Shown here: positions 1 to 64,000 of the stretch, in pieces
Layout: each line of letters begins with the position of its first letter
How positions within the stretch are numbered: position 1 is the first letter of the stretch
DNA from: a virus
IMG/VR virus record: IMGVR_UViG_3300006802_000099
Location: 1-64,000 of that record
DNA: 64,000 bases
Strand: one strand, 5' to 3'
Notes under the pieces: model-generated
What the model was told of the DNA's origin: nothing
The model's database searches: none
Seen by the model: the letters and a program-made list of their open reading frames with translations, nothing else
Program-made: the position numbers and the translations under genes

Positions 1-603
1 TAATTGTAGATGCATTTTTACCTGATTATAATAGGTTACATCACTAGATAATAAGTTATACATATCGTTCAAACGGAACTGATATACAACGTCGAAAATA
101 TTAGTGCCTGCATGGCTACTACCAATAGTTCCTAATGGAAATGCACGGATAACACCTGTTACAGAATCAGCAACTTCAAAATAACGATCATCCCAATTTT
201 TTTGTACATATGCAGATGATGCTGCTAGTGTAGCAGTTGTAGCAGATTGGTCTCCGGTAATGGTTTCTCCGTTGGAGAAAGTCCCAGAAACACCTTTTAG
301 TAATAATTTATTTGACCCGCTTATTTCATAAACCTTTGCTGTAGCTTCAGAAGTTCCACCTGTGATAGTTTCACCCACAGTAAAATTTGCGGCAACTAAA
401 GTAGCTAAGCTAACATAGGAAGCCTCTATTTGCTCAGAGACATAAACACGCTCAACACCATCAAAATGATATTCTTGCCAAAACTCTAAGGCATCGTCAA
501 TTCTATCGCTTACTTGGTCATCATCAACGTTAATTTCTATAACTGGATGCCCTAAACGACGAAGACAGTAATCTACTAATTCAGTACGGGTTGTAACAGC
601 CAT
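1..603 (-). CDS. gp13-like neck protein, 3' end outside the window
   Basis: The frame starts with ATG at 603 and is still open at base 1, so about 201 residues are visible. It begins MAVTTRTELVDYCLRRLGHP and continues with a V-I-E-I-N-V-D-D-D-Q stretch and DRIDDALEFWQEYHFDG. That pattern is shared by a neck or head-completion protein of marine T4-like phages which I associate with T4 gp13, a protein at the head-tail junction. Its place after the fibre genes also matches the T4 order. Residues of about 65-125 contain a glycine/threonine-rich insert with two GETITG motifs, after which the core resumes with YFEVADSVTGVIRAF. A late promoter lies 34 bases upstream inside a terminator loop. The gp13 name is inference; a virion structural role is more certain. 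Confidence 0.6.
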   Translation of the reverse strand, partial: MAVTTRTELVDYCLRRLGHPVIEINVDDDQVSDRIDDALEFWQEYHFDGVERVYVSEQIEASYVSLATLVAANFTVGETITGGTSEATAKVYEISGSNKLLLKGVSGTFSNGETITGDQSATTATLAASSAYVQKNWDDRYFEVADSVTGVIRAFPLGTIGSSHAGTNIFDVVYQFRLNDMYNLLSSDVTYYNQVKMHLQL

Positions 604-616
604 GTTACCTCGCAAT

Positions 617-671
617 AAAAAGTTAGTTGGTATTACTATTTATAATCTTTAGCAATACCAACTAACTTTTT
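617..671. terminator. 18-bp perfect hairpin terminator, usable in both directions
   Basis: The arms at 617-634 and 654-671 are perfect reverse complements (AAAAAGTTAGTTGGTATT), separated by a 19-base loop. Each strand ends the stem in five T residues. It sits just after the stop of the minus-strand gene at 674-1078, whose transcript it would end. Confidence 0.75.
637..644 (-). promoter_or_regulatory. T4-type late promoter TATAAATA in the terminator loop
   Basis: The minus strand reads TATAAATA here, a perfect match to the T4 late -10 element, 34 bases before the ATG of the gp13-like gene. It lies wholly inside the loop of the hairpin at 617-671, so termination of the upstream gene and initiation of the next share the same bases. 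Confidence 0.6.
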
Positions 672-673
672 AT

Positions 674-1078
674 TTAATCTACGAGTATTGGTTGTAGTGC
701 AGCAAGTGCATTAGCTGCAATTTCTAGACTTTCTGGAAGATCATTCATAGAAAGAGAAACATTACTAACTTCTACCTCAACGTTGAGTAAGTCACGAATT
801 TCTTGATTCAAGGCAGAAATACTATCTGGATTAATTTGAATGGTGCCTTGAACAGGATTTCCATTAGTATCTACTCCTGGTACCACGTTACCATTCTCAT
901 CTCTCACTGCATGACGCATACGAGCTTCATCCAAGGTCTTTTGTAAAGACTCAAAAAACGGAGTTAAAGTTGTTTTAGCTGTAAGTATCTTCCACGCAGT
1001 TCGTGCTGGAAGTCTTTCATCACTAAGAAGACTAAGTCCGTTTACAACACCATAAATTTGTTCATTTGTAAGATTCAT
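674..1078 (-). CDS. Conserved phage protein of unknown function (134 aa)
   Basis: The start at 1078 has a good ribosome site (GGAGG, about 6 bases upstream). The N-terminus, MNLTNEQIYGVVNGLSLLS followed by LPARTAWKI, resembles the short DUF1617-like phage proteins that begin with an 'I-Y-x-V-x-N-x-L' helix and an 'LPA/V-K-x-A/S-W/Y' motif; this resemblance is from memory and weak. The rest is predicted mostly helical with acidic patches, with no signal peptide or membrane segment. It lies alone between the large S74 fibre and the gp13-like gene. It has its own host-type promoter and is closed by a terminator, so its expression may be separate from the virion operon. No function is assigned. 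Confidence 0.75.
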   Translation of the reverse strand: MNLTNEQIYGVVNGLSLLSDERLPARTAWKILTAKTTLTPFFESLQKTLDEARMRHAVRDENGNVVPGVDTNGNPVQGTIQINPDSISALNQEIRDLLNVEVEVSNVSLSMNDLPESLEIAANALAALQPILVD

Positions 1079-1106
1079 TTTTCCTCCATAGTTAAAATCA
1101 CCTAAT

Positions 1107-1134
1107 AATATAACATATTTTTATTATATGTCAA
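1107..1134 (-). promoter_or_regulatory. Host-type sigma70 promoter TTGACA-N16-TATATT
   Basis: On the minus strand, TTGACA (1129-1134) is followed after 16 bases by TATATT (1107-1112), upstream of the 134-aa gene. It has the same shape as four other promoters in the window. A GATAAATA, possibly late-type, also occurs at 1139-1146 but is part of the fibre's last codons. Confidence 0.55.
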
Positions 1135-1137
1135 GCT

Positions 1138-4100
1138 TTATTTATCTAACATTTTTTTAAGTTCTTCAATTTGCTCTTGTTGTTCCTTGATTGCTTCGAT
1201 CAATACTGGAACCAATTTTCCATAATCTAAGGTCAAGTAATTTTCACCTGACTTAGAAACTACATTATCTTCTTCGTCTCTAACCATGTCAAATGGTGCC
1301 AATTTAACAATCTCTGGAGCTACTTTTTGTACATCTTGTGCACTTAAACCTAGTTGTAGTTCTTTGCCTTCGAAACCTAATGATTGTGCTAGTTCATTAT
1401 TTGTATATCTGAAAGCCTTTAGAGATTTAACCATATCAAGTGCATTGGTTACATCCTCGACCTTTTCCTTCAATCTTTCATCAGAATAGTAGGCCGTAAT
1501 TTCACTTGTTGCAATAATTTGTCCAGTAACGTGTAATGCTTGTGCGGGAGCTGCATTACCGATACCGACCTTGCCGGTGCTGTCTACTCTGACTCTTTCT
1601 ACTCCGGCTGTCGTAATACCAAGGGTGTCAGCAGCTGGAGCGTATATACCGGTATTTGTATCACCTGTCCAACTAAAGCTAGGTGCTGTCACCGTGTCTG
1701 CTGCGTTACCCAAGAACTTAGCAAAGTCAACTGTTCCTGAACCTGTTAAGTTGGTCATACCTGTATATGAACCACTGATACGAGCATCTGGAACAGTTCC
1801 AGAACTTAAATTACTTGCATTCAATGAAGATAATGAAGCACCAGATCCACTAAATGTACCTGCAACTAATGTATTAGTACTAGGATTATAGTTAAGACTA
1901 CTATCTTCATTTAGGCGCTTGTAACCACCAGCACTATTATCAGTAAATACAATATATCGTGTTGCAGCCGTACCTTCATCGTCCTCGATATATGGTTCAA
2001 CTGTGATGTTTGCAGAACCATTGAATGAGACACCATTGATAGTACGAGATGTTTGTAATGTAGTGGCTGTTGATGCGTTACCTGACAATGCTGCTGTCAC
2101 AGTACCTGCACTGAAGTTTCCAGAAGCATCACGGAAAACAATTGTACTTGCTGTGTTGGCATTTGTGGCATTAGATGTTACAGTAAAAGTACCGCCTTCG
2201 GAACTTACTGAACCACTGATACCATTGCCTGATGTTGCGCCTGCTCCAACATAGTTACCTGTTGTATCTGTACCTAGTGCCACGGAGTTGGCAGCAATAG
2301 TTGCTGTTAATGTACCGCTTGCTAAATCAGTTAAAGTAACCGAGCCTGTTAAATCACCACCTAATGTAATTGTTGGGTCTGGCTTACTTAATACGTCAGC
2401 CCATTCAATGTTGGCATCAACTGTTCCCTTAGTACCCGAAAAAACTTCGCTTGTGTTTGTGGCATCTGGGATGAATGTGAGTTTACCTGAACTATCATCA
2501 AATCCAAAGAAACCAACTTTAGCTGCAGTCCCATTATGCCAACGGAATTCAACACCTCGATCCTTGTTATCATCTGTACTTGGAGCAGTATCACCACCTA
2601 AAGTAATGATTGGGTCATCAAGTGTTACTGTGGTTGAATTAACAGTTGTAGTTGTGCCGTTAACGGTTAAGTTACCACTCAATGACAAATTGGCAGCATT
2701 TACAGTACCTGTAAATGTTGGTGATGCTAATGGAGCTTTTGCATTCAATTGTGTCTGAATGTTGCTCGTAACACCATCGGTATAGTTAAGTTCTGTTACT
2801 GTAGCTGTAATGCCGTCTAATGCATTCAACTCTGATGCTGTTGCAGTTAAATCTGTGATGTCAGCAACTGTATGTGTATGACCTGTAGCAGAAATACCAG
2901 CCTCTGCAAGGGTGTTGTTTATCCAAGCACTACCATTCCACTTTAATATCTCACCAGCACTATTAGTTGTAATAGTGGTGTTACTTAATGAATCTAAAGT
3001 ATGGTTATGGGAAGTAGCGGAGATACCAGCCTCTGCAAGGGTGTTGTTTATCCAAGCACTACCATTCCACTTTAGAATTTCACCAGCACTATTAGTTGTA
3101 ATAGTGGTGTTACTTAATGAATCTAAAGTATGGTTATGGGAAGTACTTGACTTACCATCTAACTGAGTTTGAATGTTGCTTGTAACACCATCAGTATAGT
3201 TAAGTTCTGCTGCTGTTGCAGTTAAATCTGTGATGTCAGCAACTGTATGTGTATGACCTGTAGCAGAAATACCAGCTTCAGCTAATGTGTTGTTTATCCA
3301 AGCACTACCATTCCACTTTAGAATTTCACCAGCACTATTAGTTGTAATAGTGGTGTTACTTAGACCATCAAGAGTATGGTTATGGGAAGTACTTGACTTG
3401 CCATCTAACTGAGTTTGAATGGCAGAAGTAACACCGTCAACATAGTTGAGTTCTGTTACTGTAGCAGTAATGCCATCTAAAGTATTAAGTTCAGTAGCAG
3501 TAGCAGTTAAATCTGTGATGTCAGCAACTGTATGTGTATGACCTGTAGCGGAGATACCAGCTTCAGCTAATGTGTTGTTTATCCAAGCAGTACCGTTCCA
3601 CTTTAATATCTCACCAGCACTATTAGTTGTAATAGTGGTGTTACTTAATGAATCTAAAGTATGGTTATGGGAAGTACTTGACTTACCATCTAACTGAGTT
3701 TGAATGGCAGAAGTAACGCCGTCGGTATAATTAAGTTCTGTTACTGTAGCTGTGATACCATCCAAAACATTGAGTTCTGAAACTGTGGCAGTTAAGTCTG
3801 TTAATGTTGTGGCTGTTGAAGCATTACCACTTAGTGCTGCTGTGATTGTGCCTGCGGCAAAATTACCGGAAGCATCACGAGCAACGATGGCTGATGCTGT
3901 ATTTGCATCAGTAGCAGTTGTGGCGGAATTACTTACCTTGCCTGCTGTAGAAATTGTTGACAATTTACTGTCAGCAATTGAACCAGCTAACATTGCATTA
4001 GTTACTGTGCCTGTATCAGTGGTATAAACACCGTTAGTTACGGTGCCAGCATTGCCTGAAACATCACCAGTTACGTCACCTGTTAAGTCACCTGTAATTG

Positions 4101-5199
4101 TGCCTGTAGTGGTGATGTTGTTAGCACCCATATCAAGTGGCTTGTTCATTGTCCACTTGTCACCAGTAGAAGCATAGGTGAATGTAGCAGAAGCTCCGTC
4201 TACTGTAATACCTGCACCATTAGCTGCTGCAGCATTTACAGCACCAGATGCTACTGTAATGTTGAGGTCGTCTACTGATAATGAAGTAGAATTAATGGTA
4301 GTTGTAGTACCATCTATCTGTAAATTACCTGTAACAGTTAAATTACCACCAATTGAAGCATTACTTGTTGTTGACAAAGTACCTGTAATAGCAGTATTGT
4401 CATTAAGTGCAATAGTACCTGTACCATTTCCACTCAAGGCAAGAGTGGTGTCTGCTGTTTTAGTGGTGATGCTATCTGTTTTAATACCACTAGCAAAAGA
4501 AACAGGGTTACCTGCACTGTTTGAAACATTAGTACCATCTTCAATTTGAAGGGTACCTTTGATTTGAATAATTCCTGAGCCTGTAGGATCTAATTTAATA
4601 TCACCGGAGCCTGAAGTTTGTACAGCAACATCTTGATTGGTATCAGCAGAAATTGTGATAGTACCAGAATTATCAGATACCACCTGCTGTCCATTAACAT
4701 ACAAAGAACCTGGGCCGACGAATATATCGGACCATTGTTTCAAGGCTGAACCAAGTGCATATGTGTTATCTACACTAGGAACAATGTTTCCTGAAACAGT
4801 TGAGTTACCTGTAAGCGTTACACCCGCAAATGATGGTGTATCTGATGTCCCAACAGCTTGACCAATAGATACCGCACCTGACGAAATACTAACACCAGTA
4901 CCTGCTGTAATATGTGCTTGCACCTCAGCTGCACTAGGTCCAGTATATGTAATGACACCTGTACTGTTATTATACGACAGTGAACCATCACCGCCTGCGT
5001 CAGTAACACTAATATTAGTTAGAGCAATAGCAGAAGTATTAGATAAGTCTGCTCTTGCTATCTCAAAACCACCCTGTGTAGAACCATCGTGCACTACAAG
5101 GGTGTCTTTAGAGGTATCGACGGTTACCTCACCTTCTGCACCTGTGAATGATGCATGCTGTGTTGTGGTTCCTCGTCTAAATTGAACTGCTGTAGGCAT
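1138..5199 (-). CDS. Giant tail fibre with Mtd-like N-terminus and S74 intramolecular chaperone
   Basis: This is a 1353-aa adhesin. Residues 1-45 (PTAVQFRRGTTTQHASFTGA then EGEVTVDTSKDTLVVHDGS) form an Mtd_N-like attachment domain. Residues of about 50-1230 are low-complexity, Thr/Ser/Asn/Gly-rich beta repeats typical of trimeric fibre shafts. The last ~117 residues are a peptidase S74 (endosialidase-type) chaperone with the motif SDERLK; the serine at about 1239 is the expected self-cleavage nucleophile. The domain ends in the usual helical coil (LIEAIKEQQEQIEELKKML). In this family the chaperone drives trimerisation and is then cut off. The central part carries near-identical repeats, and a module at about DNA 2340-2650 is shared with the second S74 fibre at 10999-13983. 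The start has a GGAG ribosome site. Confidence 0.9.
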   Translation of the reverse strand: MPTAVQFRRGTTTQHASFTGAEGEVTVDTSKDTLVVHDGSTQGGFEIARADLSNTSAIALTNISVTDAGGDGSLSYNNSTGVITYTGPSAAEVQAHITAGTGVSISSGAVSIGQAVGTSDTPSFAGVTLTGNSTVSGNIVPSVDNTYALGSALKQWSDIFVGPGSLYVNGQQVVSDNSGTITISADTNQDVAVQTSGSGDIKLDPTGSGIIQIKGTLQIEDGTNVSNSAGNPVSFASGIKTDSITTKTADTTLALSGNGTGTIALNDNTAITGTLSTTSNASIGGNLTVTGNLQIDGTTTTINSTSLSVDDLNITVASGAVNAAAANGAGITVDGASATFTYASTGDKWTMNKPLDMGANNITTTGTITGDLTGDVTGDVSGNAGTVTNGVYTTDTGTVTNAMLAGSIADSKLSTISTAGKVSNSATTATDANTASAIVARDASGNFAAGTITAALSGNASTATTLTDLTATVSELNVLDGITATVTELNYTDGVTSAIQTQLDGKSSTSHNHTLDSLSNTTITTNSAGEILKWNGTAWINNTLAEAGISATGHTHTVADITDLTATATELNTLDGITATVTELNYVDGVTSAIQTQLDGKSSTSHNHTLDGLSNTTITTNSAGEILKWNGSAWINNTLAEAGISATGHTHTVADITDLTATAAELNYTDGVTSNIQTQLDGKSSTSHNHTLDSLSNTTITTNSAGEILKWNGSAWINNTLAEAGISATSHNHTLDSLSNTTITTNSAGEILKWNGSAWINNTLAEAGISATGHTHTVADITDLTATASELNALDGITATVTELNYTDGVTSNIQTQLNAKAPLASPTFTGTVNAANLSLSGNLTVNGTTTTVNSTTVTLDDPIITLGGDTAPSTDDNKDRGVEFRWHNGTAAKVGFFGFDDSSGKLTFIPDATNTSEVFSGTKGTVDANIEWADVLSKPDPTITLGGDLTGSVTLTDLASGTLTATIAANSVALGTDTTGNYVGAGATSGNGISGSVSSEGGTFTVTSNATNANTASTIVFRDASGNFSAGTVTAALSGNASTATTLQTSRTINGVSFNGSANITVEPYIEDDEGTAATRYIVFTDNSAGGYKRLNEDSSLNYNPSTNTLVAGTFSGSGASLSSLNASNLSSGTVPDARISGSYTGMTNLTGSGTVDFAKFLGNAADTVTAPSFSWTGDTNTGIYAPAADTLGITTAGVERVRVDSTGKVGIGNAAPAQALHVTGQIIATSEITAYYSDERLKEKVEDVTNALDMVKSLKAFRYTNNELAQSLGFEGKELQLGLSAQDVQKVAPEIVKLAPFDMVRDEEDNVVSKSGENYLTLDYGKLVPVLIEAIKEQQEQIEELKKMLDK
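2905..3780. repeat. Tandem near-identical repeats in the fibre shaft
   Basis: A ~75-base unit beginning gtgttgtttatccaagca recurs four times, near 2912, 3041, 3287 and 3571. Each encodes STSHNHTLD and GEILKWNGSAWINNTLAEAG. Between them are repeated stretches coding TATELN-LDGITATVTELNY. The spacing is irregular (about 130-285 bases), which suggests unit gain and loss by recombination. Confidence 0.9.
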
Positions 5200-5238
5200 A
5201 AGTTAATCTCCAGGACTCTTATATTGTAAATTAGTTGG

Positions 5239-5463
5239 TTAGTAAGTTCCACCATCAATTGTGTCAACCTGCGAACCAGGTATGGTTGCAGACGCACTTA
5301 AATTATTTAGATCAGCTCTACAAAGTTCAAAACCACCTTGTGTAGATCCATCATGTACTACTGCTGTTTTTTTTGTTGTGTTTACTGTAATTTCAGCTTC
5401 TGCACCAGTAAATGATGCATGCTGTGTTGTAGTGCCACGTCTAAATCTAATTCTAGTTGACAT
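5239..5463 (-). CDS. Stand-alone Mtd_N-like fibre attachment protein (74 aa)
   Basis: The first ~50 residues (RIRFRRGTTTQHASFTGAEA, then EITVNTTKKTAVVHDGSTQG) nearly duplicate the N-terminus of the 1353-aa fibre encoded next to it. The DNA is also closely similar, so the gene looks like a duplicated and truncated N-terminal domain. The protein ends in IDGGTY, a tail also found on neighbouring fibre proteins. It could occupy the same attachment site on the tail as the long fibre, or connect two fibres. Start ATG at 5463 with GGAG about 10 bases upstream. Confidence 0.7.
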   Translation of the reverse strand: MSTRIRFRRGTTTQHASFTGAEAEITVNTTKKTAVVHDGSTQGGFELCRADLNNLSASATIPGSQVDTIDGGTY

Positions 5464-5466
5464 TTA

Positions 5467-5820
5467 TTATAAGCTCCCGTAATCTATATTGTTACCGGAT
5501 CCTACGCTATCAGCGATAGAACCATAATCCTGATCTGAATTATAAGTCATTCTAACAATGGCTGTATTGCTTTCAGATGAAGTATCTATGGTGAATAGCC
5601 CACTAGAAGTATCTGCAAATTTTAAAATATCTACCGTTGCTGTACTATCGGTATCTGTAACCACCATTCCGCCTTGTATTGCTTTAATAGCATCAGAAGA
5701 ATCTCTAATATAGATTTTTTTATCTGCAGTATTAACAGCAATTTCACCTACAGCAATATCTGCTGTGGTGGGGGCGCTACTGCCAGTTTCACTTCTTTTA
5801 GGTTTAATTACAAGTGCCAT
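5467..5820 (-). CDS. Short fibre-type virion protein (117 aa)
   Basis: The N-terminus KPKRSETGSSAPTTADIAVG followed by EIAVNTADKKIYIRD is the same kind of short beta domain that opens phage fibres ('GEIAVNxxDxKIYxRD'). It is followed by ~65 residues of Ser/Thr/Asp-rich beta sequence ending NNIDYGSL, a variant of the DGGTY tail of its neighbours. It lies three bases upstream of the 74-aa Mtd-like gene and is likely co-translated with it. Its role is probably a tail-fibre or baseplate accessory; the receptor is unknown. Confidence 0.65.
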   Translation of the reverse strand: MALVIKPKRSETGSSAPTTADIAVGEIAVNTADKKIYIRDSSDAIKAIQGGMVVTDTDSTATVDILKFADTSSGLFTIDTSSESNTAIVRMTYNSDQDYGSIADSVGSGNNIDYGSL

Positions 5821-5883
5821 TGATTTTATTCCCGAGTTAGTTGTTTTTATAGTTACAATGACATATTTGTTTTATACAACCCA

Positions 5884-5910
5884 GGAAGTCGGGCCACTGA
5901 CCCGACTTCC
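5884..5910. other. GC-rich 10-bp perfect hairpin after the 620-aa fibre gene
   Basis: GGAAGTCGGG (5884-5893) pairs with CCCGACTTCC (5901-5910) across a 7-base loop, directly downstream of the minus-strand stop at 5933. The stem is far more GC-rich than its surroundings, but no T run follows on either strand. It may be a weak terminator, an mRNA-stabilising hairpin or a processing site. Confidence 0.55.
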
Positions 5911-5932
5911 GTGGTTATAATTACTTCACATA

Positions 5933-7795
5933 TTAATATGTACCACCATCCACTACGTTGGTCCAAGCAGGTGTACCTGAGTTTGAATACAGGAAGTATC
6001 CACTAGTACCTGCTGCTGTTACTTGAACAGCACTTGTACCATTACCATAAAGAATACCATTACTGGTGAAAGTTGTAGCACCTGTACCACCATCACCTAC
6101 TGCAATTGCTGATGATAGTGAAGATACTGTACCGCCAGTAACGTTACCCTCAAGGTTTGCTACTATTGTTGCTACAGCATAGCCTGTACCAGCAACGTTA
6201 ACTGTTGTGGTTGGGGCAGCTTGTAGATCTTTGAACAAACGGAACTTGCCGTCTGATGCATCACGGAAAAGACCGGCATATAGATCCAATGAACCTGATG
6301 TGTCATATAAACCATAGAAACCAATATCGACAGCATCGGTTGAGTTATTATCGTTACCTAAGATAATTAGAGGATCTGTTACACTTAAGGTTGATGAGTT
6401 AACTGTAGTGGTTGTACCTGAAACAGTCAAGTTACCAGCAACAGTTACGTTAGCACCTGAAAGTGTGATTGCGGTTGTGCCGCCACTTGATTTAATGTCG
6501 TTACCACCGACTGTCAAGTCACCGACCAATACTACGTCATCGGTTAATGCGACTGTAACTGCTGCACCTTCACCTGAACCACTAACTGCAATTTGATTTG
6601 ATGTACCAGCTACGGTTGCTACATAATCACCTGTTGTATCTGTGCCAAGTGCAACTGAATTGGCAGCAATTGTTGCTGTCAAAGTTGCATTTGCTGAACC
6701 ATCAATTGATACGCTACCTGAAAGGTCACCACCAAGTGTGATTGTGCGTGCTGTTGCCCATGCTGATGCGGTTGTAGCATTACCACTTAGTGCTGCTGTG
6801 ATTGTACCAGCGGCAAAGTTACCTGAACCGTCACGAGCAACAACCTTTGAAGCTGTGTTAAGTGCTGTGGCGTCAACTGCCAATGTGATAGCTGCACCCT
6901 CAGAACCACCATCACCACCGGTCATGTATGAGCCGTTTGTGATACTTGCAACATAGTTGCCTGTTGTGTCTGTACCAAGTGCTACTGAGTTTGCTTGAAT
7001 GGTTGCTGTTCCGTCCTCAGCAATTAGAACATCACCTGAAACTGCTGCATAAACATAATCAGCAACATCTTCTGCTGTGATTTTTCTGTTTGCTGTTGCT
7101 GATGCATCATAAACAAGGAACAAGTCAGCATCTGCAAGAGCAGTTAATGCTGTACCGCCGTTAATGTTTACTAAGGTGTCTGTAACTGAGTTAAGACTAA
7201 CTGCACCTGAAGAAACAGAGAAATCTGTTGAATTGAATGATGCAACACCCTTGTTTGATGTTGTTGCATCTTCGCCTGAAACTGTTACTGTGTTGTCTGT
7301 AATGGCAATGTCAATACCTTCACCACCAGTAAAGGTCATTGTTTGGCCAGTACTGAAAGTATCAGAACCTGTATCGCCTGCAATTGTGAAACTTGATGAA
7401 GCTGGTGATGCAAATGATAGTACACCTGAACCATTGGTGGTTAGGATTTGACCACTTGTACCATCAGCTCCTGGTAGAGTAAATGCTACATTTGCTGTAA
7501 CAGTTGCTGGGGCCTTAAGTGTTACACTTGCTGAACCATCAGCATCTGCCAAAACAACTGCTGCACCATTGGTGCCATCTTTAGGATCTAAGAAAGCATC
7601 AACTGTATCGGTGTAGTATTTACCACCAACTTTTTGAATAACAGCAGCAGAACCAGAATCTACAGATTCGATATAAAGAACGGCACTGGCACCGTCATTG
7701 GATGCATCTTCTGCGTACGCTAGCTCGCCTTCAACCAAATCTGAAGTTGTTGGTGCTGAAGAACCAGAAGAACGTTTAATTTGAATTACGGTCAT
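5933..7795 (-). CDS. Tail fibre / virion structural protein (620 aa)
   Basis: The N-terminal domain ([20 protein letters not shown], then [10 protein letters not shown]) is the same attachment-type fold as in the 117-aa neighbour. The remainder is Thr/Ser/Gly-rich shaft with modules also seen in the two S74 fibres: [30 protein letters not shown] and [19 protein letters not shown], followed by a [20 protein letters not shown] unit. Unlike those fibres it has no S74 chaperone; it ends [13 protein letters not shown]. Lack of a foldase suggests a chaperone in trans or a short shaft. Start at 7795 with AAGGAA upstream. Confidence 0.8.
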
Positions 7796-7852
7796 CGGAA
7801 TTTCCTTGTTTTTAGGTTTATGATTGCTTTTTCCTGCGTTGCTTTAATAATA

Positions 7853-8065
7853 TTAAAAAGTTCCGCCATCTATATTAGATACACCAGCCACAGCTTGCGG
7901 TACCCATTTTTCTAATACCGAATCATAAACCAAAGTATAACCATTTTCTAAACCGCCTGAGGCGTCAATATTTTTCAATTCTTCCACATTCAAATTATCC
8001 AGTTGAACTCTTTTTATAGAAGTATTTATTCTATTTGGTGTTCCCACCTTTACTTGAATAGCCAT
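7853..8065 (-). CDS. Small fibre-associated protein ending in DGGTF (70 aa)
   Basis: The 70-residue protein has a basic N-terminus, an ELKNIDASGGLENGYTLVYD segment like the 'L-x-N-G-x-x-L-x-Y' units at fibre tips, and a C-terminus SNIDGGTF. Its start codon at 8063-8065 overlaps the stop of the upstream 110-aa gene by one base, so the two are translationally coupled. Function is unknown; the shared C-terminal tail links it to the neighbouring fibre proteins. Confidence 0.65.
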   Translation of the reverse strand: MAIQVKVGTPNRINTSIKRVQLDNLNVEELKNIDASGGLENGYTLVYDSVLEKWVPQAVAGVSNIDGGTF

Positions 8066-8397
8066 TATCGCGTTACCTGAGGTGTTACGGTGATTATTCC
8101 TTCTACTATTCTGGTTACAACTCCTGCTGTGTCTTCCATTTCTACATCATAAACATATCTACCTGCTTTTAACTCACCTGTTTGTGTAGCCGTCAAAGAA
8201 ATATCTATCACTCCTGACGTAGGTGTTGCTGAAACTGCGGTAAATGATGTATAAGATGATGAAGCATAAGATTTACGCATTTGACCTCGTAAAAGATAAC
8301 TAGTCAAATTCAAAGCATCTCCTTCCGCATCTGTCACGGTGACTGATGTTGAAAAAGTAGCTCCTTGATCAATAACTAGATTTTGTATATATGCCAT
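8065..8397 (-). CDS. Virion structural protein with Ig-like beta fold (110 aa)
   Basis: Sequence features are MAYIQNLVIDQGATFSTSVT, then LTSYLLRGQMRKSYAS and ELKAGRYVYDVEMEDTAG. This pattern is frequent in marine phage genomes beside fibre genes and resembles upper-baseplate (BppU-like) N-terminal domains. It is all beta by inspection, with no cysteine or membrane segment. It is the first gene after the late promoter at 8438-8445 and would be translated with the 70-aa protein. It is probably a fibre-anchoring or baseplate accessory protein. Confidence 0.7.
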   Translation of the reverse strand: MAYIQNLVIDQGATFSTSVTVTDAEGDALNLTSYLLRGQMRKSYASSSYTSFTAVSATPTSGVIDISLTATQTGELKAGRYVYDVEMEDTAGVVTRIVEGIITVTPQVTR

Positions 8398-8437
8398 AAA
8401 AATCCAATTAGTATGAGGTTAATATACAGTTATCAAT

Positions 8438-8445
8438 TATTTATA
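8438..8445 (-). promoter_or_regulatory. T4-type late promoter TATAAATA
   Basis: A perfect TATAAATA on the minus strand in the 66-base gap, 41 bases before the ATG of the 110-aa gene. It would restart late transcription for the fibre block to its left. Confidence 0.65.
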
Positions 8446-8463
8446 ATGGTTTTATTTTTTACG

Positions 8464-9564
8464 TCAATGATTTTCATTGTAATGTTCCTTTAACCATTCC
8501 CAATTTTCACTATTTCTTAGAGCTTTAGGGTTATTTATATTTTCTAGAGCAAACTTATTTCCTTCTCTAGCTCCCTTCAAAACCCAATCAGAATTTTCGC
8601 CTTCAGCAAAAGCTAACCAACGATCCAACCACATATCACTATCTGATTGTAAGGTTAATTTAACTACCTCACGAAATGCTGTTCTCCAAGCCTCATATGG
8701 AGATGTAGCAAATGTAGCTTCACTAACAGTTCTAGGAACAGTTACAGTTTTGCTATATTGTGTGAAATCCAATCCAAAGTTTTCAGGAGTACTTAAAACA
8801 AGATCACTATTATAACAAACAATACCCATGTGCCCATAACTCAAACGATTACTCATGTTCTTGGCATGAAAAATAATATGAGAATCAGGATGCAATTCAA
8901 CAGGATATTCAAATACAGAAACATCCGTGACATAATTTTTTGCAGTTACTACAAAGAATTGTTTTGCACCATTACTTAGGTCAACACAACGATGGAACAT
9001 TTTTCTTCTTCCATTAATTCCGTCTATTCTTATTACATTAGGATTTAATTTAACTAAATGTTCCCAATTTTCCTCTGCATTACTTTCACCATTACTAACA
9101 AAAAACACAGGCGCTAAATCTTTCTTTGCTGGTCTTCTTGCTTTGAGTGTGTGAAGTGCAATAATTGGATCTATTTCTATAATGATTTTATCAGGCCATT
9201 CCCAAGGATCTTCACTTATCTTTTTTGCTTTTGCAATAGACTTTTTATCTCCTGCCCAACCAGCAACATGAATATGTTCGATATCTTTCTTAACCACAAA
9301 AATTACTGGTCCTGAAATATGTTGCCAGGATATACCGTTTTCACAAAGATATAATTTTTCTTCTGAATTAGGAGCATCAATTATATCAACATAATCAAAA
9401 GGAGTTAATTCTTTATCACCTGCCTGGACCCATCCTTTGGCATCTTTAACGGTTTCTATAAAATCTGTGAACCACCCAAGACTACGAACCCAATGCTTTG
9501 TTTCAATAATCCAGTGCTTTTCGAACAAATCGCTATGTGCTAACCAAGTTTCATTATTTAACAT
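8464..9564 (-). CDS. Conserved marine-phage protein of unknown function, glycosyltransferase partner (366 aa)
   Basis: I recognise the family by pattern only. It is common in T4-like marine phages, with the motifs FVSNGESNAEENWEHL, VIRIDGINGRRKMFHRCVDL, HIIFHAKNMSNRLSYGHMGI and EAWRTAFREVVKL. The 'SNG...R-I-D-G..GR' and 'W-R-T-A-F-R-E-x-x-K-L' segments look like part of a nucleotide-sugar-binding or processing enzyme, but no catalytic set can be named. It overlaps the upstream glycosyltransferase by 11 bases, suggesting the two act together, perhaps on fibre or host glycans. Confidence 0.7.
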   Translation of the reverse strand: MLNNETWLAHSDLFEKHWIIETKHWVRSLGWFTDFIETVKDAKGWVQAGDKELTPFDYVDIIDAPNSEEKLYLCENGISWQHISGPVIFVVKKDIEHIHVAGWAGDKKSIAKAKKISEDPWEWPDKIIIEIDPIIALHTLKARRPAKKDLAPVFFVSNGESNAEENWEHLVKLNPNVIRIDGINGRRKMFHRCVDLSNGAKQFFVVTAKNYVTDVSVFEYPVELHPDSHIIFHAKNMSNRLSYGHMGIVCYNSDLVLSTPENFGLDFTQYSKTVTVPRTVSEATFATSPYEAWRTAFREVVKLTLQSDSDMWLDRWLAFAEGENSDWVLKGAREGNKFALENINNPKALRNSENWEWLKEHYNENH

Positions 9565-10279
9565 TTTTCACCTTTTTAATTTTAGCTTTTTTAACTTCAG
9601 AATTTTTCTTTCGTTCTATTATTCTTTCTTCATTTGCATGAATACTAGGACCGAAAGCCCATTGCCCAACGTGTCTTATTTGACGACTCAAGTTCATATC
9701 AACTAAAACTTTATATCCTGCATTTTGTAATTTCTTTTGAAAATAAAAATCCTCACCATGCCATTCATTGTCTCTGTATTCAAATTCAAAGAAAGGAGGT
9801 TCAATGTTTTTCATGATTTCTGTTTTCATCATTACACACCCCATTCCAATACCTTCAACTTCCTCTAATTCTTCTTGGGATTCTAGAGGAACCCATTCTT
9901 GCCAATTACCCCTTTCTGTGTATGCAACAGTCTGTAATGGAATAGAACGCTTCATATAATTACCACAAACAATAGGAACATTATGAGCCATTAATCTCAT
10001 TGCTGTGGTGCTAGGAAACATCATATCAGAATCAAGCCATAAACAATAATCTGATTTCATGTTTAATGCTTGTTTTGCTAATCTTTCACGTTGTGCAAGA
10101 AGGATAGTGCTTTGATCATATATCACATGAACATCTATCCCAGCCATGGCTGTGGTTTTAACTAATTCTACCAATGAAGAAGTAAACAGACTGTAAACAT
10201 ATTCTTTACAAGGAATTAGTATTGCAAGTTTTGTTGGTTTGCTTTTCCATATACTTAAATCAAAAATGTTTTTACTCAT
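9554..10279 (-). CDS. GT-A-fold glycosyltransferase (241 aa)
   Basis: The N-terminus KLAILIPCKEYVYSLF opens a Rossmann-like nucleotide-sugar domain, and CLWLDSDMMFPS carries the metal-binding D-x-D (residues 83-85) of GT-A enzymes. GIGMGCVMMKTEIM and WHGEDFYFQKKLQNAGYKV match the later 'GxxMGxxxxxxxxxx' and 'E-D-x-x-F' acceptor/catalytic-base region of GT2-like families. There is no membrane segment, so it is cytoplasmic. It lies within the fibre module between a 149-aa unknown and the 366-aa partner, overlapping both by a few bases. Substrate is unknown; glycosylation of fibre proteins or of host surface sugars are the obvious options. Confidence 0.8.
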   Translation of the reverse strand: MSKNIFDLSIWKSKPTKLAILIPCKEYVYSLFTSSLVELVKTTAMAGIDVHVIYDQSTILLAQRERLAKQALNMKSDYCLWLDSDMMFPSTTAMRLMAHNVPIVCGNYMKRSIPLQTVAYTERGNWQEWVPLESQEELEEVEGIGMGCVMMKTEIMKNIEPPFFEFEYRDNEWHGEDFYFQKKLQNAGYKVLVDMNLSRQIRHVGQWAFGPSIHANEERIIERKKNSEVKKAKIKKVKNVK

Positions 10280-10725
10280 ACCCCAGCAACTCCTTCTGCT
10301 AGTGCAGAAGCCTGGGTAGTTACATCTCTGATAAGAGCCACTATTTCATGAACACGTTTTACTATTAACTGATAATCAGCTAAAGGAAATTGAGTTATAA
10401 TATTTAAAGTATCAATACTATAACGATCAAAAATTAAAACTTCTAAAGCTGCTTGTCTTGCATATTTTTCTATAGCAATCATTCTAGAAGTTTGTGGTTC
10501 ACTTGTAAGAATATTAATTAAATGTTCTTCATCATGCTCTTCTAGAATACTTTCTAAGAAAGCTTGACGTTCGGGCCATTCTTCATTTTCTCTGAGATAT
10601 TTCAATTCATAAAGAAGTTCGGCGAGGGCCTTTTTATCATATCCAATAGAAACCCATCGAACATATTTTTCTTCATAGTCCGATGGGTTAGCATTAATAT
10701 GCGAAATTAAATTATCAAGATCCAT
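10276..10725 (-). CDS. Hypothetical helical protein (149 aa)
   Basis: Not recognised. It is highly helical and acidic (MDLDNLISHINANPSDYEEK, then LRENEEWPERQAFLESILEE), with neither membrane segment nor metal motif. It is first in a three-gene unit with the glycosyltransferase and the 366-aa protein, overlapping the former by four bases (ATGA). It has a host-type promoter upstream, so it could be made early. Ribosome site GAGGTG lies just before the ATG. Confidence 0.65.
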   Translation of the reverse strand: MDLDNLISHINANPSDYEEKYVRWVSIGYDKKALAELLYELKYLRENEEWPERQAFLESILEEHDEEHLINILTSEPQTSRMIAIEKYARQAALEVLIFDRYSIDTLNIITQFPLADYQLIVKRVHEIVALIRDVTTQASALAEGVAGV

Positions 10726-10753
10726 AAATCACCTCAAAAAATAAATGTAAAAT

Positions 10754-10781
10754 AATATAACTAAAAAAATTATAATGTCAA
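10754..10781 (-). promoter_or_regulatory. Host-type sigma70 promoter TTGACA-N16-TATATT
   Basis: Minus-strand TTGACA at 10776-10781 and TATATT at 10754-10759. The -10 block TTATATTATT and its distance from TTGACA are the same as in the promoter at 1107-1134. It would drive the 149-aa / glycosyltransferase / 366-aa unit. Confidence 0.6.
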
Positions 10782-10784
10782 GTA

Positions 10785-10961
10785 TTAATATGTATTAGGA
10801 GTTGTTCTACCACCAAAATCGGCTGAAAGAGTAATTGAACCGGACGATATACCAATTTGTGCTCCTAGATTCCCTCTTAGTGTTACTGCACCAGAAAGAC
10901 CATATGCGTTGCGCACTCGACCCATTACAATTTCTGATCCGGTGGCTGGTATTAACCCCAT
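10785..10961 (-). CDS. Short tail-fibre-region protein (58 aa)
   Basis: The 58-residue frame begins ATG at 10961 (MGLIPATGSEIVMGRVRNAY) with AGGAG six bases upstream, and ends FGGRTTPNTY before TAA. The 'GLSGAVTLRG...ISSGSITLSADFGG' layout matches a widespread class of ~60-aa phage proteins beside fibre genes (often 'GLSGAISL...SGAISMSDLRG'). Their function is not established. It sits between the second S74 fibre and the accessory unit. Confidence 0.7.
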   Translation of the reverse strand: MGLIPATGSEIVMGRVRNAYGLSGAVTLRGNLGAQIGISSGSITLSADFGGRTTPNTY

Positions 10962-10998
10962 GTTACACTCCTAAAAATGAATCTTTTAATGTTGGCAC

Positions 10999-13983
10999 TT
11001 ATTGGCACTTACAATTGGTTTTTACTGCATCTAATTCTATTTTCAATTCTTTGATTGCTTCGATCAATAGTGGAACAATCTTTTCATAACGAACTGCTTT
11101 GAAGCCGTCTTCACGATCAGCAACAACTTCAGGGAGAACTGCTTCAATTTCTTGTGCGATAACACCAACATCATGTTTGCGCACAAAATAATCATCCTCA
11201 CCGCCACGAGAATCCATATGCTCTTGTGTCCAATCAAACTCTACACCATTTATACTATTTAGTTTTTTCATAGCGTCTGAAATAACAACAACATTTTCCT
11301 TTAAGCGTGAATCAGAAGCATAGTATGCGGTGATTTCATTGGTGGCTCTAATTTCACCTGCTGTTCCTGAACCTGCTGTACCAACACCCAAACTATTGAA
11401 TTGAACGTTAGATGATGTAGCGACTGCCTGACCAATAGAGAATGTAACAGCTCCTGTTGCTCCTGAAACACTTACACCTGTTCCTGCTACAGCACTTGTT
11501 ACACCAGAGTTACTAATTGTGGTGCCAGAAATACTTAAGCCAGTACCTGCTGTACCCCAAGCAGTTGCGCCAGCACTATCGTCCCAGAAAAGAATTCTAT
11601 CAGCATTTGGGTCAACCAAATTTTGTATTCCAAGATGTGATAGTGAGAAAGTAGTACCACCTAAAGAAATACCAGTTCCAGCAGAATAAGTTGTGTTTGT
11701 ATCAGTAGAGGCAATTGTAATTGTATCAGTGGTTGCGTTTGTTGTGATAGTGATATTTGAACCAGCTGCTAATGTAAGTGTATCATTATTGGAATCTGCA
11801 ACTACGGTTGATTGACCTGATACTGCAACGTTCTTGAAAATGTTCTGACTACTACCTAAGTCTGAATTACTAATTGTGGTGCCAGAAATACTTAAGCCAG
11901 TACCTGCTGTACCCCAAGCAGTTGCTCCAGCACTATCGTCCCAGAAAAGGATTCTGTCAGCATTTGGATCAACCAAATTCTGTATCCCAAGATGTGATAG
12001 TGATATTGTATGAGCAATACCTTCACCTGATGAAGCACCTGTTGTTGCTATGCCAGTGCCTGCAGCAATTGTACCTACATAGTTGCCTGTTGTGTCAGTT
12101 CCTAATGCTACTGAATTGGCAGCAACAGTTGTTGCAACAGTTATTGTACCACTTGCTAGGTCGGTCAAAGTTGTATTTGCACTACCAGTTACATCACCTG
12201 TTAGTGTGACAGTAACAACTGGGTCTGGCTTACTTAATACGTCAGCCCATTCAATGTTGGCATCAACTGTTCCTTTAGTGCCTGAGAACACTTCACTTGT
12301 GTTTGTGGCATCAGGAATAAAGGTCATCTTGCCTGTGCTATCATCAAATCCAAAGAAACCAACCTTAGCGGCAACACCATTGTGCCAACGGAATTCAACA
12401 CCACGGTCCTTGTTATCATCCGAACCAGGAGCAGTATCACCACCTAGTGTGAAAATAGGATCATCTATAGTAACGGTTGTAGAATTTACTGTTGTAGTTG
12501 TTCCGCTTACAGTTAGGTCTCCTGTAACACTAAGAGCACCACTTACAGTTAATGTAGCACCATCAAATGTTAAGTTAGATTCACCTGTGATGGTGTTACC
12601 ATCAGTAAATGTAGCAATTTGATTGTTTGTGTTAGTTCCTGTGTAATCAACTAATGAAGAACCCCAAACTCGGGAATCAATTTCGTCGGTTACGAGAGTA
12701 GAACCATTATAAACAACTACTGTGTTGTCTGTACCAGCAGCAATATTAGCTGGGTTAATTGTAGCTGCATTAATTGTTAAGGTATCAGCACCTGCATCAC
12801 CCAAAGTAGTATTGCCTGTAACAGTAAGAGCACCTGTGACTGCTAAAGTAGAACCATCAAATGTTAGGTTAGATTCACCATTGATGGTATTAGTATCGGT
12901 AAATGTAGCTAATTGATTATTGGATGCAGTTCCTGTGTAATCAACTAATGAAGAACCCCAAACTCGGGAATCAATTTCGTCGGTTACAAGAGTTGAACCA
13001 TTATAAACAACAACTGTGTTATCAGTTCCTGCGGCTATATTAACTGGGTTAATTGTAGCTGCATTAATTGTTAAGGTATCTCCGCTGGCATTACCTATAG
13101 TAGTATTACCATTAGATGCTAAATCACCTGCAACAGTTACGTTAGCACCTGAAAGTGTGATTGCTGTTGCTGTTGATGATTTAATATCATTACCTGTTAC
13201 AGTCAAATCACCTGCTACTGCAACATTACCTGTTGTGGTAGATAATGTTAGTGCTGTAGTGGCATCAGAGGCTTTAATGTCGTTTCCACCTACAGTCAAA
13301 TCACCTTCGGTTCTAACATTAGCTCCAGTTAATGTTAAAGCAGCAGTTGGTGTTGCACCTGATTTAATCTGTAGTTCATTGCTTGATTGGGTTAGACTAC
13401 CATATGTAACTCCCCCGTCTTTCAATACTACGTCAGCTCCACCAGCATCAAGAGTAATATCATTGTCGGCGTCAATTAAGAAAGTTGCGCCTGAACTATT
13501 AATAGTATCAATGTTATTGACAATTGCATTTGAGCTAACTAAAACAACTGTACCATCAGCATCTATCATAGTAACTGTTCTATCAGCAGTTGGATCTACA
13601 ACCGTAAGTTGTGTTTCGAATCCATCCTCAGTAGAACCTTCAAAAAACAAACCACTGGTTATAACAGCAGCATCAAGTGTTTTGTTAGTTAAAGTTTCTG
13701 TACCAGTTAAGGTTGCTAAAGTAAGAGTTGTTCCGTTATAAAATTTAAGAGCACCATTATTGTTCCATATGTCGCCTGAAACAGGAGCAGAAGGATCGGC
13801 AGATCCTGCTGTAGCACGAATACTGGCAGTTGAAGTACCACTCGCAACTAGGGTTAATTTACCCGTCATTGCTGTGGTTCCATCTTTTTCAACCTTATCG
13901 GTATTCAAATTACTGAAGTTGTTATCAACCTCAGTATTTGTTAATGGAGTTCCTTTGGTATTTCTTAGAGTTAACGTTGACAT
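10999..13983 (-). CDS. Second S74-chaperone tail fibre (994 aa)
   Basis: The N-terminus (MSTLTLRNTKGTPLTNTEVD, then NNFSNLNTDK) is a common fibre-attachment motif, different from the Mtd-like start of the first fibre. The shaft is Thr/Ser/Asn-rich and contains two long internal duplications. The last ~108 residues are an S74 chaperone with SDSRLKENV (candidate nucleophile serine at about 890), then HDVGVIAQEIEAVLPEV and a helical end, finishing NCKCQ. As in other S74 fibres the end probably directs trimerisation and self-cleaves. A late promoter lies 68 bases upstream in the small gene at 13986-14186. Part of the shaft is close to the first fibre at the DNA level. Confidence 0.9.
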   Translation of the reverse strand: MSTLTLRNTKGTPLTNTEVDNNFSNLNTDKVEKDGTTAMTGKLTLVASGTSTASIRATAGSADPSAPVSGDIWNNNGALKFYNGTTLTLATLTGTETLTNKTLDAAVITSGLFFEGSTEDGFETQLTVVDPTADRTVTMIDADGTVVLVSSNAIVNNIDTINSSGATFLIDADNDITLDAGGADVVLKDGGVTYGSLTQSSNELQIKSGATPTAALTLTGANVRTEGDLTVGGNDIKASDATTALTLSTTTGNVAVAGDLTVTGNDIKSSTATAITLSGANVTVAGDLASNGNTTIGNASGDTLTINAATINPVNIAAGTDNTVVVYNGSTLVTDEIDSRVWGSSLVDYTGTASNNQLATFTDTNTINGESNLTFDGSTLAVTGALTVTGNTTLGDAGADTLTINAATINPANIAAGTDNTVVVYNGSTLVTDEIDSRVWGSSLVDYTGTNTNNQIATFTDGNTITGESNLTFDGATLTVSGALSVTGDLTVSGTTTTVNSTTVTIDDPIFTLGGDTAPGSDDNKDRGVEFRWHNGVAAKVGFFGFDDSTGKMTFIPDATNTSEVFSGTKGTVDANIEWADVLSKPDPVVTVTLTGDVTGSANTTLTDLASGTITVATTVAANSVALGTDTTGNYVGTIAAGTGIATTGASSGEGIAHTISLSHLGIQNLVDPNADRILFWDDSAGATAWGTAGTGLSISGTTISNSDLGSSQNIFKNVAVSGQSTVVADSNNDTLTLAAGSNITITTNATTDTITIASTDTNTTYSAGTGISLGGTTFSLSHLGIQNLVDPNADRILFWDDSAGATAWGTAGTGLSISGTTISNSGVTSAVAGTGVSVSGATGAVTFSIGQAVATSSNVQFNSLGVGTAGSGTAGEIRATNEITAYYASDSRLKENVVVISDAMKKLNSINGVEFDWTQEHMDSRGGEDDYFVRKHDVGVIAQEIEAVLPEVVADREDGFKAVRYEKIVPLLIEAIKELKIELDAVKTNCKCQ
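11505..13090. repeat. Two internal direct duplications in the second S74 fibre
   Basis: A ~135-base block at about 11505-11641 (coding SGTTISNS / GIQNLVDPNADRILFWDDSA) recurs almost unchanged at about 11865-11999. A second block at about 12600-12800 (coding TINPANIAAGTDNTVVVYNG and SRVWGSSLVDYTG) recurs at about 12890-13090. Confidence 0.85.
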
Positions 13984-13985
13984 TT

Positions 13986-14186
13986 CTATCCTCTATTTTG
14001 TATTATATGTTGGAGCATTTGTTTTATTTCCAAGAGTTCGTTTCTTACATTATTTATATCATTTTCTAAATTAGAAATTTTATTAGAATGATTTCTTTGT
14101 TTTTTATATGCTTCTAAACCATCAATATCAGAATTTATTATAGCTGTGCTATGATCATCCCTAATATACTTATGTTCTTTTTCCAT
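13986..14186 (-). CDS. Small conserved coiled-coil protein (66 aa)
   Basis: Begins MEKEHKYIRDDHSTAIINSD and continues AYKKQRNHSNKISNLENDIN, then a heptad-like helix (NVRNELLEIKQMLQHIIQNR). This is a small protein regularly found next to large structural genes in marine T4-like phages ('KYIRDPxSxAxINTD...YKxQR...'); its function is unknown to me. It is two bases upstream of the S74 fibre and one base after the 765-aa structural gene, so it is probably translated with them. A late promoter lies inside it. Confidence 0.75.
   Translation of the reverse strand: MEKEHKYIRDDHSTAIINSDIDGLEAYKKQRNHSNKISNLENDINNVRNELLEIKQMLQHIIQNRG
14051..14058 (-). promoter_or_regulatory. Late promoter TATAAATA inside the 66-aa gene
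   Basis: A perfect minus-strand TATAAATA, 68 bases before the ATG of the 994-aa fibre. The position suits extra late transcription of the fibre, but the site is in coding, AT-rich DNA, so chance is possible. Confidence 0.4.
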
Positions 14187-14187
14187 T

Positions 14188-16485
14188 TTATGCCATCAAC
14201 GCTAAGGCTCTTAGAGCATAAATTGTTGGTTTTATATAGGTATCAGAACTTAACATCACGATTTTAATTTGGAAAGTTCCGAATTGGGTATAGGCATTAC
14301 CACTTACATCTTCATATTCAAAAACACCACTAGAATTTATACCACCAATTTGTGTGTTTTCATCATGACCGTTCTTGGATAATTTATATACAAATTCACC
14401 AGCACCTAAAGTATTTTTATTAATTGTTTTATTCATTAAAGTCCAATATCTAGGATCACGGTCACCACGTGCTTGTAATTTCACATAAACACGAACATCG
14501 GTTTTTTCAGGCATATCAGCATCTAAGAAAACAATTATATCATCAGATTCTTGTCCTGAAGGTAATTGTACGGTCTTAGTATGATATTTTGCATTACCAT
14601 CAATATCAGATGCTTCATAATCTACTGTACAAATTTCGTTAGTTGCATCTACAGTTAGTGCTGCATTTCTTGTTAACGTCAAACTAGTTGCACTTTCAAT
14701 ACTCTTAACAACACCAATAACCTTACCTGCTGTATCTCTTAAAGCTGATCCTACAGATACCTGGTCAATAAATGCTGTACTTGTTCCAGTAACAGTTGCT
14801 GAACCAGTTCCTGCTGCCAATGTACCAGCCAATGTTTTACGAATATTTCTAATATCATAAGCATATGTGAGGACAGCTGCTTTTTCCAAATCAACTACAG
14901 GACTTATTGTAGACTTATTGGTTGATAAAGAAAGTTGAAATAGATTTTTTCCTGTTCCGCTAGAAGCAGAAAAAACACCTTTTTCACTACCAATTTCTAC
15001 CATACCTCTTTTTCCAAATGTTTTATAGGTTGAAGGAAGAGTTCCTGCAACATTTCTTAATTTATGAGCAAAAACAATATTTGTATCATTAAAATCTAGA
15101 TGTCCTATAGCATTATGTAGTAGATGAAAATTTCTACCTGACATTGATGTGCCATATGAATATGGATTATTAACTAATACTGTTGCTGTTTTTGTATATA
15201 CACCACTAACCGCACCTGCTTCAATCTCATCATTTTCCACGAAACTTCCACTTGTGACTAATACCTGTGCAACATCCTCAAATGTATCATAAGCTATAAC
15301 TTCACCTGTACCTGTACGGGTTGTGTTATTAATAAAATCACCAACTTGTAAAGATGCGCTTTCATTAGCTATTTGAAGATAATCAATATCTTTATTTTCT
15401 AATACCAAAGTACCTGAACTTGGTGAGAAATTTGCATTGTAAACAGTAAATTTAATATCTTTTGTATCAGAAGGTGTCCAATTAATACTATTGGATGAAA
15501 GATATAAACGGCCTGCTGAAGGTTGTTTATCAATTACTTCATTAGTTCCTAGTTTATTTTGCCCCAATTCTGCGGTCCATACTTCATAACTTGTGTTACC
15601 ACCTGCAGGTAAAAGAACCATTGCATATTCTTCGTTGTTCTTAAGATGAACAGGTGATGTGAAAATAAACTTGGTTGGTGCTGAAGCATCAGTTGAAACA
15701 TTAACATCTTTAGGAAACAAAGTAACTGTACTTAGAGGAATAATATTTTGTGATGGATTTCCATTAACAGTTTCTCTTAATTGTAAAGTTATTGGTACAT
15801 TGCCATCGGTTGGTCTAGATTTAAAATAAACATCAATTTTCGTAACGAAAATTCCTTCAAGTTCACCAGACACAAAGAATGTTTGTGCAATAGGATCTTT
15901 AAAAGTTTGTCCTGATGGATTTGTAGAAACAAATCTTTCAACGTCAATGCTTCTTGGTCTGATAATTTTAGAAAATGTTGATTTGAGTGTTCTTGTTGAA
16001 CTTGTCTTAGTTCCATCATAAGTTATGGAGGCCATACCAACAAATTCTGAAACAGCTCTACAATCTGTATCAGCATCAGGATTAGTTGAACTATTGGTTA
16101 TAACAAAAGTTCTACTACCTGTTTTAAAGGTTCTTGGGGGAATAACAAAATAAAAAGTGATAGAACCTTTGCTATCAGTCTTTAATGCTGCACCAAAAGC
16201 ACCAGAACGAGTTAGCTGACAATTTGATGAAACCGCCTGCCCATCAAAATATGGATAAACTCTTGTATTTGGTTTCAAACCTTTCGCTGAAACTGTAACA
16301 ACTATAGGACGAATATAAGGAAGAGGCTCATCAGCAAGAGGTTTTCTTAGAGGAGGTGGAGCAGTAATACCTGAAGAACTAGAACCAATTGGAGTTCTGT
16401 TTTCTGCAGCTTGCCTCCCTCCAGTTATATATTCCCATTCTTCTGGATTATTACTACCTTTTCCAGTTATATCATCTCCGCGCAT
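14188..16485 (-). CDS. Large virion structural protein (765 aa), baseplate/fibre region
   Basis: Family features are YITGGRQAAENRTP, a Pro-rich linker, ARPIVVTVSAKGLKPNTRVYPYFDG-type segment (residues about 60-87), KDPIAQTFFVSGELEGIFVT, a VDVYFKSRP-like segment, and the closing DTYIKPTIYALRALALMA. Marine T4-like phages regularly have such a protein paired with the DUF4815-type protein encoded just upstream. A module QVGDFINNTTRTGTGEVIAY plus VENDEIEAGAVSGVY resembles the GETITG inserts in other structural proteins here. It has no T4 counterpart I can name with confidence; by position it could take the place of gp9-gp11. Its ATG is 18 bases after the upstream stop. Confidence 0.75.
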   Translation of the reverse strand: MRGDDITGKGSNNPEEWEYITGGRQAAENRTPIGSSSSGITAPPPLRKPLADEPLPYIRPIVVTVSAKGLKPNTRVYPYFDGQAVSSNCQLTRSGAFGAALKTDSKGSITFYFVIPPRTFKTGSRTFVITNSSTNPDADTDCRAVSEFVGMASITYDGTKTSSTRTLKSTFSKIIRPRSIDVERFVSTNPSGQTFKDPIAQTFFVSGELEGIFVTKIDVYFKSRPTDGNVPITLQLRETVNGNPSQNIIPLSTVTLFPKDVNVSTDASAPTKFIFTSPVHLKNNEEYAMVLLPAGGNTSYEVWTAELGQNKLGTNEVIDKQPSAGRLYLSSNSINWTPSDTKDIKFTVYNANFSPSSGTLVLENKDIDYLQIANESASLQVGDFINNTTRTGTGEVIAYDTFEDVAQVLVTSGSFVENDEIEAGAVSGVYTKTATVLVNNPYSYGTSMSGRNFHLLHNAIGHLDFNDTNIVFAHKLRNVAGTLPSTYKTFGKRGMVEIGSEKGVFSASSGTGKNLFQLSLSTNKSTISPVVDLEKAAVLTYAYDIRNIRKTLAGTLAAGTGSATVTGTSTAFIDQVSVGSALRDTAGKVIGVVKSIESATSLTLTRNAALTVDATNEICTVDYEASDIDGNAKYHTKTVQLPSGQESDDIIVFLDADMPEKTDVRVYVKLQARGDRDPRYWTLMNKTINKNTLGAGEFVYKLSKNGHDENTQIGGINSSGVFEYEDVSGNAYTQFGTFQIKIVMLSSDTYIKPTIYALRALALMA

Positions 16486-16503
16486 TTATATTCTCCTAAT
16501 ATA

Positions 16504-19500
16504 TTAGATGAGGTCGTCACTTTGTTGATTGTATGTCCAGGATGTACCAGTTGTACTCATATGACTTTCCGAACCCAACGATGTACCACCAGATCCAGTC
16601 TTTGGACTGGTCTTAGGTGTTTCAACCACAGGAGCAGGCGAATCAACAGGTAACACCGGTTTTACTGCCTCTACCGGAACTACCGGTGTTGAAGTCACGG
16701 TTGTTGGTAGTGCTATACTTTCTTTTACTATTGGTAGTTTAGGATTACTTACTGGTGTAGTTGATCTATCTATCTTAACCGCCTTAGATACAATTATTTC
16801 AGGTTCAACAGGTGTAGCCTTTGCTATCTTGATTGGTGGAGTCTTTGGTAGAAATACACGGTTAACAACTTTTTTAACTATATCTCTCTGTGCTATTTCT
16901 GCTTTATCCATCTGTTTTAATATTGGTGTATTTAAAGGCTTGGAATCATCACGGTCAACCTTTGCTGCCACTATAACCGGAGGTTCGGGTAAATCACGAT
17001 GATCAAACCATATATCTTCTGAAGGAGATAATATTATTTCACCCTCATATCCATAAATTACGGTTTCTGTAACTTTGACTGCCTCAGAAGCATATGGGTT
17101 TTCCGTATATACTGAATGTGTGTAAGGTAGAGTTGCAATAGTTCCATTTGATACAGTAGAAATCAAATCAGGTCTAAGTGCAGTAGCTAACGTTGCTGTC
17201 GATAATCCTGCATATGTAATTACACCAGATGAGGATGATGTTCCTCCTGAAACAGTATAACTTGTTTCAGCAAAAGTACCTGTAACTGAAGTTAGGTATA
17301 ATCTAATCCATTTATAACTGATGTTTCTTGCAATTTGTACTGCATGTTCTAATTTGCCTGTGGCAAGCGATGTTGCTTGTGTAATAGTTTCGCCTTTAGT
17401 AAACTGAGCCTCAGCAACGGGTTGTCTGATTACGATTTGCGCATCAGCAGGAGCTCTGTATATATTACTTGAGGATGAAAATTCTAGTTCTAAAGGATCT
17501 GAATCAATCTTTGCTGTTAGTACACCGTTTCCAACTGTGCAACGATTAGTACCGTTTGTGTAATCTAACTTTGTTCCTCTTTCAAACGAATCAACTAAAA
17601 TACCATTTTTAAATCTTTCATTTCCTGAATCATTATAAAGAAGAGCATTAATAGTTTTTTGTTCTAAGAAAGATAGTTTGGTATATTTTTCTAAGTTTGT
17701 TAATCTTGTGTCAATCTCACCAATATCAGACATGGTGTATCTACGTTGTTGTTCTGAGGCAGAGAATCCAGCCTTGTATGCTTTTCTTCCTATTTGCCCT
17801 GCAGCCTTAGGAGACATAGCAGGATATGGTGGAAGAGTAAGAATTCCCAAATCCATTGAATTTGCTGGTTGCAATGGAATTTCAGGGACAACTGCTGCTG
17901 TACCTGTAACTGATTTAAACACACCTTCTGTATCTAAAACAACACGATCTATTCTTGGGATGTTCCAAGAAATAGGTGTAGTAAATTCTTCTTCTGGATG
18001 TGGGAAGTATGTAGGGGTGAATCCAGTAAATGATTTATTAGAATTGGTGTATCCTGAAGGATTGATAGTAGATGATGTTAAAATTGTAGTTGTTACTGCT
18101 GTTGCAGCAACAGTAAATCTAAAATCAATATTATTTCTTAGATCATAAAGAACACCGTTCTGTGCTTCATATGTTGGAATCTCATACCAATAAATTTCAC
18201 CTGACGCAGGATTATCACCCTGTGTAGGTAATGGGTATGAATCTACACAAAAATATGCACCTGCGTTATGTTCAAAATGATCTACACGAACAACATATCT
18301 TCTGTATTCAGCAAAGGTTCCACGTATTACACCTAAGTTGTAGTTATCATCTTCCTGACCATTTGTAACAGTAAAATTGTTAGTTCTGTCTGTACCAGAA
18401 GTATTAATTGCTGCCCAATTCGAAGTAGAAGCACCCGCCTTAATATAATCCACTTTGAACAAATCATATAAACCTAACGAAGGTTCACTACCTTTAGGGA
18501 ATGATTTTGTAGCAAGGTCCCAACTAGGATGTGCAACTGTAAAGAAATTAGTTCCTGATGCAGTAGGTGTTCCTGGAATAGTAGTATCACAAGTTACAAT
18601 ATATCTTGTAGTGCTACCAGGACCACTGTTATCTGTGCTAAATGAAGCAACAGTTCCTAAATTAGTAGTTCCGTTATAAACAATATTATCTACAGGACAT
18701 TCTTCAGCCGTGACCTGTGAACTACTCCATGTAGTTGCAGCAGCTGCTGTTGGGAAGGCCCAAATTAAATTAGAACCGGAATCACTAGCATCCATGTAGT
18801 TACCTTGTGTGAAGAATTGGTAACTATTGCCTGTGCCTGTTAGATTAATTGCGGTTCCTGCTGTTGCATTAGCTGAACTTGTTGCCAATTTAATTGTATT
18901 TGAATCAACAACAATAACATAATATGTTGTTCCATCAGTCAAACCACCTAAAACTGTACCTTCTGCAGCATAGTAAACTAAAGAATTTGTAACTGAAAAT
19001 CCATGTGAAGTCCAAGCAATTGTATCATTGGTTGTAGAAACATCACCAGTAGAGATTACTTTGTGTAATAAACCCAACTTTGCAGAAGTTTGTAATCTTA
19101 CAAATCTATCTTCTCTCAAAGTTTTAGTTCTAGCAACAACATCGGATCGTACTACACTAACAATAATAGTTACTGTTGCACCTGCGTCTAATGTTGTCGT
19201 TCCATAAATGTCAACAGTTAATGATGTTGAAGTTATGCTAGTTACACCATTATTAGTTGCTGTTAAATCTACAATCTGACCTGCTGTATATACAGTAGTA
19301 GCTCCTGAAGTATGTGTAACATTGGTTTCGGTGATAACAACAATTTCAGAATTAATTGTTGCATTCATAGCAGAGTTAAAAGCAAAAGTTTCATCACCAC
19401 TCAAAGTAACGGTTACTCTACCATCAGTCCCTACACTTTGTCCAGCAAATACTTTTCTGTAAATAAAACTATTATCTAACGTGTCAGGTTGTAATGATTT

Positions 19501-21009
19501 TACATAATCATATGATGTAGGAAAAATTAATGGAGCAAATCCTGTTTCCTTTAATTCATAATCCGTCCCCTGAACGTCAGCATGAAAATCAGGTGAACCA
19601 TTGTAATAAACACCACGAACATCACCAATAGAACCAGCAACCATTTCAATATCATACAAATATAATCTGTATTTACAGGCAGCTGCACCTGATGTTCCTG
19701 AGATATATTCTAAGTTTGCAATTCTGGCTGTTCCGATTTCTGAACCTGGAGCAGAAGCACCTGAAAAAGTAGTTGCTGTTACTGCGCCTGCTGCAGCACT
19801 TCTCAGAGAAACTACTGATCCATCCATAGGAGGCGGACCAGCAACTTCATCAACAATTAAATAATTTCCGTATGCAGTAGAAACACGAAGATTAGTTTGT
19901 GATAAACTATCCGTTGGTTTGTCAACATCTAGATATTTTGTTGCATTTAATTCATACTCATATCCACGAACATATGCTTTTCCTGGTTCTATACCTACAG
20001 CCAACTTACCTGCATCACCACCTTGACCAGAAGTATATACACCACCATTTTCACCATTAACTAAATGTTCACGAATATGATACTTGAAAGGCACAATTAC
20101 ATAATCACCTGATTCATCATATGTTCTACGAGCAAGTGTTCTATTTAACTCTGCATATTGTGTTCTGTCATATCTGCGACTAATTTCACCTGATTGTACT
20201 TCATAAAGTATAGAGAAATTTTCAACTAATTCATTAACTCCATATGCAGCTAATGTGGTTGATAATTTAAATCTATCAGCACCTTGTGCTGTGTAATTGA
20301 AAGCACCTTGTGCAGGATCTAATAATGTTTCATCATCTTCTGAGTCAACAATAGTTTCATTTACTAAGAACCCAACTTTTTTTGTTGGTGATGAACTAAA
20401 TGGTTCAAGAATAATGGTTTGTGTGTAATGTCTGATAAAATTACCGTTTGCATAAACTACACCATCACCTACAGTAAATAAAGAACCTTTTGTGATGGGA
20501 GAAGCTGCGCTATCAGCAACCACAACAGTTATATCTGTGTCATCTTCCTGTGTTAAAGTTTCACCTGCAGCAAACGTACTTGTGGTTCCTGAATCACCCT
20601 GAGAAAGATATTGTAAGAACAAACCCTTAAATGCTGATTGTCCTAAATCATCTCTACCTGTTTTAACTTTTTTAACTAATGCTCTAACATTATCAGTTGC
20701 TCCTACTAAAACTTTCCCAACTAAAGCATTTAATGCTGCATCAGAAATTGTTGCACTTGAACTATCTAAGTCTTTAATTTTAACTACATCTACATCGAAA
20801 TTTGTAGATTCAGGACAACCTGAAATTACACTACCTTCCTTAAATATATTATCACCAAATCTTTTGATTTGATCTTGGAGGATAGTTTGTAATTGTGTTA
20901 ATTCTCTAGCCTGTACGGCATATCCTGGCTTGAAAAGAACTTTATGAAAATTCTTGTCAAGATCAAAATCGTCGTAGTAAGGATATGTATTTAAGTTTAG
21001 CTTAGCCAT
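16504..21009 (-). CDS. DUF4815-type giant virion structural protein (1501 aa)
   Basis: The N-terminus is diagnostic of the DUF4815 family of marine T4-like phages: NTYPYYDDFDLDKNFHKVLF, then KPGYAVQARELTQLQTILQD and FGDNIFKEGSVI. About residues 640-730 hold an 'HGFSVTNSL...TDGTTYYVI..NTIKLATSSANATAGT' module that also occurs three times in the gp8 homologue. FTKGETITQATSLATGKLEH is another shared module. The last ~130 residues are Pro/Val/Lys-rich and likely extended, ending in a Ser/Thr/Gly tail. It is inferred to be a baseplate or tail-fibre-network protein; its size, the largest here, suits an extended peripheral baseplate component. It is six bases from the gp8 gene. Confidence 0.8.
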   Translation of the reverse strand: MAKLNLNTYPYYDDFDLDKNFHKVLFKPGYAVQARELTQLQTILQDQIKRFGDNIFKEGSVISGCPESTNFDVDVVKIKDLDSSSATISDAALNALVGKVLVGATDNVRALVKKVKTGRDDLGQSAFKGLFLQYLSQGDSGTTSTFAAGETLTQEDDTDITVVVADSAASPITKGSLFTVGDGVVYANGNFIRHYTQTIILEPFSSSPTKKVGFLVNETIVDSEDDETLLDPAQGAFNYTAQGADRFKLSTTLAAYGVNELVENFSILYEVQSGEISRRYDRTQYAELNRTLARRTYDESGDYVIVPFKYHIREHLVNGENGGVYTSGQGGDAGKLAVGIEPGKAYVRGYEYELNATKYLDVDKPTDSLSQTNLRVSTAYGNYLIVDEVAGPPPMDGSVVSLRSAAAGAVTATTFSGASAPGSEIGTARIANLEYISGTSGAAACKYRLYLYDIEMVAGSIGDVRGVYYNGSPDFHADVQGTDYELKETGFAPLIFPTSYDYVKSLQPDTLDNSFIYRKVFAGQSVGTDGRVTVTLSGDETFAFNSAMNATINSEIVVITETNVTHTSGATTVYTAGQIVDLTATNNGVTSITSTSLTVDIYGTTTLDAGATVTIIVSVVRSDVVARTKTLREDRFVRLQTSAKLGLLHKVISTGDVSTTNDTIAWTSHGFSVTNSLVYYAAEGTVLGGLTDGTTYYVIVVDSNTIKLATSSANATAGTAINLTGTGNSYQFFTQGNYMDASDSGSNLIWAFPTAAAATTWSSSQVTAEECPVDNIVYNGTTNLGTVASFSTDNSGPGSTTRYIVTCDTTIPGTPTASGTNFFTVAHPSWDLATKSFPKGSEPSLGLYDLFKVDYIKAGASTSNWAAINTSGTDRTNNFTVTNGQEDDNYNLGVIRGTFAEYRRYVVRVDHFEHNAGAYFCVDSYPLPTQGDNPASGEIYWYEIPTYEAQNGVLYDLRNNIDFRFTVAATAVTTTILTSSTINPSGYTNSNKSFTGFTPTYFPHPEEEFTTPISWNIPRIDRVVLDTEGVFKSVTGTAAVVPEIPLQPANSMDLGILTLPPYPAMSPKAAGQIGRKAYKAGFSASEQQRRYTMSDIGEIDTRLTNLEKYTKLSFLEQKTINALLYNDSGNERFKNGILVDSFERGTKLDYTNGTNRCTVGNGVLTAKIDSDPLELEFSSSSNIYRAPADAQIVIRQPVAEAQFTKGETITQATSLATGKLEHAVQIARNISYKWIRLYLTSVTGTFAETSYTVSGGTSSSSGVITYAGLSTATLATALRPDLISTVSNGTIATLPYTHSVYTENPYASEAVKVTETVIYGYEGEIILSPSEDIWFDHRDLPEPPVIVAAKVDRDDSKPLNTPILKQMDKAEIAQRDIVKKVVNRVFLPKTPPIKIAKATPVEPEIIVSKAVKIDRSTTPVSNPKLPIVKESIALPTTVTSTPVVPVEAVKPVLPVDSPAPVVETPKTSPKTGSGGTSLGSESHMSTTGTSWTYNQQSDDLI

Positions 21010-21014
21010 AGTAC

Positions 21015-23702
21015 CTAAAAGTTGATAAAGAATTTGAGTGTTTCAGTTTGTCCGGTTGTTCTAACTATAGGAGATATATTTGTTAAATGAATTACATCTC
21101 CAGAATTTTGTGAAATTTCAGGGGTTGTTAATGTAGTAATTGACAACGTGGGGACACCTGTAGTTTCATTTCTTAAAATACTTGTTTGTTGTATACTATT
21201 TATCACAGGTTGCAAATAGATTGTATTATCTTTAACATACACCACCGTGAATATACCACCTGAATCAGTAGTGATATTATCATCTAAATTATACTGCGAA
21301 CCATCCGGCACGGTTATAACGTAGCAACCATTTCCTGTGGCAGATGAAAACACAGTAGAACTATTATATCCTTTAATATTTTTAATTATTCCGTATTGTC
21401 TAAAATCATTATTTAAGAAAAAGTCACTTTGGAAATCTTCTATATTAGCTATGATAGCTACTTTTGTTGCAAACAATTCTTGAGGAACATTTGAACCATG
21501 TCCACCTTGAGGTGAAATAGTTGCCTTTGCTGTAGCACCAGTTCCTATACCTGTAAAAGATATATCTGCATAAGTGTAACCAGTACCACCATCAGTGACT
21601 TGAATGGAAGTAATAGCACCAGCTGCAACTGTTGCTACTGCTGCAGCACCAGAACCATCACCTTTAATAACCACACTAGTAGAATTACCACCAGTATTAG
21701 AATATCCAGAACCACCAGCTGTTACTTCTATTTTATTAATTTGACCATTAACAGCCACAGCATATCCTGCCACATTTTGATTTACAATACTAGGAAGATC
21801 GGTTGTTTCTAATGTTGCTACTGCTGAAGCTCCGGTTCCTCCCCCACCATAAAAATATACAAATGCAAAACTATATCCTACACCACCCGAGGTAATCGTT
21901 AATGTATCTAAAAGTCCTGCAGGGGTAATACTTGCTGTTGCTGTTGCTCCATTACCATCACCTAATATTATAACATTAGGAGCAGAAGTATAACCCGATC
22001 CAACACCAGTTATTGTAATATCTGAAACTGTTCCATTATGATCAAATCTTGAAGAGGTACCATAAAATTTAACAGGGATATAATCGGTTGTCAAGAACTT
22101 AGTTCTGTCAGCAGAAGGCACTTCATATATTAACTGCCAGGTATACCCATCAGACAAAACTTTAGGTCCTGCGTCAGAATGTGCGGGTTTAACTGTTGAT
22201 TGACCACCACTATTATTATCTAAGCACTTATATATTCTGTAATTATCTGGATTATAAACATAAAAGTTAAGAGAAGATATGTTTGCATTATCGGCATATT
22301 CAGCATAAACCGTACCTGAAACCCAATCTCTTCTAGTTACAATTAATGAAACATCACTTGGGTTAATTTTTTTAACACCTAAAATAGATCTTTTAGCTTC
22401 AGAATCCGTAACTCTTGTATCTGTAGGTGTAGGTGGAGATACTTCATTTGTCCAAGCTAAAGGTCTTCCTAAAAATACATGAAAATAATCATTAGGATTC
22501 AAGAAATTTGTAATAGAAAAAGTATTAATAGTTACAGTTTGATTTAAAGGACCTGTTAATGTAAAGGTACCTGGAATAACAACTTCAGAAATTGGTATTT
22601 CTGTTCCTGCATTTGCATTAGATAAACTTGTAGCTAATTGTATATTATAATTATCATTTTTAATGATAAAATAATTAGTACCGTTAGTCAATCCATTTAT
22701 AGCAGTAGACCCAGTAACAGAATAAGTTATTTCATCACCTGTAACTAATGTATGATTTGGTATATGTATTTTATCATTTGCTAAATCTAATGGAAAATCA
22801 TCCAATCTAACTAATTGAAAATCATTACCAGAACCAGTAGAAGTTATATTTACTTTGGTGCCTGCAATTGCGTTAGACAATGATGTTGCTAAAGACAAAG
22901 TATTATCTGCAACATCAATAACATAATAAGTTGTATCGTCAACCAATCCACCAGGTACTGTACCTGAATTTACATAAAAATGTACACGATCACCTGTGTT
23001 AAAACCGTGTGCATATATTGATATTCTATCATAAGATGTGTCTATAATAGTATCAGAAAATGTTTTTGTAGTTAAAGGAACTAATAGAAAATTAGACCCA
23101 GAAGGACCTCCAGCTAAATTAATTCTTTTGCTTATATCACCAGATGTAGCTCTTGCATAACCACTACCAGTACCTGAACCAGTTGCTTCTGCTAAGGCAA
23201 CAACATCTGCTTCGTCTCTTATTGCCCAATATCTTGTATTATTTGTTAAATTAGTTATGCCTGCGCTTGCTCCATTTTCCAAGTAAAGAACAACATCACC
23301 TGAGTTTAATCCATGAGCAGTAATGTCAATTTCATTATTTGGGAGATCAACTGCAGTGTCTGCAAATTTTAATGCAGTAACTTGAAAAGTTGTGGTTGAA
23401 CTACCTATAGCATCATCTAACGTAATGCTAGTTCCATTTGTAGCAGTATAAGCTGAAGAATTAACTTTCACGCCATCTAGAAATACTTCTACTCTTCCTG
23501 GTGTATAACGTAATGTTCTTCCATTAGTATCCGCACCTGAGAAAGTAACATCTCCCTCAGTGCCGTTATAGTCGAAAACATATCCGTCCAAAGTGGTGAG
23601 CGTGTTTAGCTCACCACTTGGGACGTTAATATGGTTTACTATGTCTCTATGGAACGAACGAGCTAACTCGGTTCGGAACCTTATAGGTAGTAAAGAAGCC
23701 AT
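21015..23702 (-). CDS. 8: Baseplate wedge subunit gp8 homologue, greatly enlarged (895 aa)
   Basis: Residues of about 403-550 and the C-terminus align by eye with T4 gp8: NDYFHVFLGRPLAWTNE matches its 'ITFGRSEPW', then PPTPTDTR, KKINPSDVSLIVTRRDW, YRIYKCLDNN, DGYTWQLIYEVPSADRTKFL, and the end VIHLTNISPIVRTTGQTETL plus KFFINF. The N-terminal IRFRTELARSFHRDI also fits gp8 'SKFRTEKML'. T4 gp8 is about 334 aa. The extra length is an N-terminal ~370-residue region with three 'AHGFNTGD...YYVI...LATSLSNAxAGT' modules, plus an internal run (about 575-750) of GSGYTSAP / GGTGYTYA glycine repeats. gp8 dimers join the wedges of the baseplate. Confidence 0.85.
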   Translation of the reverse strand: MASLLPIRFRTELARSFHRDIVNHINVPSGELNTLTTLDGYVFDYNGTEGDVTFSGADTNGRTLRYTPGRVEVFLDGVKVNSSAYTATNGTSITLDDAIGSSTTTFQVTALKFADTAVDLPNNEIDITAHGLNSGDVVLYLENGASAGITNLTNNTRYWAIRDEADVVALAEATGSGTGSGYARATSGDISKRINLAGGPSGSNFLLVPLTTKTFSDTIIDTSYDRISIYAHGFNTGDRVHFYVNSGTVPGGLVDDTTYYVIDVADNTLSLATSLSNAIAGTKVNITSTGSGNDFQLVRLDDFPLDLANDKIHIPNHTLVTGDEITYSVTGSTAINGLTNGTNYFIIKNDNYNIQLATSLSNANAGTEIPISEVVIPGTFTLTGPLNQTVTINTFSITNFLNPNDYFHVFLGRPLAWTNEVSPPTPTDTRVTDSEAKRSILGVKKINPSDVSLIVTRRDWVSGTVYAEYADNANISSLNFYVYNPDNYRIYKCLDNNSGGQSTVKPAHSDAGPKVLSDGYTWQLIYEVPSADRTKFLTTDYIPVKFYGTSSRFDHNGTVSDITITGVGSGYTSAPNVIILGDGNGATATASITPAGLLDTLTITSGGVGYSFAFVYFYGGGGTGASAVATLETTDLPSIVNQNVAGYAVAVNGQINKIEVTAGGSGYSNTGGNSTSVVIKGDGSGAAAVATVAAGAITSIQVTDGGTGYTYADISFTGIGTGATAKATISPQGGHGSNVPQELFATKVAIIANIEDFQSDFFLNNDFRQYGIIKNIKGYNSSTVFSSATGNGCYVITVPDGSQYNLDDNITTDSGGIFTVVYVKDNTIYLQPVINSIQQTSILRNETTGVPTLSITTLTTPEISQNSGDVIHLTNISPIVRTTGQTETLKFFINF

Positions 23703-23705
23703 TTA

Positions 23706-24164
23706 TTATGCTAGTGTTACTGTCCAAGTAATAGTCATTGCGTCAGCAGCGCCTTTGTTAACAGTTGAGAAAACTGTACGGCAAAGCATTGTACCTCCTG
23801 AAGCAGCATTGAAAATACCTGCCTCAGTTAATGCGCCTGTGCCTGTACCTGCTGGGAATGTGCAAATATATTCAATTGAATCGTCTGTACTGCTTGATGT
23901 TGCTTGGTTTGATGATGTAAGAGATGTACGAGAAGCAGCAACAGCAGCACCTAATGCTGTATCAGTAACAGCGGCTGCAGTAGAATTTGTACCTACTTCC
24001 ATGTGTGACATAACAGCTTGACCTGTACCAATCATACGCTCAGTAATGAACTGCAAACCTACATCTGTAACAACGTTAGGAACATGATGCTCTTCCTTAA
24101 CATTGCCATTTTCGTCGTGAAGGACAATCTTCAAACTGCCCTTTGCTTTTAATGTGTCTTTCAT
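23706..24164 (-). CDS. Conserved phage tail/virion protein (152 aa)
   Basis: Matches a common phage structural family by pattern: LHDENGNVKEEHHVPNVVTD then GLQFITERMIG, MSHMEVGTNSTAA, TALGAAVAASR, TFPAGTGTGALTEAGIFN and GTMLCRTVFSTVNKGAADA followed by MTITWTVTLA. It is beta-rich, without cysteine pairs or a membrane segment. It lies between the gp7-like and gp8 genes, where T4 has no gene, so it may be an added baseplate-periphery or short-fibre component. It has AAATGAA-type spacing but no strong ribosome site beyond GAGG upstream. Confidence 0.75.
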   Translation of the reverse strand: MKDTLKAKGSLKIVLHDENGNVKEEHHVPNVVTDVGLQFITERMIGTGQAVMSHMEVGTNSTAAAVTDTALGAAVAASRTSLTSSNQATSSSTDDSIEYICTFPAGTGTGALTEAGIFNAASGGTMLCRTVFSTVNKGAADAMTITWTVTLA

Positions 24165-24190
24165 TTTTGCCTCTAAAAGTTTAAGTTAAA

Positions 24191-26698
24191 TTAAAATATG
24201 TAAGTTGTTCCAACATATTGTTCTGCGAAATACTCAGGTGAGTATGAATTATTGAATATTTCTCCACCAGCATCGGTCGCAGTGGCCGAATCAGAGAGAG
24301 ATTTATTAGTATTTATAACACTATTTTCTGATGTTGAAGCAGCATCAGAAACACTTCTACTGAAGGAAATTGCAGGTGAATCTGTTACTGAAACATCATC
24401 TTGTAGATCAGATGTTACGTCATCTTGTTGATCAAAAGTATAACTTATACCAGAATCGGTTACTGTAACTGTATCAGTAAGATTTACTGGTATAACCACT
24501 AAGGTTGATACATTTTCTGAAGTTGTTACAGTCTCAGTAAACGGTACGTTAATAGATTTAACTGGTGAATCTGTGACTGATATATCTTCTTGAAGATCTG
24601 AAGATATATCATTTTCCTGATAGAAATGTTTTTGTACATTCTCTGAAACAGGTATTGTTTCAGTTATATTTTTTGCAATATTTAATGAATCAACAGCTTC
24701 GGAAGTTGTTACAGATTCGGTAAATGGTACGTTAATAGATTTAGCTGGAGAATCTGAAACAGTTGAATTATCACTTATAGGTGTACTAAATGATTTTGCG
24801 TCAGATTCAGAAGATGTGACCGTATCAGACAATACCTTATCTAATTGGAATACACTATTTTCAGAAACTGCAATATCTTCCTGTAGATCAGATGTTAAGT
24901 CATCTTCCTGTGCAAATTCATATCTAGATGATTCTGTAACCGCAACTGTTTCTGAAGAAGCAATCACATTTAAGGATTTAATTACACTTTCAGAAACCGT
25001 AATATTTTCCTGTAGATCAGAGGTTACGTCATCTTCTTGAATGAATTGTTTTCCGACATTTTCTGATACAACAATTGATTCGGAAACATTTAGATTAAAA
25101 ATCTTTACTTCAGATTCGGAAACCGATACAGATTCCGATTTTTCTAATGATGTTGAAATAGAATCTACTTCAGAAGAAGTTACCGTTTCAAAGAACTCTC
25201 GCAAGTAAGTTAGAGTAACTTCTTCTGAATCTGTAACCGTAGCAGAATCAGAAATTGGTCTAGTTAAAGACTTAGCATCAGATTCAGAAACCGTAACTGT
25301 ATCCGAGGCTTCTAAGAAAACATGATAATCAACTTCAGTAATACTGGATGTTACTGAAGGTGTTACTGAGATCTCACCTTCCAAATTCAATTCAGAAAAC
25401 AACTTAAATCCAGCAGGGTGAGTGCTTTCTAAGAATGTAGTATCCCAGTCGTTTCTTTGTTTTGATGATGATACTACATAGGAATATGGTTGATAATAAT
25501 CATAGTCCTGTAAATGAATATTACTTGATAAGAATCCTTCATTATTTTTGAATTCACCAGGCGCATGATATACTAAACCAGTATTGAATGTAACAGTTGC
25601 GGATGACCCTGTAATTCTTGGTTCAAATTCAATAGTAAATGTTTTTACAGGTTCTCCCGAATCATCACGGAAAGCAAATTTTTCACCTGTATCAATAATG
25701 GCTAATCTCTTTAACAATCCAACGGTTGTTGCCTCAGCATAATCTCCCGTCAAAACATAATCTTCAGCAAAATATGTTGCCGAAGATCTTTTTCCTGTTT
25801 TTGTAACACGAACAATTGCATTATTTTGTATCAAATCATAAACATATGCATCAGCGCCTGTTAGTATTTCTGTATAATCTCCAGCAAAATAAAGACCCTC
25901 AACACCTGTTTCACTAATAAAATATGAATCATCTCTAACAAAACTTGAACCTTCATCATCAACTTTAGATATAGAAACTAACTGTTTGGTTATAGAACCA
26001 TATGTAACCCCTGCTTTTTCAACATAAACATGAGTATCATGGCTTCCTAATGATGTTGTTAAATTAGAATCTAAAGAAATATAATCAGGCCACGCATAGT
26101 CTGGATCTAAATCTACTTCTAATTGATAGATGTTAGGACGAGTCCTAAAAACATCATAACATCTAGTAGTTACAGTTCTTTCAATATTTCCTGCACCTGG
26201 AATAAATTCCAAATATCTTAATGTAATTATGGAAGCATTTAAGGCATAGATGTTGTTACTAGAAAAATTAGTATTGTTTACTTTAATAAACTTTTTTCTT
26301 CTCCAACGACCATCAGAAGCACGAAGTATATAATCACCGGGATACGTTACTGATGCTGTATCGTTGAACATGAAACGGAAAAACATTTCCGTAGAATTTT
26401 CTGAACCTTTAGATTCATAATATTGATTGATATACTTTACTAGCTTTCTCGTAGAAAGCTCAATTTGATCGGAGAATTCATTTGCAAATTGTTTTCTAAA
26501 CTCAGGAATAAAAACATCTAATGTAGCATCAATGTCCATCCAGTCGTCAGAATTAAGAAGATAATAATGCGATTGTCCGGATTTTTCCATCCATGTGTAA
26601 TAATGTTCTAGGAAGGTGACAAAATCAGGGTACTCGGCCCTTACGAAATCAGGGAGCTGCCCTGAAATTAAATGATGCAGTTTCTTCCTAATAGACAT
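24191..26698 (-). CDS. gp7-like baseplate wedge protein with long Ser/Thr repeat tail (835 aa)
   Basis: It lies between gp6 and gp8, where T4 has gene 7. Residues of about 16-130 resemble the C-terminal part of T4 gp7: PDFVRAEYPDFVTFLEHYYT, RKLVKYINQYYESKGSENST followed by EMFFRFMFNDTASVTYPGDY match T4 'FFESRSYDFYSTKGIEASYKFLFKVLY...'. HPAGFKLFSELN near residue 425 matches T4 'HPVGFGFIA'. The large N-terminal part of T4 gp7 (~600 residues) is missing. Instead, about residues 440-815 form a Ser/Thr/Asp/Glu-rich repeat region (SDSATVTDSE, SESDAKSL) with four copies of a DDVTSDLQEDI unit. The stop and the gp6 start/stop abut (1-base overlap). gp7 identity is an inference from position and partial similarity. 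Confidence 0.7.
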   Translation of the reverse strand: MSIRKKLHHLISGQLPDFVRAEYPDFVTFLEHYYTWMEKSGQSHYYLLNSDDWMDIDATLDVFIPEFRKQFANEFSDQIELSTRKLVKYINQYYESKGSENSTEMFFRFMFNDTASVTYPGDYILRASDGRWRRKKFIKVNNTNFSSNNIYALNASIITLRYLEFIPGAGNIERTVTTRCYDVFRTRPNIYQLEVDLDPDYAWPDYISLDSNLTTSLGSHDTHVYVEKAGVTYGSITKQLVSISKVDDEGSSFVRDDSYFISETGVEGLYFAGDYTEILTGADAYVYDLIQNNAIVRVTKTGKRSSATYFAEDYVLTGDYAEATTVGLLKRLAIIDTGEKFAFRDDSGEPVKTFTIEFEPRITGSSATVTFNTGLVYHAPGEFKNNEGFLSSNIHLQDYDYYQPYSYVVSSSKQRNDWDTTFLESTHPAGFKLFSELNLEGEISVTPSVTSSITEVDYHVFLEASDTVTVSESDAKSLTRPISDSATVTDSEEVTLTYLREFFETVTSSEVDSISTSLEKSESVSVSESEVKIFNLNVSESIVVSENVGKQFIQEDDVTSDLQENITVSESVIKSLNVIASSETVAVTESSRYEFAQEDDLTSDLQEDIAVSENSVFQLDKVLSDTVTSSESDAKSFSTPISDNSTVSDSPAKSINVPFTESVTTSEAVDSLNIAKNITETIPVSENVQKHFYQENDISSDLQEDISVTDSPVKSINVPFTETVTTSENVSTLVVIPVNLTDTVTVTDSGISYTFDQQDDVTSDLQDDVSVTDSPAISFSRSVSDAASTSENSVINTNKSLSDSATATDAGGEIFNNSYSPEYFAEQYVGTTYIF
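24310..24317 (-). promoter_or_regulatory. Possible late promoter TATAAATA inside the gp7-like gene
   Basis: A perfect minus-strand TATAAATA, about 147 bases before the ATG of the 152-aa gene. It is inside coding sequence, so function is uncertain. Confidence 0.25.
24390..25045. repeat. Four-copy repeat in the gp7-like C-terminal tail
   Basis: A unit read on the minus strand as CAxGAAxATGACxTxACxTC-like codes D-D-[VLI]-[TS]-S-D-L-Q-[ED]-[ND]-[IV]. It occurs near 25041, 24911, 24622 and 24427 (protein residues about 552, 596, 692 and 757). Copies are preceded by a shared F-x-Q-[EQ] and followed by V-[ST]-[ED]-S. Confidence 0.8.
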
Positions 26699-28581
26699 TA
26701 TTCATTAAACGGAACAGAATTAATCACCAAACCTGGTTTAATATTTGCTTCAGCAATACTCAAAGAATTATCCAATGTAACAATTGTGTTTTTTGCAGGT
26801 AATGCTGTAACAGCAAATTTTGAAATATCAGAAGCACGAACCAACCCACTGGTTATATTTTGATATAAAGGTTGAGGTCTGACATTTAAATATAACTTGT
26901 TAACGTTGCCTACATATCTCGTTACTTTTATTTCTTTCAAAGTAACTATTCCTGTCTCATAGTTTACGGTTCCATAAGAAGTAATTTTTTGTTTATCTTC
27001 TTTGTTTACAAAATATAAAGTTCCAGTTCCCGTATCATCTTGAATTGCTGCATCACTAAAATCTTGTAAATATCCTGTGTATTCTACGCCATTAACTGTA
27101 GTAGTAAAAACTGAGCTTACAACAGTTTCAGGATCAATAGCAGTAAGATAATTCAATACCTGTGAGTATGCGGATGAAGCACCAGCACCTATTGATATTC
27201 TTTTCTGAAGATTCATCTTGAACAATGAACCCACAACTGAACGATTTAAATCCTTAACTCTTTGTTGTACTCTAGAAAGAATAAAGGTTCTACTTAGTGT
27301 ACCTAATTCCGTAGAAAAATAATTTTCAATTTCTGCTTTAACTAATGCTGAAAGATCTTTTGCTTTTAATGTAGTTAATTTAGGATCATAATTAACTGTA
27401 CCTGTAAGACCCAAATACAAATAATCAGGATCAACAAACTCATGTTGAATACTCATTACAGAACGTGGTCTTAATAAAGTTTCTGTAATATAATCTTTAT
27501 CTGCTTCAGTTAAAACTTGTCCGGAAACTGTATCAATAGAAATGAAAACTTTACCATAAATTGGAGGAGAATTTTCTTCGCCGCCCCAAACGGTAACTTC
27601 TCGTGCTTTTGATAAATTTTGTTTGATGATTGTTCTATAATCATCAGAAGTTACAGCACGATTTCTATTAGCATTAAATTTAGGAGCATTGTGTCTAATG
27701 CTATCAATGGTTTCTTTTTCAGCACCATTTGCAGCTGCAGTGTTAATGGTTATTGTTGCTGCATCTTCACCATCAATATCACCTATTAACGTGAAATTTC
27801 TTGCACCATTTGCAATAGAACCTCTGGAAACAACATAAGAAATTGTAACAATATTTCCTGCTGTTAATTTTGCACCTACATTATCATCACCAAAAACTAA
27901 TTGAAATTTTCCTTCTTTGTTTTCTTCAACCCAAAATACTTTACTAGTTGAAGTAACATCAAGAATGTTAGAAGCCTTGGTCCATGTGGCTGTTGTTAAA
28001 TCTGAAATACTAGTTTGAACAGACACAGAAATTGTAGATGTATCAACAGAATCATTTGGAATAACTAAAGGACCTGAAACATTGTCAGAAACAATTGTGA
28101 AAGAATTGGATAAACGTATACCTTCAATCAAATCAATCGAAGTAAAAACAAAGTTTCCTGATTCATTTAATGTTGCTGTTTGTGATTCATTTACATTAAA
28201 GGTAAATGTTTCATCATTAATTGTTGCAGAAAATTTATTTGAAGGTGTTATGGTTAATGTTACACCCACAGTATCAATTCTTGGTACCGTAATGTTAACG
28301 TTTGCTATTGCAGAGGTTGTTGATCTAGGTGTATAACCTAACATTTTTGCAATTGATGTTACCGAACTTCTTTTTATTGCAGTATCAATAAACATTTCAT
28401 TGGCTTGAAGATTAGCCAATACTGCATTATAATGTGTATTATATGCTAAAACATCCAACAACAAACTTAATGCTGAACCGTTGAAATCATAATCTGTAAA
28501 TTCATTTTGGGCAGCAAGATATGTTTTTAAGTTAGTTTTAATATCAGCAAAATCTAATTCGGTAATATTTAATTCAGCCAT
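26698..28581 (-). CDS. 6: Baseplate wedge subunit gp6
   Basis: The 627-aa length compares well with T4 gp6 (660 aa), and it sits immediately after gp25 as in T4. The N-terminus (NITELDFADIKTNLKTYLAA, then FTDYDFNGSALSLLLDVLAY and NTHYNAVLANLQANEMF) and the centre (NRAVTSDDYRTIIKQN) carry the classic baseplate-J/gp6 signatures. LGLTGTVNYDPKLTTLKAKD lies in the C-terminal dimerisation region. gp6 dimers form the ring that ties the six wedges around the hub. Overlaps the gp7-like gene by one base. Confidence 0.92.
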   Translation of the reverse strand: MAELNITELDFADIKTNLKTYLAAQNEFTDYDFNGSALSLLLDVLAYNTHYNAVLANLQANEMFIDTAIKRSSVTSIAKMLGYTPRSTTSAIANVNITVPRIDTVGVTLTITPSNKFSATINDETFTFNVNESQTATLNESGNFVFTSIDLIEGIRLSNSFTIVSDNVSGPLVIPNDSVDTSTISVSVQTSISDLTTATWTKASNILDVTSTSKVFWVEENKEGKFQLVFGDDNVGAKLTAGNIVTISYVVSRGSIANGARNFTLIGDIDGEDAATITINTAAANGAEKETIDSIRHNAPKFNANRNRAVTSDDYRTIIKQNLSKAREVTVWGGEENSPPIYGKVFISIDTVSGQVLTEADKDYITETLLRPRSVMSIQHEFVDPDYLYLGLTGTVNYDPKLTTLKAKDLSALVKAEIENYFSTELGTLSRTFILSRVQQRVKDLNRSVVGSLFKMNLQKRISIGAGASSAYSQVLNYLTAIDPETVVSSVFTTTVNGVEYTGYLQDFSDAAIQDDTGTGTLYFVNKEDKQKITSYGTVNYETGIVTLKEIKVTRYVGNVNKLYLNVRPQPLYQNITSGLVRASDISKFAVTALPAKNTIVTLDNSLSIAEANIKPGLVINSVPFNE

Positions 28582-28585
28582 TTTA

Positions 28586-28984
28586 CTACCTTAGTCTTTC
28601 TAGTGTTATTGATAATGAACTTGTTTGACTGATCCCTAATACTTTAAAAAATATAGTAACCTCATATTCATTTTCATCATAATTAGGAATAACATCTACT
28701 CTCTGTACTGTTACCCGCGGTTCATTGTTTTCCAAAACTATTTGTATTTTTTTTGCTAAAACATTAGAAGAAATATTGTCCATAGGTTCAAACAAAACAG
28801 CGTTTAAACCAGATCCAATATCTGGGCGAAACAATCTTTCACCAAAATTAGTAAATAATAAAATTTTCATGGACTGTTTTACAGCATTAATGTCCACCTT
28901 TTTCAAAACATCTTTGGTTTCAGGATGTTTATCAAAAGAAAGATCTAGGTCTTTATATATTTTGTTGGATTTTAGAATACTCAT
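28586..28984 (-). CDS. 25: Baseplate wedge subunit gp25
   Basis: The 132-aa protein (T4 gp25 is 132 aa) has the gpW/gp25 family core: KSNKIYKDLDLSFDKHPETK, VKQSMKILLFTNFGERLFRP followed by DIGSGLNAVLFEP, and a C-terminal EYEVTIFFKVLG strand. gp25 is part of the conserved sheath-initiating wedge core with gp6 and gp53. Four bases separate it from gp6. Only nine bases lie between a TATAAATA and the ATG, so a transcript from that site would have almost no leader. Confidence 0.95.
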   Translation of the reverse strand: MSILKSNKIYKDLDLSFDKHPETKDVLKKVDINAVKQSMKILLFTNFGERLFRPDIGSGLNAVLFEPMDNISSNVLAKKIQIVLENNEPRVTVQRVDVIPNYDENEYEVTIFFKVLGISQTSSLSITLERLR

Positions 28985-28993
28985 TTTTACTTT

Positions 28994-29001
28994 TATTTAT
29001 A
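28994..29001 (-). promoter_or_regulatory. Late-type TATAAATA before gp25
   Basis: A perfect minus-strand TATAAATA in the short gap after gp5. The gp25 ATG is only nine bases downstream, so the RNA would be nearly leaderless for gp25 but could serve gp6 and later genes. Confidence 0.45.
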
Positions 29002-29005
29002 TGAA

Positions 29006-30862
29006 TTATACTGAGATGCCTACTGAACCTGCCAATTGTAAAAGAACCCCTATTCCTTGTGGATGTGGTTTATGATCTAAGTAAGTAATCATGTTTCTTC
29101 TCGGACCATCACGGTTAAAAGATAAATGAATCCAAGGAGTTCCACCTCTTTGATATTCTAATAACATTTGATCAAAATTAACATTATCTCTTATCCATTT
29201 TGCAATTTCAAAATATTGACTATTGGTTGCGCCTCGGAATTGTATATCAGCAGCCTGTCCCTTTAGGTGTTGGGAAGTTAAAGATCCTCCTTCAGGAACA
29301 TCCGTTCTGAACCCAGATGTTATTATCATATTAGGATATTTTGCTTTTATCGGATCAAGCACCTGTGTTGCCAATCCTCTTAGATTGCAAGCAATTTCTC
29401 TTTTAGATAAAGTACCTTGCGCCCTCAATCTCCTGTTTGGATCACTACAACAAATTGCTTTATATGTTAAATCTTCAATTTTAAAAAATGTAGAAATTTG
29501 ATATGTTTCGGGTATTTCCTGTATATTATTTATCTCACCACATCCTGGAATAGATGTTGGTAATTCTGCTGGTTGAGTTCCATCTGAATCTTGTACCGTA
29601 ACTGCTGAATTAAGTGTTTCCTGAGAAATAACTCCGTCTGCTACGGCGCTAGCCAATTCTCTTGCAATAATTTCTGCATTAACTGAAAAATCTTCACCCA
29701 AAAGATCTAAACGAAAAATTAATTGTTCCAATCTTGAAGGAACCAACAAATCAGAAAAACTAGGTAATTGTGGAGATTTAGAAGACACAGAATCATTCAT
29801 TAAAAAAATTGCACCTGGAGTAGAAGGTGCAAAAGATTTGACTACATACTTTAATCCAACTGTTTTAGTAATCAAACTTTTAATATCAGTTTTTAATCCA
29901 AATAAAAATTGATTTGCTCTAGAAAATAATTTCATGTCATCAGAAGAAAATATTTCCATTTCTTTTTTAGAATGAAGCTCCATATTATCACCTGAGGTAA
30001 TACTTACTTTACCTGCAACTTTCATTTCATAATCACCGTGAACATGATGAGTTAAATCACCATCAACAGTTAAGTTACAATCATTCTTAACGTATATGTT
30101 ATTATTTCCTTCAATAGTTATGTTAGCATTTCCCTTTATTAAAACATTATTATGTCTAAGAGAAATTTCATAGTTATCACCTGTAATTTTTTCTATTTTT
30201 GTTCCATTTACATCAATATCAAAATAGGTTCCTGATTTATGATATAAAGATATTCTTTCATTGCTAGGTGTATCATCTATTTCGATTACATGGCCTGATT
30301 CAGATTGATAAACATGGTTAAATGGATAAGAAGCATTGTAATGTGATAATGGTTGATCCCAGGTTTTACCATCCGATGTTTGAATATTAGTTTGTCTGTT
30401 ATCGTCTTTAATTTTTACAACAGTATTTGCTATATCTTGATTTCTTGCTAATTTATTTGTGTCTGGCTCACTCAAATATTCTGCTTTAGGATAAACTTTG
30501 TTTGGATCTTGAAATCCGTAATTGGAGTTATTCCTTAAGGCGTTTACATATGTCTCACCAGGAACACCACCTAAAGTTCCAATCATTATAGGTTCTTGAC
30601 AATCTTCACCATCACGAAAAAAACCTAAAACCCATGTGCCTTCAACGGGACCTATAGGAGCATTACCTATACCTGACATGGCAGCTGAGGTAATAGGCTG
30701 TAGAGGAAAAGCCCAAGGCAAGTCTTCGGTTGGTAATAAGGATTTATTAGAAGTGTGATATCCCACTACTCTAACCTTACAACGGCCGAGATACATAGGG
30801 TCAAAGCGATCTTCTACTACACCTACCCACCAATGAAAATTATTTCCGTATAAGTTTTCCAT
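29006..30862 (-). CDS. 5: Baseplate central spike gp5 with a C-terminal M15 peptidase in place of T4 lysozyme
   Basis: Residues 1-~105 are the gp5 OB fold: HWWVGVVEDRFDPMYLGRCK, LPWAFPLQPITSAAMSGIGN and GPVEGTWVLGFFRDGED closely parallel T4 gp5. From ~140, SESGHVIEIDDTPSNERISL starts the spike helix, with repeated NVLIKGNANITIEGNNNIYV-type strands to ~300. There is no T4-lysozyme insert between the OB fold and the spike. Instead residues ~490-600 hold an M15-type zinc peptidase: SGFRTD, SQHLKGQAADIQ (H532, D539) and TPWIHLSF (H579). The lytic part that opens the host wall would therefore be a peptidase cutting peptide cross-links rather than a muramidase. It is encoded between gp27 and gp25. 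Confidence 0.9.
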   Translation of the reverse strand: MENLYGNNFHWWVGVVEDRFDPMYLGRCKVRVVGYHTSNKSLLPTEDLPWAFPLQPITSAAMSGIGNAPIGPVEGTWVLGFFRDGEDCQEPIMIGTLGGVPGETYVNALRNNSNYGFQDPNKVYPKAEYLSEPDTNKLARNQDIANTVVKIKDDNRQTNIQTSDGKTWDQPLSHYNASYPFNHVYQSESGHVIEIDDTPSNERISLYHKSGTYFDIDVNGTKIEKITGDNYEISLRHNNVLIKGNANITIEGNNNIYVKNDCNLTVDGDLTHHVHGDYEMKVAGKVSITSGDNMELHSKKEMEIFSSDDMKLFSRANQFLFGLKTDIKSLITKTVGLKYVVKSFAPSTPGAIFLMNDSVSSKSPQLPSFSDLLVPSRLEQLIFRLDLLGEDFSVNAEIIARELASAVADGVISQETLNSAVTVQDSDGTQPAELPTSIPGCGEINNIQEIPETYQISTFFKIEDLTYKAICCSDPNRRLRAQGTLSKREIACNLRGLATQVLDPIKAKYPNMIITSGFRTDVPEGGSLTSQHLKGQAADIQFRGATNSQYFEIAKWIRDNVNFDQMLLEYQRGGTPWIHLSFNRDGPRRNMITYLDHKPHPQGIGVLLQLAGSVGISV

Positions 30863-30864
30863 AA

Positions 30865-32100
30865 TTATTTAATAGGCTCCGAGAAAGATTCTTTTATACA
30901 CTCTAAAATCATGTTGTGTGTATCAAATGTGAATTCATGTCTAATATTAGTAATTAAATATTTTCCTGTAAGATATGGATCAAAAACATCATCCGAGGGA
31001 GTTTCTTCAGACAAATATATACTCTTCGGTATAGAAATACCTATCATTTGCCCCACTTCTATATCAGTTTTACCGAAAACTTCTATTGTTAATTTCAAAT
31101 TACTATATTGATATAGAATATGGTTTCTTTGCATTACCCAATTATCATAGGAAAAATTTCTTTGATCGTTAAACAAATTATAATGATTTGTTCTAACGTG
31201 TAAATGACTTTCTGGATTTCTTAGCAAATTAGGTGATAACATTGAATATTCTTCAGAATGTTCATGAGCATTATAATATTCTACACCATCAAATATAAAT
31301 TCACGATATTCTTTTGTAGCAACATCATGTGTAACAAGTTTACTAGCAAGATAACCATAATCTTGCGCGTCCATAATATTCAAATAATCAACAGCGTTTA
31401 TTTTTTTAATAAATTTATAACGTTGTTCCAAGGATAATTCTGCTGAGCGCGCCGTTTCAAAATACAAATAGGACTCATACAAATTATCCTTTCCTTCTCT
31501 TATCAAATCGTCTATGCTGTTAAGATAAAAGTTTTTATTTGTTTCATAAAACAAAACACCTGGTGTGCTTTGATAACTACGATTTGTAACCCAATTAATA
31601 CATTTCAAAGGACTCCAAAACGGAGACACAAAACTCAAACTAGTATTGTGATCTTCGTATATTATTAACTGTTTTTCAAGAGATATTTCATTAAAAATAT
31701 CCTTAACAATATCATCAGTCTTACCTGAAAATTTTTTAGATAAACGTATAGAATTATCTAAAAACCCTTCCTGTGACATAAAGTGTAGTACATAGGCCTG
31801 TGTGGTTCTTGCAATAACTCTTTCATCTACACTAGTTATATGAAAGGTACCTTCTATGGTTTGTCTGAATCCAGGAGTTTTATATCTTATTCTTAAAAGT
31901 TCTGTGCCTGTTATACCAAACTGAGTTATCATACTAGCACTATCACTAAAAACAGCATATCCTGTTATTACGTTACTGAAAAGATCTTCATGTAATACTA
32001 CATTAACGATGTGTGCTTTAACATCGTATTCAATTTCGTCTTTTAGTAAAGTTATTTCTTCAGGTATAACATTACCCGCATTAAAAATTTCATTTTCCAT
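30865..32100 (-). CDS. 27: Baseplate hub protein gp27-like
   Basis: This 411-aa protein is near the T4 gp27 size (391 aa) and is encoded directly upstream of gp5, its partner in the hub. Sequence features agree with a gp27/VgrG-type hub ring: YAVFSDSASMITQFGITGTE, LLRIRYKTPGFRQTIEGTFH, VLHFMSQEGFLDNSIRLSKK followed by FSGKTDDIVKDIF, and the C-terminal YLITNIRHEFTFDTHNMILE. In T4, a gp27 trimer joins the tail tube to the gp5 spike. Identity rests on position and fold-like pattern more than on strong motif identity. Confidence 0.75.
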   Translation of the reverse strand: MENEIFNAGNVIPEEITLLKDEIEYDVKAHIVNVVLHEDLFSNVITGYAVFSDSASMITQFGITGTELLRIRYKTPGFRQTIEGTFHITSVDERVIARTTQAYVLHFMSQEGFLDNSIRLSKKFSGKTDDIVKDIFNEISLEKQLIIYEDHNTSLSFVSPFWSPLKCINWVTNRSYQSTPGVLFYETNKNFYLNSIDDLIREGKDNLYESYLYFETARSAELSLEQRYKFIKKINAVDYLNIMDAQDYGYLASKLVTHDVATKEYREFIFDGVEYYNAHEHSEEYSMLSPNLLRNPESHLHVRTNHYNLFNDQRNFSYDNWVMQRNHILYQYSNLKLTIEVFGKTDIEVGQMIGISIPKSIYLSEETPSDDVFDPYLTGKYLITNIRHEFTFDTHNMILECIKESFSEPIK

Positions 32101-32789
32101 TATATAATTAATCTATTAAAGGTGGAGACGAAAAGACCTACTTGATTAGGTTGTAGGATTTTTATTGCGCGTTTATCATCATTTAATTTAATCTCATGTT
32201 CATAATTGGTAACACTAGTTGCTCCTAAATAATCACTATCCACAATATAACCATCCGAACTTACATAGTGATGTACAACTGCGCTAGGATCAGTCACACT
32301 TGATATTGCAATCCCAGAAATATTCTTGGTTACATTTGTGAGTGTGTTTGAGTTGGTTAATATCGGTTTTTTAAATTGTGATCTTAAATTCAATGTAGTG
32401 CCTGATATAGAACTAACAATAAAATGATAATTATTGTTACTTTTGATTTCATCATTTTTTGCAAACTGTGATCCATCTGTAACCGTCATTGTGAAATCGT
32501 AGTTTAAATAAACTAAATCAACTACACTTTGGTTGGAAATTGGCCATTCATTCCTAGGATCTGTAATATCATTCACCATCAATATAACCCAATAATTTTC
32601 AGGTGTCCCATAAAATCTTTGACTAACAAGTTCAGGAGTCTCACCATCTTTAATTAGGTAATCATCCAAGTTCACAACACCATCCCTGAATTTTTTAGAA
32701 ATTGTGACTCTTCTTAAAAAATCTTTAATTATAATATTTTTTTTATTGTTAGTAGTTATTATACTAGGAAAATTCTTGAAGTATGACAT
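32100..32789 (-). CDS. 53: Baseplate wedge subunit gp53
   Basis: The 229-aa protein has the gp53 hallmark YLIKDGETPELVSQRFYGTP followed by ENYWVILMVNDITDPRNEWP, a LysM-like segment, and the N-terminus SYFKNFPSI. T4 gp53 (196 aa) binds gp6 and gp25 to lock neighbouring wedges. It overlaps gp27 and gp48 by one base each, indicating tight translational coupling. Confidence 0.92.
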   Translation of the reverse strand: MSYFKNFPSIITTNNKKNIIIKDFLRRVTISKKFRDGVVNLDDYLIKDGETPELVSQRFYGTPENYWVILMVNDITDPRNEWPISNQSVVDLVYLNYDFTMTVTDGSQFAKNDEIKSNNNYHFIVSSISGTTLNLRSQFKKPILTNSNTLTNVTKNISGIAISSVTDPSAVVHHYVSSDGYIVDSDYLGATSVTNYEHEIKLNDDKRAIKILQPNQVGLFVSTFNRLII

Positions 32790-33928
32790 TAATATCCTTC
32801 CTCAATTCTGTTTCTTGTTAGTAGTTCTATTTCAGTGAAACTTAAGGTCATATTAATTTCTGTTGGCATACCGTTTGTATCCTTAAAGGTCACAAAATCT
32901 TGACCTCCATATTTTACTTCCATATCAGTCAAGTAACAATTTCCTATTTGGAATAAATGTTTATTACGTTGATCCTTGTGCCAATATTCAATTTTAAATT
33001 CTCCCGGATATCCTAAAATAAAATTCTCTTGTTTCAGTGTGGGGTGCATATATAGTTTGAAGGTTTTTATGATATCCAAAACCTGAATCATTTCATCGTA
33101 GTCCTTTGGTAAGAAAACATAACTAAAGTTAAATTTTCTGAATCCAACATTTTTGAATATTTGTGCTGTGAATGGGTTAGGGGCAATACCCGCAGAAGAT
33201 GAAACTAATCCAGTTATATTACCTATACCCTGAAATGCTCTTGGGTTTTGTCTTAAAATCAAATTACCCATTGCACCACCTGCCTGTTCTAATGCGGCCT
33301 TTGCGCCCTCTAGAGCTCCTGTTACACCTCCCCCATCCGCAGCGCCGCTTATAGCATCCAATGCTCCACTAAGTCCTCCCAATGGACCTATATCGGATGT
33401 ATCATAATCAGCTTTATAACTTGAACTGGGAACATCTTTAACATATAAAGCAATTGCTTTATTTAATACTACACGATCTTGATCACTACCTACTGGAAGA
33501 ATTTTCTTAGCAATTCCTAGACCAGCGCCGGCGCCGGCTAACGCTCCAGCCGTTCCAAAGCCTCGGGTGACTCTGCGGCCGGCCCCAAAAGTTCTCGCTA
33601 AACTTCTACCAACACCACCTAAGATTTGTGCACTACCAACTACAGCAAGTCCCCTAGCAAGATTTTCTAGGGCGTCCCCTTCTATTTTATCCGGACGATT
33701 TGAGTTACTAATATCTGTAGTAATTTTTCTAGACGTTGGATTATTAACAACTTCAGCAGCACCAACATCCGAACGTCTAGAAGTTATATAAAACATTACC
33801 CAATGCGGATATTCTTGGGTTTCACCATCCCCGACTTTTAATGGATATCTAGATACAGTGAACTCGTTTGTAGTATTATCAAGAGAAGCCTGATTTATTA
33901 GATTTTCTTGGCTAGTTGGATCCAGCAT
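32789..33928 (-). CDS. 48: Tail-tube-associated baseplate protein gp48-like
   Basis: The 379-aa protein has a C-terminal tube-like domain: FNFSYVFLPKDYDEMIQVLD, FKLYMHPTLKQENFILGYPG followed by EFKIEYWHKDQ, IGNCYLTDMEVKYGG and NMTLSFTEIELLTRNRI. This matches T4 gp48, the first tube-like ring on the hub. The Ala/Gly-rich region at about 95-240 (GTAGALAGAGAGLGIAKK, GAAKAALEQAGGAMGN-like) is probably a membrane-like or flexible segment. It is the first gene of the long leftward late operon and lies 36 bases after a late promoter. Confidence 0.8.
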   Translation of the reverse strand: MLDPTSQENLINQASLDNTTNEFTVSRYPLKVGDGETQEYPHWVMFYITSRRSDVGAAEVVNNPTSRKITTDISNSNRPDKIEGDALENLARGLAVVGSAQILGGVGRSLARTFGAGRRVTRGFGTAGALAGAGAGLGIAKKILPVGSDQDRVVLNKAIALYVKDVPSSSYKADYDTSDIGPLGGLSGALDAISGAADGGGVTGALEGAKAALEQAGGAMGNLILRQNPRAFQGIGNITGLVSSSAGIAPNPFTAQIFKNVGFRKFNFSYVFLPKDYDEMIQVLDIIKTFKLYMHPTLKQENFILGYPGEFKIEYWHKDQRNKHLFQIGNCYLTDMEVKYGGQDFVTFKDTNGMPTEINMTLSFTEIELLTRNRIEEGY

Positions 33929-33933
33929 AAATA
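33926..33933 (+). promoter_or_regulatory. Late-type promoter CATAAATA for gp4
   Basis: The plus strand reads CATAAATA, one base off TATAAATA, 38 bases before the gp4 ATG. The NATAAATA form is accepted in marine T4-like phages. It overlaps the gp48 start codon on the other strand. Confidence 0.5.
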
Positions 33934-33963
33934 CTCTCGCTATATTAAGGTAACCTATAGGAT

Positions 33964-33971
33964 TATTTATA
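33964..33971 (-). promoter_or_regulatory. Late promoter TATAAATA heading the baseplate operon
   Basis: A perfect minus-strand TATAAATA, 36 bases before the gp48 ATG. It covers the first base of the gp4 start codon on the plus strand, so the two late units are divergent and their control sites cross. Confidence 0.7.
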
Positions 33972-34432
33972 TGACTTATGCAAAGGATACTTACAAAGGA
34001 TACTTTGTTCCATTAAATCCGCAAAAATATGTGGGTGACCCAGGTAATATTATATATCGTAGCAGTTATGAACTAAAATTCATGAAGTGGTGTGATAATA
34101 ATAAATCTGTTATAAAATGGGCTAGTGAAGAATTGGCTGTCCCATATATTAGTCCTATAGATAGGAAATATCACAGATATTTCATAGACTTCTTGATAGA
34201 AGTTCAGGACCGAGAAGGAAAAATTAAAAAATATATGGTAGAAGTAAAGCCTTACAAATATACTCAACCACCTGTCCCACAAGCAAGAAAAACAAAAAGA
34301 TTTATCTCCGAAGTAAAACAATGGGGAGTTAATCAAGCCAAGTGGGAAGCAGCATCAACATATGCTTCTAAACAGGGATGGCAATTCATTATCATCACCG
34401 AGAAAGAATTAGGATTAGGAAAAACACTATAA
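33971..34432 (+). CDS. 4: Head completion protein gp4
   Basis: Starting at ATG 33971 gives 153 aa (T4 gp4 is 150 aa) with the family start MTYAKDTYKGYFVPLNPQKY. The frame can be extended upstream to 33908, but those residues overlap gp48 and are atypical. Nuclease-like features follow: IYRSSYELKFMKWCDNN, YFIDFLIEVQDREGKI and YMVEVKPYKY, with D/E-x-K spacing as in PD-(D/E)XK folds. gp4 (also numbered gp50/65 in some literature) completes the filled head before tail joining. It is the first gene of the rightward block. Confidence 0.9.
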   Translation: MTYAKDTYKGYFVPLNPQKYVGDPGNIIYRSSYELKFMKWCDNNKSVIKWASEELAVPYISPIDRKYHRYFIDFLIEVQDREGKIKKYMVEVKPYKYTQPPVPQARKTKRFISEVKQWGVNQAKWEAASTYASKQGWQFIIITEKELGLGKTL

Positions 34433-34435
34433 ATA
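34428..34435 (+). promoter_or_regulatory. Late promoter TATAAATA at the gp4 stop codon
   Basis: A perfect plus-strand TATAAATA containing the gp4 TAA stop, 78 bases before the next ATG at 34513. It would drive the unknown gene, gp54, gp26 and the tape-measure-like gene. Confidence 0.65.
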
Positions 34436-34512
34436 GTAGAGTATTTTATTAATCCCCGACATAGTGAATTTATCATCGTGTCAATATCTTGTCAAGTATC
34501 AATTGAACCAAA

Positions 34513-35085
34513 ATGCCATCAATCAAACCTTTAGATCAGCTCAGAAAGTTAGAAACACCTGATAAATCATTCAGGTGGTATTTGAACACGATCAGAAAAG
34601 TTGGTTTAGCTAGTTATTCGGCTAATAGGGCAATGAAAACTGATATTGGCGAATTTACTGCGGATGTTGAAATAGGAAATATGTATCTGTTTTTATATGA
34701 CCCTAAAAATAAAGAAACATTGCCATATTATGATGCTGCTCCTTTAGTTGTTGCATTCCGAACAACCCTAGATGGGTTCTATGGACTGAACCTGCATTAC
34801 TTACCACCAATGATGCGAATGAGATTGTTTGGTAATATGATAGATGCATCAGTTGATAAGCTAGATGAGGGTTCTAAAATTATGTTGAAATGGAGTGTTT
34901 TGAAAAACATATCTAGATTTCCAGGAAGTAATGTGTGTGTTAAAAAATACTTGTACTCACAGGTATCTTCTAGATTATTAAAAATTAATCCAAAAGACTG
35001 GAGAATAGCTTGTATGTTGCCTATACAAGTATTCGAAAAACGATCCGATAACTTTGTATATCAAGATTCTAGGAGTAAAATGTAA
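34513..35085 (+). CDS. Conserved T4-like phage protein of unknown function (190 aa)
   Basis: I recognise the pattern from marine T4-like genomes but not a function. It contains GNMYLFLYDPKNKETLPYYD, APLVVAF, GFYGLNLHYLPPMMRMRLFG, FPGSNVCVKKYLYSQVSSRL and DWRIACMLPIQVF. There is no membrane segment or signal peptide. It overlaps gp54 by one base (TAATG), so the two are coupled. The context, between gp4 and the tube-initiator gp54, suggests a virion or assembly role. Confidence 0.75.
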   Translation: MPSIKPLDQLRKLETPDKSFRWYLNTIRKVGLASYSANRAMKTDIGEFTADVEIGNMYLFLYDPKNKETLPYYDAAPLVVAFRTTLDGFYGLNLHYLPPMMRMRLFGNMIDASVDKLDEGSKIMLKWSVLKNISRFPGSNVCVKKYLYSQVSSRLLKINPKDWRIACMLPIQVFEKRSDNFVYQDSRSKM

Positions 35086-36017
35086 TGCAAGAGGTAATGT
35101 CAACCCAGGGCCTCACCGTCACGGTTCCACCTTCAATACCAACATTAGAAGAGTTTGTTTCTCTCCTCAAAACAAGAAATCTTCAAAGACAAGAAAGATT
35201 TTTTGCTTCCTTTTCCTATTTTAGTGGAGAAGTCGATGACCTAACACTATTATGTTATAGTGCAAGTTTGCCTGGTAAAAATATCAATAACCGCACCATA
35301 AGAATAAATGGTTTGGATGAAAGAAGAGCATCCACAGCAGATTATACAGGAAATTCTATTACATTATCTTTTTTAGTAGATCCACAGTTTTCTCCTAGAA
35401 ATTATTTTGAAAAATGGATGAAAGCCTGTGTGGGTGAAGTAACAACTGGGAGAGAAGTTGGTTTTTATTCGGATTATGCAAAAGAAATAAAACTTTATGC
35501 TCTCATGCCAGCTGGTATACCTGGAGAAAAACTCCTTAATCTTAGCCCTACTATTGCTGATAGAGTAGATTTTGGTAACCAATTAACTTCAAATCAAGGA
35601 TTAGGAGCAGCCATAAATAAATTGTTTGCCAAAGGATCACAAAAAGTTGATAGTGCTTTTGCAAGAGCAAAGGCAGGTACTATAGGGCGTTTAGATATTG
35701 CATCTAATCCAATATATGAAGCATTCCGTCAAATAGAAGACATAACATATACTATAGAATTAAAAGAATGTTGGCCAACAAGACTGAATTCAATCAATAT
35801 GAATTATGAAAATTCAGGAGTAACAAGAATGGATGTAGAATTTACATTTAAATATTGGGTTTCTAGTGTCGATGTTGCCCCTGAGGATTTAGCCGATAAA
35901 GCCAACAACAAGATGAATGAATTCTTAAACGGATTTAAGAAAAAAATACCGGGAGGTTCACTTGATACTTTTGGGGTGAATTTAAAAAATAAAATTACTA
36001 ATGTTTTTAATCGTTAA
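35085..36017 (+). CDS. 54: Baseplate tail-tube initiator gp54-like
   Basis: The 310-aa protein (T4 gp54 is 320 aa) ends in the tube-fold pattern shared by gp54 and gp19: ECWPTRLNSINMNYENSGVT, then MDVEFTFKYWVSS. Near the front are LLCYSASLPGKNINNRTIRI and DYTGNSITLSFLVDP. gp54 caps the baseplate and nucleates the tail tube, placed on top of gp48. The chosen ATG overlaps the upstream stop and has AGGAG nine bases before it; a second ATG at 35097 is possible but its ribosome site is too close. Confidence 0.8.
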   Translation: MQEVMSTQGLTVTVPPSIPTLEEFVSLLKTRNLQRQERFFASFSYFSGEVDDLTLLCYSASLPGKNINNRTIRINGLDERRASTADYTGNSITLSFLVDPQFSPRNYFEKWMKACVGEVTTGREVGFYSDYAKEIKLYALMPAGIPGEKLLNLSPTIADRVDFGNQLTSNQGLGAAINKLFAKGSQKVDSAFARAKAGTIGRLDIASNPIYEAFRQIEDITYTIELKECWPTRLNSINMNYENSGVTRMDVEFTFKYWVSSVDVAPEDLADKANNKMNEFLNGFKKKIPGGSLDTFGVNLKNKITNVFNR

Positions 36018-36033
36018 TAAAAAAGGAGGGTAA

Positions 36034-36738
36034 ATGATACCTTCAGTGACCGTGCCTACATATAAAATGATTTTGCCTGTAAGTAAAGATGAATTTGAAT
36101 TTAGACCATTTTTAGTTAAAGAAGAAAAAATTTTATTGATGGCGAAAGAAACAGAAAATGTAAAAGAAGCTTTTTTGGCACTAAACGAAGTAATTAATAA
36201 ATGCACATTTGAAAAAATGAAATCATCTAATTATTCTGTTGCTGATACTGAATATGCTTTTTTACAAATAAGAGGAAAATCCATAGGAGAAACTTTGGAT
36301 CTAAATTTAATTTGTCCTAATAAAGAATGTAAAAAAAGCACTATAACTACAGTTCATGTTGAGGATTTTGTTTTAGATCGTGAAATTGATAACCAACATA
36401 ATACTATAAGTGTAGGAGGTATTAAGGTTATTATGAAATATCCTGCTTTGGAACAAGTAGGAGAAATTATTGATAATTTCACAGAAGACACAGTTATTTC
36501 TATAATAGCAAAATCCATAGACAGTATGTACAATGATGAAGAAAAAATTGTTATTGATGAATCTAATATTGAGGATGTTATTGAATTTATTAACAACCTA
36601 ACAATACAAGATTTTTCAAAGTTCAAAGAATTTTTTAATAATGTTCCTAAGTTAAGAAAAAAAATTACTCTTGATTGTAACCACTGTGGAGAACAAAATA
36701 GTTTTGAAGTGGATGGGATAACATCTTTTTTCGTTTAA
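36034..36738 (+). CDS. 26: Baseplate hub assembly protein gp26-like
   Basis: The 234-aa frame has the T4_baseplate (gp26) family start PSVTVPTYKMILPVSKDEFE followed by FRPFLVKEEKILLMAKE, and ends with a zinc-ribbon-like end: CPNKECKKS (about 95-103) and LDCNHCGEQNSFEVDG. In T4, gp26 and gp51 are adjacent and needed for assembling the hub. The start has a strong AGGAGGG. The last codons contain a slippery TTTTTTC that would fuse the product to the next frame (see next entries). Confidence 0.85.
   Translation: MIPSVTVPTYKMILPVSKDEFEFRPFLVKEEKILLMAKETENVKEAFLALNEVINKCTFEKMKSSNYSVADTEYAFLQIRGKSIGETLDLNLICPNKECKKSTITTVHVEDFVLDREIDNQHNTISVGGIKVIMKYPALEQVGEIIDNFTEDTVISIIAKSIDSMYNDEEKIVIDESNIEDVIEFINNLTIQDFSKFKEFFNNVPKLRKKITLDCNHCGEQNSFEVDGITSFFV
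36726..36732 (+). promoter_or_regulatory. Candidate -1 ribosomal frameshift site T TTT TTC
   Basis: In the gp26 frame the codons TCT TTT TTC GTT TAA occur at 36724-36738. The heptamer T-TTT-TTC is a canonical X-XXY-YYZ slip site two codons before the stop. Slipping back one base gives CGT TTA ACT CTT and opens the conserved-looking frame ending at 36917. Confidence 0.6.
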
Positions 36739-36917
36739 CTCTTTCTCATGATAGTTTGGAAAATTTTTACAAAACAAATTTTTTAATGATGAAGGTTCAT
36801 GGTTATTCTCTCACAGAATTAGAGAACATGATTCCATGGGAAAGAGAAGTCTTTATAGCTTTATTATTGGAATACATAGAAAAACAAAATCAAAAAAACA
36901 AAAATGAGGATTTTTGA
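36732..36917 (+). CDS. Frameshift extension of gp26, gp51-like hub-assembly domain
   Basis: Read in the -1 frame after the slip site, 61 codons encode RLTLSHDSLENFYKTNFLMM then KVHGYSLTELENMIPWEREV and a helical, Lys/Gln/Asn-rich end. The phrase 'SLTELENMIPWERE' is a pattern seen in short proteins next to gp26 in marine T4-like phages and takes the place of T4 gene 51. The frame has no start codon before 36786, and that ATG has no ribosome site and would drop the first 18 residues. A -1 fusion of gp26 (about 294 aa in total) is therefore the simpler reading. The TGA stop overlaps the next ATG (ATGA). Confidence 0.65.
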   Translation, partial: RLTLSHDSLENFYKTNFLMMKVHGYSLTELENMIPWEREVFIALLLEYIEKQNQKNKNEDF

Positions 36918-38089
36918 TGGACAGCGAACGCCTAGACATTGCTGAAGATATAGCCGAATCTATAGTAAGACTTGTTCTTGCGAGCGAAGATAAAGAAGCA
37001 TCTTATGATTTAAAAGAATCTTTAGATCAACTTCCGAAATCTGCTCCACGGTTAGAACAAACATCTAATGCCTTTGAAGAGGCCAAAGAAAAGGGACTTA
37101 CTGATAAACAAATTTTAGCTGGTTTTGGTGGCAAGAAAGCCAAAGAAATGATGTTATCAGGAAATTCAGGGGGTTCTGAGGACAGTGACATTTCCGAAGC
37201 CTCAGGTGAAGGTGGAGATTCTCCTATGGAACTAATTGTAGAAGCTGTTACAGGTATCAATGAAAATACAGCAGCCATATTAGCAGGATTAGAATCTGGT
37301 GATTTTGGTGGAGGTGAAGACGAAGGTCTTTTAGAAAACCTCAGTGACAAGTTTGGTGGAATGTTCGCTGGGTTAGGTCGCACCCTGACTGGTGCAATCA
37401 GAAGTATAGGTAGTGGAATTGCTCGCCTGGGTGGTGGAGCGGTCAGTATGGCTGGCCGAGGAGTCAGTATGGCTGGCCGAGGAGCACTTTCTATGATGCC
37501 TTCAGGTATGGCTGCCACAATGGGAGCTTCCGTGGCCGGTTCGTCTGCTCTTGCTATCGGTGGTACGGTCTTAGGTGGTCTGGCTGCTGGAATGGCTATA
37601 GGTGACCAATTTAATACTTCTGTAGAAGAAGGCGGGTCGGGTAATCTTCGTGACTGGTGGAGGAATAGTAGATTATTGGGATTGAGAAAGCAATCAATTG
37701 CAGAAAGAGAAAGTGAAGAACAAATCAATGCTAGCGGCGATGCTGCAGCGCGTGCAAGAGGATACAGTAGTTTTGCAGAAATGCAGGCGGCGAATGATGC
37801 GAGACGAGCTGCCCAGAGTCAAAACCAAGAAATGTTAGGTGAAGTTATTAATACCCCACGGATTAATACATCTGAGTCTTTACGAGAAGAAACTGAATAT
37901 ATGGCTGAAGGGCACAGAATTGCTTCGACTGAGGAACTAGCAGCTGGTCTTGGTCTTAATTATGCTCCAAACAATACTACAAATATTGTAAATAATGCTG
38001 GATCATCTCAAACAGCAACCATACAAACAAGAGACACACACAACAGTTATAGAAGATATCAGGATAAAAGACAAAACAGAGTTTATTAA
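36917..38089 (+). CDS. Tape-measure-like / hub protein (gp29 position), 390 aa
   Basis: Taking the ATG at 36917 (not the TTG three bases earlier) gives MDSERLDIAEDIAESIVRLV. Acidic helical parts flank a central glycine/alanine-rich hydrophobic region at about residues 145-230 (GRTLTGAIRSIGSGIARLGG, then SMAGRGVSMAGRG and GGTVLGGLAAGMAIGD), with a basic C-terminus containing TTNIVNNAGSSQTATIQTRD. This layout is typical of tail tape-measure and hub proteins. Position after gp26/51 suggests the gp29 role (590 aa in T4), but it is shorter, so the identity is an inference. It is coupled to the upstream frame by ATGA and ends before a strong terminator. Confidence 0.55.
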   Translation: MDSERLDIAEDIAESIVRLVLASEDKEASYDLKESLDQLPKSAPRLEQTSNAFEEAKEKGLTDKQILAGFGGKKAKEMMLSGNSGGSEDSDISEASGEGGDSPMELIVEAVTGINENTAAILAGLESGDFGGGEDEGLLENLSDKFGGMFAGLGRTLTGAIRSIGSGIARLGGGAVSMAGRGVSMAGRGALSMMPSGMAATMGASVAGSSALAIGGTVLGGLAAGMAIGDQFNTSVEEGGSGNLRDWWRNSRLLGLRKQSIAERESEEQINASGDAAARARGYSSFAEMQAANDARRAAQSQNQEMLGEVINTPRINTSESLREETEYMAEGHRIASTEELAAGLGLNYAPNNTTNIVNNAGSSQTATIQTRDTHNSYRRYQDKRQNRVY

Positions 38090-38093
38090 ACTG

Positions 38094-38127
38094 AAAAAGA
38101 GGGGGGCTTAAAGGCCCCCCTCTTTTT
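38094..38127. terminator. Strong bidirectional terminator between convergent operons
   Basis: A perfect 14-bp stem (AAAAAGAGGGGGGC at 38094-38107 with GCCCCCCTCTTTTT at 38114-38127) and a 6-base loop. Both strands end in a T run, so it stops the rightward tail block and the leftward gp32 transcript. Confidence 0.95.
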
Positions 38128-39012
38128 TTAATCTTCAGCTAACTTAGCAAAATAGCTAAGAGTATCATCCTCGTCTTCATCCTCCATTGGAGAAGGAGCA
38201 CTCCTAATAACAGGAGCTTCCTCTGAAATCTCAGAGATTTGATCTGCTGTCATAGCAGAGACAGGATTACCCTTTAAAACCATTTCGAGCTTTCTCTTAA
38301 GCTCATCATAACTCTTGAAATTCTTTTCGTCTAAGAATTCCTGTAAAGAGTGTTGCTGATTCCAAATAACTTCAATATCTGAATCGGAATCTGCAATTGC
38401 AGAAGGCGAATCAAACTCGGACTTGTCGTAGTTGCGATAACCCTCAACATTACGAATCTTCAGCTTGAAGTCTGCACCAGCCCAGAAGTCAAAAGGATTA
38501 ATAGGATCTTCATCCTCAAACTGTGGGTGCATTACGTCCTTGATCTTATCAAAGATTTTCTTACCAAACTTGTATAGGAAAACCTTCCCATCATTCTCAG
38601 GATTAGCTGAATCCTTAACTACGAGAATGTTAGAGATATGACTTAGACGGCGCTTCTGCTTACGAGCAATTTCCTTATTGCTCTCAACACCTGAATTCCA
38701 AAGCTCATTGTTAAGCTCAGAAACAGGATCGGGTTGATTAATAGTGGTCAAGCTGTTCTCAATATACCAGCGACCTGTGGGACCCTGAAACCCATGATCC
38801 CAAACACGAACCCATGGAATCTCCTCACCCTTTGGCGGAGGAAGAAAGCGGATCACAGCATAGCCGTTGCCTGCCTTATCAACTGTAGGCTTCCAAAAGC
38901 GATCATCACCACGTGGCTTTGATGATGGATTAGAAATCTTCTCAACCTCTTTCATGAGGTTTTCGAAGTTGCCACGGCTACTGCGTAAATCTGATAAACT
39001 TGAAAATGACAT
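38128..39012 (-). CDS. 32: Single-stranded DNA-binding protein gp32
   Basis: The ATG at 39012 (AAGGAG ribosome site) gives 294 aa; a longer frame to 39054 would cover the operator-like repeats and is less likely. The core is as in marine gp32: DDRFWKPTVDKAGNGYAVIR, FLPPPKGEEIPWVRVWDHGF, GPTGRWYIENSLTTINQPDP and VFLYKFGKKIFDKI. The C-terminus is an acidic tail (PMEDEDEDDTLSYFAKLAED) of the kind that recruits other replication proteins. The protein has no cysteine, so the zinc site of T4 gp32 is absent. gp32 coats single-stranded DNA in replication, recombination and repair. gp59, its loader partner, is encoded just upstream. Confidence 0.93.
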   Translation of the reverse strand: MSFSSLSDLRSSRGNFENLMKEVEKISNPSSKPRGDDRFWKPTVDKAGNGYAVIRFLPPPKGEEIPWVRVWDHGFQGPTGRWYIENSLTTINQPDPVSELNNELWNSGVESNKEIARKQKRRLSHISNILVVKDSANPENDGKVFLYKFGKKIFDKIKDVMHPQFEDEDPINPFDFWAGADFKLKIRNVEGYRNYDKSEFDSPSAIADSDSDIEVIWNQQHSLQEFLDEKNFKSYDELKRKLEMVLKGNPVSAMTADQISEISEEAPVIRSAPSPMEDEDEDDTLSYFAKLAED

Positions 39013-39023
39013 TGTATTTCTCC

Positions 39024-39053
39024 TTGTATAGCGTTGTATGTTGTTGTATAGCA
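39024..39053 (-). promoter_or_regulatory. Possible gp32 autoregulatory operator, three 10-base repeats
   Basis: Directly upstream of the gp32 ribosome site, the plus strand reads ttgtatagcg, ttgtatgttg, ttgtatagca in exact 10-base register, so the mRNA carries three CNAUACAA-type units with little base pairing. T4 gp32 represses its own translation by binding an unstructured leader; this run could play that part. Confidence 0.45.
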
Positions 39054-39065
39054 TTTTTCATAATA

Positions 39066-39245
39066 TTATTCATCATCCTGGTCTGTGTAATCCAAGTCTA
39101 ATGAATCTTCATCAAAATCATCATATTCTTCATCAAGATAATCGTAGACTCTACCTTTGTGTTTTTTAAACAAATCCTTATTGTTTCTTTTACTTTGGTG
39201 TCTTCTTTCTTGATATTCTTCTTCTTCCCAATAATTGTTACTCAT
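39066..39245 (-). CDS. Small acidic protein between gp59 and gp32 (59 aa)
   Basis: ATG at 39245 with AAGG six bases upstream, TAA at 39066-39068. It begins MSNNYWEEEEYQERRHQSKR, then a basic stretch (NNKDLFKKHKGRVYD), and ends in a strongly acidic half (LDEEYDDFDEDSLDLDYTDQ then DDE). Its start overlaps the end of gp59 by eight bases, so it is probably co-translated with it. Not recognised; the acidic tail could mimic DNA or bind gp32. Confidence 0.6.
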   Translation of the reverse strand: MSNNYWEEEEYQERRHQSKRNNKDLFKKHKGRVYDYLDEEYDDFDEDSLDLDYTDQDDE

Positions 39246-39828
39246 TATAAACCTTTTTTGTAATCATTTGGTATTTATCTTTCTCAACTGTTAAGAACGG
39301 TGAATATTTTTTGATTTTAATAGAAACTTCTGCCCATACTGGATCAAGAAATAATTTCTTGTCCAAGTATAATCTAAATTTATATAATTTATTTAGAATT
39401 ACAAGAGTTTCTAAAGAAACAATTTTACCATAATATAGTTTTAAAATAGGTGGATGGGTGTTTTCAACTTCCCAAAGTTCTGATAAAACAGGATAATGTT
39501 CCTGAATCCTCTGAAGTTCGGATTCATATGTGTATGCCATACTTTGTATTCTTTTTTGCCATTCCAAATATGTGTTCGCACCACCATCATCAAATAAACC
39601 ACCCCATGTATCACCTGTAATAAAATTTGCAACAAAATATTCCACAAATGCATCTTGTGAATTATACTTGGATTTTATTTTATTTAAATAAATTCCAAAC
39701 TCTTTTTTAACACCTTGTTTTGGTTTTTTAGGGATTCTTCCTTTTCTTATATCAAAATTATCTGAATCCTGTGTGAAATGTAATCTTAAAGCAGTATAAA
39801 CCTGATATAAAGATTCTACATTGCTCAT
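39238..39828 (-). CDS. 59: gp59-like loader of the replicative helicase
   Basis: The 196-aa protein (T4 gp59 is 217 aa) has the all-helical gp59 pattern: SLYQVYTALRLHFTQDSDNF, FVANFITGDTWGGLFDDGGA (T4 has 'ISNLVANQDAWIGDISDADA'), YLEWQKRIQSMAYTYESELQ and the C-terminal LKLYYGKIVSLETLVILNKL (T4 'FKLLQSNIISFETFILLDSF'). gp59 loads the gp41 helicase on gp32-coated forks. Gene order 33-59-32 is as in T4. It overlaps gp33 by four bases (ATGA). Confidence 0.9.
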   Translation of the reverse strand: MSNVESLYQVYTALRLHFTQDSDNFDIRKGRIPKKPKQGVKKEFGIYLNKIKSKYNSQDAFVEYFVANFITGDTWGGLFDDGGANTYLEWQKRIQSMAYTYESELQRIQEHYPVLSELWEVENTHPPILKLYYGKIVSLETLVILNKLYKFRLYLDKKLFLDPVWAEVSIKIKKYSPFLTVEKDKYQMITKKVYNE

Positions 39829-40118
39829 GGCAACTTAGGTGTTTTGTTTTTCTTTAATAAGTTCATTTCTTCAGCTTCAGCTCTAATTTTTTCTTTCAGA
39901 GATGAAGTTATAAAACTAGAAACAGCTTGAGGTTCAATATCATTCTCCTCACAATATTCTAGTAACATTTCAAAATAGCCCAAACGCCTCAGAACAGCCT
40001 GTTCTTCAATATACATTGAAAAATCTATAGCATTATTAAATTCACCTTTGGTAATAATATATTCCAAAGTTACAATCTCAACTGGTTGAGGTTTTGGTAA
40101 TTCAAATTCATCCATCAT
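39825..40118 (-). CDS. 33: gp33-like late-transcription coactivator
   Basis: The 97-aa protein matches the T4 gp33 C-terminal half: YFEMLLEYCEENDIEPQAVS then SFITSSLKEKIRAEAEEMNL (T4 'YLEATTAFLEENSIPETQFAKFIPSGIIEKIQSEAIDENLL'). gp33 joins the gp55 sigma factor and the gp45 clamp on host RNA polymerase to activate late promoters, in agreement with the TATAAATA sites found in this window. It overlaps both neighbours by a few bases. A second ATG one codon later is an equally possible start. Confidence 0.9.
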   Translation of the reverse strand: MMDEFELPKPQPVEIVTLEYIITKGEFNNAIDFSMYIEEQAVLRRLGYFEMLLEYCEENDIEPQAVSSFITSSLKEKIRAEAEEMNLLKKNKTPKLP

Positions 40119-40624
40119 GCACCATCCGCTAATTCATAAAAAATGTGATTTCCTATTTGTTCAATTTGTTTTGCATAAGGCCATTTTGGATTTACATATG
40201 ATGCATGAAAAAATAAAGCATCTTTTAAAATATCCAATTCTAAATTATCATTTAGAAATTTTTCTGCCAAAATATAAGTTTCATTGAAAAGATGTGGTTC
40301 AAATCTTGTTCTTGCTCCACAAGTCCAAGAAAACTGACACCCTACATCATTTCTTTGAAAAACAACCTCACAAATAGAATTAGGATATTGTTTATTTCTA
40401 ACTCTATTCATAGTAACTGTAGCAACTGCTAATTTTCCTTCATAAGGTTCATTCAATGACTCAAAGAAAATATTTTGAGCCAAACAATTTATTTCTGAAC
40501 CTTCAAATTCAGATTTTTCAACAATTACCTCAACTACAGGAGGTAAAGTATTTGGAATATTAGTTGGAAAAACTATTAATACTAAAGACGATAGTACCAA
40601 AGTTATAATAATATATCTCATCAT
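40115..40624 (-). CDS. SleB-type cell-wall hydrolase with N-terminal membrane anchor
   Basis: The ATG at 40624 (GGGAGG six bases upstream) gives 169 aa; the 11 residues before it in the open frame lack a ribosome site. Residues ~4-19 (YIIITLVLSSLVLIVF) form a single membrane segment or signal anchor with few charges. Then follows the Hydrolase_2/SleB core: CLAQNIFFESLNEPYEGKLA (catalytic Glu about 55), VATVTMNRVRNKQYPNSICE, GCQFSWTC and ALFFHASYVNPKWPYAKQIE. It probably cuts peptidoglycan glycan strands. A signal-anchor-release (SAR) endolysin is possible. It has its own promoter and is coupled to gp33 by a stop/start overlap. Confidence 0.85.
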   Translation of the reverse strand: MMRYIIITLVLSSLVLIVFPTNIPNTLPPVVEVIVEKSEFEGSEINCLAQNIFFESLNEPYEGKLAVATVTMNRVRNKQYPNSICEVVFQRNDVGCQFSWTCGARTRFEPHLFNETYILAEKFLNDNLELDILKDALFFHASYVNPKWPYAKQIEQIGNHIFYELADGA

Positions 40625-40645
40625 AAGTACCTCCCTTATTGATGT

Positions 40646-40674
40646 AATATAATACATTACAATTGGTTTGTCAA
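40646..40674 (-). promoter_or_regulatory. Host-type promoter TTGACA-N17-TATATT before the wall hydrolase
   Basis: TTGACA at 40669-40674 and TATATT at 40646-40651 on the minus strand, overlapping the end of the exonuclease gene. The short leader begins near 40639 and reads straight into the ribosome site. It would drive sleB-gp33-gp59-59aa-gp32. Confidence 0.65.
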
Positions 40675-41324
40675 GGTTTAAGTTCGAAAAGGTCCCGGTA
40701 GTATAAAAGACCTTCTACAAAATCATCCCTTTTGCCTTGAAAAGTTTGGACAAACCCATCTTCGACTACGATAATAATTGTTAAACGATTGATAGGTATA
40801 TTGGTTCTTTCTTCGAACATTATTGCATATGCTGAGGCTTGCATAAAATAATGCAAAATGTGTTCTTTATCTTTTTCTCTTCTGGCAGTTTTAAAATCTA
40901 TGATAGATAATTTACCATCATATTCAGCTATACAATCTACACGTCCTGCTAATCGTAAATGATCAGAATATAACGGCGCCTCAAGGGACCTTATATTATT
41001 TATTCTATCAAGTTCCGGGAGTATGACAGAAAACATCTCCTTTTCCATTAGAGATATGTTTTCTAACTCCTCATTATTGAGGTAATTTTCAATAATGTTA
41101 TGTATCCTTGTTCCTCTGTTGGCTGCCTGTTTAGATATTTTATTTGCTTCTTCCTCACCAACACGTTTGCGCCATTCTTGTATACCTTGTTTAGTATGTT
41201 CAGATAACACCGTGGTGACGGAAGGGTAGGATTTACCTTCAGGAGTTTGGTAAACCCTACCCTTCTCGGTCGTGTAAGCAGTCAAATCCTGTAACTCAAC
41301 AGGAACATGATTAAATTTTTTCAT
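40671..41324 (-). CDS. RecB-like PD-(D/E)XK exonuclease
   Basis: The ATG at 41324 with GAGG gives 217 aa (a GTG precedes it). The catalytic motif is clear: LAGRVDCIAEYDGKLSIIDF then KTARREKDK, with D131, D144 and K146 forming D...D-x-K of the RecB/MGME1 nuclease superfamily. QAANRGTRIHNIIENYL holds the early GTxxH motif. Such exonucleases are common in marine T4-like phages and are thought to act in recombination or DNA processing, or in host DNA breakdown. A host-type promoter stands immediately upstream, pointing to early expression. Confidence 0.88.
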   Translation of the reverse strand: MKKFNHVPVELQDLTAYTTEKGRVYQTPEGKSYPSVTTVLSEHTKQGIQEWRKRVGEEEANKISKQAANRGTRIHNIIENYLNNEELENISLMEKEMFSVILPELDRINNIRSLEAPLYSDHLRLAGRVDCIAEYDGKLSIIDFKTARREKDKEHILHYFMQASAYAIMFEERTNIPINRLTIIIVVEDGFVQTFQGKRDDFVEGLLYYRDLFELKP

Positions 41325-41353
41325 CACACCTCAACTTGTTTAATCATACTATT

Positions 41354-41382
41354 AATGTAATAATAATTTATTGTTATGTCAA
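41354..41382 (-). promoter_or_regulatory. Host-type promoter TTGACA-N17-TACATT before the exonuclease
   Basis: TTGACA at 41377-41382 (overlapping the phoH stop) and TACATT at 41354-41359 on the minus strand, 17-base spacer. Confidence 0.5.
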
Positions 41383-42125
41383 TATGCCATTAACACCATA
41401 TCGTCGTAGGCCAATCTTGCTAAAATATATTCTTTAACAAGGTTGCTTCTAACAATATCGGTGATTTCAAATTCTAGCATTTTGAATGTTGACATATGTT
41501 TTGTTATACTTATAAACTTATTTAACCCAGACATATCCTGTTTTCTATAAAGATCTGTTTGCCTAAAATCTCCACAAAATATAATTTTAGAATGTTTGCC
41601 AATACGGGTCATGATACTATTAATTTCCATATCGTTCATGTTTTGACATTCATCAACAATAACAATGGAATTATCCATTGTTAATCCTCTTACATACGAT
41701 GTTGTCATGAATTCAATTACTCCTTGTTCCATTAATTTCATGTATGCAATTTTTCCAAATCTAGGAATTAAATCTGAACAAATATCCTGATATGGTCGAG
41801 AATATATTTCAGTTTTTTCTTTTTCGTTTCCTGGCAAAAATCCTATGTCTCTGGATGGAACTGCTGATCTTACTATAACAATTTTTTCGAACTCTGAGGT
41901 TTCCTTTAAAACCTCATTTAATGCATTGTACAATGCGATATATGTCTTACCTGTTCCTGCTACGCCATGCAATAATATAGCTTCAGTACCCTTGTTGTAA
42001 AGTTTATAGAATTTGTCTTGGTTAATTGTTAATGGTTTGATTGGTTTTAAATCTCCTTTGATAATTAAATTAGGGTTTCTACCATTAGAATTTTTAACAC
42101 TTTGGCGATTTTTTTTACGGGACAT
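41379..42125 (-). CDS. phoH: PhoH-like ATPase
   Basis: From ATG 42125 the protein is 248 aa, beginning MSRKKNRQSVKNSNGRN. It has a Walker A GVAGTGKT (54-61), IVIVRSAVPSRDIGFLPG (typical PhoH) and a Walker B SIVIVDECQNM (about 153-163) followed by SKIIFCGDFRQTD. PhoH is a P-loop ATPase widespread in marine phages; its function is unresolved and not necessarily phosphate-linked. A longer open frame to 42179 runs through a terminator hairpin and is unlikely to be coding. The ribosome site is weak (GCGAG). Confidence 0.9.
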   Translation of the reverse strand: MSRKKNRQSVKNSNGRNPNLIIKGDLKPIKPLTINQDKFYKLYNKGTEAILLHGVAGTGKTYIALYNALNEVLKETSEFEKIVIVRSAVPSRDIGFLPGNEKEKTEIYSRPYQDICSDLIPRFGKIAYMKLMEQGVIEFMTTSYVRGLTMDNSIVIVDECQNMNDMEINSIMTRIGKHSKIIFCGDFRQTDLYRKQDMSGLNKFISITKHMSTFKMLEFEITDIVRSNLVKEYILARLAYDDMVLMAY

Positions 42126-42144
42126 TTTAGACTCGCTAGTTAGG

Positions 42145-42185
42145 GTAAAAAAATAACTCCCCCAGTGCTTAAGCACCAAGGGAGT
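42145..42185 (-). terminator. Leftward terminator or attenuator between the FmdB-like gene and phoH
   Basis: On the minus strand a hairpin (ACTCCC ... GTGC-TTAA-GCAC ... GGGAGT, 42156-42185) is followed by TTATTTTTTT. It lies only 20 bases before the phoH ATG, with no evident promoter between, so read-through would be needed for phoH. Confidence 0.7.
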
Positions 42186-42208
42186 ATGTTTAAGTTATTT
42201 CGTACTTT

Positions 42209-42475
42209 TTAAAAGTCGAAACTGCTGTTGCTAAGTGTGTTGCCTCTGTTATTTGATTCAATTTTTTGCATCACCTCTTTGAAGCCCCCATCGGGTCTTC
42301 TGATTCCTAGTCTTACCGGGTCTCCTAAAGCAGGAGCGGAAAATATAACCTTCTTGACCTGAACCTCACCACAATTAGGACATGGTTCCTCCTCGGGTTG
42401 TTTCATGTTAGGAATGCTCAATATCTTTTCAAAATAATGTTCACATTTGTCACACTTGTATTCATAGTTAGGCAT
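42209..42475 (-). CDS. FmdB-like zinc-ribbon protein (88 aa)
   Basis: The ATG at 42475 gives MPNYEYKCDKCEHYFEKILS, the usual start of FmdB-type proteins, with paired CxxC motifs (CDKC and CPNC) forming one zinc ribbon. A Gly/Arg/Pro-rich end follows. The frame also runs to a GTG at 42511 overlapping the ligase stop; family comparison favours the shorter start. The function of these proteins in phages is unknown, and regulation of transcription is only a guess. GATAAATA at 42481-42488, just ahead of the start, could be a late promoter. Confidence 0.8.
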   Translation of the reverse strand: MPNYEYKCDKCEHYFEKILSIPNMKQPEEEPCPNCGEVQVKKVIFSAPALGDPVRLGIRRPDGGFKEVMQKIESNNRGNTLSNSSFDF

Positions 42476-42507
42476 ATTTTTATTTATCTCATCGGGTTTT
42501 TTACGGT

Positions 42508-43800
42508 TCACTTAATCTTCTTGGAAGAATCTGCTTCGGTTTTATCCTCACGAATTTCAAGGAAAACAGGGAGGAACAAACTCTCAGTATCAGAATTCTT
42601 GTCCTTGATTCTTGCATTATATTTAACTGCAACAATCTTACCTACAGTATTATCTACTGTGTATTTATCACGCTGTTCATCCGTAAATCCACTACCAACA
42701 TTAACACGAATTTTCTTGTCAGCAGATTCAAGAACGAGAGCACCTAACTTACCAACATTCTTACCTGTACCTTCTTGCCAATCAACACAAAGCAAATCAC
42801 AATCTAACTCACCCTTAAACTTAATTTGATGAGTAGCACGCTTGTCTTCCCATGGACTATTGATATTTTTTAGGATGATACCTTCCTCACCCTTGTTAAA
42901 ATATTCCTGAAACAGTGTGTTAGCCTGATCTTCAGATACTACCTCATGATTTTCAATGATGGAAATTCTATGAACAGCCTTGTTTGGATCAACACCTAGC
43001 AACTTAGAAAATCTTTGTACATAAGGTGTGTTACAAACACCAACCTTGAAATCTTGTAGAGGAATAATGTCCCAAATAGTAGCATAAACCATATTTGCTT
43101 CCTTGAGAGAGATAGTTCCCTTTACTGCCTTATTAAGGATACCATTACCCTTTTGTCGGTTCATAATAGAACCATCTACTTCCTTAACAATAAGCTCTCC
43201 ATCAAACACACAATTTTCTGTCCCTGCATATGCAAGAAAAGCCTGATTTAATACATCATGAAGCTCTATGCTTTTTCCGTTTCTTGACTTTAATTCAATT
43301 TTCCCATTTTCTACAATAGCATTGAAACGCATCCCATCTAACTTTAGTTGAACATATGCGGGATATTCCATTCTAGCCATTAACTTCTCGCTGTATCCAG
43401 AAGCTAACATAACAGGGTAGGTTGGGATAAGATTAGGAAAAATTTTGTTAACAGTTGCGGTAGAAACACCACACTTCAAATCCTTAGAAATAATCCTGGT
43501 AACAATGTCTGCATCTTCAGGATGAATATTTTCAAGAATCCAAGTAAGTCGGTCAATGGCAGCATTACCTGTGATTTTTCTTGTATAAATTTCTTCCAGA
43601 TGAAAAAACACATCGTCCCAATTTAGATTAAAGGACTTGTTTTCGTATGCTGGGATCTTTCTTATGTAAAACTGAGTATAAGGATCCAGAGCAAGAAACA
43701 TTACCTTCTGTAAGGTTTCATTCATGAAATTAGACCGAAGAATATCCTCCTTGTCTAATCTAGAAGAAGTTGATTCTAATGCCTTGAAAATATGATACAT
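42508..43800 (-). CDS. 30: ATP-dependent DNA ligase (T4 gp30 type)
   Basis: The 430-aa protein has ligase motif I YVQLKLDGMRFNAI (the adenylated lysine is K153, close to T4 K159), NCVFDGELIV (motif III), GEEGIILKNINSPWEDKRAT (motif IV) and QIKFKGELDCDLLCVDW with LGALVLES (motif V and OB start). It joins nicked DNA in replication and repair. The start has AAGGAG. Its own host-type promoter lies just upstream, separating it from the accessory operon. Confidence 0.93.
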   Translation of the reverse strand: MYHIFKALESTSSRLDKEDILRSNFMNETLQKVMFLALDPYTQFYIRKIPAYENKSFNLNWDDVFFHLEEIYTRKITGNAAIDRLTWILENIHPEDADIVTRIISKDLKCGVSTATVNKIFPNLIPTYPVMLASGYSEKLMARMEYPAYVQLKLDGMRFNAIVENGKIELKSRNGKSIELHDVLNQAFLAYAGTENCVFDGELIVKEVDGSIMNRQKGNGILNKAVKGTISLKEANMVYATIWDIIPLQDFKVGVCNTPYVQRFSKLLGVDPNKAVHRISIIENHEVVSEDQANTLFQEYFNKGEEGIILKNINSPWEDKRATHQIKFKGELDCDLLCVDWQEGTGKNVGKLGALVLESADKKIRVNVGSGFTDEQRDKYTVDNTVGKIVAVKYNARIKDKNSDTESLFLPVFLEIREDKTEADSSKKIK

Positions 43801-43832
43801 ATATTTCTCCTTGAAGAATCCATTTCTACTTA

Positions 43833-43861
43833 AATATAATACTTCAGGAGTGTTTTGTCAA
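43833..43861 (-). promoter_or_regulatory. Host-type promoter TTGACA-N17-TATATT before DNA ligase
   Basis: TTGACA at 43856-43861 and TATATT at 43833-43838, minus strand, a few bases past the stop of the carbamoyltransferase gene. Confidence 0.65.
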
Positions 43862-43864
43862 GTG

Positions 43865-45337
43865 CTATAAAACCAAAATATCGTAAACATTACTAAATTC
43901 TGTGGCATCCTCTATGGTATTAACCATTGGTTTTCCACGAATATTTAAACTGGTATTTAAAATCATTGGACAACCAGTTTCCTGTTCCCATAATTTCAAG
44001 AATTTATTAAACCCTGGAGAATCATATTCTGAAACAGTTTGGACTCTAGAGCTTCCATCATGATGTATGATGGCTGGGAATTCATCTGGTTTTTTACATT
44101 GCATTGTGTATTGCATATATGGACTTTCAGAGGTACACATATGAAAATAATTTGATGCTTCTTTTTTAAGGATGGCGGGAGCAAAAGGTCTGAATTTTTG
44201 TCTACGTTTAATTTCGTTTACTTTATCTTTTATTTCAGGACCTCTAGGATCAGCCAGTAAACTTCTGTGACCTAAAGCTCTTGGTCCAAACTCTGCTCTA
44301 CCATTAGCAATACCAACAATTTTATGTTTTTTTAAAGCATCTACTAATTGTTCGGCTGGATACTTACCTTTAATATCATGTCCTAAAAATGCATTATTAA
44401 AAAGCATAGATTGTTTTCTTTGAGCAGCAACCGCACCCAAACTGTTACCTGCATCACCTGGGTTAGGCATGATCCACACATTTTTGAAATAAGTATGTGC
44501 AATAGAATTAGCTACACAATTTAATGCACATCCACCCGCAAGAACTAAATTATCCGATGGTACTAATTCTTTGGCTTTGTGCAACAAATCATGAAAATAT
44601 AATTCATAAACAAATTGTGTGGCTGCTGCAATATCATACTTATCTTGTTCAGAAGATAGTTCGCGCCTCCACCATTTACAACCACGATGAAGGTTTTCCT
44701 TTAACTTAAGATCATGTTTTGTATCAAAGAAGTCTTCCAATATTATTGGAGCATACTTGGATGCGTCTCCATATGCAGCCATACCCATCAAAATATATTC
44801 TTCTTCGTTTGGTTTTAATCCAACACGTTGGGTCATTGCAGAATACCACAATCCTAAACTATGGGGATATTTAACACTAAATTTCTTGTGTAATTTTTTA
44901 TTTTTTCCTTCCCATATTGTTGTGGTATCAAATTCACCTATGGCATCAATCACTAAAATGGCAGCATCAGGAAACAAAGAAGTATAATAACCACCTGCTG
45001 CATGACTTTCGTGGTGATTACCGAACGTTAAATATTTTGGGTCAATATTATATTTCAGTAAATAATCTCTAAAATTATTTTCTTTCCCTAACCACCCTTG
45101 ACCTGACATGAATTGTCGGAATGTTTTTGTAAATGGATTTTCATACCATACTACTTCATCTGGTTTGCCAAAATACAAAGCATCTGAAATTAAATCATGG
45201 TGTAAATGAGCATCATTCTTTTTTCTTGAATAACGTTCACTTTGTGCGGCAAAAAGTATGGTGTTGTGTTTATCCACAACCGTGATTGCTGCATCATGGC
45301 TATTTGCTGATATTCCCCAACTAATCATATTATTCAT
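43865..45337 (-). CDS. NodU/CmcH-type carbamoyltransferase
   Basis: The 490-aa protein has both domains of this family. The N-terminal Kae1-like half has WGISANSHDAAITVVD, ERYSRKKND, NHHESHAAGGYYTSLFPDAA and VIDAIGEFDTTT. The C-terminal carbamoyl-transfer half has LAGGCALNCVANS, GDAGNSLGAVAAQ and EFGPRALGHRSLLADPRGPE. Such enzymes put a carbamoyl group from carbamoyl phosphate on a hydroxyl of a sugar or antibiotic (Nod factor, cephamycin). Being last in the 20-kb accessory operon, it may modify a glycan built by the other genes. The acceptor is unknown. Confidence 0.9.
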   Translation of the reverse strand: MNNMISWGISANSHDAAITVVDKHNTILFAAQSERYSRKKNDAHLHHDLISDALYFGKPDEVVWYENPFTKTFRQFMSGQGWLGKENNFRDYLLKYNIDPKYLTFGNHHESHAAGGYYTSLFPDAAILVIDAIGEFDTTTIWEGKNKKLHKKFSVKYPHSLGLWYSAMTQRVGLKPNEEEYILMGMAAYGDASKYAPIILEDFFDTKHDLKLKENLHRGCKWWRRELSSEQDKYDIAAATQFVYELYFHDLLHKAKELVPSDNLVLAGGCALNCVANSIAHTYFKNVWIMPNPGDAGNSLGAVAAQRKQSMLFNNAFLGHDIKGKYPAEQLVDALKKHKIVGIANGRAEFGPRALGHRSLLADPRGPEIKDKVNEIKRRQKFRPFAPAILKKEASNYFHMCTSESPYMQYTMQCKKPDEFPAIIHHDGSSRVQTVSEYDSPGFNKFLKLWEQETGCPMILNTSLNIRGKPMVNTIEDATEFSNVYDILVL

Positions 45338-45338
45338 A

Positions 45339-46202
45339 TTATAACATTTTTTCTATTTTAGGTAAGATATGCTGCTCTAAAAAATTTTTATGTGCTTCGG
45401 GGCCTGGATGAACAGTATCTAATAATTTATAATTGTTTTTTTCTGTGAATTCCAATAAAGGTTCCATTACCCAATTATCAAAATTGATACAATCATAAAG
45501 AGGTTTTAAAAAATTATATTTTTTATAACAAATATCTTTCTTGATTTTTTTAAAGTGAAAATCATAATCAGGATAATAGAAAAAATCTATAGCCATCATA
45601 TTCAACATTTTGATGTTATTTTTTTCACAAAAATATTGTAGTAATAAAATATTATTAAATGTTTCTAACAATTCACTTCCGGAAGAGTGGTAGGTATCGT
45701 ACCAAGGTTTAACAAATTTATCAATTTCTGGGTACCAACCGAATTCATATGTACCACCAGGACTTCCTACAGCCCAAAATTCATTAATATTTGTTGTTTC
45801 TTCTTTTGAAAAGGACTTTAAGGCGACATGATGATAGGTTCGGTTTGGAAAGGGAAAAATATCTAAAAATATAGGATTTAAAACTGGTAATGGTTCTCTT
45901 TTTAATAAGATTGGATCATAAACATATAAATCTGAACCATACATTTCTTCCCTGTCTATTAAAAATAATTTTCTAGGAGGATAGGTCCAAAGAACAGCTA
46001 GAAAAATTTCATTGGAGTTATATCCTTTTTCAAATGCTGTTTGAATACCATGTATTGAACTTCTGGTAATCCATTCATTTCCATATGAAGGCATAGCAAG
46101 ATTGTGTATAGGAACCATCAAATGCTCAGCCAATCTATTATTCCAATCAGGGTGCTCGGATGAAAAGCTATCACCACTTGTTATTAGTATTTTAATTTCC
46201 AT
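45339..46202 (-). CDS. SGNH/GDSL-type hydrolase-like protein (287 aa)
   Basis: Block I is ILITSGDSFSSEHPDW (serine in GDS) and block V is LLDTVHPGPEAHKNF with the D-x-x-H dyad. NLAMPSYGNEWI may provide the Gly/Asn of blocks II-III. There is no signal peptide, so a cytoplasmic target is likely. SGNH enzymes remove or move O-acyl groups; here a sugar or lipid-linked intermediate is plausible. It overlaps the next upstream SGNH gene by one base, so the pair may act together. Confidence 0.75.
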   Translation of the reverse strand: MEIKILITSGDSFSSEHPDWNNRLAEHLMVPIHNLAMPSYGNEWITRSSIHGIQTAFEKGYNSNEIFLAVLWTYPPRKLFLIDREEMYGSDLYVYDPILLKREPLPVLNPIFLDIFPFPNRTYHHVALKSFSKEETTNINEFWAVGSPGGTYEFGWYPEIDKFVKPWYDTYHSSGSELLETFNNILLLQYFCEKNNIKMLNMMAIDFFYYPDYDFHFKKIKKDICYKKYNFLKPLYDCINFDNWVMEPLLEFTEKNNYKLLDTVHPGPEAHKNFLEQHILPKIEKML

Positions 46203-46987
46203 TATAACTGTTCTTTAATTTTTAAATAATGGTTAAACAAATATTCTGCAACCAATGAATGTCCAAAATCATTATAATGGCTGAGATCTAGTTCTCCGGT
46301 AATACTGTCATAACCTAGCATAATATTTTGCCAAGATTCTTCAGAATGTATGTGCTCATCTTCCATGTTCTTGTCTGTGTACATTAAAGTCGAACATTTA
46401 TTACCTATTATCTGCTCGGCCATTTTTTCCCAAATATTGATTGCTCTATGCCAATATATTAGCAGTTTTATATTGTTCAACTGGCATATTGATTCTATTA
46501 AGGTATGATAAACTTGCCATTTATGTAGGAAGAAAAGTTCGTTTTCTGCGGTTACGGATTCTAATGCGCTTATATATTTTGACATCATTACTTGTTGAAA
46601 ATCATTAGGGTTGACATTTTTATATGCTGGTAACCCAATCTTGAAATTGTAATACACATAATCTCCTAAATTGGATTCGCGTATTAATGGTAAATCCCCA
46701 GGAACGGCGGGGCCATGATCTTTTCGTCGTTGTTCTACATCATTTAAAAGAGTCGGAACCTCTTGGCGAGTAGGTTCTGGCCATTGTATAATGACAAGAT
46801 CACCGGAGACTAGTTTTCCGTTTGTAATAGCATCAACAACTTCTTTAATAACACGATCATTAGATCCGCAACCCTGTGCTAAATGCAAATAGTTATACCC
46901 TAATTTTTCCGCAAGGACTACACCGTAAGGTCGTAGGACCTTACAATAATCTGAAAAACTACAACCACCTACTGCTAAAGTTGGCAT
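46202..46987 (-). CDS. SGNH-type hydrolase-like protein (261 aa)
   Basis: Opens with LAVGGCSFSDYCKVLRPYGV (G-C-S in place of GDS, as in other members here), QGCGSNDRVIKEVVDAI (block III G-x-N-D) and LVIIQWPEPTRQEV, and ends with LSHYNDFGHSLVAEYLFNHY (the D-x-G-H dyad). Similar 'GCSFxD...GSND...QWPEPxR' proteins occur in marine phage gene clusters. It overlaps both neighbours by one base. The substrate is unknown; the family suggests acyl ester hydrolysis or transfer. Confidence 0.75.
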   Translation of the reverse strand: MPTLAVGGCSFSDYCKVLRPYGVVLAEKLGYNYLHLAQGCGSNDRVIKEVVDAITNGKLVSGDLVIIQWPEPTRQEVPTLLNDVEQRRKDHGPAVPGDLPLIRESNLGDYVYYNFKIGLPAYKNVNPNDFQQVMMSKYISALESVTAENELFFLHKWQVYHTLIESICQLNNIKLLIYWHRAINIWEKMAEQIIGNKCSTLMYTDKNMEDEHIHSEESWQNIMLGYDSITGELDLSHYNDFGHSLVAEYLFNHYLKIKEQL

Positions 46988-48252
46988 TATTTCCCCTCAT
47001 AAAAAATTCTATACTTCTTTTTAAAAATTTGATTTACTGTATTTTTTAAATTTATAAAACTATCCTTCAAATGATCATTATTATAAAAATGTTTCATGTT
47101 ATGTTCTAAAATAGGTATATTTTTTAATATAATTTGATTTTTTTGTCTTCTTGATAAAGAAATCCATTTTTCCAATGATTGGTGAGCGCAAAAGAATCTT
47201 TCCTTATCATTTTCAATATCATCATAACTTTGATCTATACCATAAAAATCCGTTTCATATCCTAAAGTTTGTAAAAATTTTAAAACTCCTTTTTGTCCTA
47301 ATAATATAAACGGATGTCCAGCAACTATAGGTTTAAAAACTTTTTCAGTTATAAACAATCCAGGGTCAAAAAAATTTGTTTCAGTTACGAAAGTTAATAA
47401 ACTACTTTTATATATATCGTGATTAAATCTGGCTGTTTCATCCAAATATTCAATTTTTTGCGACCAATCACCGTCCACAAATATCGGCAAATTCTCCATC
47501 AAAATATCGGTAAAATATTTATGATTAATATCAAAATAATTTTCTACCAGCTCTTTCGGGGTCATTGTTTTATTAATATCACATAAACCACTAACCACAT
47601 TATTTTCAACTAAGTTTTTATCTATTAAATAAAACAAATGGAAAAACCGTTGTAATCTTCCGGTTCGGTTTAAACTATTAAAAGATTTTGCTTCCAAATC
47701 CCTTATTGCTTTTAATACCAGCGGATTTTTAGGTATCTTGTTTTCAAAATAAAAAAATCCTGCGAGACCATAACAATGAGCAATTCTTGGGGTTACCTTC
47801 TTTTTTATACACCAATTTTCATATTCATGATTAAATAATTTATCACCATTGAAAATTAAAACACTAAATGGAGGCAATTCATGCATTTTCATAAAATCAT
47901 GAATTTTCTGAAACCCATTAGCTTTTTCATAATTTAAAGATTTTCCTTCTTCCGTATTATCTATCACTAATATTATTTGTTCCTGTTTTAAGGCCTTGAT
48001 TGTTCTTTCTGGTATATGATTGAGTATATTTTCAGTATGAGGTGTCGCTCCCAGCCAAGTATCTGCATGTTCTCTAACTTTAATAAAATAAATTCCTTTT
48101 TCAGGATAAGGTACTAATCTGCTACGAGACTCCTTAACAACAAAACCTGCCCGCCGTGCTTCTCCGATACTATGTAAAGAATAATCAAAAACTTCTTTTT
48201 CCAAATGACTTAAATTTCCTAAGTTTTTGTCATCATAATATGCTACAATCAT
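46987..48252 (-). CDS. TEK-family glycosyltransferase-like protein A (421 aa)
   Basis: The C-terminal third has the shared block: FVTETNFFDPGLFITEKVFK, PIVAGHPFILLGQKGVLKFL and QTLGYETDFYGIDQSYDDIE. The order (T-E, then [FI]-[TS]-E-K-x-x-K-P, then H-P-F-I-x-x-G, then L-x-x-x-G-[YF]) recalls the C-terminal 'TEKLxxAxxxxxVPIYxG' of GT10 fucosyltransferases and exostosin-like enzymes. The N-terminal part is unlike the paralogues. It is inferred to be a sugar transferase of the accessory cluster; the activity is unproven. Confidence 0.6.
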   Translation of the reverse strand: MIVAYYDDKNLGNLSHLEKEVFDYSLHSIGEARRAGFVVKESRSRLVPYPEKGIYFIKVREHADTWLGATPHTENILNHIPERTIKALKQEQIILVIDNTEEGKSLNYEKANGFQKIHDFMKMHELPPFSVLIFNGDKLFNHEYENWCIKKKVTPRIAHCYGLAGFFYFENKIPKNPLVLKAIRDLEAKSFNSLNRTGRLQRFFHLFYLIDKNLVENNVVSGLCDINKTMTPKELVENYFDINHKYFTDILMENLPIFVDGDWSQKIEYLDETARFNHDIYKSSLLTFVTETNFFDPGLFITEKVFKPIVAGHPFILLGQKGVLKFLQTLGYETDFYGIDQSYDDIENDKERFFCAHQSLEKWISLSRRQKNQIILKNIPILEHNMKHFYNNDHLKDSFINLKNTVNQIFKKKYRIFYEGK

Positions 48253-49301
48253 TGGTAATCACCATAAGTATCATTTCGTATAGTGTCCAATGTAACACAA
48301 TGTGGACCGCCACTCAAGGTTCTACAGTGTCTCAATCTAATAGGTAACACATCAAAACCGCTAGATTCTAATTGTTTTATGAGCGGTGTTTGTCTTTCTT
48401 CTACAGCAACTAAAGTTTCAGATAAACTTAAAACATTCATGCCTATCCACGGACTTGCTGCTGCCCAGTGTTCTTCATAAGGGGTTTCTATGGGATCAAC
48501 ACTCCAAATTTTTTCCCAATTTTTAAAATATGAAGGTAAATTATTTTCGTTTATTCTTTTAGGATTTAATAAAACTTTACCTGGAGCTAAAGGCAAAATA
48601 GTAGTATCAACATGAATAAAAGCATATATGTTTTCTAAAAGATGAACCTTATATTTTTCACCTAGAAATCTTTGTAGCCATTTTGCTCCTAGTATATTAC
48701 CTGAATTTGATACTAAATAAAAAATGTCTTTTCCACACTTAATTACATTTGCAGCATCAAAAGCAATTTCATAATTTGTTAAGGTAGGTTTACTTAAATC
48801 TGTTCGGTCATATAACTTATTATCTAATTGCGGTTTTGGGGCAGATATCCAATTACTACCCGCATCAAAATATTTCTGAAATAAACTTCTATAAGCAAAC
48901 GTTTCGAAGTATCTTGATCTAAGTGGCATAGGTGTTTCAATAATAGTATCACCTATAATTAATACACTATCTCTTGGACAATAAAGATAATAGCCATCAG
49001 AAGTCCAATTTGGTGTTGAAAAAGTATCTGCACAATTTTTAATTTCAGGTCTATAAACAATAATACCTAGATTTTCCAATTGTGTTTGAAAAACATTCAA
49101 ATCTTCTATGGTCTCTTCTATGATTTTAGAATCATAATAACCGCTGGGTAAATTATCGGTTTTTTCATAGTTTGCATAATCCACGCAATGCATATCATGT
49201 TTTTTAATTGTAGGGATATGAGCAAATTCTGCTCTACCTAAAATTATTTCTTTTAAATCGCCCCATTCTGTGTGACAATTAATTTTGTTTAGTGTTTCCA
49301 T
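48249..49301 (-). CDS. AGAT/StrB-like amidinotransferase (350 aa)
   Basis: Starting at ATG 49301 (MKSQ... is a longer, overlapping alternative from 49343). The protein has the glycine-amidinotransferase layout: CHTEWGDLKEIILGRAEFAH, AFDAANVIKCGKDIFYLVSN followed by SGNILGAKWLQRFLGEKY, YAFIHVDTTILPLAPGKVLL and the C-terminal TLSGGPHCVTLDTI with catalytic Cys at about 335. Asp, His and Cys of the AGAT active site are all in place. Such enzymes move an amidino group from arginine to an amine such as glycine, or to an aminocyclitol. In this glycan-like cluster the acceptor may be an amino sugar. It overlaps the TEK gene by four bases. Confidence 0.85.
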   Translation of the reverse strand: METLNKINCHTEWGDLKEIILGRAEFAHIPTIKKHDMHCVDYANYEKTDNLPSGYYDSKIIEETIEDLNVFQTQLENLGIIVYRPEIKNCADTFSTPNWTSDGYYLYCPRDSVLIIGDTIIETPMPLRSRYFETFAYRSLFQKYFDAGSNWISAPKPQLDNKLYDRTDLSKPTLTNYEIAFDAANVIKCGKDIFYLVSNSGNILGAKWLQRFLGEKYKVHLLENIYAFIHVDTTILPLAPGKVLLNPKRINENNLPSYFKNWEKIWSVDPIETPYEEHWAAASPWIGMNVLSLSETLVAVEERQTPLIKQLESSGFDVLPIRLRHCRTLSGGPHCVTLDTIRNDTYGDYQ

Positions 49302-49302
49302 T

Positions 49303-50490
49303 TTAAAATTTCCACGGCGTATGTCTGAAATCTGTGATTTCAAAAAATCTATTATAATTGTGCTCTACTATATCTTTTATATTTAATTGCCATTCATGCC
49401 ATTGCTCTTCAGACAGATTACATAATCTTTCTATTTCGTCTACAATAGCAGCTAATCTTTTTTTAGGGTCAACAATCGTGTCATAATTCTCATTAATAAA
49501 GGGATGGAAGGTTTTATATCCTCTATCTCTTAATGCAGATAACATAAAAGCAGAACCAACCAAAATAAATGGATGTTTAACTGATATAGGTTTATAGGTT
49601 TTTTCTGTAAAAAATTTATGTGATTTATATTCACCATAAGTCCCCATAAAACCGGATTCGTGTGGATAAAAAATTGTTTCAGTTACAACGGAAAAATAAC
49701 TATTTTCAAAATACTCCAAATCTTTTGGTGTCATATCAACAGGATTATTTCTGAATTCTGAAACTCCACCCTCTAACCGTAGAGGTAACATATTTTCATT
49801 TTCTTTTATTGTATTGAATACTTTTTCCTCGTAAAAGGGATGTTGGAGTGAATCACCATAGTTATCTAACCACCTTTTAACCCAATTAATATTTGGGGCG
49901 TAGCCTGCCCCCGCCATCGAATAAAAAGATTGATTTAATAAATTTTTATTTATAACCTTAGATAACAATTCCATTCTATGTAATCTTTCTACCTTATTAA
50001 AACATAGAAATTTTTTTTCTCTTTTTCCAATAAGATAAGAATCAGTTTTAATTTTTGTGCCTTGATAATCTCTAGCAATTTTTTCAAAAACATAATAGGA
50101 TATTATATTAATTCTCTCTCTGTAATTTAAACTATTGCAAAATTGATCATAACTTTTAGGACCGTCTAAAGTTCCAGTTGTTAAAAAAATATTTGATGCA
50201 TCAATGTCTGTATTTTCTATAACATTATGAATTTTTTTTATGAGAGATATATGTACGGCTTCCATTGAATTAAAAAATATTATTTTTTTATTTTCCTTTA
50301 AAACGGCTAGAATAATTTCTTTCAATTCTTCATCGGTAAATCTATTAATTTTGTCAGCATAAGCGATAATAATGAAAAAATCATTTTGAAGTTCGCTCAA
50401 TTCCTTATAAATCAAAACTAGCAGAAGGAAATAGGTATCTGATTCCTCCTGTAAAAAAGTATATTTTTGATTTATTTCCTGTAGGTTCAT
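49303..50490 (-). CDS. TEK-family glycosyltransferase-like protein B (395 aa)
   Basis: Shared block at about 260-320: SVVTETIFYPHESGFMG, then KFFTEKTYKPISVKHPFILV and GSAFMLSALRDRGYKTFHPF, followed by NENYDTIVDPKKRL and a C-terminal helix ending VEHNYNRFFEI. The N-terminal half has FLTTGTLDGPKSYDQF and KFLCFNKVERLHRMELLSKV ('FLCFN..xRxHR', also in other members). Probably a cytoplasmic sugar transferase. The gene ends one base before the amidinotransferase start. Confidence 0.65.
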   Translation of the reverse strand: MNLQEINQKYTFLQEESDTYFLLLVLIYKELSELQNDFFIIIAYADKINRFTDEELKEIILAVLKENKKIIFFNSMEAVHISLIKKIHNVIENTDIDASNIFLTTGTLDGPKSYDQFCNSLNYRERINIISYYVFEKIARDYQGTKIKTDSYLIGKREKKFLCFNKVERLHRMELLSKVINKNLLNQSFYSMAGAGYAPNINWVKRWLDNYGDSLQHPFYEEKVFNTIKENENMLPLRLEGGVSEFRNNPVDMTPKDLEYFENSYFSVVTETIFYPHESGFMGTYGEYKSHKFFTEKTYKPISVKHPFILVGSAFMLSALRDRGYKTFHPFINENYDTIVDPKKRLAAIVDEIERLCNLSEEQWHEWQLNIKDIVEHNYNRFFEITDFRHTPWKF

Positions 50491-51716
50491 CTTGTATTGC
50501 CATATTGGATAACGATAGATTCAGAAATATCTTCTGTTTTTAAATATCTCCAAATATCTATAATAATACTTCCTGGAAGTATATTACAATAAAAATGTTG
50601 TTTATCACTACCAATTAAATGGCTATGACTATAGGTTGTTGGAGCATGATGAGCAAGAAGAATAACACCATGAGCTTCATTTATCACATCATTAGTAAGA
50701 GGGTCAATATATATTACCTCATGTCCTTGCTGTTCCACATAATGACCAATTAATAAACTGTAACTGCCTTCTGTGTATGCAACACCTGGCTTATATGCCT
50801 TACCATGAATATAAATTTTCATATTATTTTTATTGGCTAGGTCAACCATCTTTTCTGCCACACGTTTGGCTTGTAGTTCTCTACTATCCATGATGGCGCC
50901 AAATAAATCATAACCTAAATTTAATTTTTGTGATAACCAACGTAAAGCAATGTTATCACGAGGATGGCAAGCACCTGCATCTCCCATACCCGCTTTCATA
51001 TAGGCCGGCCCCATGATCCGTCGGTCGCTTTCTGCCAAAGCTTTTGTCACCACATCCACATTGATGTTTCCAGATGCTTCTGCTACATCCTGTATCATGT
51101 TGACTAATCCAATTTTAGCAGAGATGAAAGTATTATAAAAAATCTTGATGCATTCTGCTTCATCCCAAGTACCTATGACATATCTTGGGTCATTTTGCAT
51201 AATAGTTTTATAAAAATTTGTTAAAATTTTTGCATCACCTGTAGTGGTTCCATCTTCAGTTCCTATAATAACCATTTCAGGATTAATCATGTCCCAGTTT
51301 ACAGATCCCATTGCAATTAGATATGGGTTGTAAATGAATCTATAATTAGATGTGTGTTTGATAAATTCTCTGCGAGTGGTTCCTGGAAGAACAGTACTAA
51401 TAAGAACTATTAGTTGATCTTTAGTGCAATGATTATTCAATTCCTTTAATATATCAATAACTATTGAATAATCAAAATCTTTCGGCTCTAAATGTGCTGT
51501 CGGTATTTCACCACCATAAGAAGAATCATGAGGTGTTGGGACAGCAATAAAAATTAATTCTCTGTTTTGTACCGCTTCTTTTATAGAAGACAAAACAGAG
51601 AATTCTGCTATACCATGATCTTCAATATCATATCCTACTACATCATAGCCAGCATTTTTCATTTCGTTTGCACACGGTGCTCCTAATTTACCGCAACCAA
51701 TCATTGCAACCTTCAT
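50487..51716 (-). CDS. UDP-sugar (UDP-glucose/UDP-ManNAc type) 6-dehydrogenase
   Basis: The 409-aa protein has the family Rossmann fold MKVAMIGCGKLGAPCANEMK (G-x-G-x-x-G), VPTPHD, LISTVLPGTTRREF, the central helix EAECIKIFYNTFISAKIGLV and the catalytic cysteine in GMGDAGACHPRDNIALRW. The third domain has KIYIHGKAYKPGVAYTEGSY and a YIDPL segment. It would oxidise a nucleotide sugar to the uronic acid using NAD+, supplying a charged sugar for polysaccharide. The UDP-glucose versus UDP-N-acetylmannosamine preference cannot be read. It overlaps TEK protein B by four bases. Confidence 0.88.
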   Translation of the reverse strand: MKVAMIGCGKLGAPCANEMKNAGYDVVGYDIEDHGIAEFSVLSSIKEAVQNRELIFIAVPTPHDSSYGGEIPTAHLEPKDFDYSIVIDILKELNNHCTKDQLIVLISTVLPGTTRREFIKHTSNYRFIYNPYLIAMGSVNWDMINPEMVIIGTEDGTTTGDAKILTNFYKTIMQNDPRYVIGTWDEAECIKIFYNTFISAKIGLVNMIQDVAEASGNINVDVVTKALAESDRRIMGPAYMKAGMGDAGACHPRDNIALRWLSQKLNLGYDLFGAIMDSRELQAKRVAEKMVDLANKNNMKIYIHGKAYKPGVAYTEGSYSLLIGHYVEQQGHEVIYIDPLTNDVINEAHGVILLAHHAPTTYSHSHLIGSDKQHFYCNILPGSIIIDIWRYLKTEDISESIVIQYGNTR

Positions 51717-51728
51717 TGATTTAATCTC

Positions 51729-53780
51729 CTAGAAAATGCAATCATCGAAATTGTAATTTTTGTATCTAGCCAAACAACCTAATTGGTCAATAAATGGATT
51801 TGTAAGAAATAAAGACGAAGCTAAATGTATTTCCTTAGGTAACTCCATATCCTTAGATAATTCCAAACACCTATTATAATTATAATTTATTTTTTCTTCC
51901 AAAGATTTATACACATCATTTAAATTAGTCAAATTAGAAATTTTAATCATTTCTTGAGCAAACATTTCAGTTTTTATATTTAGATCTTCAATATTATCAA
52001 AACTATAATCTATAATTTCATCATACAGTTCAAAACCAAGCTCTCTCAAATATTGGTTTATGCCGACATAACCAAGAACTGCGAAAGGTTTTTTAAAAAT
52101 TAAAGGCTTTATTGTTTTTTCTGTTATGAATATAACATTGCTCGTGCTTTCCGTAACAAAATCAAAAAATACATCATTATATTCTTTTGGTATTACATAG
52201 GATCCCCTATGGGAAGCCATATTATCTAAATCAATAATTGTTTTTTTGTCAAAATATTCAAAATCAAATTGCATATTTTTTAGAAAACCATTTATATCTG
52301 CCCAACTAACAACTCCTTTGTCAAAAAGATTATATTTAGCAATTTTATCAATTAAAAAACATCTATGAATATGTGGGTTATTATTTAAACATATAAAAGG
52401 TATGGATATATGTTTGTTTTCTATAGGTGGCAAAGTTTTTAAAATAGGAGTTGAATATCTAAAATAAAATTTCGGCCAATATTCTACATTTACATTATTG
52501 ATATTTAAATCTTCTATATAATTTTTTATTAGTCCTGACTCTTTACATCCTAAAACAAAGGTTACTTTTATATCATACTGGTTGACTATATTTACAAAAT
52601 CCTTAGTTGCCCATGGCTGCCATTCAATTTCTCCCAAAATAATAATTCTTTTGGGTTTTTTATTTTTTATTTCTTCAACTATTTCCTCATAATTTATTTC
52701 CGCATAATGAAAATATAATTTTTCTGGTCTATAAGTTTTTTGGAAATAAAATTTTTCTTCGTTATCCTCAAAATTATTGAAAATGCCCGCTAAACCTTCA
52801 TCTCCGGGTAGAGGAAATTCTTTGTGAGGAAAAGTTTTAAAATACTCTTTTATGTGACTAGGTACTGATTTAGATGATCTTGCAAAATTTTTTGCTAAAT
52901 TATAATTAAATTCTATTTTTTCTTTTATTTTTTCATATAGCCCTTCTAAATCTTCGGAAAAAATTATAGCATGAACATTTTTTAAATACAACTCTATTCT
53001 TTTTTCTATATCTTCTTCATCATCAAAAGAATAATCAAATATTTCATCATATAGTAGAAATCCTAATTCTTGTAGTTTTTTATGTATATTTACAGCTCCT
53101 AAAATTAAAAAAGGTCGTTTACATAAAAGAGGAGTTGCAGTTTTTTCTGAAATAATTGGAACTATTTCATCAGTCTCAGCTACCAAATGCAAAAATCCTT
53201 GGAAAAACTTTTCATTAAATGAATAGCTTGTTCTATTTTGCAAATATTCATCATCAATATGCAATTTACCACCGTTATAATATTTCCACTTGTATACTTT
53301 ACTGTAGTTATTTTCATCATGAAAAGTAACCAAACCTTTATCTAAAAAACTTTCCTTTTGTAATTCATCTAATAACATACATCTATGTTTTTTTCCTCTA
53401 CCTATAAAACATAAAAATGGGTGGGTAAATTTTATATTTGTATGTGATGAGTTTTCATAAAAAATATTTCTTACTGCTTTCATTTGCATATCAGTTTTTA
53501 CAAAATAAAAAGTTGGCCATATCTGACATTTAAACAAATCCTCCCTAACACCTAATTCAATTATTCGGTTTTCTAACCATTTTTGATCTAGTGTGCAGGT
53601 ACTCACAATTATTTCAATATTATTTTTATTAATATATTCAACCTCTTTTTTGCCGATTATTATATCATACTCATCAAAGTGTAAAAAATATATTTTTTGT
53701 GAATTAGATTCCAATATATATTGTTCTATTATTGTTGAATCTGGTTGGTAAGCATAAACAGCTATAGTTTTGTTATCCAT
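51729..53780 (-). CDS. TEK-family protein C with two domain copies (683 aa)
   Basis: An internal duplication: each half has a 'PFxCFIGRGKKHRCMLLDEL' or 'PFICLNNNPHIHRCFLIDKI' segment, a WK/FDF-rich middle, then the TEK block (HLVAETDEIVPIISEKTATP with LGFLLYDEIFDYSFDDEEDI; FVTESTSNVIFITEKTIKPL with LGFELYDEIIDYSFDNIEDL). Ends as NYNLA / NYNRCLEL helices. Paralogous halves suggest a bifunctional or dimer-in-one sugar transferase. The coding sequence is very AT-rich. Confidence 0.65.
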   Translation of the reverse strand: MDNKTIAVYAYQPDSTIIEQYILESNSQKIYFLHFDEYDIIIGKKEVEYINKNNIEIIVSTCTLDQKWLENRIIELGVREDLFKCQIWPTFYFVKTDMQMKAVRNIFYENSSHTNIKFTHPFLCFIGRGKKHRCMLLDELQKESFLDKGLVTFHDENNYSKVYKWKYYNGGKLHIDDEYLQNRTSYSFNEKFFQGFLHLVAETDEIVPIISEKTATPLLCKRPFLILGAVNIHKKLQELGFLLYDEIFDYSFDDEEDIEKRIELYLKNVHAIIFSEDLEGLYEKIKEKIEFNYNLAKNFARSSKSVPSHIKEYFKTFPHKEFPLPGDEGLAGIFNNFEDNEEKFYFQKTYRPEKLYFHYAEINYEEIVEEIKNKKPKRIIILGEIEWQPWATKDFVNIVNQYDIKVTFVLGCKESGLIKNYIEDLNINNVNVEYWPKFYFRYSTPILKTLPPIENKHISIPFICLNNNPHIHRCFLIDKIAKYNLFDKGVVSWADINGFLKNMQFDFEYFDKKTIIDLDNMASHRGSYVIPKEYNDVFFDFVTESTSNVIFITEKTIKPLIFKKPFAVLGYVGINQYLRELGFELYDEIIDYSFDNIEDLNIKTEMFAQEMIKISNLTNLNDVYKSLEEKINYNYNRCLELSKDMELPKEIHLASSLFLTNPFIDQLGCLARYKNYNFDDCIF

Positions 53781-55681
53781 GATTTTCCAAAATTTCTTCT
53801 TCTGTAAAAAAATATTTGCTCACAAAATCTATCTAAAGACACGGTTTTATCTTCAGGAAAATCAAATTCATAGGTAGTTGGAACATCTAATTCTGATATA
53901 TCTTGCATATATCCTAAGAAATCATAATTAAAAGTTTTTGTTAAAGGATAATTAGTAATTTTTTTATGATCAATTATATAATATTTTTGAAATTCTAATA
54001 ATTCATCAAGCAAATTATCATCCAATGAATATTTTGATTTAACAAAGTTTTTTATTATATCAAAGAAATGTTCATACTTATCTTCAAAATGCATTTTAAT
54101 AATTGTGCTATGGATTAAATTCCAACCATGTATTTCAACTTTTGAAATTGGTTCATGAGCTATTTCTCCGTTGACTGTCCAAATATTGTAATGATGTCGA
54201 ACAGAATTCATTTCTTTTTTCAACCAATCATCCTGATGAATATATTCAAAAAGGTTTTCATAAAATTCTGAATAATCTACATTTTTTGCTTTATATAGAT
54301 ATCTACTAATAAAACTTGTTAAGCCATTGATATGAAAGGTATTTAAAAACCAAGAAAAAACTTGAGCATCTAACATTTTTTCCCTAGGCATATCCTTTGT
54401 TGCTGTAACAACTTCAATAGATTCTCTTACTTCTCTCTCATTATATGTGCCAACAATATAGTCATAAACCTCAGCACTTTCAATATTGTGTTCTGCTCGT
54501 TGTGTTAAATTCATTTCAGCATTTTCTAATAACTGTGCTTGGTAAACAGTAATACCTGTGTGATTATTTGCTCTAAAAAGTTTATAAAAATTCTCTTTCC
54601 ATGATTCTAGAGTTTCTTCTGGCAACCCAAGGATTAATTCTGTATACAAAGGCACTCCTTCTTTTTCACACATTTCAAAAACTTCTTCAATTTTATTCAT
54701 GCCAAGGTTTTTTCTTCTTACTGCTGAAAGAACATCTTCATGAAGACTTTGAACACTCAAATTTAAACCAATTTTTGCGCCGCCACCGTCAATAAGTTTT
54801 TTTGCAATTTGAATAACGGATTTTTTTTGATTTTTAGCCCATGCCAATGTGTAACTTCTTGGATTATTATAGGTTTGTTGAACTTCTATAAGTTTATCAG
54901 CAATTCTTGCATCTCTTTCTTCAAAGATACCGAAATTTGCATCAGTAAAACTAACGAAATCAAAACCATGTTGGCCGGTCCATTCTAATTCATCATAAAC
55001 TCTTTGTTCATCAAAAAGTTTTACTTTTGCATAAGTTAAACTACCCCAGTCGCAAAATGTACATTGATATGGACACCCACGATTAGTTTCTATAGTCATG
55101 TTCCATCTAACATCATCATTTTGCGCAATTAAATCATCAAATAATCCAGACAAATATGGGCTAGGTATAGTATCTAGTTCGCTAATTCTATCAGCGATTC
55201 CTGTGGTTATTGCCTTACCATTTTCGTTTATTACAAGGCCTCTTATTTTATAAAAATCTTCAGGGGAAGATGCTTCAAGAACCTTTTTAAATGTTATCTC
55301 ACCTTCTCTGATAACAGCTAAATCTATAAAGGAAAATCTTTCAAAAATATCTTTTTTTTCAATTGGTGGTTCAGGACCACCAAATATTATTAACATATTT
55401 GGGTTAACTTTTTTTAATTCTTTGGCTAATTTGTAGTTATAATTTCTATTCCAAATATAAGTACTGAAACCAACTATATCATGATTTTTTAATCTCTCCA
55501 CTACCTCATCAATTTCCTCTCTTCTCCAAATAAATTCACCTAATTCATATTTTTCACGGATATTATCAAATTGATTAACATATGACCAAATAATACCTGC
55601 ACTATATGGTAGGTAATAAGCATTGAACTCTTTAGGTCCTTGGTTGAAATTTGGATTCACAAAACTTATAATTTTTTTCAT
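53762..55681 (-). CDS. Radical-SAM protein of the B12-binding-like class (639 aa)
   Basis: Residues ~1-130 resemble the cobalamin-binding fold that precedes many radical-SAM domains (SFVNPNFNQGPKEFNAYYLP, DIVGFSTYIWNRNYNYKLAK, MLIIFGGPEPP), but no D-x-H-x-x-G B12 ligand motif is seen. The radical-SAM cluster is NRGCPYQCTFCDWGS (C-x3-C-x2-C) at about residue 205, followed by FVSFTDANFGIFEERD and LPEETLESWKENFYKLFRAN. It would generate a 5'-deoxyadenosyl radical, perhaps for methyl transfer or ring chemistry on a cluster product. It overlaps protein C by 19 bases. Confidence 0.85.
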   Translation of the reverse strand: MKKIISFVNPNFNQGPKEFNAYYLPYSAGIIWSYVNQFDNIREKYELGEFIWRREEIDEVVERLKNHDIVGFSTYIWNRNYNYKLAKELKKVNPNMLIIFGGPEPPIEKKDIFERFSFIDLAVIREGEITFKKVLEASSPEDFYKIRGLVINENGKAITTGIADRISELDTIPSPYLSGLFDDLIAQNDDVRWNMTIETNRGCPYQCTFCDWGSLTYAKVKLFDEQRVYDELEWTGQHGFDFVSFTDANFGIFEERDARIADKLIEVQQTYNNPRSYTLAWAKNQKKSVIQIAKKLIDGGGAKIGLNLSVQSLHEDVLSAVRRKNLGMNKIEEVFEMCEKEGVPLYTELILGLPEETLESWKENFYKLFRANNHTGITVYQAQLLENAEMNLTQRAEHNIESAEVYDYIVGTYNEREVRESIEVVTATKDMPREKMLDAQVFSWFLNTFHINGLTSFISRYLYKAKNVDYSEFYENLFEYIHQDDWLKKEMNSVRHHYNIWTVNGEIAHEPISKVEIHGWNLIHSTIIKMHFEDKYEHFFDIIKNFVKSKYSLDDNLLDELLEFQKYYIIDHKKITNYPLTKTFNYDFLGYMQDISELDVPTTYEFDFPEDKTVSLDRFCEQIFFYRRRNFGKSWITKL

Positions 55682-55684
55682 ATT

Positions 55685-56782
55685 TTAATCCTCAATAAAT
55701 TTATAAAAAGCTTCTTTCCTTTTTTCATCCACACTATCAATCATATTTTTCATATTTAAATAATTTTTATGTGCTCGTTCTGAAAAATTATTTATTAATA
55801 CAGAATAATCTTCAACATTTTTATCTAAAAGGTAATTATATACTCTTTCAATTTCATTCCCAATCAATTTTATTCTTACATAAGGATCATGCTCTTTATC
55901 ATAAGAATGATCAATAAAATCATCAAAAATATCAAACCCCAAACTTCTAAGATATTCAGCATATCCTTCGGGTGCTACAAAAATAGGAACTTGGTGACAA
56001 AAAAATGCCTTGCTGGTTTTTTCTGTGAAGAAATGTCTATTCCAAGATTCACATATAGGTAAAAGTGTACCTTCAGGAGAAATTACAGGTGAATAATCAT
56101 ACCCAGATTCCATTACCACATTTATTAGAGCAGACACCCAAATCGAAAGATGTTTATGTGAATCATCATAATGTTCTAGGATATTTATTTTCCCAAAAGG
56201 AGTTAATGGGAATATTTTTCTCACATCTTCAGGTAATAAAGAAAGGTAATTTTCTAACATTCCTTCTTGTTCTAATGCTGCACCGCAGGTTATTATTGTT
56301 TTAACAGATAAATGCAGGTTCCTTTTAATTAATTCATAAGTCATCAAAACCCTAAAAGGTCTAGCAATTCTTGCTAATGAGATCAAGATTTTATCTTTTT
56401 TAACTACTGTTTCAGGATAAAAACCGGAAGTGCCAACAACACCAACATTTACCATAGAAAGATGATGCCATTTTCTAGATAAGGGATTAATAAGAGCTCC
56501 ACAATCTACAAATAACATATCTTTTTCTTCTATACCTAAATTTTGTAATATTCTAGATATTTCAAACCAATATGAAGAAAAAAATGCTTCAGTACAAATA
56601 TGAATAATAATTTTATCCATATCTTTAATAGTTTCTTTGTTTTCTTCAATTAATTTTAATACCCGGTCATATGCACTACCTTCTTGAATTATAAAAATTT
56701 TTTTATTTATATCTGAAATTGGATATTCCCAATCCCTGCTGAAAAAACCAATAGAAACGTCACAATGATGATTATGTATCAT
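55685..56782 (-). CDS. TEK-family glycosyltransferase-like protein D (365 aa)
   Basis: The TEK block is degenerate: NRHFFTEKTSKAFFCHQVPI then FVAPEGYAEYLRSLGFDIFD and DFIDHSYDKEHDPYVRIKLI, with 'K-A' instead of 'K-P'. The N-terminal half has NHHCDVSIGFFSRDWEYPIS and VGTSGFYPETVVKKDKILIS LARIARPFR, which matches the 'x-x-F-x-C-L-x-x-x-R-x-H-R' position. Transferase function is likely but the altered block may change it. It overlaps the SGNH gene upstream by 11 bases. Confidence 0.6.
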   Translation of the reverse strand: MIHNHHCDVSIGFFSRDWEYPISDINKKIFIIQEGSAYDRVLKLIEENKETIKDMDKIIIHICTEAFFSSYWFEISRILQNLGIEEKDMLFVDCGALINPLSRKWHHLSMVNVGVVGTSGFYPETVVKKDKILISLARIARPFRVLMTYELIKRNLHLSVKTIITCGAALEQEGMLENYLSLLPEDVRKIFPLTPFGKINILEHYDDSHKHLSIWVSALINVVMESGYDYSPVISPEGTLLPICESWNRHFFTEKTSKAFFCHQVPIFVAPEGYAEYLRSLGFDIFDDFIDHSYDKEHDPYVRIKLIGNEIERVYNYLLDKNVEDYSVLINNFSERAHKNYLNMKNMIDSVDEKRKEAFYKFIED

Positions 56783-57581
56783 AATTATTATTTTTTATAA
56801 AAGTATACAGGCAATTTGCAATAACTTTATAACCTTCTATGGTAGGATGAATACAATTTGCCAAATAGGTTAATGGCCATGGTAATTCTGTATAAGTACC
56901 AAAATGTTCATCATGGTTACAAAAACCATCTAAATCAGATAAAAGATTTATAAAATTTTTATATTGGTCATGTTTATGGTAGTAATTATCCCATTTAATT
57001 AAATTTGTGTATTTTTCTCCAATGTGATTTTTCAAATATCCAGGCAAAAAATATGGATCATATGCATTTGCAAATATGAATTTGAAATTATATCTTTCTG
57101 CAAAAGTTTGAGCTTCCAGTACCGCAGCTAAAAATTCCATACACATCATTGCAGGGCAAAAAATTTCGGTTCTATATGCATCCCACCAAGGCTTTGGTGG
57201 GTCGTGAGGTTGCGGCCAAGCCGTCCAAAACTTATAGTGTTGATCTGGGCGATCATTAAATGTGTCCCATCTCTCTAATCCTGGACACATTAAAATAATT
57301 ATTCCGCTATCATTTTCCCAATCCACCTCGTCGGTTAAATAAAGTTGTTTTACAGCGGCCGTGTTGCCTATCCCTCTAACTCCTAAATTCACAGGAGTGT
57401 AATCGGTTAGATGATCTCTACACAAAACATTAATCCAACTATTTTCGTGTTCATATCCTCTCAGATGTTCATCAGGAACCCCGCGCAAGTTTACACGACC
57501 ATTGTATTGTTTCCATATTTCTTCCGGATATCCACCTTCACCTTGAGCCCAACTACATCCCAACCCAACTATTTTTTTCAT
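56772..57581 (-). CDS. SGNH-type hydrolase-like protein (269 aa)
   Basis: MKKIVGLGCSWAQGEGGYPE carries the block I serine (G-C-S-W), NLGVRGIGNTAAVKQL is the block II-III region with Gly and Asn, IIILMCPGLERWDTFND follows, and CIHPTIEGYKVIANCLYTFI holds the C-terminal His. Tetrad elements typical of cytoplasmic SGNH esterases are present. The gene is coupled to its neighbours by stop/start overlaps. The substrate is unknown. Confidence 0.75.
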   Translation of the reverse strand: MKKIVGLGCSWAQGEGGYPEEIWKQYNGRVNLRGVPDEHLRGYEHENSWINVLCRDHLTDYTPVNLGVRGIGNTAAVKQLYLTDEVDWENDSGIIILMCPGLERWDTFNDRPDQHYKFWTAWPQPHDPPKPWWDAYRTEIFCPAMMCMEFLAAVLEAQTFAERYNFKFIFANAYDPYFLPGYLKNHIGEKYTNLIKWDNYYHKHDQYKNFINLLSDLDGFCNHDEHFGTYTELPWPLTYLANCIHPTIEGYKVIANCLYTFIKNNNYDT

Positions 57582-58891
57582 AGGAATTTACTCCAAAATG
57601 TTTTACTTAAATTTTTATCACGATAAACTTCTACCAATCTCTGGTAGTTATAATCTACAATCTCTAAGGTTTCTTCAAAAAATTTTTTCTTTGTTTCTAA
57701 ATCCCATAGATTTATTTCTTTACATATTTCACCTACTCTAATATATCGGTCATAATCATTTTGAATATCATCATAATCTTCAGGGAACCAATTTGAAAAT
57801 GTTTTATAACCATGGTTTCTAAAATATCTCAAAACTCCTGGTGTGCTTAAAATCATAAAAGGTTTTTTATAATAAATTGGTTTATATGATTTTTCTGAAA
57901 TTTGTTGGACAGCTCCGTTACCTTGTGTTTCAGTAACCAAACAAACCAAAGATGCTTCATACCAGGAGCGCAATTTCCTCATTGTATCTTGTACCATATC
58001 ACCATAACTAGTATCAATGTCTACACGCAATGGTAACCTATTTTGTATGTTATTTAAATCTTCTTCAGTAAGTCCTATTCTTTGAGCAAATGTTCTATTA
58101 ACCACATCCTTCCATACTTGTCCTGTACTATCCGGATGTTCTGCAGGCATACTAAAAAAACTATCTTTGAGTAAATCATTTTTGTAAAAATACATAAGAA
58201 GATTAATTCTGTGTTCTCTGTATCTTCTATTCAAACAAATAAATGTGGTTTTTATATTTTTAAAATCTTTATTTCCAATATAGTTGGATTGTGGCCCCTG
58301 AAAATTTCTAGAAAGATGCCATTCATTGCTGTCCCAAAAAGTTATATTCATTCTTTGATCTATTGGGATGTTTTCATTATTACACCATTCCGTATATAAT
58401 TCATTCCCGTTTGGGGCGCCGGACTGATAAAAAACTTTTGGTAAAGGTATATGATGTTCAGAAAAATATTTGTGCATTGTTTTATACAAATATGGATAAA
58501 TTTCTGCCTCAACTGAATATTCTAACAACAAATAACCATTACCGGACCTTATTCCGTGTTTTATATGGCCAGGTGTATTACTAAGTTCAAACAACCCAGG
58601 AGAATGATCATAAATGAAATAACCTGGAAAAGGTTTTTCATGATGTAGTTCAAAGGGATAAACAAAAGTATCTTCCGGTTTAATTTCTGATGATGGAATT
58701 AATTCAAAAACATCTTTCATAGTAGAAAAAAAATTTGAGTTTATTCCACTAGATCTCCATTTTTTTGATAATCTATTTGAGTGTTGTACCTCTTCGAGAA
58801 CCGAAGATAATTGGTATATGTTCGGTGTTTCTAGATTTGGTATTGGTCCGGTCGGACCAAACCAATCGTATACTATTTTAATTTTCTTCAT
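57578..58891 (-). CDS. TEK-family glycosyltransferase-like protein E (437 aa)
   Basis: Shared block: LVTETQGNGAVQQISEKSYK, PIYYKKPFMILSTPGVLRYF and RNHGYKTFSNWFPEDYDDIQ followed by NDYDRY. Earlier are TFICLNRRYREHRINLLMYF ('F-I-C-L-N-x-R...R') and FWDSNEWHLSRN. The N-terminus KIKIVYDWFGPTGPIPNLET is a Rossmann-like start. Of the five members this has the clearest full-length layout. It overlaps the SGNH gene downstream by four bases. Confidence 0.65.
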   Translation of the reverse strand: MKKIKIVYDWFGPTGPIPNLETPNIYQLSSVLEEVQHSNRLSKKWRSSGINSNFFSTMKDVFELIPSSEIKPEDTFVYPFELHHEKPFPGYFIYDHSPGLFELSNTPGHIKHGIRSGNGYLLLEYSVEAEIYPYLYKTMHKYFSEHHIPLPKVFYQSGAPNGNELYTEWCNNENIPIDQRMNITFWDSNEWHLSRNFQGPQSNYIGNKDFKNIKTTFICLNRRYREHRINLLMYFYKNDLLKDSFFSMPAEHPDSTGQVWKDVVNRTFAQRIGLTEEDLNNIQNRLPLRVDIDTSYGDMVQDTMRKLRSWYEASLVCLVTETQGNGAVQQISEKSYKPIYYKKPFMILSTPGVLRYFRNHGYKTFSNWFPEDYDDIQNDYDRYIRVGEICKEINLWDLETKKKFFEETLEIVDYNYQRLVEVYRDKNLSKTFWSKFL

Positions 58892-59777
58892 TAGTAATTA
58901 CCGTTATAATCCTATTTGCTGCAGTTTGATGTCCTCTCCAACTTGGGTGTATTCCATCTACTCCTGCATGGATATGATACCAATCACAATGACCTTGTTG
59001 AAAATTTAAAATAAAAGGCTCAACAATTAAATGTGTTCTAAAAATTTCAAAATCATATTTCGGCCACATATCATCTAAAATAAAATTATAAACCTTAATA
59101 TTAAGTGCTTGTAAAAATAAATTTACTTGATTGTAATATTGTACAAAGGAATTACTCCAAGTTTCTTGTACAACTGCACTTCTTAGAAAATTTTCCTGAT
59201 ATACATTCACTGCTTCGTCCCAAAGGTTTGTGGGGGTATTTGTTGGTAATAAATGTAATGCAGTACCTTCGTTATTGATACAATCAATTACCTTGGTTTG
59301 TCTTGACGGTTCTGGCCATACTATAAGGATTCTTTCTGGTTTTGGTCTATTTTGCATAAACCATCCGAAAATATTTAGACTTACATATTCTGGAGATCCA
59401 CCACCTTTAGATATGTTCACAACATTTCTATTAAAATGTTCTTGATAATAATGATCCCAACGTTCCTTTAATCGCACACCAATGCCTTCTGGCACAGAAC
59501 ACCCTATTGCTAAATCATAAGGACCTTTATTGATAATATCAAATTCATGAGTTCTATAACCATAGCTATTGAAAAAATAGAAATCATCTTCCAGATTTCT
59601 ATATGGCCATTCTTCCTCTGAAACATTTTTAGGTATAATAACACTATCTACAAAATTATAATATAGATTTTCGTCCCACGTTCCTAAAAATTTTCTAGGT
59701 CCCAGGTGATTGTAACCTTCCACATATTTTAATATGTCTCTATATAAATGATTTGGTTTAAAAGTCAAATTACGCAT
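58878..59777 (-). CDS. SGNH-type hydrolase-like protein (299 aa)
   Basis: DLAIGCSVPEGIGVRLKERW (block I G-C-S), NVVNISKGGGSPEYVSLNIF (block II), RILIVWPEPSRQTKVI (the 'WPEPSR' phrase also in the SGNH gene at 46202-46987) and GVDGIHPSWRGHQTAANRII (D-x-x-H). It probably hydrolyses or transfers an acyl ester on a cluster intermediate. It overlaps TEK protein E by 14 bases and the radical-SAM gene by one. Confidence 0.78.
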   Translation of the reverse strand: MRNLTFKPNHLYRDILKYVEGYNHLGPRKFLGTWDENLYYNFVDSVIIPKNVSEEEWPYRNLEDDFYFFNSYGYRTHEFDIINKGPYDLAIGCSVPEGIGVRLKERWDHYYQEHFNRNVVNISKGGGSPEYVSLNIFGWFMQNRPKPERILIVWPEPSRQTKVIDCINNEGTALHLLPTNTPTNLWDEAVNVYQENFLRSAVVQETWSNSFVQYYNQVNLFLQALNIKVYNFILDDMWPKYDFEIFRTHLIVEPFILNFQQGHCDWYHIHAGVDGIHPSWRGHQTAANRIITVITNEEN

Positions 59778-60742
59778 TATTTTCTCTTAGGTATAATGAT
59801 ATCAGTTCCACAAACGCAATGATATTTATCACAAATTATACTTTTTGGTTTTACCTGTTCAACATCAGTTAAAATGTGACCAACCACACCAGAAACACCA
59901 CAACTAGCCATGGTTATTAATCCTGCGGGGTTAATAAAAACTGAATCTCCGATATCACATTCCCAACCTGTAAAAAAATTCTGACGGGCAATGATAATTT
60001 CATTACTGTTTATAAATTTGTCTGTACCGTCTGACCATTTACCATAGGAAACAGCAACACTATCTTTAAATGGTTTGTTGGGGGCAAACTTAACTTCCAG
60101 ATCTTGGTGATTTTCTATCCATTCATTTTTAGCAGAATCTTTATATTCCCATGGCTTTGCAAAAGCAGACATTTCATCAAACAAAGGTGTCCATTCAATA
60201 TAATAACCAGGCAATTCTCTCTTTAACATTTCACCATATTCTACAACTTCCCAAAATTTTTCATCATGTAATAAAAGTTTATTACAAAAGTAATTTATTT
60301 TATCGCATAAAAATAAACTATTTTTAAAATATCTTTCTTTGTTTACCCCTTCAATATGAAAACTAGCTACAATGTCATCAAAGAGCTGGTAATGAGATTT
60401 CCACCAAGATGTAGCTCTACTTAAATTAGTATTAATAGCTATTGTATTATTTGGTGTATTTTCTTTGAAAAACTCTACTACAGGAATTAAATTTTTCCAA
60501 ATCGTTGGTTCTCCACCACTCAAATATAACTTGAAAGCGTTATAACCATTTTCCTTGTAGATGTTAATTATTTTTTCTAGTTGACGAAGATATATATCCG
60601 TGTTATCATCATTTTTATGATTACCATTCCAATTACCTGGATTACAATAACTACAACTATAGTTACAATTATCGCTAACCTGCCAAGTAATGGCTAGATA
60701 TTTTTCTTTAGGGTATATTTCTTCTATTCTTGATTGGACCAT
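59777..60742 (-). CDS. Radical-SAM protein with C-terminal cysteine cluster (321 aa)
   Basis: AITWQVSDNCNYSCSYCNPG has the C-x3-C-x2-C cluster; KLYLSGGEPTIWKNLIPVVE is the GGEP SAM-binding motif. The end (ASCGVSGVVGHI ... ICDKYHCVCGTD) has a set of cysteines like a SPASM or twitch auxiliary iron-sulfur site. It resembles radical-SAM proteins that modify peptides or sugars. It sits between an SGNH gene and three tandem twitch-type paralogues; overlaps the next by 19 bases. Confidence 0.82.
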   Translation of the reverse strand: MVQSRIEEIYPKEKYLAITWQVSDNCNYSCSYCNPGNWNGNHKNDDNTDIYLRQLEKIINIYKENGYNAFKLYLSGGEPTIWKNLIPVVEFFKENTPNNTIAINTNLSRATSWWKSHYQLFDDIVASFHIEGVNKERYFKNSLFLCDKINYFCNKLLLHDEKFWEVVEYGEMLKRELPGYYIEWTPLFDEMSAFAKPWEYKDSAKNEWIENHQDLEVKFAPNKPFKDSVAVSYGKWSDGTDKFINSNEIIIARQNFFTGWECDIGDSVFINPAGLITMASCGVSGVVGHILTDVEQVKPKSIICDKYHCVCGTDIIIPKRK

Positions 60743-62010
60743 AAGTATAATTCTTTAAATTGAGGAATAGCTTCAAAAATATTTTCATTTCTTAATTCAT
60801 CATAAGTTGCATTTAGTTTAAAAAATTCTTGGACTCCACCTTTATTGGATTTTACATGATCCAATGCTCCTATAATAGGTAATAATTTATCTATATAAGG
60901 ATGAGATTCAGGAAATTTAGTCCTCATATCATGATGGTGTTGTCTCCACATTTGCTGTACGTTCTTTGCTATATGTAGAGGTAAAATATCTATAGATTGA
61001 TACCAAGGATAAGTTAGAATATTCAATCTCATACTATTTTCTGAAAAATCTATTATTTCATTTTTAATTAACCATTCATGTAATTTTGGGAAATCAAAAA
61101 TGTTGTATAAAGATATAGTAGGTGTTATACCAAATTTAACATGGGGGACTTCTTTTTTTAATTCGTTAATGTTTTTAACAATTTGCTCCCAATTTGCACC
61201 ATGTCGAAGAAATTGTATGACATCTCCCATTGCATCTAAACTGGCCCATATTTGAACGTTTTTAAATTTTTTCCAATAATCTATAGCATTTTTATCTTTA
61301 TATCTTAAGGTCAAAAAATTTGTCGTATATGTTAATTCCACATCTGTGTGATGATTTTCCAACCAATAATCTAAAATATCATAATGCTCTTTGGTTATCA
61401 AAGATTCTCCGCCAGCAAAATATACCTCTTCCACATCAAGAAGATAAGGCTCCAATTTATTTAAAAGATTATTTTTTTCATTATTAGAAACTACAATTTT
61501 TTTCATGTTAAAAAAAGTTTCTAAGTTTTCTTTTCCTTTATCTCCGTACATTTGGACATATTCTTCAGCCCAACGACTACTGCAGGCTGGACCACAAGTA
61601 CGACATTTCATATTACAAAGATTACTAAACCTTATATCTAGGTATTTCATCTTAAAATCTGTAATTTCACCATCATCTTTTGTATTTTCTACCAAAGTTT
61701 TAGAGCTTTGTAATCTTCTTGTATTATTAGATTGTCTCAACGACCATAAACCATATCCTTCCAATTCATAACATCTTTTACATTCTTCTACATACTCATC
61801 TTTTAACATACTAACACGTATTTCTTTATATCTTTCTGAATTCATCATATCCAGGACGGTTTTTTTATCCGTAGAAGAAACCGGTTTATTTGAATCAGCC
61901 ACACAACACGGCATTATTCTTTTGTCCGGCCAGGCATGAAAATGAATCCAAGGCAAAACACAAAAATGCTTAGTTTGTTCTGGGTTACTCAATATCGGCA
62001 AGGTTTTCAT
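60724..62010 (-). CDS. Twitch-domain radical-SAM protein, paralogue 1 (428 aa)
   Basis: Starts with a cysteine-rich auxiliary cluster, HFCVLPWIHFHAWPDKRIMP then CCVADSN, and ECKRCYELE. The radical-SAM core follows: LDIRFSNLCNMKCRTCGPAC with C-x3-C-x2-C, then EVYFAGGESLITKEHYDILD. It ends ELRNENIFEAIPQFKELYLW. The layout (N-terminal auxiliary cysteines before the core) is shared with the next two genes, a tandem triplication. The target is unknown; family members are mostly maturases of peptides or small molecules. Confidence 0.85.
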   Translation of the reverse strand: MKTLPILSNPEQTKHFCVLPWIHFHAWPDKRIMPCCVADSNKPVSSTDKKTVLDMMNSERYKEIRVSMLKDEYVEECKRCYELEGYGLWSLRQSNNTRRLQSSKTLVENTKDDGEITDFKMKYLDIRFSNLCNMKCRTCGPACSSRWAEEYVQMYGDKGKENLETFFNMKKIVVSNNEKNNLLNKLEPYLLDVEEVYFAGGESLITKEHYDILDYWLENHHTDVELTYTTNFLTLRYKDKNAIDYWKKFKNVQIWASLDAMGDVIQFLRHGANWEQIVKNINELKKEVPHVKFGITPTISLYNIFDFPKLHEWLIKNEIIDFSENSMRLNILTYPWYQSIDILPLHIAKNVQQMWRQHHHDMRTKFPESHPYIDKLLPIIGALDHVKSNKGGVQEFFKLNATYDELRNENIFEAIPQFKELYLWSNQE

Positions 62011-63241
62011 ACCATTCTCTCAATTCGGGGAAAGACTCACAAAAATTTTCGTTTCTTATACTATCAAAATGCTGAGTTAAATTTTTAAATTTCTTTTGCC
62101 ATTCTATATTTGGTTCAGTATCTTCCTGAATAAAATGGTATATGTCGGTCAAATTACTTTTGATTGGACCATCTTCATGTGTATTTAACCAATTTAGAAT
62201 TTTATTTTTTGCTTCAGTTTTTAATTCTGTTGTTAGAACATTGTTCAAATTATAATGATCTGGATTAATTAATTTATAAAAAGAGCAAGTAGTTGTTTTC
62301 CAATCTATCAACCCTTCCTGATGTAAATGATCTAAAAAATCTGTTATTGTTAATATATTAAAAACACCAACTACACAATTGAATGAAATAGAAACTGAAG
62401 GACATTTTTTTTGAACTATTTTCAAATTTTCTAAAATTTTATTCCATTCGGTACCATGTCTCATGTATTCTGCTCTAGACCCAAAACTATCTAAACTACC
62501 ATACACTTCGACCTTTTTAAACTCATTCCATAAATCGGTGACATTTTTATTTTTAAATTCTAATCTACTGCAATTTGTATTATATCTTAATATAACATCC
62601 GTGCTGTTATTGTCAATAAGATATTCCAATATTTGATAATGTTCGGGGGTAATTAATGGTTCTCCACCAGCAAAATATAACATTTCCAAATCACCTAAAT
62701 GAGGCTCAAATTGTTTCAGCAAGTTGGGATCCCCATTTGAGGCATGCATTAATCCATTTACTTCTCCGTATCCTTGTTTGAAAGATTCAGCAGCCCAGGT
62801 AGAAGAAAACATATCACCACAAGTTCTGCACTTAAAATTACATAGGTTACTAAACCTAACATCAAAATATTTCAAATGCATCCCAGGAAGATATCCATCT
62901 TCTAAAGTTTCTTTGGTTAAATCAAAATGTTGCCCAAATTCATTGTTTGCAAAATTTCTAAATGAAAATCCACCTGAACCAGTAGATTCATGTCTATAAC
63001 AATTTGCACACCCTTCTACAATTTCACCAGCAAGTAATTTTTTGCGAACTTCTTTTAATTCTGGGCTGTTCCAAAGTTCTTCAATAGAAGATTCTCTTAC
63101 ATTTCCTATCGGATTTTCGTAACGAGTGGTACAACATGGATATGCAGCTCCATCGGTATTTACATATAGATGTATCCATGGAAACATACAAAATGTTTTG
63201 TTAGTTTCTAATAACTTATCAAGTTCTGGATGTTTACTCAT
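61985..63241 (-). CDS. Twitch-domain radical-SAM protein, paralogue 2 (418 aa)
   Basis: TFCMFPWIHLYVNTDGAAYP then CCTTRY, and EGCANCYRHE, precede YFDVRFSNLCNFKCRTCGDM (C-x3-C-x2-C) and EMLYFAGGEPLITPEHYQIL. It ends SIRNENFCESFPELREWYEN. Strong overall resemblance to paralogue 1 (same block order and spacing) indicates duplication. It overlaps paralogue 1 by 26 bases and the third copy by four. Confidence 0.87.
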   Translation of the reverse strand: MSKHPELDKLLETNKTFCMFPWIHLYVNTDGAAYPCCTTRYENPIGNVRESSIEELWNSPELKEVRKKLLAGEIVEGCANCYRHESTGSGGFSFRNFANNEFGQHFDLTKETLEDGYLPGMHLKYFDVRFSNLCNFKCRTCGDMFSSTWAAESFKQGYGEVNGLMHASNGDPNLLKQFEPHLGDLEMLYFAGGEPLITPEHYQILEYLIDNNSTDVILRYNTNCSRLEFKNKNVTDLWNEFKKVEVYGSLDSFGSRAEYMRHGTEWNKILENLKIVQKKCPSVSISFNCVVGVFNILTITDFLDHLHQEGLIDWKTTTCSFYKLINPDHYNLNNVLTTELKTEAKNKILNWLNTHEDGPIKSNLTDIYHFIQEDTEPNIEWQKKFKNLTQHFDSIRNENFCESFPELREWYENLADIE

Positions 63242-64000
63242 AGTTTTTTGCCTGCAAGATAGAAATCCTTGTATTCTGGGAATGTTTCCAAGAAGTTTGT
63301 TCCTCTTCTCTTATCATATTCGGTAAACCATTGATAAAAATCCTTATGACCCATTTCTTGTCTTGCGGGATCATAATGGGTTGCTTCCATGTATTTCAAA
63401 ACACGCTTGAATCTTTCCAACTCAAGTTCAGAAAATTTTGTTACATCATTTTCATCTGTGTTTTGCTTCATGAAGTCATAATGCTTGTACATATATGGCA
63501 TGAAAACATCTTTAGGTAGAATATTCATATCATACTGTATAGGTTCTTTGAGATATGGTGTATCAAAGCGTATCTTTCTTTCCAATGGTCTTATTTCGTC
63601 ATCAGGAATGACATCATTGTATTTAATACGCCACTCTAATATTTTCTTTAACAATTTGTCAAAATTTGCAATGCTTAATGCGTTAAAAGTAATCATGAAA
63701 GTAACATGGCTCTTGGTCATGTTCACATAAGTATCTAAATTATTTTCCCAAGTTTGTAAATTCAATCCTGTTCTTAGATATTCTGCCTGTGGACCCCATG
63801 TATCAACACTACTAAACAATTTAAATTTTTTAATACATTTATTGTCCAATAGTTCAGTAACGTGGTTTGAAAGACGAACAACCCATTCGTTTTTTCCACC
63901 CAAATTACTATTGATGTTTAATTCTAAATTGGGTTGTGGATCTTCTTTCAAAGATTCTAACAATCTCCAAGTACTTTTATGCATCAAAGGTTCTCCGCCA
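63238..64000 (-). CDS. Twitch-domain radical-SAM protein, paralogue 3, 5' end beyond the window
   Basis: Only the C-terminal part is visible; the frame is open through base 64000, where it reads GGEPLMHKS, the SAM-binding GGEP motif. The end, RRGTNFLETFPEYKDFYLAG, matches the shared 'R-x-x-N-F-x-E-x-F-P-E' end of paralogues 1 and 2. The iron-sulfur cysteines lie outside the window. An internal ATG near 63987 is not the start. Confidence 0.8.
   Translation of the reverse strand, partial: GGEPLMHKSTWRLLESLKEDPQPNLELNINSNLGGKNEWVVRLSNHVTELLDNKCIKKFKLFSSVDTWGPQAEYLRTGLNLQTWENNLDTYVNMTKSHVTFMITFNALSIANFDKLLKKILEWRIKYNDVIPDDEIRPLERKIRFDTPYLKEPIQYDMNILPKDVFMPYMYKHYDFMKQNTDENDVTKFSELELERFKRVLKYMEATHYDPARQEMGHKDFYQWFTEYDKRRGTNFLETFPEYKDFYLAGKKL

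Follow-up and report, generated by a model that had tools for sequence, protein, structure and literature searches.

The window analysed here (64,000 nucleotides, positions 1 to 64,000 of IMG/VR record IMGVR_UViG_3300006802_000099) reveals that a marine T4-like phage carries a real and intact biosynthetic operon, part of a set of about 20 sugar-making and sugar-decorating genes whose glycan chemistry fills about a fifth of the 119-kb phage contig. This operon is a new variant beside published radical-SAM/amidinotransferase modules and LPS-type clusters. It probably serves to remodel a surface glycan, either of the host or of the phage itself, with chemistry of antibiotic type. More specifically, there is a real possibility, a little short of an even chance, that it encodes a cytoplasmic phage route by which a heavily decorated oligosaccharide is synthesised and attached, which fits remodelling of the host envelope glycan.

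Extent and integrity of the operon

Seventeen minus-strand genes lie within 43865-64000, 16 complete and one cut at position 64000, with junctions of -41 to +12 nt and overlap at nearly all of them. This count bears out the sequence-only reading, which had claimed at least fifteen overlapping or abutting genes, and Pfam, motifs, profiles and fold models place all the enzyme classes it named at these coordinates:

43833..43861, minus: early-type promoter TTGACA-N17-TATATT, which belongs to the adjoining DNA ligase gene and marks where the operon is bordered downstream
43865..45337, minus: TobZ/NodU/NovN-type O-carbamoyltransferase, last operon gene (PF16861 4e-54, PF02543 3e-41; PHROG 1601; HHxxH and FGPRALG motifs)
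45339..46202, minus: SGNH-like hydrolase/acyltransferase (GDS and DTVH motifs; weak PF00657)
46202..46987, minus: SGNH-like hydrolase/acyltransferase (GCS and WPEPTR motifs)
46987..48252, minus: TEK-type GT-B glycosyltransferase (alignment with TEK family; TEK motif conserved)
48249..49301, minus: StrB1-type amidinotransferase (StrB1 1bwd 2e-125; catalytic Asp, His and Cys motifs)
49303..50490, minus: TEK-type GT-B glycosyltransferase (alignment A1)
50487..51716, minus: UDP-glucose 6-dehydrogenase-like nucleotide-sugar dehydrogenase (PF03721 1.5e-21, PF00984; PDB UGDH; GACHPRD catalytic-Cys motif)
51729..53780, minus: two-domain TEK-type glycosyltransferase (TEK domains at residues 5-317 and 354-648)
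53762..55681, minus: B12-dependent radical-SAM C-methyltransferase, KedN5/TokK-like (PF04055, PF02310; NF033712 1e-73; PDB TokK 3.6e-81)
55685..56782, minus: TEK-type glycosyltransferase (alignment A1)
56772..57581, minus: SGNH-like hydrolase/acyltransferase (GCS and HP motifs; syntenic family SGNH59 in relatives)
57578..58891, minus: TEK-type GT-B glycosyltransferase, modelled (AlphaFold2 pLDDT 84, pTM 0.86; Foldseek)
58878..59777, minus: SGNH hydrolase/acyltransferase, modelled (AlphaFold2 pTM 0.77; Foldseek TesA, acetyl-xylan esterases)
59777..60742, minus: radical-SAM enzyme (PF04055 3e-8; CNYSCSYC)
60724..62010, minus: twitch-domain radical-SAM enzyme (NF033640 378 bits)
61985..63241, minus: twitch-domain radical-SAM enzyme (NF033640 377.5 bits)
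63238..64000, minus: twitch-domain radical-SAM enzyme, truncated by the window edge (461 aa, extending to 64623 in the contig; CNFKCGYC)

The amidinotransferase reading frame opens at 49343, and homologues suggest the ATG at 49301 as its start. A 119-kb contig 99.97% identical to the window shows that the operon runs ∼3.6 kb further: the ∼20 kb originally proposed is real but too short, the biosynthesis genes spanning ∼24 kb and the transcript ∼26 kb. In total, the operon holds six radical-SAM genes (two B12-type), four SGNH-like hydrolases, five TEK genes (six domains), and one each of the UDP-glucose-dehydrogenase-like protein, the StrB1-type amidinotransferase and the TobZ/NodU-type carbamoyltransferase. 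An Rfam search gave no match. We rejected the reading of these genes as pseudogenes: frames are conserved in relatives, and in most operon genes the differences are concentrated at the third base of codons, SGNH 58878 and TEK 57578 being too diverged for this comparison to inform.

Promoter calls in this study are consensus matches only. By this measure, promoter-like matches inside the operon stand at shuffle level (110 against 119 expected), and the only strong operon promoter is an early-type one at 104352-104380 of the 119-kb contig (69867-69895 in the window frame), ∼5.9 kb beyond the window, in keeping with the earlier proposal that one long transcript enters from beyond 64000 and that no promoter lies inside.

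Family assignments and the TEK glycosyltransferases

The amidinotransferase shows full-length homology to StrB1 (profile A3: 1bwd 421.7 bits, versus ∼259 bits for GATM); the window protein contains the catalytic motifs FDAAN, HVDTT and GGPHC, and the key residues are invariant in nine phage proteins. In the carbamoyltransferase, both Pfam domains and the metal/ATP-site motifs are present, and its PDB relatives are NovN-, GdmN- and TobZ-type. CxxxCxxC together with the radical-SAM Pfam domain is found at 53762-55681, 59777-60742, 60724-62010, 61985-63241 and 63238-64623, and the sixth radical-SAM gene lies beyond the window. The protein encoded at 53762-55681 also has the B12-binding domain, and scores 248.6 bits against NF033712 (KedN5 family), below the curated cut-off of 700 bits. 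Two of the twitch-domain proteins exceed the NF033640 cut-off of 170 bits (378 and 377.5 bits), while the cut fragment scores 147.8 and the 321-aa radical-SAM protein, at 44.8 bits, is not a member. The nucleotide-sugar dehydrogenase scores 173 bits for TIGR03026, slightly under the curated cut-off of 189.8, and retains GACHPRD. The SGNH assignments lie below Pfam cut-offs: the fold is confirmed for 58878-59777, which matches TesA (TMt 0.67, AlphaFold2 and Foldseek), and the other three are assigned by motif only. A W-x-E-x-x-R motif stands in place of the canonical Asn block.

The TEK proteins have no Pfam family and no match in PHROGs. We model them as GT-B glycosyltransferases: the fold predicted for 57578..58891 matches GT-B enzymes with Foldseek probability 1.00 (E 2.9e-6, TM ∼0.4), among them trehalose-6-phosphate synthase and BshA. 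One relative carries a dehydrogenase-TEK fusion. Weak PDB sequence matches of the TEK alignment to sphingomyelinase were rejected after the fold search. Two window TEK proteins found no tblastn match in cultured-phage records, and TEK-437 is absent from 50,697 phage records. A non-exhaustive genome scan using two short patterns from the TEK alignment returned 44 pattern matches and no relative; alignments A1 and A6 offered no stretch conserved enough for such a scan.

The homologies to StrB1, TobZ/NovN, TokK/CysS and twitch radical-SAM enzymes are all of the antibiotic-tailoring type, as would be expected if infection produced a diffusible aminoglycoside-like small molecule. As in the streptomycin-type aminocyclitol pathway, the amidinotransferase is nearest StrB1 and keeps its catalytic residues; the DegT-type aminotransferase of that pathway occurs in many relatives, in some adjacent to the amidinotransferase. 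Unlike that pathway, however, no aminotransferase was found in the window operon and the other partners are phage-type. Six GT domains and serotype-like swapping better match a polymer-attached glycan, and no exporter, resistance gene or scaffold-forming enzyme was recognised; we consider a small-molecule product improbable.

Distribution, exchange and relation to known systems

The combination recurs widely among uncultured phages (matches number at least 575 for the amidinotransferase and at least 494 for TEK) and, among cellular genomes, was seen only on a few MAG contigs. The genes co-occur across dereplicated loci in many phages, rather than occurring separately with unrelated partners. 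In relatives the amidinotransferase adjoins aminotransferase-like, 2OG-oxygenase and B12-radical-SAM genes.

Two sister phages are 96-99% identical on both flanks, and between them the operon centre has been replaced: central genes are absent or 27-74% identical, and sister phage G004 has no relative of the SGNH-like genes 45339..46202 and 46202..46987. We liken this exchange to that of bacterial O-antigen/serotype loci, in which an interchangeable central transferase set likewise sits between conserved border genes. Unlike those loci, the operon lacks Wzx, Wzy, ligase or any other polytopic membrane protein. No phage flippase, polymerase, ligase or exporter was found in it or around related modules, neither of which therefore qualifies as a Wzx/Wzy-type locus (polytopic flippase plus polymerase); proteins with at least five hydrophobic segments number 0 of 2,845 around related phage modules, versus 21 of 858 in cellular AmidT loci. 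The proposed pathway of glycan type, with its acyl, amidino and carbamoyl chemistry, is supported, but the phage is unlikely to make a complete surface polysaccharide unaided, since no protein for membrane export or polymerisation was found.

The sequence-only reading took the combination to be previously unknown; the variant is indeed new, but related modules have been published. Campylobacter phages with five radical-SAM genes and an amidinotransferase were described in 2010 (PMC2853527). Like the window, CP220 and CPt10 carry a swappable module in which several radical-SAM genes lie next to an amidinotransferase (32% identical in CP220 to that of the window) and sugar-transferase-type genes. 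Unlike the window, they show no match to two window TEK proteins, and UGD, carbamoyltransferase and SGNH genes are not annotated in the stretch examined. For pelagimyophages, host-recognition clusters that combine glycosyltransferases, UDP-glucose dehydrogenase and radical-SAM cassettes were published in 2020 and interpreted as O-chain modification (PMC7029224). In HTVC008M and Mosig, as in the window, the region adjoining the tail fibres has glycosyltransferases, UDP-glucose dehydrogenase, carbamoyltransferase and radical-SAM genes; unlike in the window, the corresponding genes are distant or different, and no amidinotransferase was found there. Since TEK-437 has no match in the 50,697 phage records, it is not in these isolates. 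No cultured phage in the collection examined carries glycan chemistry in this form.

Probable timing and target of the pathway

In many relatives, tail-fibre genes precede the module and share its strand, and glycosyltransferase-like genes also lie among the tail-fibre genes of the window:

8464..10725, minus: probable detached part of the operon (c7-type GT-like 8464-9564, Anp1-like glycosyltransferase 9554-10279, 149-aa gene 10276-10725)

In relative G003 the homologue of this block, recognised from its position and N-terminal sequence, sits immediately upstream of the operon. The proximity to tail-fibre genes, together with modules free of membrane proteins, would suit soluble cytoplasmic enzymes that attach glycans to virion proteins, such as the phage's own tail fibres, altering receptor binding or hiding the virion. 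The module is headed in some lineages by a late-type motif (G009) or CTAAATA, which likewise suits virion decoration; CTAAATA shows no general enrichment as a late motif in non-coding DNA of relatives. Against virion decoration, the operon has an early-type promoter, and so does the detached block (10754-10781), although embedded in late genes within the tail-fibre region. The tail-fibre/module border also has an early-type promoter in several other lineages (G003, G005, G006, G008). Late-type TATAAATA sites precede structural genes only; this motif is at chance level over the whole window and enriched at non-coding sites. We regard decoration of the virion as rather unlikely, and for an early glycan-decoration pathway the host envelope as the more likely target.

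Early transcription, as judged by promoter type, would also suit an operon that glycosylates or decorates modified DNA bases, and the phage has QueD-, FolE- and QueE-like genes for deazaguanine. DNA-modifying carbamoyltransferases are known; literature searches on DNA modification and on virion glycosylation yielded no usable paper. Those deazaguanine genes, however, lie far from the operon, which is linked to tail fibres instead, and in its size, its SGNH enzymes, its UGD and its variable number of GTs the operon goes beyond any DNA-modification pathway known to us. DNA hypermodification is thus very improbable.

Host-envelope remodelling is favoured because the early-type promoter, the serotype-like central swapping and the tail-fibre linkage all fit it; the missing flippase, polymerase, ligase and exporter, and the late-type or CTAAATA motifs at some module heads, count against it. 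Product, acceptor and benefit are inferences, the individual steps being drawn from the enzyme families. The dehydrogenase would yield a UDP-uronic acid, the TEK enzymes would transfer sugars, and the twitch and B12 radical-SAM enzymes would modify sugar carbons or C-methylate them. The StrB1-type enzyme would convert an amino group, supplied in many relatives by the DegT-type aminotransferase, to a guanidino group; the TobZ-type enzyme would carbamoylate a hydroxyl; and the SGNH enzymes would add or remove acyl groups. The glycan modified may be that of the host envelope, as a lipid-linked or LPS precursor which host machinery exports, and the remodelled envelope may block adsorption of rival phages. 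It is possible, though less likely than not, that this is a widespread glycan assembly line all but confined to viruses, with a GT-B family of its own (TEK), antibiotic-type radical-SAM and guanidinylation chemistry and serotype-like diversifying exchange, that is, phage-encoded serotype conversion by a guanidino/uronic glycan.

If confirmed, these results would extend the known glycosyltransferases by one family and identify viruses as a source of guanidino, C-methyl and carbamoyl sugar chemistry. They would also allow a test of whether marine phages remodel the surface of their hosts, with a bearing on superinfection exclusion and grazing, or cover their own particles.

Extent and transcription of the operon

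The parent virus record comprises 65,262 bases, of which the window is bases 1-64000. Both ends of the window are extended by a 119,474-base contig, IMGVR_UViG_3300025889_017816 (G001), which is 99.96-99.98% identical to it over the stretches compared (window 38252-64000); window position p corresponds to G001 p+34485. Judged from sequence, the phage is T4-like, and its baseplate gp6 is closest to those of Pelagibacter phage HTVC008M and Methylophilales phages Melnitz (36-39%). Outside the window, G001 12149-17464 (L044) carries QueD/PTPS-like, FolE and QueE-like genes, which suggest 7-deazaguanine modification of the DNA; a protein of 422 aa encoded close by resembles a DNA-guanine transglycosylase by eye but has no Pfam match.

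The operon at window 43865-64000 contains 17 genes, all on the minus strand and 16 of them complete, with junctions of -41 to +12 nt. Past 64000 it continues in G001, in this order:

remainder of the 461-aa radical-SAM gene cut by the window end (radical-SAM-461)
226-aa gene without Pfam or PHROG match, which looks methyltransferase-like by eye
739-aa B12 radical-SAM gene
GMP-reductase/IMPDH-family gene
86-aa gene
UvdE gene

Upstream, G001 105434-106813 (L042 7434-8813) encodes a 347-aa adenylosuccinate-synthetase-like protein, which is somewhat similar to PurZ, together with an A-type Fe-S carrier protein; the carrier could supply the operon's many radical-SAM enzymes.

Consensus matching below 108.7 kb of G001 gave 11 sigma-70-like sites (TTGAC[AT]-N16-18-TATATT), 10 of which touch non-coding DNA (3.9% of that sequence). 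The closest early promoter match upstream of the operon (G001 104352-104380) lies 30 nt before UvdE, and the sister phage G004 has the same one; the next downstream (G001 78318-78346, window 43833-43861) is that of the DNA ligase, just beyond the carbamoyltransferase. Given these positions, the whole operon is likely to be carried on a single transcript of ~26 kb. The T4 late motif TATAAATA has nine non-coding consensus matches in G001, none before the operon; those identifiable all precede virion structural genes. At G001 110000-114500, repeated early promoters (TTGAC-N17-TATATT) with a common CCAAAGGTGC-like element precede small genes; this is probably the immediate-early region.

Enzymes and module conservation

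The carbamoyltransferase has both of its Pfam domains and is related to TobZ, GdmN and NovN. The amidinotransferase matches the profile of StrB1 from streptomycin biosynthesis (2e-125), with catalytic Asp, His and Cys motifs present. The dehydrogenase, a relative of UDP-glucose 6-dehydrogenase, has a catalytic-Cys motif but scores slightly under the TIGR03026 cut-off. The B12 radical-SAM enzyme at 53762-55681 (KedN5-like) matches the C-methyltransferases TokK (3.6e-81) and CysS, and two of the other radical-SAM proteins reach the twitch family cut-off. A modelled SGNH member resembles TesA and acetyl-xylan esterases. The AlphaFold model of a TEK protein (pLDDT 84, pTM 0.86) matches GT-B enzymes in the PDB, such as trehalose-6-phosphate synthase, with probability 1.00 but TM of only ~0.4; E321, E333 and K334 in the TEK region are among the invariant alignment columns. 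TEK domains occur twice in the window's 683-aa protein and, in one relative, fused to a dehydrogenase (1,054 aa; dehydrogenase 1-395, TEK 435-776).

Relatives of the amidinotransferase and of TEK-437 are encoded in at least 575 and 494 viral stretches, respectively.

Partners in loci
TEK loci, each at least 12 kb (37 distinct): non-B12 radical-SAM 33, B12 radical-SAM 26, SGNH 23, dehydrogenase 21, tail fibres 15
Viral amidinotransferase loci (39 distinct): TEK 32, non-B12 radical-SAM 29, B12 radical-SAM 25
Cellular amidinotransferase loci (54): TEK 2, radical-SAM 2

The phage-type partners in the cellular set lie on MAG contigs such as L281. Contigs L281 (PAAV01000010.1), L276 and L290, labelled Chloroflexi, Bdellovibrionota and Bacteroidetes, carry phage-type module genes and are likely misbinned phage contigs. 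A genome scan of 84,980 species with two short patterns found no TEK relatives, and two TEK proteins had no matches among 50,697 phage records.

Many relatives share a common order, in which the tail fibres are followed by a small gene, by GT-like genes and by a run of three or four radical-SAM genes of the twitch type; TEK, nucleotide-sugar epimerase, SGNH, B12 radical-SAM, dehydrogenase and carbamoyltransferase come next. In the related contig G003, the B12 radical-SAM gene comes immediately after an early promoter, a gene of 153 aa and two GT-like genes; the apparent homologues of these genes, at window 8464-10725, are set apart amid tail-fibre genes and have an early promoter to themselves. 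We infer that the module has split in this lineage.

Acceptor of the product

Of the 2,845 proteins encoded in the neighbourhood of the modules, none contains at least five hydrophobic segments, compared with 21 of 858 in cellular loci, indicating that a complete polysaccharide export route is not encoded nearby. Acceptors that would fit this absence are lipid-linked or LPS-core molecules on the inner membrane, virion proteins and DNA; a soluble product would fit as well. Consensus matches to early promoters at the module head (G001/G004, G003, G005/G014, G006, G008) favour an early, host-directed role, and the host envelope is our tentative choice of acceptor. They speak against modification of the virion, which we consider rather unlikely, although in G007, G009 and L170-like contigs the module head carries CTAAATA or TATAAATA, which would favour a late role. 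A diffusible product seems improbable and DNA as acceptor more improbable still; both fit the missing polytopic proteins.

Exchange between sister phages

Swappable clusters that combine an amidinotransferase with five radical-SAM genes have been described in Campylobacter phages (Timms et al. 2010, PMC2853527). Pelagimyophage host-recognition regions and their surroundings hold glycosyltransferases, UDP-glucose dehydrogenase and radical-SAM cassettes, for which O-chain modification was proposed (2020, PMC7029224). Carbamoyltransferase clusters of similar flavour occur in cultured HTVC008M and Mosig. What the present analysis newly contributes is the TEK GT-B family, a conserved order of the module genes, the lack of membrane proteins, the assignment of promoters and the exchange between sister phages.

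Between G001 and G004, proteins to either side of the operon share 96-99% identity; the individual values are DNA ligase 98%, UvdE 99%, GMP reductase 97%, B12 radical-SAM 98.5%, radical-SAM-461 99%, carbamoyltransferase 97.5% and dehydrogenase 94%. Within the operon, TEK-437 (42%), SGNH 58878 (33%), radical-SAM-428 (65%) and radical-SAM-418 (74%) have diverged, the amidinotransferase and three SGNH genes of G001 have no relative in G004, and its KedN5-like enzyme has no orthologue there. Baseplate and hub genes at window ~28586-37000 have also diverged (44-77% for most; neighbours 97-100%), apparently a second exchanged block, so recombination is not confined to the operon. Replacement between conserved borders is also seen in surface-antigen loci; we infer that the operon product is under diversifying selection.
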